Below are positions 1-64,000 of a DNA stretch of 64,000 bases, in pieces. The notes below the pieces were generated by a model. It made no database searches, was not told the origin of the DNA, and worked only from the letters and a program-made list of their open reading frames with translations. The stretch spans positions 207,501 through 271,500 of the forward strand of contig CAUJNA010000857.1 of the NCBI GenBank assembly GCA_963377175.1, in the 5' to 3' direction. This DNA comes from Effrenium voratum. Its lineage: Eukaryota > Sar > Dinophyceae > Suessiales > Symbiodiniaceae. Numbering within the stretch: the first letter of the stretch is position 1; each line of letters begins with the position of its first letter. A program made the translations under genes and the position numbers.

Positions 1-2
1 GA

Positions 3-2546
3 CTTGACGGAGAGCATGTTGTGCTTCTCATGCGAGGGAATGAAGGAGATGGTGCTGCTTGTGAGGTTCAGTCGGAACCCCAAGAAGTCCAGGGCGGCTT
101 CTGTTTCCAGGAAGATGTCTCCTCCATAGAAGTGTTCGTCGCACAGTATGTTGGCTGCCGGAGTCGAGAGCCACCTGGGGGTTGCGATCACGAGTCTGTT
201 GTCCACGTAGCGGAGTAGGAGAGTATCTTCAACGGAGCGAAGTCCCGATGTGATGTGAGTGTTGGTCCAACATTGTTCGGCGACCGCGATCACCATCAAA
301 CAGAGAGCTGGGGACGCGGGGGATCCCATCGGTGCCCCACGTGTTTGCCTGAATGAACGAAGGCCGACAGAGAAGATCTGCATGTCAAGGGTGGCCTGAA
401 TGATCTCGGGGATGTCGTCGAGCCACAGGGTGCGTTGTGTGGGTTTGTGTCGGCGACGGCGTCCGTTGTAGACGCGGGTGATGGCAGAGGTGTCAAGTGT
501 GTCCACTGTGAGGTGTGTGGTAGAGGAGTGTGGTTGTCGTTGTCGGTACCAGGTTAGCAGTAGTCGCCAGGCTGCTAAGAAGCGGTCTTTGTCGATGGAG
601 GTGAAAAAACCGGAAAGGTCCTGGTTTCGGTAGTCCAAATGGGTGTGGCCGAGGCTTAGAAACTCGTGCAAGGACCGCATGAGTTCAAAGAGGTCGCCAC
701 CTGAAAACGCGTCAGGGCAAGCCGTGGCCACCATGCTGTGGAGGAGCTTGGCGAGAGCGTCGAGCATGGGTCGGAAGAAGGCGCCAATGAAACTGATGAT
801 GGGTCGGGCAGTGGTCCAGTTCTTCTTCCTCTTCGGGAGGATGTAGGCGTTGGCTGGCCTTCCGAATCCGGTCACGGCCCAAGGATAGCGGCCGCGGAAT
901 CTGGTGACAATGGTTTCTCGTAGTCGTTGGTGGATCTCAATGGCAGGGACCGGCAGAGGGGCGAAGATGGCAGGGTCCGCAAAAGTGGCTTCCAACATCT
1001 TGCCGTAGAGAACGGGACAATAGATCATGAGTCGGGAGTCCGCATGGTCTTCGCAATGGCGGACAAGGGGTTCCAGGGTATGCAGAGCCCGTTGGACGTG
1101 GGCGTGAAGAAAGTACTGTGATGTGTGTGAAAGGTGGAGGTCGAAATGGAATTCGACAATAGTAGTGAGGGTTGATGGGTCGAGCGCGGGTAGGTTGTTG
1201 GTCCTGGCCCAGTGTTGAAATGCCTGGGTCAGGCGACTCATCAAGACCCCTCGTGGAGGAAAGAAGGAGTTGCGCATCGATCCGGATAGCATGTGGGCAG
1301 TGTCGGAGTCGAACAGCTCATGGGTGTCTGCACCGGAGAAAAGAAGGTGTCCGTCATGCTTCGGGAGGGATGGGTGTTGTTGGGCGAGGTCGGTGCATGT
1401 GCAGGTTGTTTCACCGAGACTCCAGGTTTTTGCTGCCTGGAGATGTGAGAACAAGGCACTGGAGAGTCTCCGATGTGCCTTGAAGACAATGCGTGGTTGT
1501 GCCATGTGAAACGGTAAAGCGCTGCGAGTGGTAGATCGAATAAACCCGCGAAGTTGGGTTAAAAGCAGGGATCGGAAAGAAGGATGGGCGAGGAATGGTG
1601 CAAGCATCGGTCTGGAGGGGCCAGGTGGAATGAGGCCCCGGAATCGTAAACTGGATCGAATGGCGGAAAGGCATGCCTGGTGGTGTGGTTCAGGCAGGTG
1701 CGTGGCTATGCGATGAAGGACATAGAGAGCGGCGGGTGGGAAGTCTCTGCTCCGTATGTAACGGATGGCATCAAATCGTCGTAGAGTGTTGCTGCCAAGA
1801 TCGCCCAAAAATCGCCACAAATCCAGGCGGTTGTTCATGCGCTTGGCCAGGAAGGCCTGTTGTAGGGCGATGGGTAGTCGTAGTCGGCGGCGTTTTCGCC
1901 AGATGGTGGCGAAGCCCATGTGCCGGGATTGGGAGAAGTCCAATTGGCGTGTGAAGCCCGTGCGTGGCCGGAAATGTTTCTCGATGAAGCCAAAATTGAG
2001 AGACGGTTGCAGTTCCTGGATGTAGAACTGTTCAGTGGCAAATAGGTCCGTTGCTGGAACGGCAGTGTGAATGGGCACCGAGGTGTAGTGGTGGAAAATG
2101 TCAAAATGTGCCCACCACCGGACTGCTAGTTCGGCATTGACCAGATGATGTCGCTGAACTTGGAGTAGTTTCCGAAGTCGGCTGTGGTCCCGTGCCATGA
2201 GGGAGGTGCGAGTGGCTCCGAGGTAGAAAAAGGTCTGCCACTTTGGATGGCTGGTGAATCTCAGATAAACCGCTGAAGGGACAAGCTGAGAAGAGAAATC
2301 GGAAGCAGGGTTGTCCAGGCCAAGTCGAGTGAGCAGGGCTTTCAGTCTGCCGGAACCACAGGAGAAATGGCAGACGTCAAGTAGCTGAAGCTGTGCGAGT
2401 AGCCAGGAGCAAAAATGACGTGCGGTGACGTCATCGGTTGGGAAGAACCGAAGAGTGAAACGGAGGACAGTGAGAAATTGGCAGCAGTGGTGTTGCCAAA
2501 ATTTGTGCTGCCTGGCTGTGCGTCGTTGTCGGTGTGCTGTTGAGAG
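3..2546 (-). CDS. Penelope-like retroelement ORF: GIY-YIG nuclease plus reverse transcriptase (3' end beyond window)
   Basis: The frame is open from just after a TGA at 2547-2549 to the window edge (848 codons), so the C terminus is missing. Near 1995-2275 it shows a GIY-YIG nuclease pattern: VYL, then YLGATRTSLMAR, then an A-T-E-Q...QP-S-L-N ending. Further on are reverse-transcriptase motifs: FFTSID (motif A, Asp at 591-593), RGAPMGSPASP (motif B, about 311-341), RYVDN (motif C, 198-209) and a later LGF. A nuclease placed N-terminal to the RT is the known arrangement of the Chlamys/Naiad branch of Penelope-like elements in algae and protists. The first ATG in the frame lies inside the nuclease (LMARD), so the natural start must be upstream, perhaps by reading through the TGA. 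A non-LTR or other RT class is less likely because of the GIY-YIG. RT identity is very secure; the class is inferred. Confidence 0.85.
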
Positions 2547-4040
2547 TCACTGGTAGAAGTGACTCGCAGCGGCCAGGATGCGGCCCAAGGCCGATGACCC
2601 CAGTTTTGATAGGGTTCGCACCGGGATGCCCCATAGCACAGCGGCTCGTTCGAGTTGGGCTCTGGTGTCGGAGTCCAGTGTGGTTGCCCATTTTGCGCAG
2701 TCGTTGGACCAGCTTTTTAGGACTTGCTTGCTCTCTTTGCTGGTTTTCTGGGAGGTGATCCATCGCTGGACTTTGGTGTCGGAAAGGTCGGGTGGGAAGT
2801 TGTTGGTGAGCCATTGGCAAGCGTGGGGAGGTGGTTGGAGCAAGTCGCGGGGCTCCTTCCAAGTGGGTGGGGAGGGGGGATGGGGAGGGGTCGGGGTGCC
2901 GCCGTGGGTGGAGGGGTCATGAGGGTTGCCGCCGAGGGTGGGGGGAGCCGGGGGGGGTTGGGAGTCGTCTGCAATGCGAGTGGGCAGGGGTAGGGCGGGG
3001 GATCCGTCCTGCGGTGATGCGTCAAGTGTAGTCAACCGTGGTCGCTTCATGCCGAAGTCCAGGAGGGAGGCCTGAGATGGATCGGCTGGGCGTTTGTTGG
3101 ATGAGGTGGGTGTGGGGGGGAGAGGGGGGGATGAAGCCTGCTGGGCGAGTTGGTTGTGTGCGTCAGCAAGCTGTTGCTGAAGCTGGAGTATGGTGGCCGC
3201 GGAGGCCGGATCGGCCGTAGTGGTGGGTCGGAGGGAGATGAGGAAGTCGAAGATCTTGTTGGTGAGTAGCTTCATGGCTGCTGGTTTGGTGGTCGAGGCG
3301 CCCTCCTGCGTGGCGACATGGAGGGCGAGGGCGTCCAGGTCGAGGTGCCGTTGTCGGATTTGGCTGAGTAGTCCAGCAGCAAACACTGATTCCGGCATCG
3401 ACTTTGCGACAACGATGCGGACTTCGCCTCCGTGGGCGAGGTGACGCAACCACCAACTGTTCCACTGTTCGTGCATGAGGTGGAGGAGGGGGACGCGAGC
3501 GATGTCTTGTCCCTCGATGCCCATTTGCCGAGTAAACGCGGTGTGCGTTATGACCTTGGGCAGGTCGTACCCCGCGACGCGGGTGGTGTCGTAGTGATCG
3601 TCGCCAGGGTTGAACTCGGCTGGTGTTGGGACTGAGTGGACGGGTCGAAGTGCCGGGGGAGGTTTGGTTTGCGAGGCGGTGGAGGGGGAGGGGGAAGGTG
3701 GAGGGCGGGTGAAGTTGCCGGGGGGAGGGGGGGGAAAGGGGTTGCCGCCGGGAGGGGGGGGGAGAGAGCCGCCAAAGGAGGGAGGACGAGGGCCGGGGTG
3801 TGGTGGGAAATGGGGACTAGGTTGGCCGTAGGTCTGACAGGGAGTCGGATGTGTAGTTGGCGGTGTCCATGTCGTGGAAGAGCATCCGTAGGAAGGTCCG
3901 GACAGGGCCCCGCACGGGTTTCCGGCCATGTTGTTGCCGTACATGATGCCGTGATGATGGGATGCCGTGGGCGAAGGCTGCGGTGGTAAGTTTTGCCTTT
4001 GGAGCATCGGAACCAAACCTCGAGGGGGTTGGAAAGCCAT
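2547..4040 (-). CDS. Proline-rich ORF1 of the Penelope-like element
   Basis: An ATG-initiated frame of 497 codons on the same strand and in the same reading frame as the nuclease/RT frame that follows, separated from it only by a TGA. The N-terminal ~130 residues are P/S/H-rich with runs of prolines. The middle is helical, with a Q/L-rich coiled-coil-like stretch near residues 265-285, and after a second P/T-rich linker a helical C-terminal domain of about 100 residues is rich in W, K and S. No enzyme motif is visible. Position and composition fit a nucleic-acid-binding accessory or gag-like protein of the element, but this is inference from context. Strong G/C skew in the DNA could keep other frames open by chance; the RT in the same frame argues that this one is real. 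Confidence 0.6.
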   Translation of the reverse strand: MAFQPPRGLVPMLQRQNLPPQPSPTASHHHGIMYGNNMAGNPCGALSGPSYGCSSTTWTPPTTHPTPCQTYGQPSPHFPPHPGPRPPSFGGSLPPPPGGNPFPPPPPGNFTRPPPSPSPSTASQTKPPPALRPVHSVPTPAEFNPGDDHYDTTRVAGYDLPKVITHTAFTRQMGIEGQDIARVPLLHLMHEQWNSWWLRHLAHGGEVRIVVAKSMPESVFAAGLLSQIRQRHLDLDALALHVATQEGASTTKPAAMKLLTNKIFDFLISLRPTTTADPASAATILQLQQQLADAHNQLAQQASSPPLPPTPTSSNKRPADPSQASLLDFGMKRPRLTTLDASPQDGSPALPLPTRIADDSQPPPAPPTLGGNPHDPSTHGGTPTPPHPPSPPTWKEPRDLLQPPPHACQWLTNNFPPDLSDTKVQRWITSQKTSKESKQVLKSWSNDCAKWATTLDSDTRAQLERAAVLWGIPVRTLSKLGSSALGRILAAASHFYQ

Positions 4041-4225
4041 GCGAAAAACACGGGGGAAAAGGAAAAGTTCGAACCAAAAAGCTGGTGAGCGGAATCAAGC
4101 GGGTAAGGTCACAAGGCGAGAAAACGGTCGCAGAAAGGCAGAACAGCAAAGCAAAGAAAAAAGGCGATCAAACAGTGCACCAATTCTTTTCCTGGTTGGG
4201 TGGAAGATGGTACACTTGCGCCCCG

Positions 4226-6106
4226 CTAAGCCGGGCGCTGCAGCGCGATGCCTCTCAGCATCGCAAACTTGGAGTGAAGGCACCACTTTTTGCCTCGGCG
4301 GCATGCGAAGTGGCGCCGCACGTTGTGTTGATCCTCGTGGCTTCCCCCGGATTCGAGGATTTTGTGCTGATTGATGGAGCGTAGTTCCCCAAAAGCGATG
4401 GCGCCGAGTTGAGACTTTCCGATTGTAAAGTTCTGCAAGAGCTGGCCGAGCGTGTCGGGCGTGCATGCCGTGGGGGTGGCCTGAGCGTAGCATCCAAAGC
4501 TCGGGTAGTCATGGTTCTCGGGCCTCCAAGCAGCGGGTCGGATCATGTTCTCATGGCACATGCGGCGCACTCGATCCGGGGTGGTGCCGTGCACATACAT
4601 GACAGCGTGATGGGAGGCCGTGCCGGATCCAGCTTCCGGGTCTCCGCCAGCAACTGGCCAAGGATGAGGTCGGGGAAACCAAGTGGTTGCGAACACCATG
4701 CCGTGTGATTCCCGTCCCAAGAGGTGGTAGAAGCTGGGATCGAACGGTATGGGATCATCCGTGTCCATGGTTCGCAGTTCCCAGCATTCCGCGAGGAGAT
4801 CGGCATGTGAAGGTGGCAAAGCAGGGTCCAGGTCCATCAAAATGGCCTTAGTCTGTTCCACCCTGGAGATGTCCAAGGCTGGAAGCGGGTCCAGCTCCCC
4901 CAACTCCCTAGGCGTGGGAACTCGCAGCGGGTCAGTCTTGGCCGTGTCCATGACGTTTCTCCATAGATCAAGCCACCGGTTGTCGGAAGTGGTGGTGGCG
5001 TTGATGTCCGCCTCCGATGGAGGGGGATCCAAATCACCGGTGTTGTCGGAGGGGGGTTGGGGAGGGTGAGGAGTAGCCGGCGTGGGTCGGGGAGGGGGAG
5101 GGGGAGTGGAAGTGAAGGCCGCCGCAGGTGCTGGGCGAGGGGGCAAGCTGGTGTTGTGGTGGCCGGTGCGGGAAGTGGGGTGGGGTTGCTGCCCATGGTG
5201 CTGCAGTGACCAGGACGATCGTTTGTCCTGGTTGTTTCGGTGGCCGGTGTGGCTGGCGCCGTGGTGGTGCATGTCCCAGCGGTTTTTGTTCTGTGGTGGG
5301 TATCCCCACGATTGGTTCCGCCAGTGTGAGGAGGACCATTGAGACTTGTTGGGATCCTTCCCGGAAGTGCGCCAGGAGTCCTTCCCGGAAGTGCGCCAGG
5401 AGGTGGAATCATGAGTAGTGTGAGTGGGTCGGTGCGAAGTCGTGGCACTGGGTGCAGGGGAGTGTCGATGGTGGGACCTGTGTCGGGGGGAGCGGGAGCG
5501 GAGGGAGACAGTGGAGTGGTGTGCACGTCGGGAGTGGTGGGAGTGTCGGGAAAGGGAACGTGACCTGCTGTAGCTGCGGGATCGTCGGGTGTCGTGTCGT
5601 CGGTGCGACTTGTTGTGCCTGCGATGGTGGCTGGTGTGGGAGTGGGAGTGTCGGTGCTGCCTGTGGCGGGAACGGGATCTGCGAGAGTGGGGAGGGTGCC
5701 GAGTGTCCGGGGGAGGGTGGTTGGTTGAGGAGGTAGCGGCAGGAGCCGCAGCGGCAGCTTCGGGCGCGCGCGCCGGCTGAGGCTCGGGCAGTGAAGATGG
5801 CATGCTGCTCTGAGTCATAAAAGGCATGATGGTGCCAGGTGCCAAGTTGCCGTAATTGGGAGGGCCACCGTAGGGCATCATGGCCATCGGGTTGCCAAAA
5901 TTCGAGAGGCCGCCGTAGGGCATCATGGGGAAAGGTGTGAAGGATGCCGTCTGCGAGTTGGGCGACGGTACAAGGTTCATGGGCTGCGTCATCTGGGATG
6001 ACAGCTGCAAGTTCGGTCCACAATTGCCTGGTGAGCCGGACGCGGTGCCGGTCGCAATGCTGTGCAGGAGCGAATGCATCATGTCATAGAGCTGGTGTCC
6101 AGCCAT
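4226..6106 (-). CDS. SR-rich protein with ADP-ribosyltransferase-like C-terminal segment, likely upstream ORF of the retroelement
   Basis: The ATG at 6104-6106 was chosen (the frame extends further upstream without ATG); the product is about 626 residues. The N-terminal part repeats an MMPYGG...NFGN/NYGN motif. A long R/S/H-rich stretch follows, like SR splicing or RNA-binding tails, then a duplicated eight-residue SWRTSGKD, P/T-rich spacers and a folded C-terminal ~270 residues. That part reads YVHGTTPDRV, a helix, then PSFGCYAQA. In the ADP-ribosyltransferase/RNA 2'-phosphotransferase fold an H-G-T strand and a later G-x-Y strand carry the NAD-binding His and Tyr, and the spacing here is compatible; no catalytic Glu can be assigned. 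It ends 185 bp before the next ORF on the same strand. It may equally be an independent gene next to the element. Confidence 0.55.
   Translation of the reverse strand: MAGHQLYDMMHSLLHSIATGTASGSPGNCGPNLQLSSQMTQPMNLVPSPNSQTASFTPFPMMPYGGLSNFGNPMAMMPYGGPPNYGNLAPGTIMPFMTQSSMPSSLPEPQPARAPEAAAAAPAATSSTNHPPPDTRHPPHSRRSRSRHRQHRHSHSHTSHHRRHNKSHRRHDTRRSRSYSRSRSLSRHSHHSRRAHHSTVSLRSRSPRHRSHHRHSPAPSATTSHRPTHTTHDSTSWRTSGKDSWRTSGKDPNKSQWSSSHWRNQSWGYPPQNKNRWDMHHHGASHTGHRNNQDKRSSWSLQHHGQQPHPTSRTGHHNTSLPPRPAPAAAFTSTPPPPPRPTPATPHPPQPPSDNTGDLDPPPSEADINATTTSDNRWLDLWRNVMDTAKTDPLRVPTPRELGELDPLPALDISRVEQTKAILMDLDPALPPSHADLLAECWELRTMDTDDPIPFDPSFYHLLGRESHGMVFATTWFPRPHPWPVAGGDPEAGSGTASHHAVMYVHGTTPDRVRRMCHENMIRPAAWRPENHDYPSFGCYAQATPTACTPDTLGQLLQNFTIGKSQLGAIAFGELRSINQHKILESGGSHEDQHNVRRHFACRRGKKWCLHSKFAMLRGIALQRPA
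5355..5402. repeat. 24-bp tandem duplication inside the SR-rich ORF
   Basis: Two exact 24-bp units lie head to tail. In the minus-strand frame they encode two copies of an eight-residue S/W/R/T/G/K/D unit, so the duplication keeps the frame. Confidence 0.85.
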
Positions 6107-6163
6107 CTCGCAAGGGAGAGAGAAGGTTGGAAAGGGGTGAAAACAAAACCACACCTGCAGCAA

Positions 6164-7001
6164 AAAGCGTCAAAGGTGCAAATGCATGCGAGCCAACTTC
6201 AACCTGCGAATCGAAACCAAACAGAGGGAATTCCACCAGGGGACCGCCAAAACCCCGCGGCAACGGCAAAAGTTTTCACAGAAATGCATGCGAGCACACA
6301 GGGGTTCTCAGAGGTGCCTGTCAAGTGGCCTCATGAAAGTGCCTCATGTGGCTCATGTGGCTATGCCGATGAATCTGAACTGAACTCATCCGAGACGAAA
6401 GCTTCCATGAACGCTACGAATTGCAGAGTTGGTGTATGACCAACTCGTCACTGGCGCATGAAGCTTAGGAGCCTGAAACCTCGTGGGTGCAGCCTTGCTT
6501 CAAAGGCAGGCAGTGCAGGCAGTGCAGGCGCATGAAACCAGCAGAGCACCATTTGGGTGCGGAATACCTTAAGACCTCAAGCTGCAGCCTTGATCGTGGT
6601 CAAACGCGCTGAACTGAACTGCAGCTTGAACTTGAACACTTGAACGGTCTTCCCCTCGCAGGGGGCTCCCGCATATGGCGAGTCCAGCCCACAGCGCCAT
6701 GTCGGACAGGCCGTGGGTAAACACACTTATCTCGAGAGGCTTCACTAGCCGAGATGCAAAACGCAGTCAGTAAAAATGCTTGAATGCAAATGCAAATCAA
6801 CAGGTCACAACATCGACACCGAACAGGAAGCAACAGCGACAAACAGAAACCGCAAAAAGAATCAGGAAAGAGGGTCAGGAAATAGGCAGGTACGCCGGAT
6901 TGATCAGATCCGGTATCCACCGAAATGCCGTAGCTTCATTGGACTGGATAGGCAAATCGGCTCCAGTCCCCCTGCAATGTGGAATTTCCGTCCGTGCTCC
7001 A

Positions 7002-7003
<2 letters not shown>
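6164..7003. other. Non-coding stretch upstream of the retroelement ORFs
   Basis: Only short, composition-driven frames are seen. If the ORFs to the left belong to one retroelement, its 5' untranslated region would lie here, but no terminal repeat or element boundary could be recognised. Confidence 0.4.
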
Positions 7004-7100
<97 letters not shown>

Positions 7101-7140
7101 CACACACACACATGCACACGCACAGACACACACATACACA
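7004..7140. repeat. (CA)n microsatellite
   Basis: About 137 bp of nearly pure CA dinucleotide repeat, with a few interruptions (cgc, atg, cag, ata) in the last 50 bp. Confidence 0.98.
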
Positions 7141-7373
7141 CTCATGCAGGCAACGCAACTCCAATGCGATGACAAGGACGATGACAATCGCAACCCTAAG
7201 CCCCCAATCTAGAACACCAGAACCACAATGACCATTGATCATGCTTGGGACAAACACGGCAACGACAGGACAAGCTCATTCAAACCATGCAACTCTAGAA
7301 TAGGTACGACCCCGCCAGTGGGTCACTTCAACGGTGTGACACAGAACCCGCTGCACCCACTGACCATTGATCT

Positions 7374-7515
7374 AAGGGTGTTTGTACTACACCCTGGGAA
7401 TACACCCACTGGGTATTGACCCCATTTAGGCACATGTCTGGATAAAACCGCGTTATTCTGAACCATATTGGGTCATTGCCCAAGGGTGTGATCCCAGGGT
7501 GTAATACAAAACCCT
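7374..7515. repeat. Fold-back (MITE-like) element with ~50-bp inverted arms
   Basis: The left arm (about 7374-7424) and the right arm (about 7466-7515) are imperfect reverse complements. The outer 25 bp differ by one mismatch and one indel, and the inner parts are more diverged. The central loop is about 40 bp. A non-autonomous fold-back transposon is the simplest reading. No target duplication was identified. Confidence 0.6.
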
Positions 7516-7530
7516 CAAAATTGAGACACT

Positions 7531-7569
7531 GAGCTTTTGCCGCGAGTTATGTGTCCACGGCAAAAGCTC
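7531..7569. repeat. Perfect 12-bp stem hairpin
   Basis: GAGCTTTTGCCG at 7531-7542 is exactly complementary to 7558-7569, with a 15-nt loop. It lies 16 bp after the fold-back element. It could be a structured RNA element or the remnant of another small inverted-repeat transposon; no T-tract follows. Confidence 0.7.
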
Positions 7570-8007
7570 TGTACAAGGCAGCACGCAAACACAGGCGTTC
7601 GCTGCCTAGCCTGCTGCCCTGAACGTTTAACAGTAGCGGTGCTACGTGACCCTTTCGGATTGTGCGTAACAAGCTTATAAATAATGTATGCTAGGTCCTC
7701 CAGTAGAGAGGTTAGAATAAGGGTAACCTTTTCTCTGTCGTCTATGTTAGTAAGGGAACCCCTCCCCCAAAAAAGGGTAAAAGGGGACTACTGGGCGACC
7801 TGGTAAGTGAAAAGAATCCCTGCGAGGAAAGGCATCTAAGAAGCAAACTCAATGGAGAACTGTCCATTCACTGAAAACAAGTCCGGCTCTGTGCACTGGG
7901 GGCTCTACGTCACGGCTACACATGTGACCGAGGCACCTGGCTTCCGCAGTATGAGGGCATATCGACCGTGGGCCGAATGACTGGCTGAAATCGGTATGGC
8001 GGTGTGG

Positions 8008-8104
8008 GTCAACACCCAAATCGTACCCCCCGTGAACATCCCAATCCCCACTAAAAAGGCCTAAAGTGGGTGGTGCGCCTGATTGGTTTTGAACCATGGC
8101 CATA
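8008..8104 (+). repeat. Diverged dispersed repeat, copy 1
   Basis: Shares an interrupted ~100-bp block with 8768-8868: the word AACATCCCAATCCC, then CTAAAA, a GTGGG/ATGGG-GTGC block, and an ending near GAAACATGGCCA. The copies differ by substitutions and small indels, so they look like old members of one repeat family. Confidence 0.6.
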
Positions 8105-8767
8105 TGTCAGAACGACCTTTGTAAGCAAACATCATTCCGTCAACAAATGGGAAAGAAGAATGTCTCGCTCGGGGCAACATACTCATTGCACATTTGCAGG
8201 GTCAGGCTTGCTTGGCCAGAATGTGTTATTGGTCAGGTTGATTTGAGTGTTCTACCCAAAACACTCGCACATTGCAAGTCAAGGTTCAGAAAAATTGGCA
8301 GGCTTCATTGCAGAAGGAACAACGATAATGCCACTTCAAAATATGCAGAAGGAACAAAGGTTGACCAAGCAAAGAAGTGGCTTTTTTTTTTTATGAAGTA
8401 AGGAATTACGGTAAATGTCAGGAATACCACGTCCATGTATATGCTTTTGGCAGCATGATGCATCCGCTGCCTTAAGCACTCGTATGAATTTGCGCAAGAG
8501 GTTTGCACCTGTGTCACATCATGGACCGAAGCACGGGGATCAAGAGCATCACCGTAAAATCACGTGGATTGATCTTGCATGCGCCTAAGTCCCTGGAAAG
8601 AATGACCATATTTCCAGTAGTGATAAATTCCTTTTAAAACCAGCAGGGGGGAAAGCACGTGAATTCTTGAGCAAATGGAAGATTGGAAGACCTGCAGCAA
8701 CCTCAAGTGGGCGGACGGTTCCCTCTCGACCAAATATTGTGATCATGGTGGAAACAAATGGCCATGG

Positions 8768-8868
8768 GTCAAAACCCCCCAGTCAACATCCCAATCCCAA
8801 CTAAAATAGACTAAAATGGGCAGTGCACCTATCCCAAAATGGTACCATTGGATTTGAAACATGGCCAC
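8768..8868 (+). repeat. Diverged dispersed repeat, copy 2
   Basis: Second member of the repeat at 8008-8104, in the same orientation about 760 bp downstream. Confidence 0.6.
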
Positions 8869-10093
8869 ATTACTGCCTTCACAAGAAAATACGGTAGAGC
8901 AGATGGCCATGGACCGAAGTCACTGTGAGCAACAGTGAATGAATGTGTGCTGCCGCATGCATGTTTGCAAGCAACACACCTTCTGGGTAGTATTCTGCGT
9001 GTGTCAAGAGTCAAGAGCAGAAATTGGCAAGCTCGAACAAATTAACTTAAAAAGCAGTAAACCCACATCTACGACGATCTCCAACGAGCAAAGCTTTCAA
9101 CATCCGAGAGTTTGACTGGCAAGCCCATGATGGACGAACCGTGTGGGCGTCCATGTGTGTGCGGATTCCAGGGGCCATGATCAGACTTGCATCGAACTTG
9201 CTAGGTCTACAAGTCTCCGCGGCAGCACATTAGCGATACGGCTCTGATCACGCACGGAGCAGAGTCCAAAACAAACCACACATTTTCGAACTGGGTGGTA
9301 CAAAAAGTCTGAAAACAGACCGTACTTCTTGGGTAAACTAAACTTAATGGGCTATTTAGCACCCGGGCTAAACTCAAGCCATGCATGTTCTAAGAGCCTT
9401 GGTCCGCATCGCGGTGAGTTCGGCGCGGAAAAAGAGCGCCGCGGAAGACTTGACTACCGCCTTACGGTCCCGCAAGTTGCCTGCATTCGTCGGTGTTCCC
9501 CTCTGGTTCTCCCGCTTGAAATCCCGAAAATTGCAAGTGTTGCTGTAGATGCTGGACGAAAGTTTGTTCCCAGAAAGATCGTTGGTTGCTAATGTGCCTC
9601 TGAACGAAAATTTTGGAAAAGGCTCTGAGAGGTATAGTCACGGTTCCAGACTACGGCAACAAGAGATATATGGACACCAGTTCTCAAGGCTGTGCTTCGT
9701 GCGGGGTCCAATAGGTTAGGCCCAGCCAGAGGTCAATCTGCACATAGGGGTTCAAAGGAGCGCCAACAAGAACATTGGCTGGCTCCCGTTTGGCTTCCTA
9801 TTCAACAATCAAACAACGCCCCCACGCTTGAAATGTAGGGATATGTCAAAATAGTGGAACCCAACAAATGGGTTGTTTGCTTTTGGTGTCCCTTAAGAAA
9901 CACCCCCAAAAATCGCACCCGTTGAACACACATATTCCCCGGTAACTTCAGAGACTCGAACCAGGGACTATTTGATCTGTCGCTGCCCAAAAGCATCTCC
10001 ACTTGCGGTTTTATGGGCTTCGCTTTGGAGAAACCTGCAATGGCCATGGGAAAAAATAATGGCATCTGTTTTGTTGGTTGAGTTTAGAAAAAG

Positions 10094-10118
10094 AAAAAAA
10101 AAAAAAAAAAAAAAAAAA
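10094..10118 (+). repeat. Poly-A tract (25 A)
   Basis: An uninterrupted run of 25 A preceded by AAAAAG. It could be the tail of an old retroposed sequence on the plus strand, but no clear retrocopy was recognised upstream. Confidence 0.85.
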
Positions 10119-12127
10119 CGCACCACTGGGCAACAGAGAATATCAAGCATAGCCGGTCTTTCGTGTGACCCCAAACGCGCCTAAGACCTGTTCTGCTGGG
10201 AGCAAACTTAGCTCCAGCAAACCCACAAAAGGTGATAGACTTGTAGCGACTAGGGGGAAGAGCAACCTAGCAAGGACCCTTGGGTCAGCCTGATGGACAC
10301 CACCCACCGCACACTAAGGCGATCTCGGCGCATGAACCCCACTCCACAATGCTGTGCCGCCGTTCGGGCGACATCTTGGGGAACCTCGCAACGGTTTTGG
10401 AAGAGCGACATACCAGGCAACAAGCAGGCGCCATAACTGTGCTGTGGAACATTAAGCTTGGAAAATCCGAGCGCCCGCGAAATCTGCGGTTTCTTGCAGC
10501 TCCGTAAAAAAGAAAAAAACACGAGGAGAAAGAATAATGCCTGAAATAGGCATGAGATCTTTCAAAACTCAGATGCTTTGCTTTTTGTTTGCGTCGAGCT
10601 TGAAATCGCAGCTTTGAGGGGCCTCGGCGGATGGAAAGCGCCTTGAGTCACCACTGGGACTCTTGGGAGAGCTCCGAGAAGTCTTCGGAGCAGTCGGTAC
10701 TGGGCGTTGAGGCCTTCGGGGAAAGCCTCAGCGCGAGGAAGCAGGGCTGTGATCTGGGTCGTCGTCGTAATTTCTCTGGGAAAATCTAAGATCCACTTGT
10801 AACCGGGAATCTGAACGAACGAACTTTTGACATCTCAGATTCGTTTGCGGAGTCGTGAGTCGTGTGGAATCTCCTGTCCCCCTCCCTCCCCTAAAAATCA
10901 GCAGTTGCTTTGGGAAAGAACTATGCAGTACCTTGTTTTCCCACAGGCAAATGTACTCCCCTCCAGTGTGTCCACGGGGGTAGAAATACAACTTTCATCA
11001 AACTTGGTGGGCATCAGTTTGACGAGGAAAGTGCTCCCTACTAAGGGCTGTCAGAAGTTTAGTATTGGTTTACTGTTGGCTCAATTCAAAGTCGTAGGGG
11101 AGGGGTTAGTTCCGTGGAAGTTCGCCCGGGCAACAAAATATTGGGGTGGAGTTTATGGGGAGATGAGATTAGGCTGGGCACGCGGCAGTCGCAAAAAACA
11201 ACGCACAATTCCCGTAGGTCCAAGGCATATAAATTATATAAGCACATTCATGGTTGCAAGGTTTTTGGGGTAGATCCTGTGGGTTAGGCTAGGCCTTGGG
11301 GTCCAGGAAGATCGGGAATCCAAACCATGTCATGTTTCTCCCATTTGGATCAATCTTGTTTTGCGTCGTCAGATCGTCATGCTGAATAGTTTGAATATCC
11401 ACGGTTCCGCGAAAACTATGCACTGGCACGTCCGTTCAATTGGCAAGTCCGAATCTGTCTTGCGTTTCAGTGCCCGGGGTTCGGACGCCTATTTGCAGCC
11501 AAAGGACTTCTTTTGTCTGGGTCTTGTCTCTTCGGCCACTCCAAAACCCCAGGGGCTCCAACTCACTCTTTTCTCAGGGCGGCCGGATAGTTGCTACGGG
11601 TTCGATGGACATTTGGGGCGAATTTGCTTCCAGCTCCGCCCATTTTGTCTTAGGCCTTCAGATTAAAACTAGAGAACCTGAAATTCACCGATTTGGTTTG
11701 TCATCCGAACCAAAACACATGTCTTCCGTTACAAGGGGTCCGGAACCAGGCATCCATAGTTTCACTGTCCTCCTAGTCCATCGAGTGGCTTGCTCGGGGT
11801 GGCTAGATGGCCAGTAGCTGTGCGAATTCATTCGAGCTTTGTTTCTTCCTTTCCTATTTGTCATACCTGCATATTCCCAACTATGTTAAATTTTTGCTGT
11901 TTGGGGGAAAACATGGTTTGTGATCTTGGCGGCGATCTTTTCTGCTCTCGAGCGCTTTTTGGGGGCCGGTGCTATCTGAAGCTTTTCAAGGGATTTTCGT
12001 TTGCCGAGCCGTTTGGGCTTACCTGCCCGGCCGCATCTGGCCAAGCCTGATATTGTGCGCCCCTTTTTCCTTTTTCCTCCTCGCAGACTTGTCTTCTCGG
12101 CCTCGGCAGGTACAATGGTGATGCCAT

Positions 12128-12373
12128 GTGATGCCTGGTTGCCTTCTTGGCCTTCTGAGAAGGCTTTGGAGGCCCGATGAGATAGTTTCCTTCTACTCTA
12201 TCGATATTTCACTTCTCAAGACCTATCTCCCGAATCCTGCGGGCAGGCTTCTTGCTGCCCGATGTTTTTGCGGGGTTTTGGTGCATCCTGACCTTCTGCA
12301 GGACCTCTTGTTGGGAAGGGCGGGGCGGTTTTTGGATCAAAGCACATTACCGCTGTTTCAAGTTCGAGACTAG
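12128..12373 (+). CDS. Hypothetical small ORF in duplicated unit (copy 1)
   Basis: An ATG-initiated frame of 81 codons, leucine-rich in its second half. No family is recognised. It is preserved unchanged in copy 2 (19367-19612), but the whole unit is near-identical, so that is not evidence of selection. It could be an exon of the plus-strand gene that follows or simply a chance frame. Confidence 0.25.
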   Translation: MMPGCLLGLLRRLWRPDEIVSFYSIDISLLKTYLPNPAGRLLAARCFCGVLVHPDLLQDLLLGRAGRFLDQSTLPLFQVRD

Positions 12374-12382
12374 ACCAATAAA

Positions 12383-12616
12383 ATGGAGCTTTCTGCCATG
12401 TTGGAAGCCGACGCGAGCATAAGACGCCGCGCCCGAAATGCGGGACAAATCACGGAGTGGCCTTCGGTTGAGACAACGTCATTGCCATCGATGCGTGCAA
12501 TGACATTAAACTTGCGTGCACTGATGGTGGTCACGCGATGGTGGGTTTCCCGACAGCCCACCCCAAAGTGCATTCCAATTGGCACAATGCGTGCCCAAGT
12601 CCTTTGTCTCGTTTAG
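12383..12616 (+). CDS. Hypothetical small ORF in duplicated unit (copy 1)
   Basis: A frame of 77 codons starting with ATG. Its first 25 residues look helical and charged (MLEADASIRRRARNAG), and the rest is less protein-like. No family resemblance. The identical copy is at 19622-19855. A 5' exon of the lysine-rich gene is possible. Confidence 0.25.
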   Translation: MELSAMLEADASIRRRARNAGQITEWPSVETTSLPSMRAMTLNLRALMVVTRWWVSRQPTPKCIPIGTMRAQVLCLV

Positions 12617-12961
12617 CCTTTCGATTTCAAAAAGAGTTGGGGGTTGTGTGACAAGTTCGCTAAAGCAACCCAGTCTTTGACATCGCCCACCTCCCCACAC
12701 TAGGTCACGGCATTCAGGCGGCTCATGGGCCAACCGGTTGGCTTCATCGGGGTGGACTCATGGGGGTTAAAACGCTTATTTAGTCACGGCCTCCGACGAT
12801 GGCTAAGTGGCGCCCAACGTCCCAGAGATGCTTGGCACGGTTCTTGTTTTTTTGAGTTTACCTTCAACTTCCTTGACACAAACAAGTTCCCTCTAGCGCT
12901 GCCCCGTTCTGATGCCCACTATCAATCTTAGGACCCCCAGCTGGCAGAGTTTTGGCAGGCA

Positions 12962-13393
12962 TTGACTGATGCGTGGGAAGAACCCGAAATGGGGGGTGAT
13001 TCGGCTGACAGCGACGTTATGTTGGCCTTAGAAGATGGCCAAATTGACAATGTGGCTGATGATGGTTACAGCGGGGCCGTGGATTGCGAGCATCCAGCTG
13101 ATGGTGAATCCCTTGGGGCTCATGAATCTGGAAGCTTGGAAGGGGACGACCTTGATGATGACACCTTTCAACATCAACTCATGGGGGCCCTTGCTGATTC
13201 CAACACAAAGGGTGCGCCCGACTCTCCTCTCAAGCCAGCTGCAGTAGAGCACACTGACCTCAACCAAGAGCCCGGGCCAATGGACAGCGCCAGTGAGGCG
13301 AATCGCCGAGAGGAGCTGCTTGCAAGGATGGCCTTGGTCAGGCGGGGGCTCCCCTTGTCCAAAATCTGGGCAATAGCGAGCAGCAACGTCTAA
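12962..13393 (+). CDS. Acidic exon of plus-strand gene (copy 1)
   Basis: A frame of 143 codons, strongly acidic in residues 1-75 (many D/E clusters), followed by a neutral linker and a helical, arginine-containing C-terminal end (EELLARMALVRRGLPLSKIW). Composition is markedly more protein-like than the alternative frames. It probably belongs to the same multi-exon gene as the exons at 14237-14632 and about 14780-15900. Function unknown; the acidic stretch suggests a nuclear or chromatin-interacting protein, as inference only. Confidence 0.5.
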   Translation: MTDAWEEPEMGGDSADSDVMLALEDGQIDNVADDGYSGAVDCEHPADGESLGAHESGSLEGDDLDDDTFQHQLMGALADSNTKGAPDSPLKPAAVEHTDLNQEPGPMDSASEANRREELLARMALVRRGLPLSKIWAIASSNV

Positions 13394-13399
13394 ACTAGC

Positions 13400-13930
13400 T
13401 GCAGCGCAACAAGGACAAGAACTACAGCAAAAGCAATCAAACATCCAACAGCAAAACACGCGCAACGGCAAGCATAGCAACGACTGCAACAACGCCGCCG
13501 CATCATCAGCGCCATCATTACCAACAACAAGCAAGCAACAGCAGCACCAACAGCAACAGCAACAGCGACAACAACATCAACGGCAGCAGTACCATTTGCA
13601 GCAACAGCAACATCAACAGCATCTGCAATATCGCCACCACCACCACCACCACCGCAACCGCCACCACCACAACCGCCACCACCGCCACCGCCACAAGCAC
13701 AAGCGCCAGCGCCGGCACCAGCACCAGCACCAGCACCGCCACCACGACCACAACAGCAGCAGCAGCAGCGGCGACGACGACAACGACGACAACGACATCG
13801 ACATCGACAACGAACACCACGACCACAACAACCACAACCACAACAAGCACAACAACCGCAACAAGCGCAACAACCAACCAGCGACACCCACAACCGCACA
13901 ACTGTAGCAACAACCGCAGCAACAACGTAA
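13400..13930. repeat. CAA/CAC/CAG-rich low-complexity tract (copy 1)
   Basis: About 500 bp dominated by CAN trinucleotides (CAACAG, CACCAC, CGACAA). It keeps long frames open on both strands, giving Q/H-rich or V/L/C-rich translations without domain content. The equivalent tract in copy 2 is at about 20640-21170, with at least one substitution. Confidence 0.85.
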
Positions 13931-14236
13931 CAAAAGCAAAGACACAAATTTAAAAGGCAACGACACCCACCACCAGCAACATCAATCGAAACAACCGCTG
14001 TACAACTACAGCTGTTACTGCCGCTGCCTCTGCATTTTTCGTTGTTGCCCCCTTCCTTACACCCTTCAGCCAAACATGTTCGCGGATTAGTGAGTGGCCC
14101 TGATTTTGGGGCGCCGACTTCTTCTAGGCAACAGCTGGACCAGAACCGATTGCGGCGCCTCCAGAGCGTCGCCAGCGATTTGGGGCGCTACTGGGCTGGT
14201 AAAGCAACTGTTTGAGGTTAAACGGATTCTCTGCGT

Positions 14237-14632
14237 TTGCGGGAAAGTTCAAATACGGACCTGCAAGCCAATTGGCAAGGCGGGGTCACGGACAACATGG
14301 AAACTTTGCCTATGAACGAGATGGCCTTGGACAGCGCTTTGGCCCGTGCTCAGAGTATGCCGCAGTCGCCTGTTTCCATTGCTTCTTCTACTACCTTGTC
14401 CTTGGGCGCGCTGCATGAGATGACCCAAAAGACCCCCGAGTCCAAGTCCAAGAGCCAGCTGAAGTCAAACTCGCAGGAACCAACGCCCGAGGATGTGGCG
14501 AGCGGGTCCCAAGAGCTCATTGGGCACCCCGCCGACTCGTCATCCGCCAAGATGACCACGAGCACCACTCCTTCAACGGTGTCTTCTGGGAACAAGGTTA
14601 ACTTGCTGGCCTTGGAGGCTGGGGTCTCGTGA
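14237..14632 (+). CDS. S/T-rich exon of plus-strand gene (copy 1)
   Basis: A frame of 131 codons from an ATG, ending TGA. Rich in S, T, P and K (for example TPESKSKSQLKSNSQEPTPE), like the linkers of nuclear proteins. One Glu/Lys replacement separates it from copy 2. It lies between the acidic exon and the lysine-rich repeat exon, all on the plus strand. No known domain. Confidence 0.4.
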   Translation: MRESSNTDLQANWQGGVTDNMETLPMNEMALDSALARAQSMPQSPVSIASSTTLSLGALHEMTQKTPESKSKSQLKSNSQEPTPEDVASGSQELIGHPADSSSAKMTTSTTPSTVSSGNKVNLLALEAGVS

Positions 14633-14781
14633 AGGGGTGTTCCACACAAGGGGTGTTGGAGGTGTGCTTCCTAGCTGGCCTACAATTTTGCATCCCGTTG
14701 AACAAAATCTTGGGCGTACTTTGACAAACAGCGTTTGCCAAGAAGTTCGTTGAAAGGGTTTAGCTTGGTAGCTCAGACACA

Positions 14782-15905
14782 GGTGCCACTTGTCACTCGT
14801 CGCGAGCAGCTTGGCACGGCAACGGCTGGGGAAGCAGAAGATGGAAGTGAAGACGAAGACGGAGAGCACAATCCCGACATCGTCGATGAGGACCCAAAGT
14901 TGCAAGCCCCGAAGAAAGCCGGCAAAGGCCGCGGCCGTGGCCGTGGTCGAGGCCGCGGTCGCAATGTCGCGAACGACGAGATGGGCGACAAGGCGGATGC
15001 TGAGGTGGAGCCGCAATCCTCTGGCGCCAAGACCAGCAAGCCGCAGAACAACGAGGTGAAGGCTTCTGGCAAGGCTGCGGAGGGCAAGGTCGGGCAGAAC
15101 AACGAGGGCCACGTCAAGAAGCACAACGCTCTTGCGGGCAAGGCGGACGCTGAGGTGGAGGCGGAGTCGACTGATGGCAAGACCCCCAAGCCGGAGAAGA
15201 TGAACGCTTCTGCTGCGGCCGGCGCGAAGCCGGGAAAGAAAGAGGCAAAGGCTTCTGCTAACATCGCGAGCAAGGCGGACGCTGAGGTGGAGACGGACTC
15301 CGCTGAGGGGAAGAGCTGCGTGCCGGAGAAGAACGAGGTGAAGGCTTCTGGCGCAGCAGGCACTAAGCCGGGTAAGAACTTGAGCAAGGTGAAGGCTGTG
15401 GAGGGCAAGGTTGAGCAGAGCGACGAGGGCAACGTCAGGAAGGGCGACAAGGCGGATGCTAAGGTGGAGCTCGAGTCCACGGACGTCAAGCCCCGCAAGC
15501 GCAAGCAGAGTACAAGGAGCGCAAACGACAACGAGAACGAGACCCCCTCCGCGAAGAACAAGGCTAAACCTACCAAGAGGGGAAGCTCGCCTTCTACCAG
15601 CCAGACCTTTGAGAACGAGGATAGCGAGAAGAAAGGCAAAAGCGTTGCGGAGGCGGAGCTGCTGCATGCCGAGCCCGACAGCCACAAGAGGAAGGAGGAG
15701 TCCAACGCAGCAGAGGACAAGACGGAGGCAGGTGGCAAGAGGCGCAGGAGCAAGGACGGCCAGGCGTTGACGTTTGCAGCCCGCTACTGCCCAACCGACG
15801 CCAGCCTGGCCGAAAGGTTCCGAGCCATCAAGAATGTGTTCGAAGCACGCGTGCAGCCACACATCAAGTCTCAATCCCGACATCAGGAGAATGTCCTAAT
15901 CCCCA
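14782..15905 (+). CDS. Lysine-rich repeat protein with (RG)n segment and KADAEVE repeats (copy 1)
   Basis: This part of a longer open frame (14735-16171) reads convincingly as protein. An acidic opening leads into an RGRGRGRGRGR stretch of AT-hook/RGG type. Four imperfect repeats of ~45 residues follow, each starting GDKADAEVE or a close variant and rich in K, A, S and E. A basic C-terminal part contains KRKQS and KRRRSK (likely nuclear localisation signals), then a folded-looking ending (FAARYCPTDASLAERFRAI). The exon probably starts after the acceptor-like ACACAG near 14782 and ends near CATCAG about 15886; beyond that the frame is poor. Basic plus RG content suggests a DNA- or RNA-binding nuclear protein. 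The long antisense frame over the same DNA has no protein-like features. Confidence 0.6.
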
Positions 15906-16014
15906 GCCCCGCCACCAAACAAAACAACCAACAAACACCTTTGGAGCAAACGACGTTGTCAACAGCGTGGTTCTGTCCAGACCTTGTGGTGCCTAGTGGC
16001 TTTTCTGTTCCTTT

Positions 16015-16345
16015 TTTGGGGAGATTCCCGCCCAAACAAATCACTTGTTTCAAGCGGCTGTTGAACGTAAGTGAATTCTCTACATTGGGATGCTTCCCCA
16101 CTTTTCCAAAGCGACTGGTCCGCCACTTTTGGGGTAATTGCCTAGCCAAACAAAGCTGCTTGCTAAAGTGACTGGTTTCTCCACTTTGGGAGGACTTCCA
16201 GAAGTGACTCGTTGTCCTGTCTAGGTATATGGTTTCCCGAAAAAAGCACTTGTTTAGAAGTGATTTTTTTCTGTCTTTTTTGGTGCGGTTCCCACCCCAA
16301 AAAAGGCACTTTCGAAAATGAGTGGTTTCCTCACATGTCAAAAGC
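16015..16345. repeat. Diverged short tandem-like repeats (copy 1)
   Basis: Several imperfect ~55-70-bp units built from an AAGTGACT/AAGCGACT-GGTTTCTCC-ACTTT core followed by a GG..CCAAACAAA or CCCAAAAAA core. They are typical of intronic filler. The copy 2 equivalent carries a 2-bp insertion. Confidence 0.5.
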
Positions 16346-16477
16346 GACTTCTGCCCATTTCTCTCTCCTTGATTTGTTGAGAAAATTCTGCAGCGCGCGG
16401 CAAAGTCTTCGTCTAAATTAAGTTGGCCGAGCGACCGCCACGTATCAAACCCTGAGGACTCTTGGTGGAAGACTTGC

Positions 16478-16600
16478 ATGGCTGCCTTCCAAGACATGGA
16501 GGAGAAAGGATACGATGCTCTTGTTGAGCGGGCGAATTCCAAGGTGGCTGAGTTCATCACTTCCAAGAATCCGCCGGCCTGCCCCTCGAACGAAAAACAC
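16478..16600 (+). CDS. Short helical exon (copy 1)
   Basis: Reads MAAFQDMEEKGYDALVERAN and continues to about EFITSKNPPACPSNEK, after which the frame loses protein character near an AACACAG/GTTGGG donor-like site. An amphipathic helix is likely. It probably belongs to the plus-strand lysine-rich gene. Copy 2 equivalent: 23719-23841. Confidence 0.45.
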
Positions 16601-16766
16601 AGGTTGGGAAACCGCTTCAGTCATTTTCTAACCCCACACACTTCCTGCTGTTTCTTGCAAGTCAAAGCGCCCTGCCCCAAGTTTTGTTGCCACAGCTCTT
16701 TGTCCCTGATTTTAAAACACAACCCCGGAAGCTGTTTTTGTTCGGTGCCTCAACGCCCTGCCCTCA

Positions 16767-16955
16767 TTGAAGAAAGGAGCCCTGGAATTTGCAGATACTT
16801 TAAAAGCCCGAATAGCAGCCCTGCAACAAGCCAAAGCGCCACCGCCACCCCTGCCTGCAAGGAGCGTTGCTTTCGAAGTCATTGCGGAGCCCGCTGACCT
16901 GGCCAGATCATTGCCAGTTGCTGCCACAACGCAGCATGCCCCGGGGATGCAATGA
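16767..16955 (+). CDS. Small exon with helical and proline-rich part (copy 1)
   Basis: Frame of 62 codons: KKGALEFADTLKARIAALQQ followed by a short P-rich linker and a weakly hydrophobic tail, ending in TGA. The helix is plausible as a C-terminal coiled coil of the upstream gene. Copy 2 equivalent: 24008-24196. No known domain. Confidence 0.45.
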   Translation: MKKGALEFADTLKARIAALQQAKAPPPPLPARSVAFEVIAEPADLARSLPVAATTQHAPGMQ

Positions 16956-17484
16956 TCTTTGGTCAGCTTTGGTCTAGGTTTTTGAAGCGGCTGGGGATCC
17001 AACCTTACGAATTGTGGAGTTTGGCGCCCTGTGCCCTTGAAGCATGCTCGCGTTTAGTTCGCCCAACCTCGTGCTCACATGTTGAGAGAAACTGGCTGTG
17101 TGCGCTTACAAGTGCTTCAAGGGCCTCAGGATGCCTGGGGGAACTTGCTAGGAATCTCACAATAGGGCTGCGGGAGAACCCGCGGCGCGTTTGGCTCCTG
17201 GCAGGTCTAGTTTCCAGCACAGGCGCAAGGTGCAACAGCTTGAAAAGTGCGAAGGAGTTACAGCGCCAGTTTGTGGAACTGATTTCCACTGTGCTAGAGC
17301 AGCCTTTGATTCTTTGTTGAGAATGATCGCTTCGCGCAGGATGCGACGTGGACAGGGCTTCCTCGACCGCGCTGGCTTCTTCAACCTTCGTTTGGCCGGC
17401 CTGCTTTCTGCCAATCGGCAACCCACATGTTTCACTTCCAAAAAACGTGTGGCGCTCAAGGCGCCAAGGGTGCCCCAGCCGTGT

Positions 17485-17800
17485 GGGAGCAATCCAGTCA
17501 AACTTGGTTACTTGGCCAAACAAAAGCGTGGGTTCACATCAACACTCCTTTTGAGGGAAAAGCGTCTAATCAATCAGCCGTGTGCAAGCAATCCAGTCAA
17601 GTTGGTTACTCCGTCGGATTAGTTACTTTGCCATACAGAAGTATACGTCCCCGTCAACGCTATTTTGCGGGAAACAGGGAAGCCCCGTTGTTTACACAAG
17701 GTCGTCCAAGGGAAGTGAGCTGTTGAGTCAAATTGGCTTCTTGACCACACAAAGGTTTACGTCCTCCTCAACCATCGTTTTGAGCGAGAACCTTAAACCC
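17485..17800. repeat. Diverged ~115-bp tandem repeat array, three units
   Basis: Related blocks start near 17506 (GGTTACTTGGCCAAACAAAA), 17621 (AGTTACTTTGCCATACAGAA) and 17735 (GGCTTCTTGACCACACAAAG), each followed about 25 bp later by GTCAACGCTATTTTG-like sequence. The 3' edge of the 5.9-kb duplication (17754) lies inside the third unit. Confidence 0.6.
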
Positions 17801-18115
17801 CAGCTGTTTCATAGAAAGGCCTTCCAAAATGTGATGCTAAAAGCATCTTTGCAATCTTTTTCAAACACCTGGAAAGCCCAACTGTTGGACCGTCAGTGCA
17901 AAGGATCGTTGCCAAGAGGCTGCAGCCTTTTGAAGTTCAACAGTGAGCTCCCCCTGCCTGCTCCCAGCCGGCCTCATCATGTCGCCTGAACAGCACGACC
18001 TCGTTATCCGCCGGCTGGTCTGGTTGGGCTTACCCAAAGACCCTCATTCTGCACCTTAAGCCATGCTGCCCGCACCCGCAAGCCAAACGAATGTGCAAAG
18101 TCTAAGGACTTCATC

Positions 18116-18346
18116 ATGCTGATGTTGATGGTTTCGTGGTTGAAGAACCCCCTATGGAATAGCAACGCCAACCTGGATTTGATCGAGCTCTTTTCTGGCA
18201 AAGCTAGAATCAGCCGGCTTTGTTCGTGGGCAGGATGGAGATGCCGGGCATTTGATTTGAGCTACCACCCCAAGCCCCGTCAGTTTTGGAAAAGCAGACC
18301 ATCTAGAAGCTGTATGGACATCAATGGTTCCGCAGGATTCGCGTAG
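18116..18346 (+). CDS. Exon of dinoflagellate 'ELFSGKARISRL' gene, N-terminal part
   Basis: The frame contains DLIELFSGKARISRLC, a short strand pattern with FDLSY, and MDINGSAGF near its end. I recognise this pattern as a family highly expanded in Symbiodiniaceae. Its opening resembles the nucleotide-binding loop of SAM-dependent methyltransferases, but enzymatic activity is not established. The 5' end is uncertain; the 3' end probably splices near GCAG/GATTCG to the next exon. The gene lies in the 1.35-kb stretch between the two 5.9-kb copies and is on the plus strand. Confidence 0.5.
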   Translation: MLMLMVSWLKNPLWNSNANLDLIELFSGKARISRLCSWAGWRCRAFDLSYHPKPRQFWKSRPSRSCMDINGSAGFA

Positions 18347-18369
18347 CATGCCTGCAGATTGAACGTGCT

Positions 18370-19128
18370 GTGTTTGACTGTGTTTGCGTGTTGCAAACAG
18401 GCCTGCAAGTACTGCTAAGGTTAGCAATTGCGCTGCTTCTGCAAGGGCGGTTCGCCGAAGTCATCCTGATTATTGCAGTGGTTTGCAGTTCATGGAGCGT
18501 TGTCAATTTGGCAACGTCCCAGCGTGATGATCTGACACCGTGGGGGAATATTGCACTGCGGGGGGTCAAGGAGGGAAACCAAATGGTATCCAGGAGCTTG
18601 TTCTGCTGCTACAATTTCGCATCACGTTTTTGTTGTTCCTCTCTTCTTTGGCGGAGGACGGCGATGATTTTGGGGCTTCTGTGCGCTTTGCAGGGGTCTT
18701 TCCTCTTGGAGAACCCAGCAACCTCAGTGCTACTTCTTCACCCAAGACTTAGATTCATACTTGGCAGAATGAAAGAAGCCGGCTGCCCTGCCCCTCATTC
18801 GCAAGTTTGCTTGCGGACCCTGTTGTTCCTTCCAACACGCAGAGCTACAAAACACGCTGAGGCGTTCAAGGTTACGTTCTGGATGCGCCACTACAAAAGC
18901 CCCTCTATGAAGCGCACCATGGTCATCAGCAACCAGCGCATTTGTGGAATGTTGGACAAGGGCCAGTTGTTCAAGAACAAGAAGAAGAAGGCAATCCCTA
19001 CAACAAAGAGATACCTGAACGCAGAGGGGCGCAGGAGGTTTTGTGGCACTTCGCAGTTGAAACAGTCTCAGAAGCTTTCTTGCAGCAAGCCTGACTCAAA
19101 TATACCTGCATATTCCCAACTATGTTAA
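18370..19128 (+). CDS. Exon of dinoflagellate 'ELFSGKARISRL' gene, C-terminal part
   Basis: An acceptor-like ...CAAACAG precedes the likely true start near 18402. The frame reads a hydrophobic segment, then VVCSSWSVVNLATSQRDD, GNIALRGVKEGNQMVSR, a second hydrophobic stretch, LLENPATSVLLLHPR and a basic C-terminal end with KRYLNAEGRRRFCGTSQL. These blocks match, in order, the conserved core of the same dinoflagellate-expanded family. The last residues (from about 19100) run into the start of duplicated copy 2, so the natural stop has been lost or replaced. Part of this exon (18431-18717) recurs at 44151-44415 with small deletions. Confidence 0.6.
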   Translation: MFDCVCVLQTGLQVLLRLAIALLLQGRFAEVILIIAVVCSSWSVVNLATSQRDDLTPWGNIALRGVKEGNQMVSRSLFCCYNFASRFCCSSLLWRRTAMILGLLCALQGSFLLENPATSVLLLHPRLRFILGRMKEAGCPAPHSQVCLRTLLFLPTRRATKHAEAFKVTFWMRHYKSPSMKRTMVISNQRICGMLDKGQLFKNKKKKAIPTTKRYLNAEGRRRFCGTSQLKQSQKLSCSKPDSNIPAYSQLC

Positions 19129-19366
19129 ATTTTTGCTGTTTGGGGGAAAACATGGTTTGTGATCTTGGCGGCGATCTTTTCTGCTCTCGAGCGCTTTTTG
19201 GGGGCCGGTGCTATCTGAAGCTTTTCAAGGGATTTTCGTTTGCCGAGCCGTTTGGGCTTACCTGCCCGGCCGCATCTGGCCAAGCCTGATATTGTGCGCC
19301 CCTTTTTCCTTTTTCCTCCTCGCAGACTTGTCTTCTCGGCCTCGGCAGGTACAATGGTGATGCCAT

Positions 19367-19612
19367 GTGATGCCTGGTTGCCTTCTTGGCCTTCTGAGAA
19401 GGCTTTGGAGGCCCGATGAGATAGTTTCCTTCTACTCTATCGATATTTCACTTCTCAAGACCTATCTCCCGAATCCTGCGGGCAGGCTTCTTGCTGCCCG
19501 ATGTTTTTGCGGGGTTTTGGTGCATCCTGACCTTCTGCAGGACCTCTTGTTGGGAAGGGCGGGGCGGTTTTTGGATCAAAGCACATTACCGCTGTTTCAA
19601 GTTCGAGACTAG
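19367..19612 (+). CDS. Hypothetical small ORF in duplicated unit (copy 2)
   Basis: Identical translation to the frame at 12128-12373; the same doubt applies as to whether it is coding. Confidence 0.25.
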   Translation: MMPGCLLGLLRRLWRPDEIVSFYSIDISLLKTYLPNPAGRLLAARCFCGVLVHPDLLQDLLLGRAGRFLDQSTLPLFQVRD

Positions 19613-19621
19613 ACCAATAAA

Positions 19622-19855
19622 ATGGAGCTTTCTGCCATGTTGGAAGCCGACGCGAGCATAAGACGCCGCGCCCGAAATGCGGGACAAATCACGGAGTGGC
19701 CTTCGGTTGAGACAACGTCATTGCCATCGATGCGTGCAATGACATTAAACTTGCGTGCACTGATGGTGGTCACGCGATGGTGGGTTTCCCGACAGCCCAC
19801 CCCAAAGTGCATTCCAATTGGCACAATGCGTGCCCAAGTCCTTTGTCTCGTTTAG
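19622..19855 (+). CDS. Hypothetical small ORF in duplicated unit (copy 2)
   Basis: Identical translation to 12383-12616; possible 5' exon of the lysine-rich gene. Confidence 0.25.
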   Translation: MELSAMLEADASIRRRARNAGQITEWPSVETTSLPSMRAMTLNLRALMVVTRWWVSRQPTPKCIPIGTMRAQVLCLV

Positions 19856-20200
19856 CCTTTCGATTTCAAAAAGAGTTGGGGGTTGTGTGACAAGTTCGCT
19901 AAAGCAACCCAGTCTTTGACATCGCCCACCTCCCCACACTAGGTCACGGCATTCAGGCGGCTCATGGGCCAACCGGTTGGCTTCATCGGGGTGGACTCAT
20001 GGGGGTTAAAACGCTTATTTAGTCACGGCCTCCGACGATGGCTAAGTGGCGCCCAACGTCCCAGAGATGCTTGGCACGGTTCTTGTTTTTTTGAGTTTAC
20101 CTTCAACTTCCTTGACACAAACAAGTTCCCTCTAGCGCTGCCCCGTTCTGATGCCCACTATCAATCTTAGGACCCCCAGCTGGCAGAGTTTTGGCAGGCA

Positions 20201-20632
20201 TTGACTGATGCGTGGGAAGAACCCGAAATGGGGGGTGATTCGGCTGACAGCGACGTTATGTTGGCCTTAGAAGATGGCCAAATTGACAATGTGGCTGATG
20301 ATGGTTACAGCGGGGCCGTGGATTGCGAGCATCCAGCTGATGGTGAATCCCTTGGGGCTCATGAATCTGGAAGCTTGGAAGGGGACGACCTTGATGATGA
20401 CACCTTTCAACATCAACTCATGGGGGCCCTTGCTGATTCCAACACAAAGGGTGCGCCCGACTCTCCTCTCAAGCCAGCTGCAGTAGAGCACACTGACCTC
20501 AACCAAGAGCCCGGGCCAATGGACAGCGCCAGTGAGGCGAATCGCCGAGAGGAGCTGCTTGCAAGGATGGCCTTGGTCAGGCGGGGGCTCCCCTTGTCCA
20601 AAATCTGGGCAATAGCGAGCAGCAACGTCTAA
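20201..20632 (+). CDS. Acidic exon of plus-strand gene (copy 2)
   Basis: Identical translation to 12962-13393 (143 codons). Confidence 0.5.
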   Translation: MTDAWEEPEMGGDSADSDVMLALEDGQIDNVADDGYSGAVDCEHPADGESLGAHESGSLEGDDLDDDTFQHQLMGALADSNTKGAPDSPLKPAAVEHTDLNQEPGPMDSASEANRREELLARMALVRRGLPLSKIWAIASSNV

Positions 20633-21475
20633 ACTAGCTGCAGCGCAACAAGGACAAGAACTACAGCAAAAGCAATCAAACATCCAACAGCAAAACACGC
20701 GCAACGGCAAGCATAGCAACGACTGCAACAACGCCGCCGCATCATCAGCGCCATCATTACCAACAACAAGCAAGCAACAGCAGCACCAACAGCAACAGCA
20801 ACAGCGACAACAACATCAACGGCAGCAGTACCATTTGCAGCAACAGCAACATCAACAGCATCTGCAATATCGCCACCACCACCACCACCACCGCAACCGC
20901 CGCCACCACAACCGCCACCACCGCCACCGCCACAAGCACAAGCGCCAGCGCCGGCACCAGCACCAGCACCAGCACCGCCACCACGACCACAACAGCAGCA
21001 GCAGCAGCGGCGACGACGACAACGACGACAACGACATCGACATCGACAACGAACACCACGACCACAACAACCACAACCACAACAAGCACAACAACCGCAA
21101 CAAGCGCAACAACCAACCAGCGACACCCACAACCGCACAACTGTAGCAACAACCGCAGCAACAACGTAACAAAAGCAAAGACACAAATTTAAAAGGCAAC
21201 GACACCCACCACCAGCAACATCAATCGAAACAACCGCTGTACAACTACAGCTGTTACTGCCGCTGCCTCTGCATTTTTCGTTGTTGCCCCCTTCCTTACA
21301 CCCTTCAGCCAAACATGTTCGCGGATTAGTGAGTGGCCCTGATTTTGGGGCGCCGACTTCTTCTAGGCAACAGCTGGACCAGAACCGATTGCGGCGCCTC
21401 CAGAGCGTCGCCAGCGATTTGGGGCGCTACTGGGCTGGTAAAGCAACTGTTTGAGGTTAAACGGATTCTCTGCGT

Positions 21476-21871
21476 TTGCGGGAAAGTTCAAATACGGACC
21501 TGCAAGCCAATTGGCAAGGCGGGGTCACGGACAACATGGAAACTTTGCCTATGAACAAGATGGCCTTGGACAGCGCTTTGGCCCGTGCTCAGAGTATGCC
21601 GCAGTCGCCTGTTTCCATTGCTTCTTCTACTACCTTGTCCTTGGGCGCGCTGCATGAGATGACCCAAAAGACCCCCGAGTCCAAGTCCAAGAGCCAGCTG
21701 AAGTCAAACTCGCAGGAACCAACGCCCGAGGATGTGGCGAGCGGGTCCCAAGAGCTCATTGGGCACCCCGCCGACTCGTCATCCGCCAAGATGACCACGA
21801 GCACCACTCCTTCAACGGTGTCTTCTGGGAACAAGGTTAACTTGCTGGCCTTGGAGGCTGGGGTCTCGTGA
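21476..21871 (+). CDS. S/T-rich exon of plus-strand gene (copy 2)
   Basis: Same as 14237-14632 except for one Glu-to-Lys replacement near residue 28. Confidence 0.4.
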   Translation: MRESSNTDLQANWQGGVTDNMETLPMNKMALDSALARAQSMPQSPVSIASSTTLSLGALHEMTQKTPESKSKSQLKSNSQEPTPEDVASGSQELIGHPADSSSAKMTTSTTPSTVSSGNKVNLLALEAGVS

Positions 21872-22020
21872 AGGGGTGTTCCACACAAGGGGTGTTGGAG
21901 GTGTGCTTCCTAGCTGGCCTACAATTTTGCATCCCGTTGAACAAAATCTTGGGCGTACTTTGACAAACAGCGTTTGCCAAGAAGTTCGTTGAAAGGGTTT
22001 AGCTTGGTAGCTCAGACACA

Positions 22021-23144
22021 GGTGCCACTTGTCACTCGTCGCGAGCAGCTTGGCACGGCAACGGCTGGGGAAGCAGAAGATGGAAGTGAAGACGAAGACG
22101 GAGAGCACAATCCCGACATCGTCGATGAGGACCCAAAGTTGCAAGCCCCGAAGAAAGCCGGCAAAGGCCGCGGCCGTGGCCGTGGTCGAGGCCGCGGTCG
22201 CAATGTCGCGAACGACGAGATGGGCGACAAGGCGGATGCTGAGGTGGAGCCGCAATCCTCTGGCGCCAAGACCAGCAAGCCGCAGAACAACGAGGTGAAG
22301 GCTTCTGGCAAGGCTGCGGAGGGCAAGGTCGGGCAGAACAACGAGGGCCACGTCAAGAAGCACAACGCTCTTGCGGGCAAGGCGGACGCTGAGGTGGAGG
22401 CGGAGTCGACTGATGGCAAGACCCCCAAGCCGGAGAAGATGAACGCTTCTGCTGCGGCCGGCGCGAAGCCGGGAAAGAAAGAGGCAAAGGCTTCTGCTAA
22501 CATCGCGAGCAAGGCGGACGCTGAGGTGGAGACGGACTCCGCTGAGGGGAAGAGCTGCGTGCCGGAGAAGAACGAGGTGAAGGCTTCTGGCGCAGCAGGC
22601 ACTAAGCCGGGTAAGAACTTGAGCAAGGTGAAGGCTGTGGAGGGCAAGGTTGAGCAGAGCGACGAGGGCAACGTCAGGAAGGGCGACAAGGCGGATGCTA
22701 AGGTGGAGCTCGAGTCCACGGACGTCAAGCCCCGCAAGCGCAAGCAGAGTACAAGGAGCGCAAACGACAACGAGAACGAGACCCCCTCCGCGAAGAACAA
22801 GGCTAAACCTACCAAGAGGGGAAGCTCGCCTTCTACCAGCCAGACCTTTGAGAACGAGGATAGCGAGAAGAAAGGCAAAAGCGTTGCGGAGGCGGAGCTG
22901 CTGCATGCCGAGCCCGACAGCCACAAGAGGAAGGAGGAGTCCAACGCAGCAGAGGACAAGACGGAGGCAGGTGGCAAGAGGCGCAGGAGCAAGGACGGCC
23001 AGGCGTTGACGTTTGCAGCCCGCTACTGCCCAACCGACGCCAGCCTGGCCGAAAGGTTCCGAGCCATCAAGAATGTGTTCGAAGCACGCGTGCAGCCACA
23101 CATCAAGTCTCAATCCCGACATCAGGAGAATGTCCTAATCCCCA
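22021..23144 (+). CDS. Lysine-rich repeat protein with (RG)n segment (copy 2)
   Basis: Same translation as the exon at 14782-15905, with the RG stretch, four KADAEV-type repeats and basic C-terminal end. No disabling change was seen, so both copies could be expressed. Confidence 0.6.
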
Positions 23145-23718
23145 GCCCCGCCACCAAACAAAACAACCAACAAACACCTTTGGAGCAAACGACGTTGTCA
23201 ACAGCGTGGTTCTGTCCAGACCTTGTGGTGCCTAGTGGCTTTTCTGTTCCTTTTTTGGGGAGATTCCCGCCCAAACAAATCACTTGTTTCAAGCGGCTGT
23301 TGAACGTAAGTGAATTCTCTACATTGGGATGCTTCCCCACTTTTCCAAAGCGACTGGTCCGCCACTTTTGGGGTAATTGCCTAGCCAAACAAAGCTGCTT
23401 GCTAAAGTGACTGGTTTCTCCACTTTGGGAGGACTTCCAGAAGTGACTCGTTGTCCTGTCTAGGTATATGGTTTCCCGAAAAAAGCACTTGTTTAGAAGT
23501 GATTTTTTTCTGTCTTTTTTGGTGCGGTTCCCACCCCAAAAAAGGCACTTTCAAGAAAATGAGTGGTTTCCTCACATGTCAAAAGCGACTTCTGCCCATT
23601 TCTCTCTCCTTGATTTGTTGAGAAAATTCTGCAGCGCGCGGCAAAGTCTTCGTCTAAATTAAGTTGGCCGAGCGACCGCCACGTATCAAACCCTGAGGAC
23701 TCTTGGTGGAAGACTTGC

Positions 23719-23841
23719 ATGGCTGCCTTCCAAGACATGGAGGAGAAAGGATACGATGCTCTTGTTGAGCGGGCGAATTCCAAGGTGGCTGAGTTCATCA
23801 CTTCCAAGAATCCGCCGGCCTGCCCCTCGAACGAAAAACAC
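23719..23841 (+). CDS. Short helical exon (copy 2)
   Basis: Same as 16478-16600. Confidence 0.45.
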
Positions 23842-24007
23842 AGGTTGGGAAACCGCTTCAGTCATTTTCTAACCCCACACACTTCCTGCTGTTTCTTGCA
23901 AGTCAAAGCGCCCTGCCCCAAGTTTTGTTGCCACAGCTCTTTGTCCCTGATTTTAAAACACAACCCCGGAAGCTGTTTTTGTTCGGTGCCTCAACGCCCT
24001 GCCCTCA

Positions 24008-24196
24008 TTGAAGAAAGGAGCCCTGGAATTTGCAGATACTTTAAAAGCCCGAATAGCAGCCCTGCAACAAGCCAAAGCGCCACCGCCACCCCTGCCTGCA
24101 AGGAGCGTTGCTTTCGAAGTCATTGCGGAGCCCGCTGACCTGGCCAGATCATTGCCAGTTGCTGCCACAACGCAGCATGCCCCGGGGATGCAATGA
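24008..24196 (+). CDS. Small exon with helical and proline-rich part (copy 2)
   Basis: Same as 16767-16955. Only about 0.8 kb further on, the copy is interrupted by the inverted-repeat segment. Confidence 0.45.
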   Translation: MKKGALEFADTLKARIAALQQAKAPPPPLPARSVAFEVIAEPADLARSLPVAATTQHAPGMQ

Positions 24197-25109
24197 TCTT
24201 TGGTCAGCTTTGGTCTAGGTTTTTGAAGCGGCTGGGGATCCAACCTTACGAATTGTGGAGTTTGGCGCCCTGTGCCCTTGAAGCATGCTCGCGTTTAGTT
24301 CGCCCAACCTCGTGCTCACATGTTGAGAGAAACTGGCTGTGTGCGCTTACAAGTGCTTCAAGGGCCTCAGGATGCCTGGGGGAACTTGCTAGGAATCTCA
24401 CAATAGGGCTGCGGGAGAACCCGCGGCGCGTTTGGCTCCTGGCAGGTCTAGTTTCCAGCACAGGCGCAAGGTGCAACAGCTTGAAAAGTGCGAAGGAGTT
24501 ACAGCGCCAGTTTGTGGAACTGATTTCCACTGTGCTAGAGCAGCCTTTGATTCTTTGTTGAGAATGATCGCTTCGCGCAGGATGCGACGTGGACAGGGCT
24601 TCCTCGACCGCGCTGGCTTCTTCAACCTTCGTTTGGCCGGCCTGCTTTCTGCCAATCGGCAACCCACATGTTTCACTTCCAAAAAACGTGTGGCGCTCAA
24701 GGCGCCAAGGGTGCCCCAGCCGTGTGGGAGCAATCCAGTCAAACTTGGTTACTTGGCCAAACAAAAGCGTGGGTTCACATCAACACTCCTTTTGAGGGAA
24801 AAGCGTCTAATCAATCAGCCGTGTGCAAGCAATCCAGTCAAGTTGGTTACTCCGTCGGATTAGTTACTTTGCCATACAGAAGTATACGTCCCCGTCAACG
24901 CTATTTTGCGGGAAACAGGGAAGCCCCGTTGTTTACACAAGGTCGTCCAAGGGAAGTGAGCTGTTGAGTCAAATTGGCTTCTTGACCACACAAAGCTGGG
25001 GTGTGGTTAGCTGGTTGCCAGGTTGCTGGCTTTCTGGGCTTCTCGGGTTGCTCCTTTTTCTGGTTGTCTATCCAATGATACCACGATATCTTACTTTGCC
25101 TTATCATAA

Positions 25110-25340
25110 AGCTTAACCATGTCACATGATAATATGTCATCAGATCATACTACCATTTCATACCACCACTCCACACCATGTCCAAACATGTCTCCAAACA
25201 TGTCGCATCATTTCATACCATATCGTATCATATTATTACAACATATCACATCATTTTGTTTCATATAACATCATATAACACTGTATCATATCATACAACA
25301 GCTATAAGATTTACATTTATCATGTCATTATAATTTATCA
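25110..25340. repeat. AT-rich ATCAT/ACATGT-type tract in left arm
   Basis: A low-complexity region of CATATCATATAACATCAT-type words, also present reversed in the right arm (about 42735-42965). It may be a DNA-unwinding or nuclease-sensitive region, but no origin or protein site is recognised. Confidence 0.6.
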
Positions 25341-25475
25341 TCAGGTCACGCCTTTTTCCACGACAAACACCTAGAGCTAAACCTAAGAACGCATGACTGC
25401 ATGATCGCAGCGGGTTGGGCATATGTTCAAAGCACATGCCCCCTCGCCTAGCCAGCGCCAGCTGCTTCAGCCAGC

Positions 25476-25691
25476 TCAACGTAATAAGGAAACCTCTCTC
25501 ATGGCACTTTTCCAAGCGAACGCGCGTCTTTCCCAGTTTGCCTTGTTGCCTGCTTCAGGCTTTGGAGTGTCCGGCATGTCATCCGTCTTGCGCAACTTGT
25601 AGTAGATGTAATCCTCCGTCTTCCTTGTTCCTTCAATCATGCGAAGCCGCTTGGTCAAGTGATGCTCAGTAACTTCACCGCTGTGCGACAT
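25476..25691 (-). CDS. Histone stem-loop-binding-protein-like ORF, left arm
   Basis: The frame of 71 codons reads LTKRLRMIEGTRKTEDYIYY, then TPKP (residues 42-45), then ANWERRAFAWKSAM. SLBP RNA-binding domains have the same order: an R-x-K-Q-I...GK-T-x-x-Y helix, a TP-x-x turn, then R-x-W...W-x-x-x-L. The key aromatic and basic positions mostly match, though the domain is short and the first conserved helix is weak. If translated it would bind an RNA hairpin. The frame stops soon after the domain, at a GTTTCC donor-like site, so it may be one exon. It is repeated exactly in the right arm in opposite orientation. Confidence 0.45.
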   Translation of the reverse strand: MSHSGEVTEHHLTKRLRMIEGTRKTEDYIYYKLRKTDDMPDTPKPEAGNKANWERRAFAWKSAMREVSLLR

Positions 25692-26065
25692 GCAGGGCAG
25701 GAACTACAGAAGCCACTGTGTAAGCTAAGTAAGCTGCGCAAGCAAAAATAGCTGCAGGCAGGAAGGGAAGCGCTACGGGCCTGCTATTCCACAAAGGGAA
25801 AAGAAACAGTGGAGACAATTCTGTACTCTTGATGTTGTCATACCACAAATGGAGGAGAAGCAGTGGAGATCCATATTTTTGCTGGTTGTTTTAGTCATTG
25901 TCCATGTCATGGAAAACAGTGACAACTCGTACTTCTGACGCTTGTTGTTTCTGGCGTCACACGAACCGCGTTGAGTGATGTCTGTTATGAGGTTGCATGA
26001 GGGGAAAACATGCACCGACATGAGCCATGATGGACTGGTTGGGTAGGTGGGAAAGCGGTTGGGAT

Positions 26066-26142
26066 GGGAGTCCTCCTTTTGGGTTTCCCAGTCCGCCTTT
26101 GGTGCCTGGGAGTCCTCCTTTTGGGTTTCCCAGTCCGCCTTT
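26066..26142. repeat. Tandem 42-bp duplication at inner end of left arm
   Basis: The block GGGAGTCCTCCTTTTGGGTT... occurs twice with a 42-bp period and is mirrored at 41933-42009 in the right arm. A third partial CAGTCCGCC follows. Confidence 0.85.
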
Positions 26143-26407
26143 CCATCGCCCCAGTCCGCCTACCAGGCTGGTAGGCGGACTGCCGGCAGTCCTCCTTGCA
26201 AGCTCTAGTTTGCAAGCCTTGAACACCTGGACAAAACTCATACCAGGTAAACCCCCAAAACAATTGGCCGCCCTGGCCAACAAGTTCAAGGTGCTTCCAG
26301 ATTGGATGGTTTAAAGGGGGAGGGTTGAGCTTGGCTTGAATCGTCTGCAGCTGTTTGGCTTAGACTTCTGACATTCTGACATAGGTCCCTTTCAGCTTGT
26401 CAAGATC

Positions 26408-27379
26408 ATGCCTAAGCAATGGCGAACAGGCTCAAAAGAAGCGCCGCAAAGGGCGCAACGTGCTCTCAACTCAAGGGTGGCGACTGCAGACCAAGCGTTG
26501 GCTGTTGCAGCTGATGCAGGAAACAAGCACGCGTTGGCTGACGCAGCTGGCGCAGGGCGCAGAAGCAGAAAGAGATTAGTGCCAAAAGTTGCAGGTCAAA
26601 GCACGCATCAGAAGAATCAAGCTCCCAAGGCAAAGGGCGCGCTGGCTGCCGCAGCTGGCGCCAAAAGCAACAGGCGTCGCGTGACAATAAAGAAGAAGAA
26701 GAGCAAGAAGCAAACACAAAATAATATTAAAAAAAATGCCATTGGCCAGGCAGATCCTTTGGAAGGGCAGGCGTGGCAAGCGTGGCTTGCTCATGTGAAA
26801 AACAAGGGGCCAACATGGCTTTATGTGGCACTGACATGCAGTCATTTGCTTTGCTGTCGCATCACCGAAGTCCTGCGTTTGAAAGCCAAAGACTTTGATT
26901 TTGAACACAAGGTTGTTGCCATCTCTTCCCTGAAAGGGCAAGCAGCAATTACAAAGACAATGAGCTGTGCAGCCTTTTCCACCTTCAACCGCTTCAAAGA
27001 TGAGGGCATCAGTGTGCAACGTGTTCGGGGGTTTGGCTGTAGAGGCAGAATGAATGTGGGGGACAAATGGGAATGGCCACTGGAGCAGGATGGTCTGTTG
27101 TTCCCTGCTGACCGCTCAGATTCGAAGACGGCAGAAAGAAACAAAGACACTGTTTCAAAGGCCATTGCACGCAGTCGCAAGAGTTTCAACGCGCCTGCGG
27201 GTTGCCCAGTTCTGAAGGTGGCACAGATTAGATCCCACAGCGGCCGGCACCGTGCTATCAATGACATGAAGCAGCACGAAGTCAACAAAGAAGTGGGCAA
27301 AACCTTCGCCCGCATTGTGGATGACGAACTACGGCCGCATCTCTGCATCCCAGGCAGGAAAGGCCCTGGCTCGAAATAA
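26408..27379 (+). CDS. Tyrosine recombinase (integrase-like), apparently without its catalytic tyrosine
   Basis: The ATG at 26408 lies 233 bp inside the left arm; the product has 323 residues. The first 115 residues are low-complexity and basic, with three in-frame copies of the LA-x-AA motif. The catalytic domain begins about residue 120: LLCCRITEVLRLKAKDFDF carries the box-I Arg (R151), a beta-hairpin lysine follows (K176), and RSHSGRHRAINDM gives the H-x-x-R pair (H277, R280). Tyrosine recombinases need a C-terminal Tyr about 30 or more residues later. The frame instead ends ELRPHLCIPGRKGPGSK, so the last exon may be spliced on or the enzyme is dead. Related genes are numerous in Symbiodiniaceae and belong to the Crypton/DIRS-type recombinase world. 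The position, first gene inside the arm and reading inward, suits the mobility gene. Confidence 0.75.
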   Translation: MPKQWRTGSKEAPQRAQRALNSRVATADQALAVAADAGNKHALADAAGAGRRSRKRLVPKVAGQSTHQKNQAPKAKGALAAAAGAKSNRRRVTIKKKKSKKQTQNNIKKNAIGQADPLEGQAWQAWLAHVKNKGPTWLYVALTCSHLLCCRITEVLRLKAKDFDFEHKVVAISSLKGQAAITKTMSCAAFSTFNRFKDEGISVQRVRGFGCRGRMNVGDKWEWPLEQDGLLFPADRSDSKTAERNKDTVSKAIARSRKSFNAPAGCPVLKVAQIRSHSGRHRAINDMKQHEVNKEVGKTFARIVDDELRPHLCIPGRKGPGSK

Positions 27380-27828
27380 CAATCTTCAGAAGTTCTGGGA
27401 GGAAATGTACTCCTCAGTTTGACTGCCCTGGTTGATCAAAGCCACTGAGATGTCAGCGAGACGGATTTTAGAAATGCCCTCTCCTAAGTTTCACCCAAGT
27501 TTCTCCAAAGCAAGCTGGGCACTGAAAAAAAGCTTGGACAAGCAGCGGCACGACGTGCACTTTGTTGCATGATCCTTGAGCGCTGTTGAAGCTAGAATCA
27601 GAGAACACGTGTGAAACCGAATTGCTGGGAGCTTGGGGAACATTGAAAAGTATATTTCACCAAACAGCATGCATGGACTGCAAGTACATGTAAACACAAC
27701 AGGGTCCCTGGCATTCTGGAAACCATCATTGCACTCTTCCAGCGCAGCTCATGCACAAGCGATATCTTCACACCAGCTTGGCACAAGTACTGAGACTCAA
27801 CTTGGCTTTTGCAAGCTTGAATTGGATG
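27380..27828. other. Spacer between recombinase and methyltransferase
   Basis: The two genes converge (plus and minus), so this holds both 3' ends. Only short unconvincing frames are present. If the recombinase has a final exon with the catalytic Tyr it should lie here; none was recognised. Confidence 0.4.
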
Positions 27829-28890
27829 TCAACTCTTCACAGGCAAGCCCAAAGCTTTCAGAACTTCACGCAGGACCGCGGCATAGACCGGCACTGTCAT
27901 GGCATTTCCAGCCATTTTCCCCAAAGCTGGTCCGCTCACAACTTTGTCCTGGAAACACTTGTGGATTTTCGGGGACGCCCCCTGCAGCCGGAGCAGCTCA
28001 GGTATGCTGAGCTTGCGCATGCGAAGAGCTGACCAGTATCCCTGCTGACTACCACGCGAAGCCGTGATGCATGGGCAGCGCCCGTCCTGCCAAGCAGGCG
28101 TGCTGCCTCCCATGTCTAGAATCACATCTCCGAAGCTTTTTTTCTTCAGCAAACACTCCATCATACGTTCAACGTTTCTTCGGCAAGTGTTGTTGAGGCT
28201 CTGGAAATCCTGATCTGTGCCAGCTGCATCAGCCAGCACAGCATGAAGAGGCAAGACGCGAGGTAGCGGGCGTGGCCAACTGAACTTTCGAAGGCATTTG
28301 GATTTCTGCAGGCCCACAATGTATAAGCGGTCGCGGCTTTGGGGAAGGCCTCCATGAACTTGAGCCGAAAGTAGTGTCCAGTCGACCTTGTAGCTGGACT
28401 CGCCGATGCCTGCCAGGATGTTGATGAACTCCTGGAACGCCTCTGGAAAATCCGTTGCCATGGCTGGCACATTTTCCAATATAAATGCACTGGGCCTCGC
28501 GACCTCCAGGAAGGAAAGCACATGCAGGGCAACTGCCCCTCGAGCATCCTCCCAGCCCAGCTGCAACCCAGCCCTGCTGAAGGGCTGACATGGGAACCCG
28601 GATGTGTAAACGTCCACCCTTTCCTGGGGCACTTTTCGCTCAGTTATGTTTGCATAGATCTTCTCTGGTTTGAATGCATGTGCAATCAGCTTGCGGCAGG
28701 CAGGGTTCGAATCTGAAGCAAACAAATGGCGAACGGGCAACTGGGAAACAGCTTCTGCTGCCTGGGCTTCAGTGCACCAACCGCTGCAGTCTCCAGCTAT
28801 ATTCAAAGTAGAGTTTCCAGAAGCTGCCGCGGATCGCTTGCAAGAGGTGGCACTCAACGCCTCCCCACTCTCCCTGCACCGCTTAGGCAT
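27829..28890 (-). CDS. C5-cytosine DNA methyltransferase
   Basis: An ATG-initiated frame of 353 codons with the full set of C5-methyltransferase motifs in order: a SAM-binding opening LNIAGDCSGW (residues 29-38, variant of motif I), the catalytic GFPCQPFSRAG (Cys101), ENV (139-141), QSRDRLYIVG (184-193), RLQG (301-304) and GNAMTVPVYAAVL (328-340). It transfers a methyl group from SAM to cytosine in DNA. The length fits a stand-alone catalytic domain without regulatory domains, as in element-encoded enzymes; retrotransposon-borne C5 methyltransferases are known from Symbiodinium. It contains one private 15-nt motif, read LADAAG (219-224), in the segment where the target-recognition region begins. 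No stop or frameshift was seen, so it could be active. The substrate may be the element itself or host DNA; the sequence does not say. Confidence 0.92.
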   Translation of the reverse strand: MPKRCRESGEALSATSCKRSAAASGNSTLNIAGDCSGWCTEAQAAEAVSQLPVRHLFASDSNPACRKLIAHAFKPEKIYANITERKVPQERVDVYTSGFPCQPFSRAGLQLGWEDARGAVALHVLSFLEVARPSAFILENVPAMATDFPEAFQEFINILAGIGESSYKVDWTLLSAQVHGGLPQSRDRLYIVGLQKSKCLRKFSWPRPLPRVLPLHAVLADAAGTDQDFQSLNNTCRRNVERMMECLLKKKSFGDVILDMGGSTPAWQDGRCPCITASRGSQQGYWSALRMRKLSIPELLRLQGASPKIHKCFQDKVVSGPALGKMAGNAMTVPVYAAVLREVLKALGLPVKS

Positions 28891-29306
28891 GGCGATTGAT
28901 GAGGCGTCTCAAGCGTGTGTGAAACCAACAGTATCTGCAGTGGTGCAAATTGCCTACCAGTCCCTGCGCAAAACATGCCTATGATCTGGCAAAAATTCGG
29001 CCTCCTGATTCAATCGGACCGCTTGCGTGTTGAGAGTTCCAGCGCTCTGTGCAAATCTGAGCCTGCTTGGTTGACAACCAACACTGCATGCATGACAAGC
29101 AAAGTGGCAATGTGGCAATGACCAAGGATGCAAATTGACACCGTGCAGCGCGCGATTCTTCTTTTCTCACTGGCAGCGTTGCCTGGATGCCTCAAACAAA
29201 AGTTTCCGAAGCTTAGTTATAATCTTGGAACCCTGGCAGGGCCAAGCCAACATGCCCTGCAATATCTTCTAAGCCTCATTGATGCGCGACCACCTGCTGC
29301 AGCTGA
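28891..29306. other. Non-coding spacer
   Basis: No protein-like frame was seen. It includes the presumed promoter side of the minus-strand methyltransferase; no regulatory motif can be named. Confidence 0.4.
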
Positions 29307-29480
29307 TCACTGCCCGCCTTCTGCCTGCTGCTTCTTGATCTCTTGCAGCTTGCGATGGAACTCTAGCAGCGGCCCGCTGGCACTACTGGAGCCATCTTCA
29401 GTCTTATTCTCCTTGTCCTGCAATTGGGCGATTTCTAATTCCAGTCCATGAGTTTGCCAAGCAATGCCAAGCATCCCCGG
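29307..29480 (-). CDS. Short coiled-coil ORF or terminal exon
   Basis: Reading towards the TGA at 29307-29309, the frame ends with a charged, helical tail: LELEIAQLQDKENKTEDG, a small linker, then LLEFHRKLQEIKKQQ. An in-frame ATG lies near 29477. The composition is unlike a random frame, but no family is recognised. It lies downstream of the 507-codon gene on the same strand and may be an alternative or separate last exon. Confidence 0.35.
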   Translation of the reverse strand, partial: PGMLGIAWQTHGLELEIAQLQDKENKTEDGSSSASGPLLEFHRKLQEIKKQQAEGGQ

Positions 29481-29592
29481 CATCCATGACCTACCAAAAT
29501 CACTTCAACAAGGTTATTTTTTCGAACGTGGAACCACAAGAACAAAGACACTTTGGGACACATGGCCATTGAAGCTGCTTCCAAACATGAGT

Positions 29593-31116
29593 TTACTCAA
29601 GTGACTCAAACGATAGCAACAAGTCACCCATCTCCTCTGCAGAAGGCGGCGGAGAAGCCTCTGAAGCAGCGGGCTCTTGCTGCTTCTGCTTCCCTCGGCC
29701 TTTCCTTTTCCCCCCGACCCCTGCAGCTCCAGGCTGAGATGATGTCGTGCCTTGCTTGACGCTGGCCAGTTTTGGGTCATACATGGGATCCTTTTCATCA
29801 CACATGCTGGACATGACCTGTTCAATCAAGCGCAAGCGGACCTGCTCCAAATGAGGGGTGGATAGTGCGTATCCCAAGTAAGGGATGCGTGCTTTCGCGC
29901 AGGCAAAGGCCAGCACGCCATCCGAGCAAGCGAAATCCACCAGCGCGCACAGCTTGAAGTTATGAGTGATCTCCTGCCAGAATTTGAGAGGGCGAGCATG
30001 CCAGAACACTGGCTCCACAGTGTCAGCTGTCTTTCGCTTAACTCCCCTTCCGGCATTGTCATCGCCTTGGGCAACACCTCCCACGGCTTTGCGCCAGGTG
30101 CCATGGATCTCATGCTTGGCAGAGCATGGCAGCTGCCAGGCCAAGCCAAAGTTGGGCATCACAATGTCTCCAATTTTTGTGCCGAAGTTGGTTCCGCTAA
30201 AGTGAATGCGCCGCAAACATGGTAAGCCCATGGAAGCAAGGTCACGTCCGCTGACCACTCTCATCTCCTCTGACACATCAAAGACCTGGTTGGACCTCAC
30301 GCATCCACGCCGCTCCCTAAGGCTGTCTTCATCATGGCACAGAACAATTCGATGTGAGTATTTATCAACAGGCTTGCCATCCGCATCCACAAACGCCTGC
30401 ATCAGCTTGCTCATATTGCCGGTGTGGCCACCGTCGAAGCAGAAGAAGAAATCATGAGCTGATAGCTGGACAGTTGGGTGACACGGCGAGCGATATTCCA
30501 ACAGGAGCTGCATTGTGGACTTCACCGTCTCACCGTTCAAGGGCGGCAGTCGCAGGTGAGGACTTGTGACTGTCTCTCCCAGTTGGCATGGGTCCCAAAC
30601 AAAGCCGATGTACTTCTCACCATCTGCCCCTGTTGCCCTCATAGCAGGGCTCTTCGCCCACAGAGCCTTCTGCTCCTTCTCCGAGGAAGTCCACACTGCC
30701 AAGGTGATGTTAGCATCAATCAGTCGCTGCGCCTTTGTGAAAGCAGCATCAACATGCTCGGACTGTTCCTGCGTCAGCTGTTGCTTCAGCTCGGCCAGGA
30801 ACTGATCAGAAACAACCTTGCGAGCCGAGTGCTTGTCTGCCTGCTTATTGGCAGAAACGCCAGCTGCATCAGCCAGCGTTGCTGTCGCAGCCTCTCCAGG
30901 CACCGTTGATTGCTTCAATTTCTCTAGGGCGGCCTTAAGCTCCTTGACTGGCATTTCCAAGCTGCCCTTCTCCAGCACGTCTGCGACAGGAAGTGAACGG
31001 CGAATAGAGGACATCAAAGTCTCGTCATGCTTGGTCTTGTAGACAAGGTCCTGAAGCCAAAGCTTATCAACAAACAATACACAAATCACTTTGAACCTGG
31101 TGTTGCGTTGAAGCAA
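29593..31116 (-). CDS. Unknown protein with methyltransferase-like Rossmann segment
   Basis: The open frame has 507 codons, but its upstream end is not an ATG. A splice acceptor (TTTGGCTTCAG) near 31050 probably starts the exon at DLVYKTKHDETLM. Notable parts: a helical region with the private motif read LADAAG (residues about 81-86), FFFCFDGGHTGN near the middle, PVFWHARPLKFWQEI, and LVDFACSDGVLAFACAKARI. The last resembles the SAM-binding strand-loop-helix of DNA or RNA methyltransferases (D-x-x-x-x-D-G-x-L). The C-terminal end is K/G/Q-rich and disordered. I recall similar 'FW..RP..FWQE' proteins being frequent in Symbiodiniaceae, but no function is established. Catalytic motifs beyond the SAM loop were not identified. 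Confidence 0.6.
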   Translation of the reverse strand: MLQRNTRFKVICVLFVDKLWLQDLVYKTKHDETLMSSIRRSLPVADVLEKGSLEMPVKELKAALEKLKQSTVPGEAATATLADAAGVSANKQADKHSARKVVSDQFLAELKQQLTQEQSEHVDAAFTKAQRLIDANITLAVWTSSEKEQKALWAKSPAMRATGADGEKYIGFVWDPCQLGETVTSPHLRLPPLNGETVKSTMQLLLEYRSPCHPTVQLSAHDFFFCFDGGHTGNMSKLMQAFVDADGKPVDKYSHRIVLCHDEDSLRERRGCVRSNQVFDVSEEMRVVSGRDLASMGLPCLRRIHFSGTNFGTKIGDIVMPNFGLAWQLPCSAKHEIHGTWRKAVGGVAQGDDNAGRGVKRKTADTVEPVFWHARPLKFWQEITHNFKLCALVDFACSDGVLAFACAKARIPYLGYALSTPHLEQVRLRLIEQVMSSMCDEKDPMYDPKLASVKQGTTSSQPGAAGVGGKRKGRGKQKQQEPAASEASPPPSAEEMGDLLLSFESLE

Positions 31117-31276
31117 ACACAGTTCTCCTCGGTGAGAGTGAACATGCTGTCAGCAGCCATGGACCACCCAGCGCGCCAAGCCCAGGCACCAGCCGTGGTA
31201 GCCGTCTCAGCTTGATTCTTGGCAACCTGGGGCATGCGACAGCTAAGTCGTATCATGTGTGGGGCCATCCGTGTTA

Positions 31277-32722
31277 TCAAAGTTTAACTAACAGCCTCAA
31301 CACTTGAAACGCAAACCAGGCCGCTTGATCTCCAGCACCTTCAGCAGCATCATCTTCATGCACATGCGCTCGGTAGCTGTTGCAGCTGCTCAAAACATCG
31401 CGAACGCCTGTCTTCTCTTCTGTTGTCAGGCATGAAGGGCCCATGATTTCATCCAGGAGGAACTGCAAGCATTTCTTCTTGTAAAGCAACAAATCCAAGT
31501 AACCTTTCCCCTGATCGTCTCTGCGCTTGCCCAGCAACATGCGGACTGTCACGTCTTCATGCTTAAGATTGTCCGCAACATGCTGGTCATGCATCATTGT
31601 GAAACACCACTCAGTCTCTGCCGGCGTGCTGGCTTTCACAATTACAGCGTGCATCTTGTGAAGAGTGTTGAAAATGGAGTTGGGCTGGAACTCCTCCTCA
31701 GCCAGCACCACTTGCTGCACAGTGGCTTTGTGAAGCGCTTTGTCCCACAGATCGTATGCTGTCTTCACCCAGTTTTCACTCACTGGTTCACTGTTCTCTG
31801 CCATGTTGAGCTTCTCTGAGTAAAGCTGCTCCATAGTCTCTGCAGAGATTGCTTTTCCGCTTTGACCCCGGCGGTTAATGATTTCAAAAACACGCTGAAC
31901 AGCAGTTCTTGCGAGCTTGGCTTTCTGGGAGTTGTCCTCCCTCAGCTGCAAGGCCTTCCACTCAAGGTCCTCCAAGCGAGCAACCTTGACAAACAAGCAG
32001 GGCGCAATAATCATGTGCCTTTTCCAAGCTTCACGCCAGCTGCTGCAGCCAGCGTCTTCGCAACTTTCTGCAACTTTGGCCATAAACGCGATCAATAACT
32101 CTGTGGGGGATACGTGCATCCAAGTCCCTTTGGGCCCAACAGTTCCTTCGTCAATGCTGCTTTGAAGCACTGGCACTTGCAAGTGCAGGTCTGCGAAAAC
32201 GCATGAAGCGACAACTGGGTCTTTGAAGAAATGGCCTTTCATGCTCTCGATGCAAGCTGTGGACATTGGGACATTAGCAGTTGGGGTGTAAAAAGGATCC
32301 AGCCAGCGAATGTTGATGGCTGCCATGTACTGCCCGGCATTCTGAAGTGAGTCCAAGCATTCCTTTTCGTTAAAGGGTCGCATGATGCCACCTTCCGCTG
32401 CTGATGTTGGAGGCAACAAGCGGGCTGTGTCTTCAAAATCTGCATGATGGAACACCTTCTCCATGTGCTCCCTGTGTTGCAGCCAAATGTTTGCATTCAC
32501 CCCGCCTGCCGAACATAACAAGATGCATGCTGGCATGGAAGCACGCGCTCCAAAAAGCAAAGCAAGCCAAACCCAACCCCTCATGTGTTGCAGGCCTGCT
32601 GGTGCAGAAATGCCCTCTGGGAGCGGCGCAGCGATGGAAGCACGGGCTTTTGGTTTGGCCTTGCCCTTCGCCTTGGCCTTTGGCGGGGGCTCAGGCCCCT
32701 CCACACGAGCGCGCTTGCCCAT
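31277..32722 (-). CDS. Unknown 481-residue protein
   Basis: An ATG-to-TAA frame with a basic, K/A-rich start (KAKAKGKAKPKAR, probable nuclear signal), a hydrophobic segment around residues 50-70, and a long alpha-helical remainder with regularly placed W, C and M. No enzymatic motif is visible. It holds one copy of the private 15-nt motif (32037-32051), here read in another frame as AGCSSW instead of LA-x-AA, which shows that the DNA motif rather than the peptide is the repeated unit. It lies 160 bp upstream of the 507-codon frame on the same strand; whether they form one gene is unknown. Confidence 0.55.
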   Translation of the reverse strand: MGKRARVEGPEPPPKAKAKGKAKPKARASIAAPLPEGISAPAGLQHMRGWVWLALLFGARASMPACILLCSAGGVNANIWLQHREHMEKVFHHADFEDTARLLPPTSAAEGGIMRPFNEKECLDSLQNAGQYMAAINIRWLDPFYTPTANVPMSTACIESMKGHFFKDPVVASCVFADLHLQVPVLQSSIDEGTVGPKGTWMHVSPTELLIAFMAKVAESCEDAGCSSWREAWKRHMIIAPCLFVKVARLEDLEWKALQLREDNSQKAKLARTAVQRVFEIINRRGQSGKAISAETMEQLYSEKLNMAENSEPVSENWVKTAYDLWDKALHKATVQQVVLAEEEFQPNSIFNTLHKMHAVIVKASTPAETEWCFTMMHDQHVADNLKHEDVTVRMLLGKRRDDQGKGYLDLLLYKKKCLQFLLDEIMGPSCLTTEEKTGVRDVLSSCNSYRAHVHEDDAAEGAGDQAAWFAFQVLRLLVKL

Positions 32723-33294
32723 AGCTTTTCAGTTGGTGCTGTGAGGCAAAAAATGCTACAATGTTATCTGTGACAAGCTGGCGGTTTGAGTAAGTCAAGC
32801 CATCTCCTGAATAATATGCACGCATCGCGCTTTTTCTGCCCCCAGGTCATCGCAGCAAATAAACTGCCAAAAGCAAATTAATTGCACTGACTGGCGCTAA
32901 TGCGCATCACCCTGCTGATACATCGCAACCTCTTTGCCAATGACAAGCCCACACTCCTGCTCATGCTATCACAGTGCAACTTACTCGTTGGGCACATCTT
33001 GCGTTGTCAAACCAACATGTTTAGAACTGGCACCAGGACAGGGCCCAGTCTAAGTCTAAACAGCTCGAAAAAGGGAAGGCTTTAAATTTTGCATTGGCCT
33101 CACTCATCTGGGGGGAAGGAAGTGCACAAAACGAAGCCCTCACAAAACCGCGCAGAGGCAAGGTGGGGCATGAATCAAAATTGTTACAATGTCGCGCGGA
33201 TTGCGTGTGTGTGTGTGCGGCTGTCTGGTAGCGAAGGCCTGCAAGTTCACGCGCCCTGTCGGGGGAAATTGCGCGCTGCCATATTTAAAAGGGT
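32723..33294. other. Spacer without convincing genes
   Basis: Contains the presumed start region of the 481-residue gene and leads into the minisatellite. No protein-like frame or recognisable RNA gene was found. Confidence 0.4.
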
Positions 33295-33650
33295 GGCGCA
33301 AATTTTGCCAGAATACCTGTGGAGGGATTTTGTTACCTGCTGGGAGATGTTGTTGCCAACGTACTTGTGGGGGATTTTGCTACCAAAGTACCTGTGGGGG
33401 GATTTTGCTACCGAAGAACCTGTGAGGGGAGGGGATGCTGTTTACCAAAGTACCTGTGGGGGGAATTTGTCTGTGGAGACTTTGTTACCAAAATACCTGT
33501 GGGGGGATTTTGTTACCAAAGAACCTGTGGTGGGGTTTTGTTACCAAAGTACCTGTGGGGGGATTTTGTTGCCAAAGTACCTGTGGTGGGATTTTGTTAC
33601 CAAAGTACCTGTGGGGGGATTTGTTACCAAAATACCCGTGGGTGGGTCAG
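33295..33650 (+). repeat. Minisatellite of ~27-bp units (TTGTTACCAAAGTACCTGTGG-type)
   Basis: About twelve imperfect head-to-tail units of ACCAAAGTACCTGTGGGGGGATTTTGTT type, with length changes of 1-2 bp between units and a few degenerate units at the start. Open frames across it in several phases are artefacts of the repeat. Confidence 0.93.
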
Positions 33651-33741
33651 GGAATCTTGAACTGTTGTTAAGGCAAACTGTTTCTTGGGTGGATTTGTGG
33701 GGACGCTGCATGGGGCAATGCTGCCCAGCAGCACTTGCGGA

Positions 33742-33876
33742 GCGCAACCGCTTAACGTCGCTGGTGGGGCGCAACCGCTTAAGCGCGATGGGCCACAAAA
33801 ATCTGAACAGGAAAAAACGTTCCTGGCTGTTCAGATTTTCCGGGCGCAACCCCTTAACACGCGCAACCGCTTAGCC
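33742..33876. repeat. GCGCAACCGCTTAA repeats around a 13-bp-stem hairpin
   Basis: GCGCAACC(G/C)CTTA occurs at 33742, 33769, 33844 and 33861. Between the second and third lies a hairpin with a perfect 13-bp stem (33798-33810 with 33827-33839, AAAATCTGAACAG / CTGTTCAGATTTT) and a 16-nt loop. Confidence 0.8.
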
Positions 33877-34249
33877 AAATGTCAGCCTTCCTCTGTTCAC
33901 TTTGACTCAAAAATCCGCGGCAAAAGTAAACAGAGTTGCACGTGCCAGCCTGTTTACTTACCCTTGCGGAAATGCAGGTCAAAGTAAACACTTCAGAACG
34001 TCCAAGCTTGTCCCCTACCCCCAGCTACTTGTTTGCTACATGTTTCATTGCGGGGCCCTCAGGGAGTAGCCTTGAGAAAGGGGCTGTTCAATTAAGGCGC
34101 GGAAAACACAAGACAAATGAACAGTCGTGCACGTGCAAATGTGTTTACTTGCCTCTGCGGATCTGCGGGTTCATCTGAACAAAAACTACAAAAACTCTGA
34201 TCTGGCTGCTGCTTCTGTCGTTGGATAAGAGGTTGCCAACCCCATGCCA
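33877..34249. other. Spacer with two diverged ~55-bp direct repeats
   Basis: Blocks near 33930 and 34122 share GCACGTGC, GTGTTTACTT/CTGTTTACTTA, a C-rich hexamer, TGCGGA and TGC(A/G)GG in the same order. No gene is recognised here. Confidence 0.5.
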
Positions 34250-35182
34250 TCAATAGTTCGCACAAACACCAGTGCGGCACCTTCCGTGAGACAGCTTGCA
34301 AACAAAATCATGTGTCAAGCCACTGGAAAATGTAAGCCGATTAGGAATCTGAGGGCTGCCGAGCCCGCTGTACAGCTCAGATTCTGTCAAAAATAACATG
34401 TACAGCCTTTTGTTTTCAGACCTAGCTGCGCCGCAATCTGTGACAAGCTCGCTCAAGGCTTGCAGCTGCCACTTGCAGTCTGTGCGGCACAAAACTTGAT
34501 GAATGTGCGAGCACAGGTCAAGGTGCTCATTCATGAACGCAAAGCTGAAATGCACAAAACGCTTGATCGAGATTGCCTGGTGGAAAGCCACTGCAGCACC
34601 TGCAGCCCCTTTAGACAGAAGGTGTTCCTTTGTGATCATGGAAGCGCCCAGGAGCCCAGCTAGAAACCACACGACTTTAGGGGGGTCAGCAGGGTCTGCA
34701 ACCACAAATGCGTCAGCGTCAGCCATCTCTGTGACCAGGTCAGCGTTGACTTTGCAGCACTCCTCACGGGTAAGGGGCGCTACTGCGAACACCTGTTGCC
34801 TGCGTGACGGCTGCAAGGGTGGCTTGTTCGAGTGAAGAGCCTGCCGCTTCGCATCTGCTCGGCGGAGTTTTTGGTTGGCTGCCAGTGCATTCACATGCCC
34901 ATCGACAGCATGGATAAGATCATCCCTGATCTCGTCTGGGCTCAAGTGACCTGCGAGGGCAGCTTCAACCTTTGCAAGTTGCAGCTTCCGCTCATTGAAG
35001 GCAATTTCCTTGCATTGGGCTTCATTCAACTCAGTCCCTGGGTCAGCTGCATCAGCCAGCCCGTGTTGGCCCTTTGATGCAGCAGTTTCCACAATCAATC
35101 TAGACGCCGCCGACACGGTCTGGATGAAACCAGATTCTCCCTGACGCGCCTTACCGCAACACAGCCAACCCACAAGGACCTA
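34250..35182 (-). CDS. C-terminal exon of hAT-like gene (helical, unknown function)
   Basis: The frame probably starts at the acceptor TTGTTGTAG near 35182 rather than at an ATG, giving about 310 residues: VLVGWLCCGKARQGESGF, the private motif read LADAAD, a charged helix (EIRDDLIHAVDGHVNAL), a K/R-rich linker, and a C-terminal domain with hydrophobic strands (VVWFLAGLLGAS) and several Cys/His. No enzyme motif is seen. It directly follows the hAT-dimerisation-like exon on the same strand, separated by about 60 bp of likely intron, so it is taken as the 3' part of the same gene. Confidence 0.5.
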
Positions 35183-35212
35183 CAACAACGAAGAATAATA
35201 GTGAACTCGATC

Positions 35213-36262
35213 TTACAAACAACGTGCGCATGCGCGCGCGCGCTGATGCCAAGCCACCTTCTTTCGTGGAACTCCAGCATCGATGCGAACCGTTTTCCGC
35301 TGACGAGGGCGGCCAAAGTGCCTCACCCAAACCCGAATTGCAGCAGGGACGAGTTCTTCCTTCAAGTGGGGGGCGGTTTGCAGAACGATCACATTCTCCT
35401 CTCTGTCGAGAAACTCATCATTACATTGCCCTCCTCTTAGGGCCGATGTTTTCGAGAAGTTTCTCTCCACATCGCAGGTGGATGCAACCCATGCCCCGTA
35501 CCTAATGAGAACAATGGTCAACTCGTCCGCCGTGTTGCCCTTCCGACCTTTGCCAAGTCTGCTGATTGCTTCGCGCCAGCTGGCAATGGTAGTGCCCTTG
35601 CTTCGAGCAGAATGCTCTGCAGCATATGGCTCATGACGATGAAACTGCTCAATCAATCTTTGCTCACAAATGCCAAAAACCCGCGCTAGGCATGACAAGC
35701 CTTCATTCTGCCCTTCTGACCGCCTTTGGCCATGAAGGTCACTCCTTCCGCTCCGCCCACTGAGGGCGAACACATGGAAGGAATGCAAAATATCATGCTC
35801 AGGATATTCTGCAGCTATGACCTTCGAAGACACCTCAATGATAGGGCGCATCCTAGAAAAGCACTGGTCCACCACAGCTTGAGACACACCAGCTGCAGAC
35901 CCAAATGTCTTAACAAAGCCTGCTCGCAACACAAAAGTCCTTGGCCGCTTCAAAGTCTGCAAGGCCACCTTTGTAAAACCAGGAAAGTTCAAACAGGCTT
36001 TGTCGAGGAACAAGCTGCGCAACACTGTCTCCTGAGCCATGATGTCCTGTGGCAGCTCGGCTTCGTCGAGCTCTTCATCATCACAAATCCGCACAAGCCC
36101 TTGAATCTGCATGGCATAGTCTGCCAGCATTCCCAACTGCACAATCACTTCATCAGACAAGAACTCGAAAAGTTCCATGCAAGCGCGCCCTTCCGCGCAT
36201 GAGGCACCGCGCTGCATGACCACCTGAGCAGCTGTTGCCAAAGAAGCGTCCAGAGTAAGCAC
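35213..36262 (-). CDS. hAT-like transposase exon with C-terminal dimerisation motif
   Basis: The open frame of 349 codons lacks an ATG and likely begins at a splice acceptor. Most is helical; near residue 275 it reads RYGAWVASTCDVERNFSKT and then a charged helix NDEFLDREENVIVLQ. hAT transposases end in a dimerisation domain with the pattern 'P/V-S-(S/T)-x-x-x-E-R-x-F-S', followed by a helix with conserved leucines, which this fits. A degenerate copy of the 15-nt motif (read GSAAG) is present near 35856. The catalytic D-D-E residues could not be placed with confidence. It is part of a minus-strand gene reaching from about 37585 to 34250. Confidence 0.5.
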   Translation of the reverse strand: MLTLDASLATAAQVVMQRGASCAEGRACMELFEFLSDEVIVQLGMLADYAMQIQGLVRICDDEELDEAELPQDIMAQETVLRSLFLDKACLNFPGFTKVALQTLKRPRTFVLRAGFVKTFGSAAGVSQAVVDQCFSRMRPIIEVSSKVIAAEYPEHDILHSFHVFALSGRSGRSDLHGQRRSEGQNEGLSCLARVFGICEQRLIEQFHRHEPYAAEHSARSKGTTIASWREAISRLGKGRKGNTADELTIVLIRYGAWVASTCDVERNFSKTSALRGGQCNDEFLDREENVIVLQTAPHLKEELVPAAIRVWVRHFGRPRQRKTVRIDAGVPRKKVAWHQRARACARCL

Positions 36263-36359
36263 AAGGCGACCAAGAACCTTAGCAGTGGAGCTGTACCTCT
36301 GGGGGGCATAGCAGAAGTCCTGGGTAAGCCAAGCAAAGCATCAACAAAGGCAACAAACA

Positions 36360-36573
36360 AAACACTTGACCAAATCATGCACAAGCAGTCCTGGATACGC
36401 TCAGAAATGCGTGCGCCATCTTGACATCGTGCACGGTTATCAGCATACATTGTTTGGATCTTGGGGCTGTAAGATATCAACTTCGATATTGACTTGTCCT
36501 TCTCCACAAACTGGTGGATGACTGCTTTGACAAAGTCGTCTGTGTCCCAAGGACGTGAAAGGATCCTGGGCAA
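36360..36573 (-). CDS. Middle exon of hAT-like gene
   Basis: Within this frame the stretch RILSRPWDTDDFVKAVIHQF to about RISERIQDCLCMIWS is protein-like; the downstream remainder (towards 36145) is not and overlaps the next exon in another frame. It links the N-terminal frame (36794-37585) with the dimerisation exon. Exon edges are uncertain. Confidence 0.4.
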
Positions 36574-36793
36574 ATGTCACCAAAGAAACGCTGCGCCTTA
36601 TCATGGCAACTTGCTCCTAATGCGTTCTGTGTGGAGCAAAAGTGGTCAAAGCCGGACAGGTGGACAGCATACAAAGCAAGATTGGCCAAACACGTGCAGA
36701 GCACAACCGGTCAAACCTGGACAGGCGCTGACAAGGTCCTGTTGGCAGCGTGGGCCCTGTCCCGCGATACAGCCTGGCACAACTCAACCTACA

Positions 36794-37585
36794 TTAACAT
36801 GCCAACCATCTGATTTTCAAATAACGCCACTGGCCTTGACATTCGGGAAGCCTTGGCTCAGAACGTTCTTCATGCTGGGGGTTGTTGGCCCTGCTGAGAC
36901 CTGTAGCTGCCTCACGAATAGACAATTGTTCTGGAGATGCCCCGTCAGCGACCAAGTGTTCCACCTTGAGCAAAGCCGCTTCAAACTGTGTTTTGTCAAG
37001 AGCTTCTGCGATTTCAAGCCCAGCTGCAACAGCCAGGCCGCAAGCCCTGGGTGGGACTTCGTTGCGAAAGAATCGCTGGAAGCCTTGCATCAATGCAAGT
37101 CGAATGTCATCTGCTGTGCCTGTGGCCAACCGTTGTAATGACAGCAGGCCCTGCGTCACCTGGAGGCTTTTGTCTGCGCAACGAAACCGTATCAGCAGCC
37201 GGGTGCCACGCTTGTCAAAACTAAGGCTGATGCTCTCAGCCTGCGAGATGACTTTCTGCAAATGCCGCCGCTTTGCTGCGGCAAGGCACCACTGCATGTT
37301 CTTGAGTTTATCCCTTGCAGCCACTGGTACACCACTTATCCGGCAGGGTTTCCCCTGAATTGTCTCTCGCATGACTTCCTCCCAATCTTTGTTGGCTGGA
37401 CATGCTCCATGAAGTGTAGGGTCGGTTGCATTGGGGTCTGCGTTCACCAAACTCTCAGCCACAACATGAAGCTCCGAGGATGCGTGCTTCCGAAGTTTCC
37501 ACAGCGTGACAGTGGCATAGTTCATGGACATTTTGGCGAAATCTCCTGGCTGGAGCTTCAAGCTCTGCACATCAGGAACTTGCAC
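36794..37585 (-). CDS. N-terminal exon of hAT-like gene
   Basis: An ATG-initiated frame of 263 codons, helical and charged. The middle segment ISLSFDKRGTRLLIRFR resembles the strand pair around the first catalytic Asp of RNase-H-like transposases, where a 'S-x-S-F-D-x-R' start is common. It is followed by a helical block and a private motif copy read LAVAAG. The last ~60 residues become less protein-like, so the exon probably ends before the stop, near 36900. It lies upstream of the dimerisation-motif exon on the same strand. Identification as hAT rests mainly on that exon. Confidence 0.45.
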   Translation of the reverse strand: MQVPDVQSLKLQPGDFAKMSMNYATVTLWKLRKHASSELHVVAESLVNADPNATDPTLHGACPANKDWEEVMRETIQGKPCRISGVPVAARDKLKNMQWCLAAAKRRHLQKVISQAESISLSFDKRGTRLLIRFRCADKSLQVTQGLLSLQRLATGTADDIRLALMQGFQRFFRNEVPPRACGLAVAAGLEIAEALDKTQFEAALLKVEHLVADGASPEQLSIREAATGLSRANNPQHEERSEPRLPECQGQWRYLKIRWLAC

Positions 37586-38174
37586 TGCAACCTCAGATGA
37601 TGGATGGCGACAAATTTAAGAGGACACAGCCCAAACCCTCCCACCGCAATGCCTGAGAACATGAAACTGCTACAACCCACCGTCTGACAAAGAGCTGCAC
37701 ACCATAAGCAGCCGCACTTCCAAATTCCAGCCTGGTCCGACCAAACCTTCTGGAACCACTTGAACTCGTCCGAGTTGAGGAACTCCTGCGTGGCCAGTGC
37801 GAACCAAACAATTGGCCTGAACATCAATGGTTCCCTTAGCATTGCAGCTGAACTAATGTCTGAAACATAGACAGTGACAGTTTTCCATCAATGGTCTGAA
37901 ACAATGCAGGCGCTGGCTTTCTCTCTGCTGGCTTTGTCTCTGGAGGGAAGAGTTTCGAGCAACGCAAAAGATTCAATGGTGGCGAGCTGATGTACACGCA
38001 TGCGCCTGGCAAGACTTTGCATTCGATCAAATACACCCCTCAGATAGCAAGGGTTTGTTTCATGGCAAGACTTTGCATGTGCTCAAATAGATCTCTCAAC
38101 AGTAGCAATGTTTCGCTTCAGAGGTCTATCTAACAAAATGGCGCACGCATGCAGCTGGTTCAGCTAAAGGCGCA
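37586..38174. other. Spacer without convincing genes
   Basis: Only short frames without protein character. It includes the 3' side of the nucleotidyltransferase/hydrolase gene and the 5' side of the hAT-like gene. GGCAAGACTTTGCAT occurs twice (near 38007 and 38062) within a ~55-bp diverged repeat. Confidence 0.4.
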
Positions 38175-38660
38175 TCATCCAAAAAGGAAACGCCACACCT
38201 CATGTGAAAACGCCTGGAACTGCGCAGCTCGGCCCCAAAGGACATCTTGCACATCTTCATGCCCGCCATCCAGCGTAAGCACTTGATTGCTAACGCTAGA
38301 TGCCATCAGAGCTTGCGCGAAAAACGTTGTTGTCTCGGCAGGGCAGCACTTGTCACGTCTGCCATTGACCATGCAAATGCTTGTGTGGGATCGCGCGAGG
38401 CGCTCCAGGTCTTCCTTGGGCTCGGCTGGGTCCGGGTACCAGCCGCCCAAAACTGTTCGGTGGATCATGGCAGGCATGGCCCGGGTCCACACCTCTGCCC
38501 ACATGGCGCCCCTGGAAAAGCCCATCAAGCAAAGCTTTCGCTGGCGCCCAGCTGCAGCAGCCAGGCGCGCGACTGCCTCGCACCAGCCCTGCATCGCGGA
38601 TGGCGGACGTGCTTTCCATTTCTTGCCTGGCCAAAGAAGCCGAAACGCAACTACAAAAAC
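38175..38660 (-). CDS. Alpha/beta hydrolase C-terminal exon
   Basis: The frame is open to 38702, but a splice acceptor (GGCCAG or TTTGTAG, 38630-38665) probably starts the exon near GKKWKARPPSAMQGW. It carries the full triad layout of a serine hydrolase: LCLMGFSRGAMWAEVW with nucleophile Ser in G-F-S-R-G, MVNGRRDKCCP with the acid Asp, and LDGGHED with His. It ends RFLFG then a stop. The usual N-terminal strand with the oxyanion-hole segment is missing here and appears at the end of the upstream nucleotidyltransferase exon (LLIWLPGCD, residues about 515-523). The fold is that of carboxylesterases/acyl hydrolases; the substrate is unknown. One 15-nt motif is read LAAAAG just before the nucleophile strand. 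Confidence 0.7.
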   Translation of the reverse strand, partial: VFVVAFRLLWPGKKWKARPPSAMQGWCEAVARLAAAAGRQRKLCLMGFSRGAMWAEVWTRAMPAMIHRTVLGGWYPDPAEPKEDLERLARSHTSICMVNGRRDKCCPAETTTFFAQALMASSVSNQVLTLDGGHEDVQDVLWGRAAQFQAFSHEVWRFLFG

Positions 38661-38759
38661 AACCCCATTCTGCACAGCGTCATGCGGCATGCCCACGTGC
38701 AATGCAAGTCACAAAAAGAGAAAGGTAACGAAGGGTTTCGTGAAAGATAACCCGAAATT

Positions 38760-40549
38760 CTAATAAGCTGGCCCTCTTTGGGGTGGGGTCCTCTGTTCGA
38801 GATTTGGCCTAAGGATAGATACTGTAAAGCTACCTCTAAACACTGGAAAACTTACCCTTGCAAAAGCCTTACTACTTGTCATTGCCGAGATGCCTCTCTT
38901 GCCTCCGAGAGTCGGCGGCACTTGCGGGGTCAAGATGATGAGGTGGCACGGGAGGATCCCTTGAAAAACCCGGCTTGGCTTTGCAGTTCTCTGATCGCAG
39001 CCTGGAAGCCAAATCAGAAGCATCTCATCGCGCTCTGATGGGGCCATGGGCTCCACGACTGTCACTGTGTATGTCAGTGAGAACCACTGCCATGTGCCTC
39101 TCTCAAGTTGAATGGCAATGGGTGACTGGGCTTCTGGAGGCATTTGTGCTGGCAGCGGCTGCAAAGGCGTGACTGTGGGCTGGGCCAGGATCGATCGAAG
39201 CGCTTTCCCCTGCTGGTGCTTCATAGTCCACGCCATGCCGCGGATTCTGTCAAACCCTTGGGAATGCATCATCTTGTGTAGGCTCTGGATGCGCAAGCCC
39301 ACATACTGCTTGCATGAATTTGTGTAGTCCTGCGCCACAGCATGAAGGAGTTCTCGGGCTTCGCCCTGGATCCGACCGAGCGTCACCTGCGGCAGCTTTG
39401 GAAGCAAATTACGCCCATGGTGTACCAGCTCAATTGTCGGGCTCGACGTTTTGCTGCTGCGGGCAGCCACGGCGCCGCAAGGGCCGTTGGCCGGCATAAA
39501 CCGATGAGCTGTCACTGCTGAGCTGCACCACATTTGCAAAAGCCAGAGGAAGAGGTTGCCTGCCTTGCCCGGCCCTGCACTCTGCTCAGCCCTGCGCAGG
39601 AAGTCTAAGGATTTTGTCCCAGCTGCTTCAGCCAGGCCATGGTCCTCCTTGCTGTGGAGCAGCATGAGCGCGTTGATCAAGTTGGCATGGATCGCCTTGA
39701 TGTTGCGGCCAACGGACATGCCACGCGTGTCTCTGTGGTACAAAGCCTTGCAGCTCTTCCCCCAGTCAATGAACATTGCGCACGCAAATCGCTCTTCAGT
39801 AGAGATAGACCTCGCAAGGTTTGCCATGACCTGCGTGGATTGCATGATTTGCTCTTCCTTCTCTCCAAAAGTCAGATCCACGTGAAAGCCACACAGGTCC
39901 CACATGATGGACCATTTGCCCATCGCGTTGGTGACGTTCTGGAAGGGCCCGCCAGGCTGCTTTTTTGATTCTGCCTGCATCCAGTTGCAGACAGCAGTGA
40001 GCGCTTGCTCTCCGCTGGGGCCAGGGCCCGGCCTCATCAGCAACGCCGTGTCAGCATCGCTGAAGGGGCAGGTAATGCCGTGAGCCCGCGAGCCGAAAAG
40101 GAGCATCTTGAAGGGCCCAATGTTCGGGCAGCCAGTTTCCACCAGCGTCTGGATCACCAAGAGCAAGTCGCTCTTGGTGACCTCAAATTCTTTGTTGTAC
40201 GCCTCGAGCAAGTCGTGCATGGGCTGCCACGCAGCTGAATCCTGGTCCTGAGGGCCAGCTGCAACAGCCAGCCCTGGCGGCGGCGGTGGAGGCGGTGTAG
40301 GCGGCGGAGGCGGTGGCGCAGCCGGAGCAGCAGCTTGCTTCGGCTGCAGCGTCACTGGAATCCTTGACCCAGTCGCAGCCTGCAGTGAAGGCTGCTGCTT
40401 CGGCGCAGGCGCAGGGCGTGAAGGCTCCGGCGGCAAAGGTCTTGAAGGCTGCGTGGGCATTTGCTTGGGCTTGGGCTTGGGTGCAGCTGGACGCCAAGTG
40501 CCCCAGGATTCGTCGTCGTCCTCCTGCTCCTGAGTCTCCTGAGCCACTG
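38760..40549 (-). CDS. Nucleotidyltransferase (poly(A) polymerase/TUTase-like) exon, likely fused to the hydrolase
   Basis: A single open frame of about 600 codons. Residues 25-110 are P/A/Q-rich. The pol-beta-type nucleotidyltransferase core follows: MLLFGSRAHGITCPFSDADT contains the G-S motif (157-158) and the metal-binding D-x-D (169, 171), and CGFHVDLTFG supplies the third Asp (229). This is the pattern of poly(A)/poly(U) polymerases and related tRNA- or oligoadenylate-making enzymes. A helical domain follows, with two private motifs (LAVAAG 98-103 and LAEAAG 310-315). From about residue 512 a different fold starts: EMLLIWLPGCD...HLIILTPQVPP, resembling the first strands of an alpha/beta hydrolase. 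A GTAAGT donor at 38855-38850 (minus) marks a likely splice to the hydrolase exon. The upstream join is near CAGTG at 40545-40549. Confidence 0.75.
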
Positions 40550-40627
40550 TTTTGAAAGTCATGTTTTATCAACAATGACAAGCCAATGACATGTTTTATC
40601 AACAAACTTTCAGCCAAATGAAAAAAC
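40550..40627 (-). other. Probable short intron with an internal direct repeat
   Basis: The reading frame passes from the W/Q-rich exon to the nucleotidyltransferase exon only if about 77 bp is removed. Both candidate edges share CAGTG, so the exact cut is ambiguous. Inside are two copies of ATGTTTTATCAACAA (40561-40575, 40591-40605). A similar TTATCAACAAAC lies at about 31064 beside another suspected intron edge. Confidence 0.5.
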
Positions 40628-41535
40628 ACTGCCCCTGTCTCCTCTTCTGACTCAGATCCCCAGTCTGGCACAAATGCAGGATCAGCAGGGTCAACACCTC
40701 CAGGTTGAGGGCCAGCAGCAGGACCAGGAGCTGCAGCAGCCTCGTCAGGCGAGGACTCCACCTCTTCAGCTGCTGCATTGCCGTCAGCAGTGCGCTGGCG
40801 CGTCTTGCGGGCGTTCAAGTCCACATCCAGCAGATTCCGCTCTAGGATCGCGATGTCCTCGTCTGCGTCGGATTCCTCGTCGTGGTCGTGCTTGTCTCTG
40901 CGGATGATTTTGTGCGACTGCATGACACGGTCCAACCCATACTTGTACACATACCTCGAGTAGGGCGTGATGCTCAACTTCTGCAGGTAATACATCCATA
41001 TTACGGTTTGCATTACCTGTTCCACCTCCGTTTGCTCTAGGGATGGAACTGAGCTGCTTTCGGCGAAGCCCTTGGTTTCCCGTGCGTGGACATAGCTTGC
41101 CCATGATAGGTTCGTCTGCGCCCAAGACACCACATCAAAGCTTTCGCCGCTTTCCCTTGTTTCTCTCGCCTGCTGCCACATCAAGCGCAAGCAGCGCCTC
41201 TCATAGTTTTGAACTTGTTTTGCGTGGTTGGCCTTCCGCTTGTTTTTGGGCGGGCGAATGCGGACAGCTGCTTCAGCCATCCGCCTGTCATCCAGCCAGC
41301 TTTGGTGCTGGTCCTGCTGGCCTCTGTCATCATTAGCCCAGCTTTGGCCCCAGTCTTGGCCCCAGCTTTGTTGGCCCCATTGTTGGCTCCAGTCTTGGCT
41401 CCTCTGGCTCCAGCCTTGGCTCCAGCTGTCTTGGCGCCAGCTCTGCCAGTCTGAGCGTTTCCATGACATGGCGGCGACCCAGCTTGAGTCGCAAAAAGAC
41501 TGGAAGCAAGTGATTGTGCACAACTGACAGCTCAT
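40628..41535 (-). CDS. W/Q/S-rich N-terminal exon of the nucleotidyltransferase gene
   Basis: The ATG at 41533-41535 opens a frame with a short Cys-containing leader, then about 50 residues of WSQ/SWGQDW-type repeats, a basic stretch (RPPKNKRKANHAK), a helical domain containing RYVYKYGLDRVMQ, and an acidic tail (EESDADEDIAILE...SESEEE). The first 15-nt motif copy is read MAEAAV. A second ATG (MSWKRSDW) could be the true start. The frame continues past 40628 without protein character. Low-complexity W/Q and acidic regions suggest an RNA-processing protein; the enzyme domain is in the next exon. Confidence 0.6.
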
Positions 41536-41589
41536 GTCATGCGTGACATGCCACCCAAGCTAATGCAAGAGCAATGGGGCACAACAGCT

Positions 41590-41690
41590 GCTGCAAAGCC
41601 ACCACCTCCACCACCACAACCACCAACAACAACAACGACAACGACAACGACAACGACAAAGACAACCACGACAGCAAACACGACGGCAGC
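41590..41690. repeat. CAC/CAA-rich simple repeat
   Basis: About 100 bp of CCACCA and CAACGA trinucleotide-like repeat immediately upstream of the W/Q-rich exon; no gene. Confidence 0.8.
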
Positions 41691-41899
41691 AACCAGTCCT
41701 CCTTCACTGCGCATGTCTTCTTCTTCTTGTCCGCCATTCCGGCCAATTGGGCTGCGGGGCCCCGCGTGGCACCGCTTCATGCGTCGACATGCGGCAACGC
41801 AATGTGCCAAACCTTTACAACTCACAAACAACAACTGAAACACTGTCACAGCAAAATGGCGCCACAAAGGCTCCAAAACTACATGCAAAAACGCCGGCA

Positions 41900-43079
41900 C
41901 CTACCAGCCTGGTAGGCGGACTGGGGCGATGGAAAGGCGGACTGGGAAACCCAAAAGGAGGACTCCCAGGCACCAAAGGCGGACTGGGAAACCCAAAAGG
42001 AGGACTCCCATCCCAACCGCTTTCCCACCTACCCAACCAGTCCATCATGGCTCATGTCGGTGCATGTTTTCCCCTCATGCAACCTCATAACAGACATCAC
42101 TCAACGCGGTTCGTGTGACGCCAGAAACAATAAGCGTCAGAAGTACGAGTTGTCACTGTTTTTCATGACATGGACAATGACTAAAACAACCAGCAAAAAT
42201 ATGGATCTCCACTGCTTCTCCTCCATTTGTGGTATGACAACATCAAGAGTACAGAATTGTCTCCACTGTTTCTTTTCCCTTTGTGGAATAGCAGGCCCGT
42301 AGCGCTTCCCTTCCTGCCTGCAGCTATTTTTGCTTGCGCAGCTTACTTAGCTTACACAGTGGCTTCTGTAGTTCCTGCCCTGCATGTCGCACAGCGGTGA
42401 AGTTACTGAGCATCACTTGACCAAGCGGCTTCGCATGATTGAAGGAACAAGGAAGACGGAGGATTACATCTACTACAAGTTGCGCAAGACGGATGACATG
42501 CCGGACACTCCAAAGCCTGAAGCAGGCAACAAGGCAAACTGGGAAAGACGCGCGTTCGCTTGGAAAAGTGCCATGAGAGAGGTTTCCTTATTACGTTGAG
42601 CTGGCTGAAGCAGCTGGCGCTGGCTAGGCGAGGGGGCATGTGCTTTGAACATATGCCCAACCCGCTGCGATCATGCAGTCATGCGTTCTTAGGTTTAGCT
42701 CTAGGTGTTTGTCGTGGAAAAAGGCGTGACCTGATGATAAATTATAATGACATGATAAATGTAAATCTTATAACTGTTGTATGATATGATACAGTGTTAT
42801 ATGATGTTATATGAAACAAAATGATGTGATATGTTGTAATAATATGATACGATATGGTATGAAATGATGCGACATGTTTGGAGACATGTTTGGACATGGT
42901 GTGGAGTGGTGGTATGAAATGGTAGTATGATCTGATGACATATTATCATGTGACATGGTTAAGCTTTATGATAAGGCAAAGTAAGATATCGTGGTATCAT
43001 TGGATAGACAACCAGAAAAAGGAGCAACCCGAGAAGCCCAGAAAGCCAGCAACCTGGCAACCAGCTAACCACACCCCAG
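41900..43079 (-). repeat. Right inverted repeat arm (1,180 bp)
   Basis: Reverse complement of 24996-26175. Similarity stops at 41899/26176. It carries the 15-nt motif at 42602-42616, the SLBP-like ORF, the AT-rich tract and the 42-bp tandem units. It ends with ...CACACCCCAG, directly joined to the truncated Tpt1-like gene. Confidence 0.95.
42384..42599 (+). CDS. Histone stem-loop-binding-protein-like ORF, right arm
   Basis: Same 71-residue translation as the left-arm ORF at 25476-25691, in the opposite orientation. Just after the stop, another frame reads VELAEAAGAG, so a splice or frameshift would join the LAEAAG peptide to this domain as in the interior genes. Confidence 0.45.
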   Translation: MSHSGEVTEHHLTKRLRMIEGTRKTEDYIYYKLRKTDDMPDTPKPEAGNKANWERRAFAWKSAMREVSLLR

Positions 43080-44165
43080 CAGTGCGGATGAGCTCATGAA
43101 TCCAAAATCACTGTGACCGGTTGTGACTCGGATGCACCAAGGTCTGTACCATCCATCGCATCTGTTGAACATCCTGTCGATGTCGTCCCGATCCACGCCA
43201 GCTTCGTTCATCTCCTCCCTGGCCGCCCTCGTGTCGTTCGGGTTCATGATGCTCGGAAACCTTGCTGCCAAAACCTGGAATCTCGATTTTCTGCTTCCGG
43301 ATTCCTGCCACTTGATCACCTCCATGATGCCCATGTATCGTTTCGCTCTCGTGGTGTATGGTGGGAATATGTCGTTGTTCCGGTCGTCAATTACAGCATC
43401 AATGTCGACCCATCCACCCTCGTCGCACCTGAAAGCACTTCCTCGGCAATTGCCGATCTTGTGTCGAAGGACTCTGCATAGGTCGTGAGATAGCTGGTTT
43501 GCTTGGTCCCTTGTAGTAAATACCGAGCGATCATCACCAATCCTGCATAGTGGAGCACCGTCGAAAGGAGCAATGCAGAAGTTGACACTCTTGCCAAGGT
43601 GCATCACGTCCACTTGCTCAAGGATTGCACCTTTGGGAAAGTATTTGGGGTCAACGATGGACGCATACGCCCATGGCAAGTGCACATCACTCACATCGCC
43701 ATACTTCGGGATGTAGCACGGGATGGTGTCGCATCCCATCTCAAGCGTCTTCTTGAATGTCCAGTTGTCCCCGCACGGGTTGTAGGTGAGGTCGACGCCA
43801 CCACATTGTAGCTCTCCTCCCTCAGCCGTGTCAGCCATCTCCACCAAATTAATGGTGTAGCTGTACATCTCAATTGTTTCTTTCCCTGCTTGTCCCCCTT
43901 TCTTTCTTTCCTTGGACGTTGATGAGGTCGGTTCCTCCGTATTCCCCATGTCTTCATCAGATGAAACAGGGTCACTGCTGAGTAGCTCACGGAGCACCTT
44001 CATCGCCTTCTCATTTCCAGCAGCCTCCTCAATGTCCTTGCAGTCGCCGTCGTGGGCCAGGTTCGCGCACTTCCTACAGATCCCCATATCTCCCATGCAC
44101 TTCTCCATTGACTCCAGGAATCCTAGTGCCGCTCTCCGCCCGTCGATCACACGCTGCTTCTGCAA
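43080..44165 (-). pseudogene. Tpt1/KptA-like RNA 2'-phosphotransferase, C-terminal part removed at the inverted-repeat edge
   Basis: The frame starts with non-ATG sequence shared with a host exon fragment and runs 366 codons into the right arm; only 43080-44150 is native. Near residues 30-42 is a C-x2-C-x4-H-x3-C knuckle. Residues 225-238 (LSHDLCRVLRHKIG), 250-256 (GGWVDID) and 345-352 (IRVTTGHS) match the N-terminal lobe of Tpt1/KptA: 'LS-x-x-L-x-x-x-LRH', 'GW-V-x-V' and 'IRA-x-QGHS'. That enzyme removes the splice-junction 2'-phosphate from tRNA using NAD. The second lobe, with the H-G-T and NAD-binding residues, is absent because the sequence switches to the inverted repeat 9 bp after SALL. 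Non-functional as it stands; the assignment of the remaining part is fairly strong. Confidence 0.65.
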
Positions 44166-44415
44166 GGGCGGTTCGCCGAAGTCATCCTGATTATTGCCAG
44201 TTCATCAATTTGGCAACGTCCCAGCGTGATGATCTGACACCGTGGGGGAATATTGCACTGCGGGGGGTCAAGGAGGGAAACCAAATTATCCAGGAGCTTG
44301 TTCTGCTGCTACAATTTCGCATCACGTTTTTGTTGTTCCTCACTTCTTTGGCGGAGGACGGCGATGATTTTGGGGCTTCTGTGCGCTTTGCAGGGGCTTT
44401 CCTCTTGGAACCTTG
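44151..44415 (+). repeat. Displaced 265-bp fragment of the 18.4-kb gene
   Basis: Matches 18431-18717 in the same orientation, lacking 9-, 10- and 2-bp pieces (after GATTATTGC, after CAGTTCAT, and in AAAT(GG)TATCC) and carrying a few further differences. On the minus strand it supplies the last ~80 codons of the 1,029-codon frame and the first codons of the Tpt1-like frame, both non-native. Confidence 0.9.
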
Positions 44416-47280
44416 TGCAGAGGGCTCGGCGATCAGGGATCGTGGATGTCTGGGCTTGACCTTGTTCATGATGTCAAGCACCTCCTTCGTGGGCACGCCG
44501 AGCTGTGCGGACGGTCTGTTCCGCTTTCTGTTCTGGCCCGTCGTGTGGGTCACGTTCCCAGCGAGGTGTCGCACTATTGACTGCTCGAACTCCCTCTTGA
44601 TCTTCCATGCATCCTTCCACAGTGGCAGTTCGTGCTGGAAGTACGACATCACCTCAAAGAATCCCAACACCATCTCGCCGACGTCTCCCAAGGATTCCTC
44701 GTTCGTGGTTTGTCCCAGGAGTTCATACATCGTTCCTTGGTCGAGCACACTCTTGATCCAGGACGAATATGCCACATTGCCAAGATCCTTGCCTATCAAG
44801 AAGATGGACATCCTCTCCTCGACTCCCTCGGTATTCTTGCACACGATCACATCCCGGGATGCGCACAATTGCTTCCCGTGACCGTTGTTGTAGAACTGTG
44901 CTGCTTGATCCACAGTCATGCTCACGAATCCCACGTGAGAAAGCTCCTTCTTCAGCCTTGAATACGCGAGCTCCCGTATGATCGTGATCATGGCCTGGAT
45001 ATTGTTGACGTCCACCATGAGGTTTTGAAGGTCGGGGATTGCCACCACGCATTCCGCGAAGAGGCGCGTGTACATTTTCTTTCCCTCGATAGACATTGCA
45101 ATACCGTTCGTGTCCGCGTTCCAGTTCGCGCAACAGTTCACGCAAGAAGAGGGATTGTACTTCGACTTCGGTCCGAGCACCTTCGACTTGCTCATCTGCA
45201 TCTCTTTAGCGCAAAGTTCGCAGATAAACTTGCTGAGCTCCGTGACCGTATACCATCGAAGACGTTGATCACCGACATCGGCTTTCCAAAAAGCATCCTG
45301 CTCGCCGTGTCCTTCATCTTGCTGCTCTTGTTTCCTCTTCGACTGTGCAGTGAAGGTCGGCTTGTACTCGAATTTCACCTTCGATTCCTCCATGTTCTTC
45401 GGGATGTTGAATCGGAGGTCGGGCTCGTTTATGCACGTCCCCTCCAGCTCACACACAAACGCGTTGCTTGGTGCGACCGCATCGATGGATTTCTCAATCA
45501 GCAGTCGCTTCAGGAGGAAGTGTTGCAAGTTCGAGCTCCCAGGGATCTTGTAGTTCTTTCCTGTGAGCGCATGGACCCCGCGCCACAGGCGATCGTTCTC
45601 GGTCACCAGCGCGCCTGCCGCCTTGCAGATCTCGCTAACCTTGTTGGCGATCGTCCCCAAGTCCCCTCTTCCACCATGGAAAGCAACATCGCGATTCACG
45701 CACACCACGACCAGGCCCTTGCATGTGTTGACAAGGTCAGATATCGCCTTCTGCAGGGAGTCGATGATGGGGTTGGCGGTCACCTGCCATCCGCATCCTC
45801 TCACGCACACCCAATCATATAGCGACATCCAGATGTGCACCGACATTGGTGAGTCATCCATGTCTCGCCTCCGCCGTTCAGCGATGAGCTTATCCAGCTT
45901 CTGCAATCGGGAGTTGATATTCAACGTGTCGTTGGGTGAGGAGACTTGCTCACTCGACCCATAGTATGATCTCTCCTCGATGTTTGTCCATCCCTGTACG
46001 TTGACCATCATCTGGAAGGTCTTCGTGCTCCCTTTCGAGTTGACGGCCCGCAGGGGCCAATCCAGGACCAAGAAGCTCTTCTTGTGGATCATCATGTCGC
46101 GAATCGTCGCCTCGCCAATGGGGCTCCTCTTCTGCCTATTGATAATCCGGTTCAACTGTCCAGTTGCGTTGTCCGGGTTCTTCTCCGCCTGAATCAACGC
46201 GTTGATGGCTTTGGCGCCCGGAAGGCGCCCAGTAATCAAGCATCCTGTTTGGGCACACAAGAAAGCATACAGCTGTAGCCATGCCGCATTTCCCTTCCCA
46301 ACATAGGAAAGAATGATCTTCTCCGCGCTGGTCTTCTCCTCGAAGTGCAATAGCGAAGAGGACAGGCATCTCAGCATACACTCCCAATATGTTGCGTTCT
46401 TGCCTTCTGCAAGACACGGCCCAAATACAGTTTGTATGATTGGGTACCCCGTATTGTTGTCTATGTTGAATTTCACCTTGACAGTCGCTCCGCCCAAAGT
46501 GGTACCCCCTTCGAATGAAGTGTAGGTATCATGTCCAGCAGTTGGGTTGATAATTACCCATCTGTCGTCGTCACCGCCAGAATTCATTCGGAAAATGGAG
46601 TCGATGATCTCGTTGTCGATCTTGACAGCATCGCTGGCTTGCGACCCCCCACTTGGAGCTCCCGGCTGGGGGACTGACCCACCAGCGTTTTGACTCCTTT
46701 GCCCGGAGCTTGATGCCGACTTCTGCTGTCGCTCCGTCTTCCGTGGCGGCTCCGTCTTCGATGAGCCCATCACCCACCATGTCGGCTCTTCCCCAACCAC
46801 GAAATCCTCGGGGTACTTCTCCAGTTCCCTCTCGATTTCATGAATCGTGCAGTATTTATTATGGAAGAATTCGATCATGACGTCCTTCTCGGCCTTCTTC
46901 TCGATCTCCTTCATCCAGCTTACCCACTTGCGCCGATCTTGGTTCACAGCGGCCCTGTCAGCCGCGTGCGGTGCCAAACTGATGGAGTTGATGTTCATCG
47001 CAGGCAGCTTCGACTCATAGATCATATCGATGCACCACAGGAAATCCCTGGCGTACTCGATCTCCCGGTAGAGATCGTTCAGCTCCCTTTTGTCTGGGCG
47101 GAAATAAGCTGTATACGACTGATCTTTGGAGTCCTTCTCACCGAGCAATGGCTGCAATCTCCTCATGATGAACGATACGCACATGAGCGAATTGACCGCC
47201 CCGATGCACGCATCAGAGATGTCACTGGGGGTTGACCCACAGATCATCCAGCGCACTAGGTTGTTCTGGCTGGCAGTCAT
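44416..47280 (-). CDS. Large protein of unknown function (1,029-codon frame, chimeric 3' end)
   Basis: An ATG-initiated frame ending at 44191, but the last ~75 codons come from the antisense of the displaced host fragment, so the native part is 44416-47280. No intron is evident. The first 200 residues are helical, followed by a K/S/Q-rich linker and a mixed domain (GYPIIQTVFGPCLAEGKNAT), SVHIWMSLYDWVCVRGCG and the Rossmann-like KGLVVVCVNRDVAFHGGRGD. Further on are C-E-L-C...C-V-N-C (possible zinc site) and a long helical C-terminal part. I do not recognise a family. It lacks the low-complexity expansions and private motifs of the neighbouring inverted-repeat unit and looks like an unrelated gene. 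The Tpt1-like frame downstream on the same strand may once have belonged to the same polyprotein. Confidence 0.6.
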
Positions 47281-47431
47281 CCCTCCTCAGTGCATATGCG
47301 AGGTTCTTCATCGATGCCTGCAGCTCATTCTGGTAGACCAACCCAAGGTCCCAATTCTTCTGGTAGTCGTCCTTGGACCCACGACCGTAGGAGTCGATCT
47401 TGGGAGCCTTGATCACGCTCAACGTGAACAC
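47222..47431 (-). CDS. Probable upstream segment of the large unknown gene (frame-shifted)
   Basis: Reads VFTLSVIKAPKIDSYG, then DLGLVYQNELQASMKNLAYA, good protein-like sequence that runs in another frame into the start of the 1,029-codon frame (overlap 47222-47280). A one-base shift or a small splice near 47275 would fuse them. It has no ATG of its own. Confidence 0.45.
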   Translation of the reverse strand: MFTLSVIKAPKIDSYGRGSKDDYQKNWDLGLVYQNELQASMKNLAYALRRDDCQPEQPSALDDLWVNPQ

Positions 47432-47467
47432 TTTCCCCCAGTTTCGTTTCGAACTTGCAGATTCGCC

Positions 47468-47826
47468 CTAGAAGACATGCCCTAATGACTCGTCGCTGAT
47501 GAATTCTTTGTACACCTCCCCAACCGGGGTGTTCTGGTGGAATGCAGCTTTGAACGACCGTTCATCGTTGTCCTCGGCCACGCCTAGTGCGAGATCCCAG
47601 CTGTTCGCGATTGATCTCAACATATCCGCCCCTTCCATGCAGTACTTGGTTACGTTGAGCACCTCGGGGTTCTTCGCCAGCATCGTTGCCTCACCGCAAA
47701 GTTGGTTCAGCGCCGACACGATCTTCTTTCCCTTGCTGCAGAATTCCCTCCATCCAAGCATACATTCGTCGGCAGAAAGCTGTCCGAAAACTTTGCTGAT
47801 GACCTCTAAGGCAACCCTCAGGTCGA
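47468..47826 (-). CDS. 5' fragment of the large unknown gene, cut at the duplication border
   Basis: The frame reads DLRVALEVISKVFGQLSAD, then MLGWREFCSKGKKIVSALNQ, and goes on to a stop at 47468. An ATG exists at 47761, but protein-like sequence extends upstream to the exact border with the duplicated block at 47818. The gene therefore seems to be missing its true 5' end. It is separated from the next segment by about 35 bp that includes a 33-bp word also found at 57331-57363. Confidence 0.45.
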
Positions 47827-48356
47827 ACCTTGCTGTCTAAGTCATGAGATTCCTCGGAAACACTTCTTGGCACCCGCTTTTCAGTATGGGGGCCCTGGGA
47901 GGCCAGTTTCATTGCAGAATGCAAACTTCTCCGAAGTGACGGCTTGGAAAATGAGCTCAAGGTGGAGGGAGAGTATGCTTCGGAAAAAACAATGAGGGAT
48001 CACTGGGGATGGACTGAGCCCTTAGGATGCATGTATTCACCTCGCTTTTGTGTTTCCACGTGTATGTCTGGCCGTTTCTGCCTCCTAAAGGATCCGCATT
48101 GCTGCGGTCAAGAAGGCTGCCCGGCAAGATCCAGCGCGCTTGAATGAGCAGAAGGGTTTCCGCTCAGGGGTTTTGAAGCACACCAGTGTCTATCGCGTGC
48201 GCTGCGCAGGCGAGACAAGTATGAAAAAATCACTCTTTTCTGGGCCGAGACAGCAGTGAGGGGCTCGCAGACGTTTCCCGCCTGCGCTTAAAAAGGCTTT
48301 CATGTGTCAACGAGTTTCCGAAACAACCTTTAGCTCCCCCAGCGCGTCCTATCTTT

Positions 48357-48707
48357 ATGCTCGAGCTGAGGCACAGAAGTTCTGTTCAGATGAACAGAAG
48401 AGTTGGGTGGGAGGAGCAAGGGGGTGCTCAAGATTTCGCAGCCCCGTCCTGCCTTCCACCGTCGCGATTGCATCGGCCTGGCACGGAGGAAGCGGTTGAT
48501 CAGGACTCTCCCCAAAAGGATGCCGCAAGGGACACGAAGTCAAAAACAAAGAAGAGGAAAGCGACAGACAAATCGTCAAGCGTTGAGGCTTCAGGCGGGG
48601 CGCTAACAAAACCACAAATGACTGTGGAAGCGTTGGGGTTTCGTTTCGGGACATTCACCAACACCGCGAACGATTGCGACACCTCCGAAATAGAGGTGTC
48701 CCTTTGA
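48357..48707 (+). CDS. Basic/acidic exon (copy A)
   Basis: From about the middle, the frame reads PGTEEAVDQDSPQKDAARD, KSKTKKRKATDKSSSVEASG, then MTVEALGFRFGTF and a stop. Charged, with a nuclear-localisation-like KTKKRK. The first 40 codons are weak, so the exon probably starts near 48450. Identical in copy B (58755-59105). Likely an exon of the plus-strand gene that ends with the transposase-like exon. Confidence 0.45.
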   Translation: MLELRHRSSVQMNRRVGWEEQGGAQDFAAPSCLPPSRLHRPGTEEAVDQDSPQKDAARDTKSKTKKRKATDKSSSVEASGGALTKPQMTVEALGFRFGTFTNTANDCDTSEIEVSL

Positions 48708-49009
48708 CCTCGCTTGACAATTTCAAAAGGCTGCCCTCCTAAAAAACAGACCTGTTAGTTGTCCCTAAGTTTTTGTTCTCCGAGGCTTTCCCAAAAGAGT
48801 GGAATGTTTGACGTATAGTGGCAACACACCACCAAGAACCACGCCTGGCCTCGTTGTCGCGTGTTTCCCGCCACGAATGACCTGGTAAGGGCTGGTTTTC
48901 ACACAGGGGAACAAATATTCTGGGCGAGGTTGGCGCCGGTGCTCGTTGAGGTTTGGGGAGAACCATAAACCAAGAACTTTCACTTTCCCCATCCTGTTGC
49001 ACTTTGTTT

Positions 49010-49200
49010 GGGGAAACAAACAAACCCAAATACTTGTCTGACTAGTTGTTTCCATTTTGCTTGGGGAAAACGATGGAACCCAAGCACTTGTCCCATTAGT
49101 TGTTTCCACTTGGTTTGGGGGAAACGAACAAACCAAGCACTTGTCCGATTTGTGTTTCACTTCTTTGTGGAAAACAACTGAATCAAGGCTTTCCATTGAT
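49010..49200. repeat. Three diverged ~60-bp tandem repeats (copy A)
   Basis: Units of TTTG(G/C)TTGGGG-AAA(C/A)..AACCCAAGCACTTGTC-CCATTAGTTGTTTCCA type lie head to tail. Similar in style to the diverged array at 16015-16345. The copy B equivalent is 59408-59598. Confidence 0.6.
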
Positions 49201-49261
49201 TTTAGGTTTGTTTGAGAAGTCTTGTGGATTTTTGTGGGACCAAAGTGAAAGAAGAGCCACA

Positions 49262-49440
49262 TCAACATTGTCTGCCCTGAAGATGATGATGATGAGCAAA
49301 GCGGCTTCAGTGAAACCGGCATTACCAAGAGCGAGGATGAGGCCAATGAAATGGCCCAGCAACAAAGGAAAAAGGCTGGGCTCCCTGAAGTTGATTTGGA
49401 GCACATGCCATCCTCGAGCGCACCCAAAATGCTGTCCTTT
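49262..49440 (+). CDS. Acidic exon (copy A)
   Basis: Reads HIVCPEDDDDEQSGFSETG, then SEDEANEMAQQQRKKAGLPE and EVDLEHMPSSSAPKM before losing protein character. Acidic then helical. Copy B has the same sequence at 59660-59838. Exon borders approximate. Confidence 0.4.
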
Positions 49441-49544
49441 TCCTGCACTATTTTTTGTGCCACTGCTTCACACGTGCCACGTGTTGACGCTAAACTCAAA
49501 CAGCAGCCACCCTGTTTGCGGCCCAAGGACTTGCTTGACCAAAA

Positions 49545-49690
49545 GAATGAAGAAACTTCAGGAAATGGCGGATCGGCTTGGGCAAGCTCAGACGCTCACG
49601 GACCTTCAATCACGGCTCCTTGCGCCAAAACTCGACCCCGATTTGTCAGAGTTTTTCACACCTGTTTTTCGAGAGTCGCCTAGAATGCAC
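49545..49690 (+). CDS. Helical exon (copy A)
   Basis: Reads KRMKKLQEMADRLGQAQTLT, then DLQSRLLAPKLDPDLSEFF. An amphipathic helix with a D-P-D-L turn, clearly better than the other frames. Copy B equivalent 59943-60088. It lies between the acidic exon and the GA tract on the plus strand. Confidence 0.45.
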
Positions 49691-49835
49691 CAAGTATCAA
49701 CACCACAAGGTTGAATCCGCTTTTTGCGAGAGTCGCACACCCTTCCCTATAACATGTTTTCACTCAGTTTGTGCAGTATGAACACCTAGAAGTTGAGTCC
49801 GTTTTTTAAGAAGTCGCACGCCCTTCCCTGCGTTG
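49690..49835. repeat. Two diverged ~75-bp repeats containing an exon-edge-like word (copy A)
   Basis: AAGTATCAACACCACAAGGTTGAATCCG... and CAGTATGAACACCTAGAAGTTGAGTCCG... lie in tandem, each followed by GAGTCGCACACCCTTCCCT-like sequence. A third relative (GAAGTATGAACACAAACAAG) opens the exon at 50874. Confidence 0.55.
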
Positions 49836-50075
49836 TTGTTTTACCAGCCTGGACCCCCCAACTCGTTTATTCGGGGTCTCCTGGATCTGGAGGTCAGGTT
49901 TTGAAGGTGCCTCTTGTTCTGTGCAAGCTTGTCTGCAACTGTGGTCCCCTGATCCGGTCTGAAAAAAAATGAAACGTACATTTCCGAGTAAGGAATTTAA
50001 GTAGCGGGAGTTGAGGTCATGCTTGGTTGTTTTTAGTTGCGGGTTTTGGATCACACACAGGGACCTTTTTGGAGT

Positions 50076-50248
<173 letters not shown>

Positions 50249-50255
50249 AGCACAG

Positions 50256-50436
50256 CTCCCGAGCTCTGGCTCGAAAGTCACAACTTTGTAGCGCAGCCGT
50301 AGTAAAGGAAACGTGCTCCCGAGCTCTGGCTCGAAAGTCGCAACTTTGTAGCACAGCCGTAGTAAAGGACACGTGGTCGCGGAGCTCTGGCTCGAAAGTC
50401 GCAACTTTGGAGTGCAAGCGTAGTAAAGGAAACGTG
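50256..50436. repeat. 60-bp minisatellite, three units (copy A)
   Basis: Units start at 50256, 50316 and 50376 (CTCCCGAGCTCTGGCTCGAA... to ...AAGGAAACGTG). The third unit has 61 bp and is the most diverged. Also present in copy B at about 60647-60827. Confidence 0.95.
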
Positions 50437-50569
50437 CTCCCGGGTCCCCCTAATGGGGCTGGATTTGAGTACGGGCAGGAAAATACCTACTTTAGAATCG
50501 GTTTAGCATCGGCTATTCTAACAGTAGTATTCCCGGATTTGCGATATTGAAAAAGCAGTAGCGATGGTC

Positions 50570-50873
50570 AAAAAGCAGTAGACATGATGAACAACCAGGA
50601 GCAGCAAAACTAACCTATCACATGCAGAAATGCTCAGGACTGTTTTCGGTGGACAACAAAGCTGGTGGTGCAAATAAGCGCGCCAAGCTCCGCCCTTTAT
50701 TCCTTACGAGCAGAAGGCAAACTCACCATTCGAAGGTTGCGGTTCTTTTTCAAGGAGCACAATGTTCATTTTCAGGAGCGGCGGCCATGAAATCCTGGAG
50801 GATCAGTTCTCCGTGTTTTTTCTAGTAGGCTTCTCAAAAAGCAGTAGTCTCCGGAAACTCTGTGTGTTCGCAG
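50570..50873 (+). repeat. ~300-bp dispersed repeat, copy A
   Basis: The block from AAAAAGCAGTAGACATGATGA to GGAAACTCTGTGT occurs three times: here, near-identically in copy B (60960-61263), and diverged at 55690-55992. It ends immediately before an exon-like frame, which may mean an intron. Confidence 0.8.
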
Positions 50874-51322
50874 GAAGTATGAACACAAACAAGTTGAACC
50901 CGTTCTCTAGTGTGTGCGGCATCAGTGACAACCTGCCATGTGCTTGTATGCTAAGTATGGGCACCAAACTCCGGGACACGCTGGCCTCATTGGAAGAAGT
51001 GTCGCAAAGCATTGGGGACCTCTACACGACGGGAGTTGTGGACGGCTTCACCAAGGAGCTTGAAACTCAGTTGGTTTCCACGAGATTGGGACATAGCACA
51101 AACTCCTTCAATGCGCCTAGGTCCGAGGAGTCAATGCGGCAGTATTTCCACAGGGCCCAAACCAGGACTGCTGTTTTGAAAACCAATGGTGCACAGCTAC
51201 TTGCTTTTGTGGCTGCAGGGCAATGGAGGCTCTCAGTCTGGAAACCCGGGCAAGGCTGGGACACACCCGCCCTTTGTAATGGAACAGAGGGGACCTTGCT
51301 CCTTTTTCCACAAGCCCAGTGA
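50874..51322 (+). CDS. Helical exon of transposase-like gene (copy A)
   Basis: An acceptor-like GTGTTCGCAG precedes the frame. It reads SMNTNKLNPFSSVCGI, then TKLRDTLASLEEVSQSIGDL, TKELETQLVS and SEESMRQYFHRAQTRTAV, ending about WDTPALCN, where a GTAATGG donor-like site occurs. Mainly helical; no known domain. Same in copy B (61264-61712). Confidence 0.5.
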
Positions 51323-51488
51323 CAAAACGGAACGGGGAATCTATTGGGGTTGGGGGCTGAAGGGACCCATCTCTTTAGACCAAAAGAAGTTACTTGTTTC
51401 TGAAAAGACTGATGGGCGAAATAATGGTCAAACAAACTCGGAGTAAAAGTCAACAGTTTTGACACGCCCCCGACCCCGGTCTTCCAGG

Positions 51489-51632
51489 CCGACCTTGCCT
51501 GCCGTGAACGCGAAGAAGCCAGCGCCTAAAAGGCGTGTCAGTGCTGGGGCAAAGACTGCAGCGGCCAAGCCAAAGGCTGGTCAATCCAAGCTGAAGAAGC
51601 GTGCGAAGCCAGCCGACAAGGCTGACAAATGA
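51489..51632 (+). CDS. Short lysine/alanine-rich terminal exon (copy A)
   Basis: A TCTTCCAG acceptor is followed by a 47-codon frame ending in TGA: NAKKPAPKRRVSAGAKTAAA, then KPKAGQSKLKKRAKP and DKADK. The composition is that of histone-H1-like or other DNA-binding tails. It is the end of a plus-strand gene, possibly that of the helical exon at 50874. The identical exon is at 61879-62022. Confidence 0.55.
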   Translation, partial: PTLPAVNAKKPAPKRRVSAGAKTAAAKPKAGQSKLKKRAKPADKADK

Positions 51633-52720
51633 ATGATTTTGATTTTGCTTCGTTTTGGACAGGGGCAGCAGTTCAGTGAATTGAACACACCTCACTTTAT
51701 GCTTGCAACTAGCAGTTAGACTTTGAGTTGGTGCCCTTACCAAGTCCATCCTGCGGAAGGAGCCCTGGCCAGCGCAAACAGTTTCGTGTGAAGCTTAATT
51801 GGCTTCAGACATGGGGGCCGGCTGCATGGCAGTTGGCTTGGGGGATCAAAAGGCGCGAGCCTTGCCGGCTAGAAAAGTCAACTGGTTGTCTATGGCACCT
51901 TTTTTGTCCCGCCATAAAGACAGGTAACTTCCAAGAGCGTGAGTAGTTTTGACTTTGCACTGCTGGGGATGCTCTGCAAATTCTTAACGGCCAGGCCTTG
52001 CTGAAGAAGCAGAGCAGGCGCAAGCTGGGCCATTTGGTTTAGCCTACGCAGAGGGCCTTGCCGATGCAGCCTTGTTCTTAGACTTGCTGACTGACCACTC
52101 TGAGAGCTGAGAGTCCAACCCGAACAATGTAATTTGTTGGTGTTGGAGGAAAGCCCTCTCGGCCTTGCCTGGCATGGCAGTTGGGAGTTTTGGCAATGGG
52201 TGGCACCATCTGCGAACAATGAGGATGCTCTTGAGTTCAGCGACCAAGCCTTGTCATCCTGGAATTGGGCATGTGTCAAATGTCAGAATGAGGGTCCCGC
52301 AGCGATTGGCGCCCTTTAAAACCTGGTTTTGGAAGGGTACCGTCTCAAGCACTCATTGAAACCAGGGTGTGTCTAATGGTGGGGGGCCATGAAAAGGTGC
52401 CCCATAATAAAATAAAAAAACACGGACCATGTGAAACCTTGTCCCGGCAACGTGTGTCAAAATAGGGACCCTCAAGACTCAAAACTGTTGTTGCTTCTGG
52501 TTAAAACTGGCTCAAAAAGGGAACCCTCAATGGCACGGGCCCAATTGAAATCTTGTCGCAAGGTGTGTCGATCGCTGTTTTCAAAACCCAGGACCTGGAA
52601 ACCTTCGCCAGGTGTGTCAAAGTAGGGGGAGCCCAACGAGGAATCATTTGAAGCTTCTTCCCAAATCAAAATGGTTTTTGGTCCTCCTCAAAACCCATTT
52701 GAAGCTTTTTCTCCACACAG

Positions 52721-54571
52721 TGGTGGTTGACCCAACTCCAAACCGCCAAAGAAACGGACCACTTGGAACCACGATCCAAGGTGCCCGCTGACACCTTGGA
52801 GAAGATGAGGCACGGCTCCTTGGAGGAGCGTTGGGGAGCTCACCCAGCAAACAAGAAGAAGAAGTACAGCAACGCGTCAAGGGATGCCCACCGACATCTG
52901 AAACGTTTGGGTGTGGGGTGGAAAGTCAAGCAGAGCACCTATGTGATGCAGACTGAGGATGGCCCGATGAATGTGCCTTACTTGGAGCCTCGTTCTTTGC
53001 TCCAATACATCATGGAGAAAGCTCCGGAAGTTTGCTGGGGTGGATTTGACAACCAAGTGGAGGGCGTCCGCTCTCTGGAGCTTTTCTGGAGGTGCTATGA
53101 AAAAGCACACCCCGAGCATGAGGTTTTTCGTAGTGAGCACGCAGGCTCTCTTGGGTACGTTGTTCCCCTCATCGTCCATGGCGACGAAGGTAAAGGACTT
53201 CGCCGGGCCAATGTTGCTGTGGTCTCTTTGGAGGCGGCTGTCGGAATCCACACTGTCTTGAACAAACAGTCAAGGCGGGGATATGGCACTTGCCAGAGCT
53301 GCGCTCCGCAGGTGCAACTGGGAAACTCGATGTTCTACAAAGATAGGCACAACACACTTCCGGCTTCGAGCCAGTGCACCAACATGACTGGGCACTCCTT
53401 CCTTCAACACTGGCCTTTGTGGCTTGTGCCGGCCACGCTCAACCGAGACTACGACCCCTTGATCTCCCAGCTCATGGACCTGACTGTGGACAGTTTGAGG
53501 TCTTTGTTCTTCGAGGGGGTGCGAGTTGGACACACCACCTGGGCGTTCGCCATCGTAGGCCAAAAGGGAGACCTTAAGTGGCTGAAAAAGGTTGGGAAAC
53601 TCATCAGGGGCTACGAGAACAAGGGCCGGGTTCGAGATCGCGCGATGTGCTGCTCTTGCCTTGCTGGGTCAAATGCCCGGCTGGCCTACGAGGATTTCTC
53701 GGACGACCCAGCCTGGAAGGCGACGATGTGGTCGTCCAGGCCTTGGAGCCATGCCAACTCACCGTGCTTGGCGCGGCTTCCATTTGACCAGGGGGTCCCA
53801 GAAAAAATCCTGAAGATCGACGTCTTCCACACCTGCAAGGTGGGGGTCTTCAGGGATTTTGTGGGCTCGTCCGTCATGTGGCTTGTGCAACACAGCTACT
53901 TCGGCAATGTTGGCGATGTGGCTGCAAAACTGGGGGTAGCCTTTGGGTCCTTCAAGCTGTTCTGCCACGCGAACCACAAAACCATGTCCCTCAGGTCCTT
54001 TACGAAAAGCTTCATGAACTACAAGAGCAGTCGGAGCTTCCCGTGGAGTAATTCCAAAGGCTCAGACACGATGCTGATGTTGCAGTGGCTGAGGACACTT
54101 TCGGCAACCCAGCAGTTCGACTTGCAGGACCCCACCCACGGCGTCATGTTTGAGGTTATGTATCAAACAGCATGCTCTGCAATCAGATTCTTCGAGGTCC
54201 AGAACACACATGGAATCTGGCTTCAGAAAGACTGCGCCACTGTCTTGCAGGAGCAAGCGTCTGGGTTCTTGCGAGGCTTTGCTTGGTTGGCCGCTCAGAC
54301 TCTGCGTTCTGAATTCAATGGATGGGGCCTCAAGCCAAAGCTTCATTATCTGAAGCACGTTCAGTTGGAACTTCTGGATGCTGCTCGAGCCAACCATTCG
54401 TTCATCCTCAATCCAATGCTGTTTGGATGCGAACAGAACGAGGACCTTATTGGAAGGGTTTGTACCCTATCCAGAAAAGTCAGCAGTCGCCTAATGCAAC
54501 AACGGGTACTTGAGTGCTTTCTAGTCAAGGCTGGCATACTCCTGAAGCGTTTCAGGCAACGGCGTGGTTGA
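52721..54571 (+). CDS. Large exon of a dinoflagellate-expanded, transposase-like protein (copy A, complete)
   Basis: A TTTTTCTCCACACAG acceptor precedes the frame; translation in frame gives about 616 residues. Conserved-looking blocks: NASRDAHRHLKRLG, PEVCWGGF, VVPLIVHGDEGKGLRRANVA, a Cys-containing segment, GHSFLQHWPLWLVPA, AFAIVGQKGDLKWLKK, MCCSCLAG, LKIDVFHTCKVGVFRDFVGS and LPF. I recognise this block order ('HGDEG' / 'GD-x-x-WL' / 'D-x-x-H-x-x-K-x-G-x-x-x-D') as a family with very many copies in Symbiodiniaceae. The acidic and His positions resemble Plavaka/CACTA-type transposases, so it may be a transposase, but this has not been shown. The exon is uninterrupted here and recurs at the right edge of the window. 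Confidence 0.6.
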   Translation, partial: WWLTQLQTAKETDHLEPRSKVPADTLEKMRHGSLEERWGAHPANKKKKYSNASRDAHRHLKRLGVGWKVKQSTYVMQTEDGPMNVPYLEPRSLLQYIMEKAPEVCWGGFDNQVEGVRSLELFWRCYEKAHPEHEVFRSEHAGSLGYVVPLIVHGDEGKGLRRANVAVVSLEAAVGIHTVLNKQSRRGYGTCQSCAPQVQLGNSMFYKDRHNTLPASSQCTNMTGHSFLQHWPLWLVPATLNRDYDPLISQLMDLTVDSLRSLFFEGVRVGHTTWAFAIVGQKGDLKWLKKVGKLIRGYENKGRVRDRAMCCSCLAGSNARLAYEDFSDDPAWKATMWSSRPWSHANSPCLARLPFDQGVPEKILKIDVFHTCKVGVFRDFVGSSVMWLVQHSYFGNVGDVAAKLGVAFGSFKLFCHANHKTMSLRSFTKSFMNYKSSRSFPWSNSKGSDTMLMLQWLRTLSATQQFDLQDPTHGVMFEVMYQTACSAIRFFEVQNTHGIWLQKDCATVLQEQASGFLRGFAWLAAQTLRSEFNGWGLKPKLHYLKHVQLELLDAARANHSFILNPMLFGCEQNEDLIGRVCTLSRKVSSRLMQQRVLECFLVKAGILLKRFRQRRG

Positions 54572-55685
54572 CGCTGGACACTGTGCTAAGCCCAAGGCCG
54601 AGACAGGCTTTGGATCCGCACAGCGGGCCCAACCACGCCAACTGTGTTGAAGTGTGCAGCTTTTTTCCTTCAAGAGAGGTTACCGTTCAACTGACATTGC
54701 GATTTGCAATGCTTCTGTGGTGCTGTTGGGCTTTGCTGTGAATTGCGCATCATTGCGCGCAACCTGGGAGAGCGGCGAAGGCCGGCAAAAAGAAGGCGGC
54801 GATCCTGTCTTCCATGCTACCCCCCCCCCTTTCTTCAAGTGAAACAGGTGCCATTGACGACCTTTTTTTTTTGAAACAACGTTTTTTTGTGGGACCGGCG
54901 ACAATTATTGCTGTTTCAGCAAACGGCGCTTTTTTCGCAACACGGAAGTTCCAGGTATGGGTCCATTGTTGGGAAGCCGAACACGTGCTGCATCTAAGGG
55001 AGTATTCAGCGAGGTTTGCAAGAGCCATCGCTTGCATGGTGCCGGACATGAAGCGCAAGCCACCTAACTTCCTCGGACACGCCCCTCGTCTAGCATCCTG
55101 GACCCCCCCAACTCCGGATTTTTACCAGGCTGACGCCTTACTGCCGCCGACCCCCAAGCACTATTCCTCTTGGGCTCAACTGGCAAAGCAGGCTTGGCGG
55201 GGTGTCCGCGAGGGCCGGCATGGTCTAATTTTGCGAGGTGCGAACTGTCGACTTTTCGCTTACAAATTTATTGGAAAATCAGGCTTGGCTCGCGCGGCGG
55301 GGTGGCCGGGGCGGTTGGGATGGTCGGGCTGGCTGGAGGGTTAGGGGGTCCGGGAGGGGCGCGTGGTGAGATAGAGGAGTCGAGCCGCGAATCCCCAGAC
55401 GCGCCCAGCGCCACCAAGAGCAAGCCCCAACACCAGCAGCTGGCCCTAGGCTGTCCCAGAACCGGTCCCAGGACCAAACAAACCTCCAGCCCCCAATTCT
55501 TGGAAAATGAGGTGTTTCCCGCGTGGCGCATAGAACAAGAGTTGTAAACCACGCCGGTCCTTTCCTGGGTGTGAGTATAAAAATGCTAATAGCAGGAGGG
55601 CTCGGCGGATTCTTTAGTGAAACTTATCCTCCGTGTTTTCTGTCTCAGCGCTTTTGGGAAAGTAGTACTTTTAGTAGGTCTGGTT
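54572..55685. other. Non-coding or poorly supported stretch after the transposase-like exon
   Basis: Contains C- and T-runs near 54821 and 54862. Open frames at 54814-55344 and 55170-55547 are composition-driven; no family is recognised. Confidence 0.4.
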
Positions 55686-55689
55686 GCGA

Positions 55690-55992
55690 TGATCAAAAAG
55701 CAGTAGACATGATGAAAACCAGGAGCAGAAAAACTAATCAATCACACGCAGAAATGCTCAGGACTTTTTGCGGTGCTCGCCAACAAAGCTGGTGTGCAAA
55801 TAAGCGCGCCATAACTCCGCCCTTTTTTCTCTACGAGCAGAAGAAAAACCTCAGCGTTCGAAGGTTGCGGTTCTTGAAAACACATGTTAATTTTCAGGAG
55901 CGACGGCCCTGAAATCCAGGAGAATCAGTTCTCCGTGTTTTTTCTTGGAGACTTCTCAAAAAGCAGTAGTCTCTGGAAACTCTGTGTTCTTT
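55690..55992 (+). repeat. Diverged third copy of the ~300-bp dispersed repeat
   Basis: Aligns to 50570-50873 with frequent substitutions and small indels, but the words AAAGCAGTAGACATGATGA, CAGAAATGCTCAGGACT, AATAAGCGCGCCA and TTCTCCGTGTTTTTTCT are kept in order. Confidence 0.75.
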
Positions 55993-56728
55993 CTCTGAGA
56001 ACAAGGGCTCAGGATTATGAAATCTGCCTTCCACGCACTCTGAGGTCGACACAAGCACCCCGCTGTCAGAGGCGATCGCTTCTCTGGCCTGGAGCGAGTG
56101 GGAGGAAGCGGGGCTTGGCGGCGCTCTCGAGTACATCAGGGGAAGCCGCATGCTTGTCATCCCGCCTGGGTGGAGAGGCCAAGGCCTTTTCTGAAGGGTG
56201 CTTGTTGCAGTTCTTGCACGGCCCTGTGGGTCCTAAATTGGCTCACCGAACCTCATGACTCATAACGTTCATCAACACAAGTGCCAACTGTCTAGTCTTG
56301 CTCTTGTTGTGGTTGGCAGGGTTTCTCAAGCTGATCAAGAGACCAATTGTTTGGGTGGGGTCCCACTTTTTTGTTCTGTCACTGGCTGAAGGGATGTCAG
56401 GGGCTTTGGGTGGGGTTTGACAGTTTAGGAGGCTTCAGGAGGTTTCATGAACCTTGATGTAATTTCAGGAGGGTTCAGGAGAACCGAAAAAGCGTAATTT
56501 GCCGTCGAAAAAGCGTAATTTCCCGTCGAAAAAGCGTAATTTCAGCGAGTGCAAAACATGCTGTGCCAGAACGCCCTGAGTCAACAAGGAAGTTTCCACA
56601 GGGTCTGCTTTGATTAATTCGGACTCTTAGCCCAGGAGTAGGCTGCAGTTGCTGACGTTGAAGCAGGAAAACAAGCTGACACACCCTCGTGCACATGCGT
56701 TTGCTTTTGTAGCACCTGAGAGCTTGCC
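55993..56728. other. Spacer with a short tandem repeat
   Basis: No convincing exon. GAGG(C/G)TTCAGGAGG(T)TTCA words recur near 56430-56480, followed by the 21-bp tandem repeat listed separately. Confidence 0.4.
56485..56547. repeat. 21-bp tandem repeat, three units
   Basis: CGAAAAAGCGTAATTTGCCGT is repeated three times with one or two changes per unit. Confidence 0.95.
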
Positions 56729-56956
56729 TTGGAAGCGGGCTGGGCAACACTTGGAAAATCTTCTTCGCTCAGCTCAAGCCAAGCCTTGGTGCCGACTGTG
56801 GTTGTAGCCAAGCCCATGGAGGGTTTGCGAAGCTTTGTTTGGTCTAGCGAAACATTACAGGAAGGTATGTCTTCAGTCTCCAAGCAGCCTGCGACCCTTT
56901 TTGCGAAAACGGAGGAGGACTTGGAGCTTCAGAAAGAGTTGCAAGTTTCTCGGTAG
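56729..56956 (+). CDS. Possible small exon, serine-rich
   Basis: A 75-codon frame without ATG at its edge, preceded by AGCTTGCC. It reads SSSQALVPTVVVAKPMEG, SETLQEGMSS and EEDLELQKELQVSR before a stop. The charged helical end supports coding; there is no domain. It may be the first recognisable exon of the gene continuing at 57040 and 57362. Confidence 0.35.
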   Translation: MEAGWATLGKSSSLSSSQALVPTVVVAKPMEGLRSFVWSSETLQEGMSSVSKQPATLFAKTEEDLELQKELQVSR

Positions 56957-57039
56957 CCTTTAGGTGCCTTTTCGAAACAACTTGGAACTTAAATCTTCAA
57001 CCAGCCTTTTCGTAATCTACCCACGCTGAGGCTTTGCAG

Positions 57040-57285
57040 GGGGCGCTGAAACACATGGGCGGACTGGGGTGCCCCGCTGTCGAACCGCAACTCCACGATC
57101 AAGATGGCGCAGATCCTGAGGATCACCTTGGGCCTGGGCAGCAAGGTGAAGGCTTGCCTGATGGGCAAGGGTGTGATTCTTTTCTCCCGGAAGATGTCAC
57201 GGAAGATGAGATTGCTGGGATTGCTGATGACGATTTGCAGGTCCTATTTCAACATTTGGCAACTGGACAGTCCAATGAGTTATGA
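57040..57285 (+). CDS. Acidic exon
   Basis: Acceptor GAGGCTTTGCAG at 57039, then a frame GALKHMGGLGCPAVEPQL, DPEDHLGPGQQGEG, PEDVTEDEIAGIADDDLQVL and a stop. Acidic with a helical end. It precedes the next exon by 76 bp, a plausible short intron. Function unknown. Confidence 0.5.
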   Translation, partial: GALKHMGGLGCPAVEPQLHDQDGADPEDHLGPGQQGEGLPDGQGCDSFLPEDVTEDEIAGIADDDLQVLFQHLATGQSNEL

Positions 57286-57361
57286 GATTGGCGTTTGCAA
57301 GTTACTTTCCAGAGCAAGCTACTGCCCCCTAGTTTCGTTTCGAACTTGCAGATTGCCCTAG

Positions 57362-58393
57362 GTGACCCAAGAGGTGTCGGTCAAGCAGGAGCCCGAATGC
57401 CTGGAACAAGGTGGTGCTCCACATGTGCCCAGTCCAGAGACTCCCGTCAGCCACGTTCCTGAACACCCTGACGACCCTTACGCGCTCAGTGCAGAGTTTG
57501 TTGAGAGCCCCAACCTTGAAAGCGTTTCGCTGGTACCACCCACAATCCTAGAGGATGAGCCCGCTCTTGACTTGCCCCCCTCGTTTCAGCCGCCAAGTGA
57601 AGCAATTGAAACCGTGCAGTCATCCGTAAGTGAAGACCAAACTGTACCTGCTTCGGAGCAGGAGGTGGTCGCTGAACGCATCGCAAAAGATGCCCACCAA
57701 CTTGCAACGGCAACGCAGTCCCCCAAGCCGCTCGGACATGCTGCCCCCCGCCTGGAGCCGCAGGCGCTTGTACCAGATTTGAGCTTGCAACAGGCTGTCC
57801 CTGTTGCCACGCCTTGCCGGAACCGCAGCGACATGGAGTCAGGTGTCAACATCCCAGCGTTGGATGACAAGTCAGCCGAACAACCAGCCCCGGGTGTCCT
57901 TCGAGTCAGTAAGGAAGCGATCGAAGCACGCTTGCGAAGACTAATGGCGCCCAGGGTAAATGGAGGGTACCTTGTGAGTGAAGCAATCGTGAAGAAATGG
58001 AAGTCAAAGGGAAAAGCCCGGGAATCCATCGAGAAGATCTTCCAATCAGTTGGATTTGACAAGGAAAGGGTTGGCGAACAACAAATTGTCTTCCCACCAA
58101 ACCCCTTCGTTTGTTCAAACGGGTTTGTTCAAACGGAACCACCCCTTTGGACCTTGCCTGGAAAAGGTGATGCTTGGACACGTGGCCTGCAATTGATTCG
58201 CATTTGTGCACATTGTCAGGTCGAACCTTGCTGTCTAAGTCATGAGTTTCCTCGGAAACACTTCTTGGCACCCGCTTTTCAGTATGGGGGCCCTGGGAGG
58301 CCAGTTTCATTGCAGAATGCAAACTTCTCCGAAGTGACGGCTTGGAAAATGAGCTCAAGGTGGAGGGAGAGTATGCTTCGGAAAAAACAATGA
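57362..58393 (+). CDS. Exon with conserved dinoflagellate helical domain
   Basis: An acceptor-like GCCCTAG ends at 57361 and the frame runs 343 codons. The first 175 residues are P/E/S-rich linker. Then comes RVSKEAIEARLRRLMAPRVN, a helix, YLVSEAIVKKWKSKGKARES and IEKIFQSVGFDKE. I recognise this helical block as the N-terminal domain that precedes the transposase-like region in the same dinoflagellate family. The last third (PGKGDAWTRGLQL... to ...SMLRKKQ) covers the point at 58216 where homology to copy A starts, and is probably past the exon end. In copy A this exon is missing, replaced by the minus-strand unknown gene. Confidence 0.55.
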   Translation: MTQEVSVKQEPECLEQGGAPHVPSPETPVSHVPEHPDDPYALSAEFVESPNLESVSLVPPTILEDEPALDLPPSFQPPSEAIETVQSSVSEDQTVPASEQEVVAERIAKDAHQLATATQSPKPLGHAAPRLEPQALVPDLSLQQAVPVATPCRNRSDMESGVNIPALDDKSAEQPAPGVLRVSKEAIEARLRRLMAPRVNGGYLVSEAIVKKWKSKGKARESIEKIFQSVGFDKERVGEQQIVFPPNPFVCSNGFVQTEPPLWTLPGKGDAWTRGLQLIRICAHCQVEPCCLSHEFPRKHFLAPAFQYGGPGRPVSLQNANFSEVTAWKMSSRWRESMLRKKQ

Positions 58394-58754
58394 GGGATCA
58401 CTGGGGATGGACTGAGCCCTTAGGATGCATGTATTCACCTCGCTTTTGTGTTTCCACGTGTATGTCTGGCCGTTTCTGCCTCCTAAAGGATCCGCATTGC
58501 TGCGGTCAAGAAGGCTGCCCGGCAAGATCCAGCGCGCTTGATGAGGCAGAAGGGTTTCCGCTCAGGGGTTTTGAAGCACACCAGTGTCTATCGCGTGCGC
58601 TGCGCAGGCGAGACAAGTATGAAAAAATCACTCTTTTCTGGGCCGAGACAGCAGTGAGGGGCTCGCAGACGTTTCCCGCCTGCGCTTAAAAAGGCTTTCA
58701 TGTGTCAACGAGTTTCCGAAACAACCTTTAGCTCCCCCAGCGCGTCCTATCTTT

Positions 58755-59105
58755 ATGCTCGAGCTGAGGCACAGAAGTTCTGTTCAGATGAACAGAAGAG
58801 TTGGGTGGGAGGAGCAAGGGGGTGCTCAAGATTTCGCAGCCCCGTCCTGCCTTCCACCGTCGCGATTGCATCGGCCTGGCACGGAGGAAGCGGTTGATCA
58901 GGACTCTCCCCAAAAGGATGCCGCAAGGGACACGAAGTCAAAAACAAAGAAGAGGAAAGCGACAGACAAATCGTCAAGCGTTGAGGCTTCAGGCGGGGCG
59001 CTAACAAAACCACAAATGACTGTGGAAGCGTTGGGGTTTCGTTTCGGGACATTCACCAACACCGCGAACGATTGCGACACCTCCGAAATAGAGGTGTCCC
59101 TTTGA
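58755..59105 (+). CDS. Basic/acidic exon (copy B)
   Basis: Identical translation to 48357-48707; the protein-like part starts near 58848. Confidence 0.45.
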   Translation: MLELRHRSSVQMNRRVGWEEQGGAQDFAAPSCLPPSRLHRPGTEEAVDQDSPQKDAARDTKSKTKKRKATDKSSSVEASGGALTKPQMTVEALGFRFGTFTNTANDCDTSEIEVSL

Positions 59106-59659
59106 CCTCGCTTGACAATTTCAAAAGGCTGCCCTCCTAAAAAACAGACCTGTTAGTTGTCCCTAAGTTTTTGTTCTCCGAGGCTTTCCCAAAAGAGTGG
59201 AATGTTTGACGTATAGTGGCAACACACCACCAAGAACCACGCCTGGCCTCGTTGTCGCGTGTTTCCCGCCACGAATGACCTGGTAAGGGCTGGTTTTCAC
59301 ACAGGGGAACAAATATTCTGGGCGAGGTTGGCGCCGGTGCTCGTTGAGGTTTGGGGAGAACCATAAACCAAGAACTTTCACTTTCCCCATCCTGTTGCAC
59401 TTTGTTTGGGGAAACAAACAAACCCAAATACTTGTCTGACTAGTTGTTTCCATTTTGCTTGGGGAAAACGATGGAACCCAAGCACTTGTCCCATTAGTTG
59501 TTTCCACTTGGTTTGGGGGAAACGAACAAACCAAGCACTTGTCCGATTTGTGTTTCACTTCTTTGTGGAAAACAACTGAATCAAGGCTTTCCATTGATTT
59601 TAGGTTTGTTTGAGAAGTCTTGTGGATTTTTGTGGGACCAAAGTGAAAGAAGAGCCACA

Positions 59660-59838
59660 TCAACATTGTCTGCCCTGAAGATGATGATGATGAGCAAAGC
59701 GGCTTCAGTGAAACCGGCATTACCAAGAGCGAGGATGAGGCCAATGAAATGGCCCAGCAACAAAGGAAAAAGGCTGGGCTCCCTGAAGTTGATTTGGAGC
59801 ACATGCCATCCTCGAGCGCACCCAAAATGCTGTCCTTT
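59660..59838 (+). CDS. Acidic exon (copy B)
   Basis: Same as 49262-49440. Confidence 0.4.
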
Positions 59839-59942
59839 TCCTGCACTATTTTTTGTGCCACTGCTTCACACGTGCCACGTGTTGACGCTAAACTCAAACA
59901 GCAGCCACCCTGTTTGCGGCCCAAGGACTTGCTTGACCAAAA

Positions 59943-60088
59943 GAATGAAGAAACTTCAGGAAATGGCGGATCGGCTTGGGCAAGCTCAGACGCTCACGGA
60001 CCTTCAATCACGGCTCCTTGCGCCAAAACTCGACCCCGATTTGTCAGAGTTTTTCACACCTGTTTTTCGAGAGTCGCCTAGAATGCAC
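59943..60088 (+). CDS. Helical exon (copy B)
   Basis: Same as 49545-49690. Confidence 0.45.
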
Positions 60089-60473
60089 CAAGTATCAACA
60101 CCACAAGGTTGAATCCGCTTTTTGCGAGAGTCGCACACCCTTCCCTATAACATGTTTTCACTCAGTTTGTGCAGTATGAACACCTAGAAGTTGAGTCCGT
60201 TTTTTAAGAAGTCGCACGCCCTTCCCTGCGTTGTTGTTTTACCAGCCTGGACCCCCCAACTCGTTTATTCGGGGTCTCCTGGATCTGGAGGTCAGGTTTT
60301 GAAGGTGCCTCTTGTTCTGTGCAAGCTTGTCTGCAACTGTGGTCCCCTGATCCGGTCTGAAAAAAAATGAAACGTACATTTCCGAGTAAGGAATTTAAGT
60401 AGCGGGAGTTGAGGTCATGCTTGGTTGTTTTTAGTTGCGGGTTTTGGATCACACACAGGGACCTTTTTGGAGT

Positions 60474-60475
<2 letters not shown>

Positions 60476-60563
<88 letters not shown>

Positions 60564-60639
60564 AGGAGAGAGAAGAGAGAAGAGAGAAGAGAGAAGAGAG
60601 AAGAGAGAAGAGAGAAGAGAAGCGAGAGAGAGCGAGAGT
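60476..60639. repeat. (GA)n microsatellite (copy B)
   Basis: Counterpart of 50078-50248 with a different internal pattern (a run of AGAGAAG units in its second half) and net shorter length. Confidence 0.97.
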
Positions 60640-60646
60640 AGCACAG

Positions 60647-60827
60647 CTCCCGAGCTCTGGCTCGAAAGTCACAACTTTGTAGCGCAGCCGTAGTAAAGGA
60701 AACGTGCTCCCGAGCTCTGGCTCGAAAGTCGCAACTTTGTAGCACAGCCGTAGTAAAGGACACGTGGTCGCGGAGCTCTGGCTCGAAAGTCGCAACTTTG
60801 GAGTGCAAGCGTAGTAAAGGAAACGTG
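60647..60827. repeat. 60-bp minisatellite, three units (copy B)
   Basis: Same three units as 50256-50436. Confidence 0.95.
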
Positions 60828-60959
60828 CTCCCGGGTCCCCCTAATGGGGCTGGATTTGAGTACGGGCAGGAAAATACCTACTTTAGAATCGGTTTAGCAT
60901 CGGCTATTCTAACAGTAGTATTCCCGGATTTGCGATATTGAAAAAGCAGTAGCGATGGT

Positions 60960-61263
60960 CAAAAAGCAGTAGACATGATGAACAACCAGGAGCAGCAAAA
61001 CTAACCTATCACATGCAGAAATGCTCAGGACTGTTTTCGGTGGACAACAAAGCTGGTGTGCAAATAAGCGCGCCAAGCTCCGCCCTTTATTCCTTACGAG
61101 CAGAAGGCAAACTCACCATTCGAAGGTTGCGGTTCTTTTTCAAGGAGCACAATGTTCATTTTCAGGAGCGGCGGCCATGAAATCCTGGAGGATCAGTTCT
61201 CCGTGTTTTTTCTAGTAGGCTTCTCAAAAAGCAGTAGTCTCCGGAAACTCTGTGTGTTCGCAG
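60960..61263 (+). repeat. ~300-bp dispersed repeat, copy B
   Basis: Counterpart of 50570-50873; a 3-bp difference (GGTGGT versus GGT) near 61056. Confidence 0.8.
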
Positions 61264-61712
61264 GAAGTATGAACACAAACAAGTTGAACCCGTTCTCTAG
61301 TGTGTGCGGCATCAGTGACAACCTGCCATGTGCTTGTATGCTAAGTATGGGCACCAAACTCCGGGACACGCTGGCCTCATTGGAAGAAGTGTCGCAAAGC
61401 ATTGGGGACCTCTACACGACGGGAGTTGTGGACGGCTTCACCAAGGAGCTTGAAACTCAGTTGGTTTCCACGAGATTGGGACATAGCACAAACTCCTTCA
61501 ATGCGCCTAGGTCCGAGGAGTCAATGCGGCAGTATTTCCACAGGGCCCAAACCAGGACTGCTGTTTTGAAAACCAATGGTGCACAGCTACTTGCTTTTGT
61601 GGCTGCAGGGCAATGGAGGCTCTCAGTCTGGAAACCCGGGCAAGGCTGGGACACACCCGCCCTTTGTAATGGAACAGAGGGGACCTTGCTCCTTTTTCCA
61701 CAAGCCCAGTGA
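61264..61712 (+). CDS. Helical exon of transposase-like gene (copy B)
   Basis: Same as 50874-51322. Confidence 0.5.
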
Positions 61713-61878
61713 CAAAACGGAACGGGGAATCTATTGGGGTTGGGGGCTGAAGGGACCCATCTCTTTAGACCAAAAGAAGTTACTTGTTTCTGAAAAGACT
61801 GATGGGCGAAATAATGGTCAAACAAACTCGGAGTAAAAGTCAACAGTTTTGACACGCCCCCGACCCCGGTCTTCCAGG

Positions 61879-62022
61879 CCGACCTTGCCTGCCGTGAACG
61901 CGAAGAAGCCAGCGCCTAAAAGGCGTGTCAGTGCTGGGGCAAAGACTGCAGCGGCCAAGCCAAAGGCTGGTCAATCCAAGCTGAAGAAGCGTGCGAAGCC
62001 AGCCGACAAGGCTGACAAATGA
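61879..62022 (+). CDS. Short lysine/alanine-rich terminal exon (copy B)
   Basis: Same as 51489-51632, with the same TCTTCCAG acceptor. Confidence 0.55.
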   Translation, partial: PTLPAVNAKKPAPKRRVSAGAKTAAAKPKAGQSKLKKRAKPADKADK

Positions 62023-63099
62023 ATGATTTTGATTTTGCTTCGTTTTGGACAGGGGCAGCAGTTCAGTGAATTGAACACACCTCACTTTATGCTTGCAACT
62101 AGCAGTTAGACTTTGAGTTGGTGCCCTTACCAAGTCCATCCTGCGGAAGGAGCCCTGGCCAGCGCAAACAGTTTCGTGTGAAGCTTAATTGGCTTCAGAC
62201 ATGGGGGCCGGCTGCATGGCAGTTGGCTTGGGGGATCAAAAGGCGCGAGCCTTGCCGGCTAGAAAAGTCAATGGCACCTTTTTTGTCCCGCCATAAAGAC
62301 AGGTAACTTCCAAGAGCGTGAGTAGTTTTGACTTTGCACTGCTGGGGATGCTCTGCAAATTCTTAACGGCCAGGCCTTGCTGAAGAAGCAGAGCAGGCGC
62401 AAGCTGGGCCATTTGGTTTAGCCTACGCAGAGGGCCTTGCCGATGCAGCCTTGTTCTTAGACTTGCTGACTGACCACTCTGAGAGCTGAGAGTCCAACCC
62501 GAACAATGTAATTTGTTGGTGTTGGAGGAAAGCCCTCTCGGCCTTGCCTGGCATGGCAGTTGGGAGTTTTGGCAATGGGTGGCACCATCTGCGAACAATG
62601 AGGATGCTCTTGAGTTCAGCGACCAAGCCTTGTCATCCTGGAATTGGGCATGTGTCAAATGTCAGAATGAGGGTCCCGCAGCGATTGGCGCCCTTTAAAA
62701 CCTGGTTTTGGAAGGGTACCGTCTCAAGCACTCATTGAAACCAGGGTGTGTCTAATGGTGGGGGGCCATGAAAAGGTGCCCCATAATAAAATAAAAAAAC
62801 ACGGACCATGTGAAACCTTGTCCCGGCAACGTGTGTCAAAATAGGGACCCTCAAGACTCAAAACTGTTGTTGCTTCTGGTTAAAACTGGCTCAAAAAGGG
62901 AACCCTCAATGGCACGGGCCCAATTGAAATCTTGTCGCAAGGTGTGTCGATCGCTGTTTTCAAAACCCAGGACCTGGAAACCTTCGCCAGGTGTGTCAAA
63001 GTAGGGGGAGCCCAACGAGGAATCATTTGAAGCTTCTTCCCAAATCAAAATGGTTTTTGGTCCTCCTCAAAACCCATTTGAAGCTTTTTCTCCACACAG

Positions 63100-64000
63100 T
63101 GGTGGTTGACCCAACTCCAAACCGCCAAAGAAACGGACCACTTGGAACCACGATCCAAGGTGCCCGCTGACACCTTGGAGAAGATGAGGCACGGCTCCTT
63201 GGAGGAGCGTTGGGGAGCTCACCCAGCAAACAAGAAGAAGAAGTACAGCAACGCGTCAAGGGATGCCCACCGACATCTGAAACGTTTGGGTGTGGGGTGG
63301 AAAGTCAAGCAGAGCACCTATGTGATGCAGACTGAGGATGGCCCGATGAATGTGCCTTACTTGGAGCCTCGTTCTTTGCTCCAATACATCATGGAGAAAG
63401 CTCCGGAAGTTTGCTGGGGTGGATTTGACAACCAAGTGGAGGGCGTCCGCTCTCTGGAGCTTTTCTGGAGGTGCTATGAAAAAGCACACCCCGAGCATGA
63501 GGTTTTTCGTAGTGAGCACGCAGGCTCTCTTGGGTACGTTGTTCCCCTCATCGTCCATGGCGACGAAGGTAAAGGACTTCGCCGGGCCAATGTTGCTGTG
63601 GTCTCTTTGGAGGCGGCTGTCGGAATCCACACTGTCTTGAACAAACAGTCAAGGCGGGGATATGGCACTTGCCAGAGCTGCGCTCCGCAGGTGCAACTGG
63701 GAAACTCGATGTTCTACAAAGATAGGCACAACACACTTCCGGCTTCGAGCCAGTGCACCAACATGACTGGGCACTCCTTCCTTCAACACTGGCCTTTGTG
63801 GCTTGTGCCGGCCACGCTCAACCGAGACTACGACCCCTTGATCTCCCAGCTCATGGACCTGACTGTGGACAGTTTGAGGTCTTTGTTCTTCGAGGGGGTG
63901 CGAGTTGGACACACCACCTGGGCGTTCGCCATCGTAGGCCAAAAGGGAGACCTTAAGTGGCTGAAAAAGGTTGGGAAACTCATCAGGGGCTACGAGAACA
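63100..64000 (+). CDS. Large exon of the transposase-like protein (copy B, 3' end beyond window)
   Basis: Same sequence as the first ~300 codons of 52721-54571; open to the window edge. No disabling change was seen in the part present. Confidence 0.6.

Follow-up and report, generated by a model that had tools for sequence, protein, structure and literature searches.

A Sense-Strand RNA Hairpin in Nearly Every Gene of a Dinoflagellate Mobile Element and an SLBP-Like Gene in Its Terminal Arms

An 18-kb tyrosine-recombinase element of Effrenium voratum carries in almost all of its genes an RNA hairpin centered on a 15-nt motif that recurs through otherwise unrelated ORFs. Because the hairpin is present in nearly all genes and a gene related to the RNA-binding domain of the stem-loop binding protein (SLBP) lies at both ends, the element may label and recognize its own messages. 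The motif had been picked out in a sequence-only reading of the 64-kb window (the whole stretch of DNA analyzed), in which the fold, the orientation rule, and the SLBP-like gene of the arms all went unnoticed.

Fold and Covariation of the Hairpin

A pattern count over the 64-kb window recovered all 14 strict matches reported earlier, each in its place. All 14 lie within the 18.1-kb unit and none elsewhere in the window, in agreement with the earlier view that the motif belongs to the element, and this number was reached in none of 100 shuffles, which bears out the claim that it exceeds chance. Because the matches at 25459 and 42602 are one site, repeated in both inverted-repeat arms, there are 13 distinct copies, not 14. 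An exact 11-mer scan of the window, which is blind to gapped motifs, found no other word private to the unit.

The coding-strand sequence of the motif, TGGCTGNNGCAGCTG, folds into a hairpin of six fixed pairs, including two tandem G·U pairs, closed by a loop of three bases. The full hairpin spans 23 nt and consists of four variable outer pairs, a U·G/G·U wobble step, four fixed Watson–Crick pairs, and an NNG loop. The four outer bases on each side vary between copies yet are complementary: they pair in 49 of 52 cases (31.6 ± 3.0 when reshuffled), a value matched by 0 of 20000 reshuffles, and pairing drops to background past the fourth outer pair. The earlier remark that GCTGGC stands on both sides of longer copies gave only a partial view of these complementary stems. 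The covariation score was 0.353, as against 0.096 ± 0.028 in shuffled data (0/500 shuffles as high), whereas one pair measure, the number of pairs changed on both sides, was reached by 53 of 500 shuffles and counts against covariation. Three distinct copies (the arm copy, the ORF E copy, and the second ORF H copy) have one unpaired outer position. At the two N positions of the loop, G is found in 0 of 26 cases in the unit versus 12 of 50 at isolated genomic sites, and the sense RNA fold is more stable than the antisense one in 12 of the 13 copies, with a tie in the remaining one. In a scan of the window, a covariance model built from the unit copies scored the 14 copies at 33–38 bits; nothing beyond them exceeded 20 bits, the next non-overlapping hit scoring 16.2. 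The Rfam library, applied to the window at the gathering score, gave no match of any family, and the histone 3′ stem-loop was not matched.

Gene Content and Orientation of the Copies

The unit is bounded by terminal inverted repeats of 1181 nt (24995..26175 and 41900..43080) that differ by three mismatches. On the plus strand, the tyrosine recombinase gene (26408..27379; PF00589) carries three hairpins, at 26495..26517 (loop TTG), 26531..26553 (loop ACG), and 26639..26661 (loop CCG), and beside it lies a long palindrome, separate from the hairpins, which was also present in three of the six related loci examined. The ORFs that follow, with their hairpins, are all on the minus strand. The C-5 cytosine DNA methyltransferase (27829..28890; PF00145) has its hairpin at 28217..28239 (loop ATG, outer stem GTGC/GCAC), and ORF C (29593..31116), to which no family was assigned, at 30857..30879 (loop ATG, outer stem ACGC/GCGT). 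Two homologues of ORF C contain a GLADTAEP/GLAATAEP stretch, which, judged from the protein sequence, may correspond to the same hairpin with a different loop. ORF D (31277..32722) forms the upstream part of a single E. voratum gene model shared with ORF C; this model begins past the ORF D hairpin (32033..32055, loop CAG), which lies in another reading frame. ORF E (34250..35173) and ORF F (36794..37585), putative genes of no assigned family that were called by length only, have hairpins at 35040..35062 (loop ATG, one C·A mismatch in the outer stem) and 37017..37039 (loop TTG), respectively. Between them, ORF E2 (35213..36262) is without a hairpin of its own unless spliced to ORF F; it has no Pfam match, and its C-terminus is one that we take, by eye, to be hAT-like. 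The alpha/beta hydrolase-like ORF G (38175..38702), for which DLH is just over the cut-off, carries a hairpin at 38545..38567 (loop CTG, outer stem CGCC/GGCG). ORF H (38760..40562), a possible nucleotidyltransferase with a GS...DAD signature recognized by eye and a Polbeta score below the cut-off, has a first copy at 40252..40274 (loop TTG, outer stem GGGC/GCCC) and a second at 39616..39638 (loop AAG, one G·A mismatch). The copy of ORF I (40183..41535), likewise of no assigned family, lies at 41261..41283 (loop AAG, outer stem CGGA/TCCG). Searches of PDB sequences with ORF H, ORF C, and ORF E2 returned no match, the structures modeled for ORF H and ORF C were uninformative (mean pLDDT 37 and 34), and among the viral contigs scanned, ORF C, the methyltransferase, and the recombinase were without relatives.

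Each of the 14 copies reads in the sense direction of an ORF, even though predicted transcription switches strand along the unit (the strands of ORF E and ORF F being assigned from ORF length only), so that the hairpin flips between the left arm, the recombinase, the remaining ORFs, and the right arm. Flanks that are variable but complementary, together with this uniform sense orientation, argue for RNA pairing rather than for a double-stranded DNA site, and the earlier suggestion of a recognition sequence for the methyltransferase or recombinase is not sustained.

Copies and Relatives in the Genome

The 13-base pattern occurs 395 times genome-wide versus 15 times for the reversed pattern; the motif is therefore private to the unit within the window, as had been proposed, but the bare word is not strictly so in the genome. 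Of the first 100 of these 395 places, 24 belong to three further copies of the unit. At the isolated sites, 25 of them distinct among the matches listed, the four outer positions pair in 46 of 100 cases (37.9 ± 4.5 when reshuffled); compared with 49 of 52 in the unit, this indicates that what concentrates in the unit, among the matches listed, is the hairpin and not the word. A uniform genome-wide frequency, which had been named as a refuting condition, was judged from 100 of the 395 places. Near copies showed no substitution at 207 hairpin sites versus 300 distinct substitutions at 9676 other sites, about 6.4 being expected at the hairpin sites; this count covered 9 of the 13 hairpins and is a soft test of conservation, because near copies are not independent.

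Individual hairpins may nevertheless be absent: the copy at 26535 is lacking from short element copies and that of ORF I from the element copy on C3307. A diverged relative of ORF I on contig C85 has the hairpin with no unit around it. In the stretches read of two deep relatives that share the gene order, the hairpin was not found, and those read from other recombinase families (L047, L053, L055–L058, and L062, the last nearly half N) showed no repeated private hairpin; the motif itself occurs in none of L047–L060. L078 has a dispersed palindrome of its own, which was rejected as an equivalent of the unit hairpin as its flanks do not pair.

An SLBP-Like Protein Encoded in Both Arms

Each terminal arm encodes a 71-residue protein (25476..25691, minus strand, in the left arm; 42384..42599, plus strand, in the right), identified from its translation and homology, and its stop codon overlaps a hairpin (25455..25477, minus strand, with one unpaired outer position, and the same site at 42598..42620, plus strand; loop AAG in both). 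Internal stops were found in none of 26 arm ORFs across 14 element copies. With E-values up to 5 considered, the arm ORF matches a single Pfam family, the SLBP RNA-binding domain PF15247 (E = 0.032), at 14.7 bits, under the curated 27-bit cut-off; one variant of the ORF scored 13.5 bits and another gave no match. The arm ORF is 43% identical (E = 1.7e-9, genome search) to ORFs of the same genome present as seven near-identical copies, and these score 31.9 bits, over the cut-off. We therefore call the protein SLBP-like and not a certified member of PF15247.

Six genomic PF15247 hits were compared with the arm ORF. Five gave local scores of 69–125 versus 21–24 for shuffled sequences, none of 2000 shuffles being as high, and the sixth, L085, showed no resemblance. 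For L081, which is over the PF15247 cut-off, the local score was 125 (23.9 ± 4.7 shuffled) and the tblastn E-value 2.3e-14 in a 2.6-kb subject. Judged by such comparisons, the arm protein is homologous to SLBP-domain ORFs. With human and Drosophila SLBP the excess was modest (9 and 36 of 2000 shuffles as high, respectively). Aligned with the PDB letters, the arm ORF displays a PxTP segment and an aromatic-x6-W spacing (W-x6-W in 4l8r, F-x6-W in 4tux); a sequence search of the PDB returned no chain matched directly by it. Other SLBP-like ORFs occur at C1382, C41, C989, C1557, and C1646; no repeated hairpin was seen in the 2.6 kb covered next to one SLBP-like ORF outside the unit.

A Candidate Self-Recognition System

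Taken together, we consider it probable that the mobile element tags its own mRNAs by the hairpin and encodes the reader of that tag, the SLBP-like arm protein. In this proposal, selection would preserve the hairpin, in sense orientation, in almost all of the genes, where it would mark the element's own transcripts; the reader would most likely be the small protein encoded once per arm, and its binding to the tag would decide jointly what happens to every element mRNA, through stability, export, or translation. The hairpin across the reader's own stop codon would subject the reader to this control as well. We infer that each ORF is transcribed, that the arm protein binds the hairpin, and that binding has a consequence for the mRNA.

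The same RNA tag might instead be read by a host RNA-binding protein or nuclease, as host control or autoregulation, the arm protein doing something else. We regard this as unlikely. In its favor, the structural evidence does not require the arm protein, the Pfam score of the arm ORF is weak, and RRM proteins are reported to be abundant in dinoflagellates (PMC12787238). Yet the sole Pfam match of the arm ORF is precisely a hairpin-binding domain, and its homologues pass that cut-off. Moreover, a tag serving only host silencing should decay, and at isolated genomic sites, among the matches listed, pairing of the flanks is little higher than in reshuffled data.

Much less probable is that the copies are DNA sites, folded as single strands or cruciforms, that serve the tyrosine recombinase or replication. 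The model here is the integron attC site, which acts as single-strand DNA, lies between cassettes, and combines a fixed core with a variable but complementary stem. The element resembles it in having such a core and stem with a tyrosine recombinase nearby, and two of its copies lie in the arms. However, its hairpins are inside genes and sense oriented, following the ORFs and not the polarity of the element; their fixed G·U pairs favor sense-strand RNA, and the long palindrome by the recombinase gene is a better candidate recombination site.

Rickettsia palindromic elements are short palindromes inserted within many ORFs, and the sequence-only reading had likened the motif to them. The likeness lies in short palindromic sequences within many ORFs, here of unrelated proteins, and a 15-nt length that is a multiple of three would allow them to land in frame. 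No insertion is seen, however, in the methyltransferase. In its alignment, from which P0004 was left out as the unit's own copy or near-identical to it, five of the six nearest homologues (P0005–P0008 and P0010) have no gap at the motif, P0006 and P0008 showing a single-residue gap slightly ahead of it; P0009 and more distant rows, where length varies after the motif, were uncounted. The motif in this gene, by that alignment, arose in place without insertion, and the check for a clean insertion that had been proposed showed none here. The alignment of ORF C homologues is too variable at the motif to judge. Since the outer stems also covary, with the near-complete complementarity described above, the insertion reading is unsupported; as the window contains no degenerate copies, one copy is read in a different frame, and those of the arms span a stop codon, we give it hardly any credence.

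Least credible of all is a protein-level role of an LAxAA peptide, for example as a protease or sorting site, because, although 11 of the 13 distinct copies do read L/M-A-x-A-A, much as had been stated (the match at 32037 being in another frame, as was also said, but the arm copy overlapping the stop codon of the 71-residue ORF), third codon positions are fixed (GCT-GCA-GCT is invariant in 11/11 in-frame copies, against 0.033 per copy from codon usage) and the covariation of the flanks spans codons. Hairpins in different frames or across a stop codon likewise agree with the earlier view that the unit is a nucleotide sequence rather than a peptide.

Comparison with Known Hairpin Systems

The histone mRNA stem-loop has a four-base loop and a 6-bp stem that contains 5′-GGCU with AGC opposite. 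The element hairpin shares this GGCU and AGC but has three bases in its loop and a stem of 10 bp that includes a U·G/G·U step; one element hairpin overlaps a stop codon, a further likeness, whereas most lie within coding sequence. No histone gene was seen in the unit, nor any Rfam match. The parallel lies in the design, a short fixed-core hairpin on a co-regulated set of mRNAs with a small dedicated reader domain (PF15247; PDB 4l8r, 4tux), to which the arm ORF is related.

Dispersed RNA packaging signals, such as those of STNV, are many related hairpins per genome read by one encoded protein, all on one genomic RNA strand. The element similarly has many related hairpins and a proposed single encoded reader, but their orientation follows each ORF. 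We know of no DNA transposon, a literature search included, with a covarying RNA hairpin in nearly every gene and a hairpin-binding domain alongside.

In hepatitis B virus, SL-alpha of the PRE reportedly recruits ZCCHC14-TENT4, and this hairpin, on almost all HBV transcripts, sets RNA fate (PMC11055085). The likeness is a hairpin common to the transcripts of one genetic parasite, and the element also encodes a possible nucleotidyltransferase, ORF H, whose Polbeta score is below the cut-off. SL-alpha differs in its CNGGN pentaloop, its host reader, and its place in one shared region, as opposed to a hairpin in each gene.

For dinoflagellate histone mRNAs, a review reports no evidence of the stem-loop (PMC6723414). 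It is conceivable, although we hold it somewhat doubtful, that in each of several dinoflagellate element families a small SLBP protein is matched to a private coding-sequence hairpin, the SLBP domain, dropped by the host for histone mRNAs, having been co-opted as a self-recognition code that controls the elements' own transcripts in trans. The finding opens a direct question, whether or not the 71-residue protein binds the hairpin. If it holds, the pair would be a ready-made orthogonal hairpin–protein system, mobile-element transcripts would bear a trans-acting mark of self versus non-self, and the fate of the SLBP domain would come to light in a lineage reported to have stem-loop-free histone mRNAs.

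The Motif Forms the Core of a Hairpin

All 14 motif matches listed in the sequence-only reading were recovered; they represent 13 distinct copies, one of which is present in both terminal inverted repeats (arms) of the 18.1-kb mobile unit. On the coding strand every copy reads TGGCTGNNGCAGCTG and folds through the pairs G3-C13, C4-G12, T5-A11, and G6-C10, which close a three-base loop, with wobble pairs at T1·G15 and G2·T14. The outer four positions on each side vary among copies but pair in 49 of 52 cases, compared with 31.6 ± 3.0 when right flanks were swapped among copies, a level of pairing reached in none of 20000 such reshuffles; from the fifth outer pair onward, pairing is at background level. 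Outer stems include GTGC/GCAC, ACGC/GCGT, GGGC/GCCC, and CGGA/TCCG, and three distinct copies each have one unpaired outer position. By pair count, 97.7% of pairs are standard, and the covariation score (0.353, vs. 0.096 ± 0.028 shuffled) is lost when the partner column is shifted by 1–3; one covariation measure out of five, pairs changed on both sides, was matched by 53 of 500 shuffles. At the two free loop positions of each copy, G never occurs (0/26, vs. 12/50 in isolated genomic sites). A single weaker look-alike hairpin (16.2 bits) lies at 31370–31392 on the plus strand, antisense to ORF D.

Orientation and Coding Context

ORF strands are not uniform across the unit (minus in the left arm, plus for the recombinase, minus for the remainder, plus in the right arm), and yet all 14 hairpins are sense to an ORF; the ORFs counted are our own selection, their strand being backed beyond ORF length for the recombinase, the methyltransferase, C, D, I (by a relative on contig C85), and the arm ORF, weakly for G and H, and by length alone for E and F. 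Because orientation tracks ORF sense in 14/14 copies, we take the hairpin to act as RNA. Folding energies of the sense strand range from −9.4 to −16.1 kcal/mol; in 12 of the 13 distinct copies the antisense fold is weaker, and in one it is equal. The motif is translated as L/M-A-x-A-A in 11 copies, invariably with the alanine codons GCT, GCA, GCT (chance 0.033 per copy under the unit's own codon usage); of the others, one is read in a different frame and those in the arms run across a stop codon.

The motif had been likened to Rickettsia palindromic elements, a comparison contradicted, for the methyltransferase copy only, by the alignment of LADAAG: of the six nearest homologues, five (P0005–P0008 and P0010) show no gap at the motif. 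On this alignment, the methyltransferase motif arose by substitution within pre-existing sequence. ORF C homologues lack the motif, and the surrounding stretch is highly variable across them.

An SLBP-Like ORF in Both Arms

Both arms encode a 71-aa protein, MSHSGEV...SLLR, whose stop codon overlaps a hairpin. In Pfam it matches only PF15247 (the RNA-binding domain of the histone hairpin-binding protein, SLBP), over 3–65 of 70 positions and below the curated cut-off (E 0.032); a shuffled ORF gives no PF15247 match, and two variants from other unit copies were compared, the first scoring 13.5 bits and the second giving no match. The E. voratum genome also contains seven near-identical ORFs of 75–79 aa above the PF15247 cut-off (31.9 bits), to which the arm ORF is 43% identical (E 1.7e-9 to 1.2e-8). 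Of the six genomic PF15247 hits compared, five align with the arm ORF at scores above 2000/2000 shuffles; the sixth, L085, which it does not resemble, is a chance hit. Scores against human and Drosophila SLBP are 41 and 40 (each vs. about 24), reached by 9 and 36 of 2000 shuffles, respectively, and a PxTP segment and the aromatic-x6-W spacing are common to the arm ORF and SLBP. No internal stop was found among 26 arm ORFs from 14 unit copies, internally deleted ones included, and 23 match over their full length; stops are present in several recombinase copies.

A PF15247 match of 24 bits, under the cut-off, lies close to a recombinase relative on contig C989. This contig carries three below-cut-off SLBP-like matches (27353, 52497, and 77383) about 25 kb apart, the first close to the recombinase relative at 29249–29896; they are perhaps arms of another element.

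Distribution of the Hairpin and Structure of the Unit

The 13-base pattern occurs 395 times in the 1.156-Gb assembly, versus 15 for the reversed pattern. Among the 100 matches listed, 24 sit in three other unit copies, and the word is also found at isolated sites. At 25 isolated sites read from these matches, flanks pair in 46/100 positions versus 37.9 ± 4.5 reshuffled, and therefore most look like background.

Comparisons between copies draw on few independent ones. Near copies show no substitution across 207 hairpin sites (~6.4 expected) and 300 distinct substitutions across 9676 non-hairpin sites, in a test that covered 9 of 13 hairpins in related copies, the window's own stretch among them. 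The hairpin of 26535 is missing from four short unit copies, and that of ORF I from contig C3307. At one informative isolated site, an ORF I relative on C85 (38–49% identity), with no other unit gene found in 10 kb, bears a hairpin with a perfect outer stem elsewhere in the gene. Two deep relatives of the entire unit keep the gene order at 25–49% identity; the stretches covered, 13 and 11 kb, contain no such hairpin, and their contigs are absent among 47 arm-ORF matches. On this small sample, the hairpin system therefore seems to belong to the unit's lineage rather than to every such element. A different dispersed palindrome, GGTGCTGNNNAAGCGC, is present in many copies, some in tandem, at L078 and L079 (C2133:30401–41400); many lie outside long ORFs, and their flanks do not pair.

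Short copies at C180:706202–711064, C424, C2612, C2778, C3082, and C3214 retain the two arms, SLBP-like ORF included (partial in C3214), together with portions of the recombinase and ORF E regions; they are probably internally deleted derivatives.

The unit (24995–43080 of the window, C857:207501–271500) has terminal inverted repeats of 1181 nt each, with 3 mismatches between them, and, besides genes for a tyrosine recombinase and a C-5 cytosine methyltransferase, carries several ORFs without assigned family; ORF C has a near-identical E. voratum homologue (97% across 82% of the query). Inspection by eye revealed no target-site duplication at its edges. Two direct duplications, each a nearly identical pair, flank it (11863–17754 and 19102–24995; 47818–53621 and 58216–64000), the second copy of the former stopping at the unit's left edge. 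An adjoining ORF (43065–44165, minus strand) weakly matches, below cut-off, the RNA 2'-phosphotransferase Tpt1/KptA family, and a 28-bp minisatellite (33292–33650), with no hairpin of the motif kind within, separates ORFs D and E. A long perfect palindrome containing AGTCCGCC...GGCGGACT (26152–26182), directly upstream of the recombinase gene, is a candidate recombination site; it recurs at three of six loci with recombinases 41–47% identical (L047:1425, L053:1342, and L055:1360) and is absent from L056–L058.

Putative Function

No description of an element combining a hairpin with its reader was found among the titles and abstract openings searched, most subscription papers being outside this scope. 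According to an excerpt of a review, there is no evidence for the stem-loop in dinoflagellate histone mRNAs (PMC6723414), so that a hairpin-binding domain would be free for another job. The arm protein is a putative reader, which would bind the element's mRNAs at the hairpin and control them jointly. These mRNAs might further be tailed via ORF H, a possible nucleotidyltransferase, which is a guess, its Polbeta score falling short of the cut-off; tailing involving the HBV PRE and TENT4, as outlined in an excerpt of PMC11055085, would be a model for such a role.
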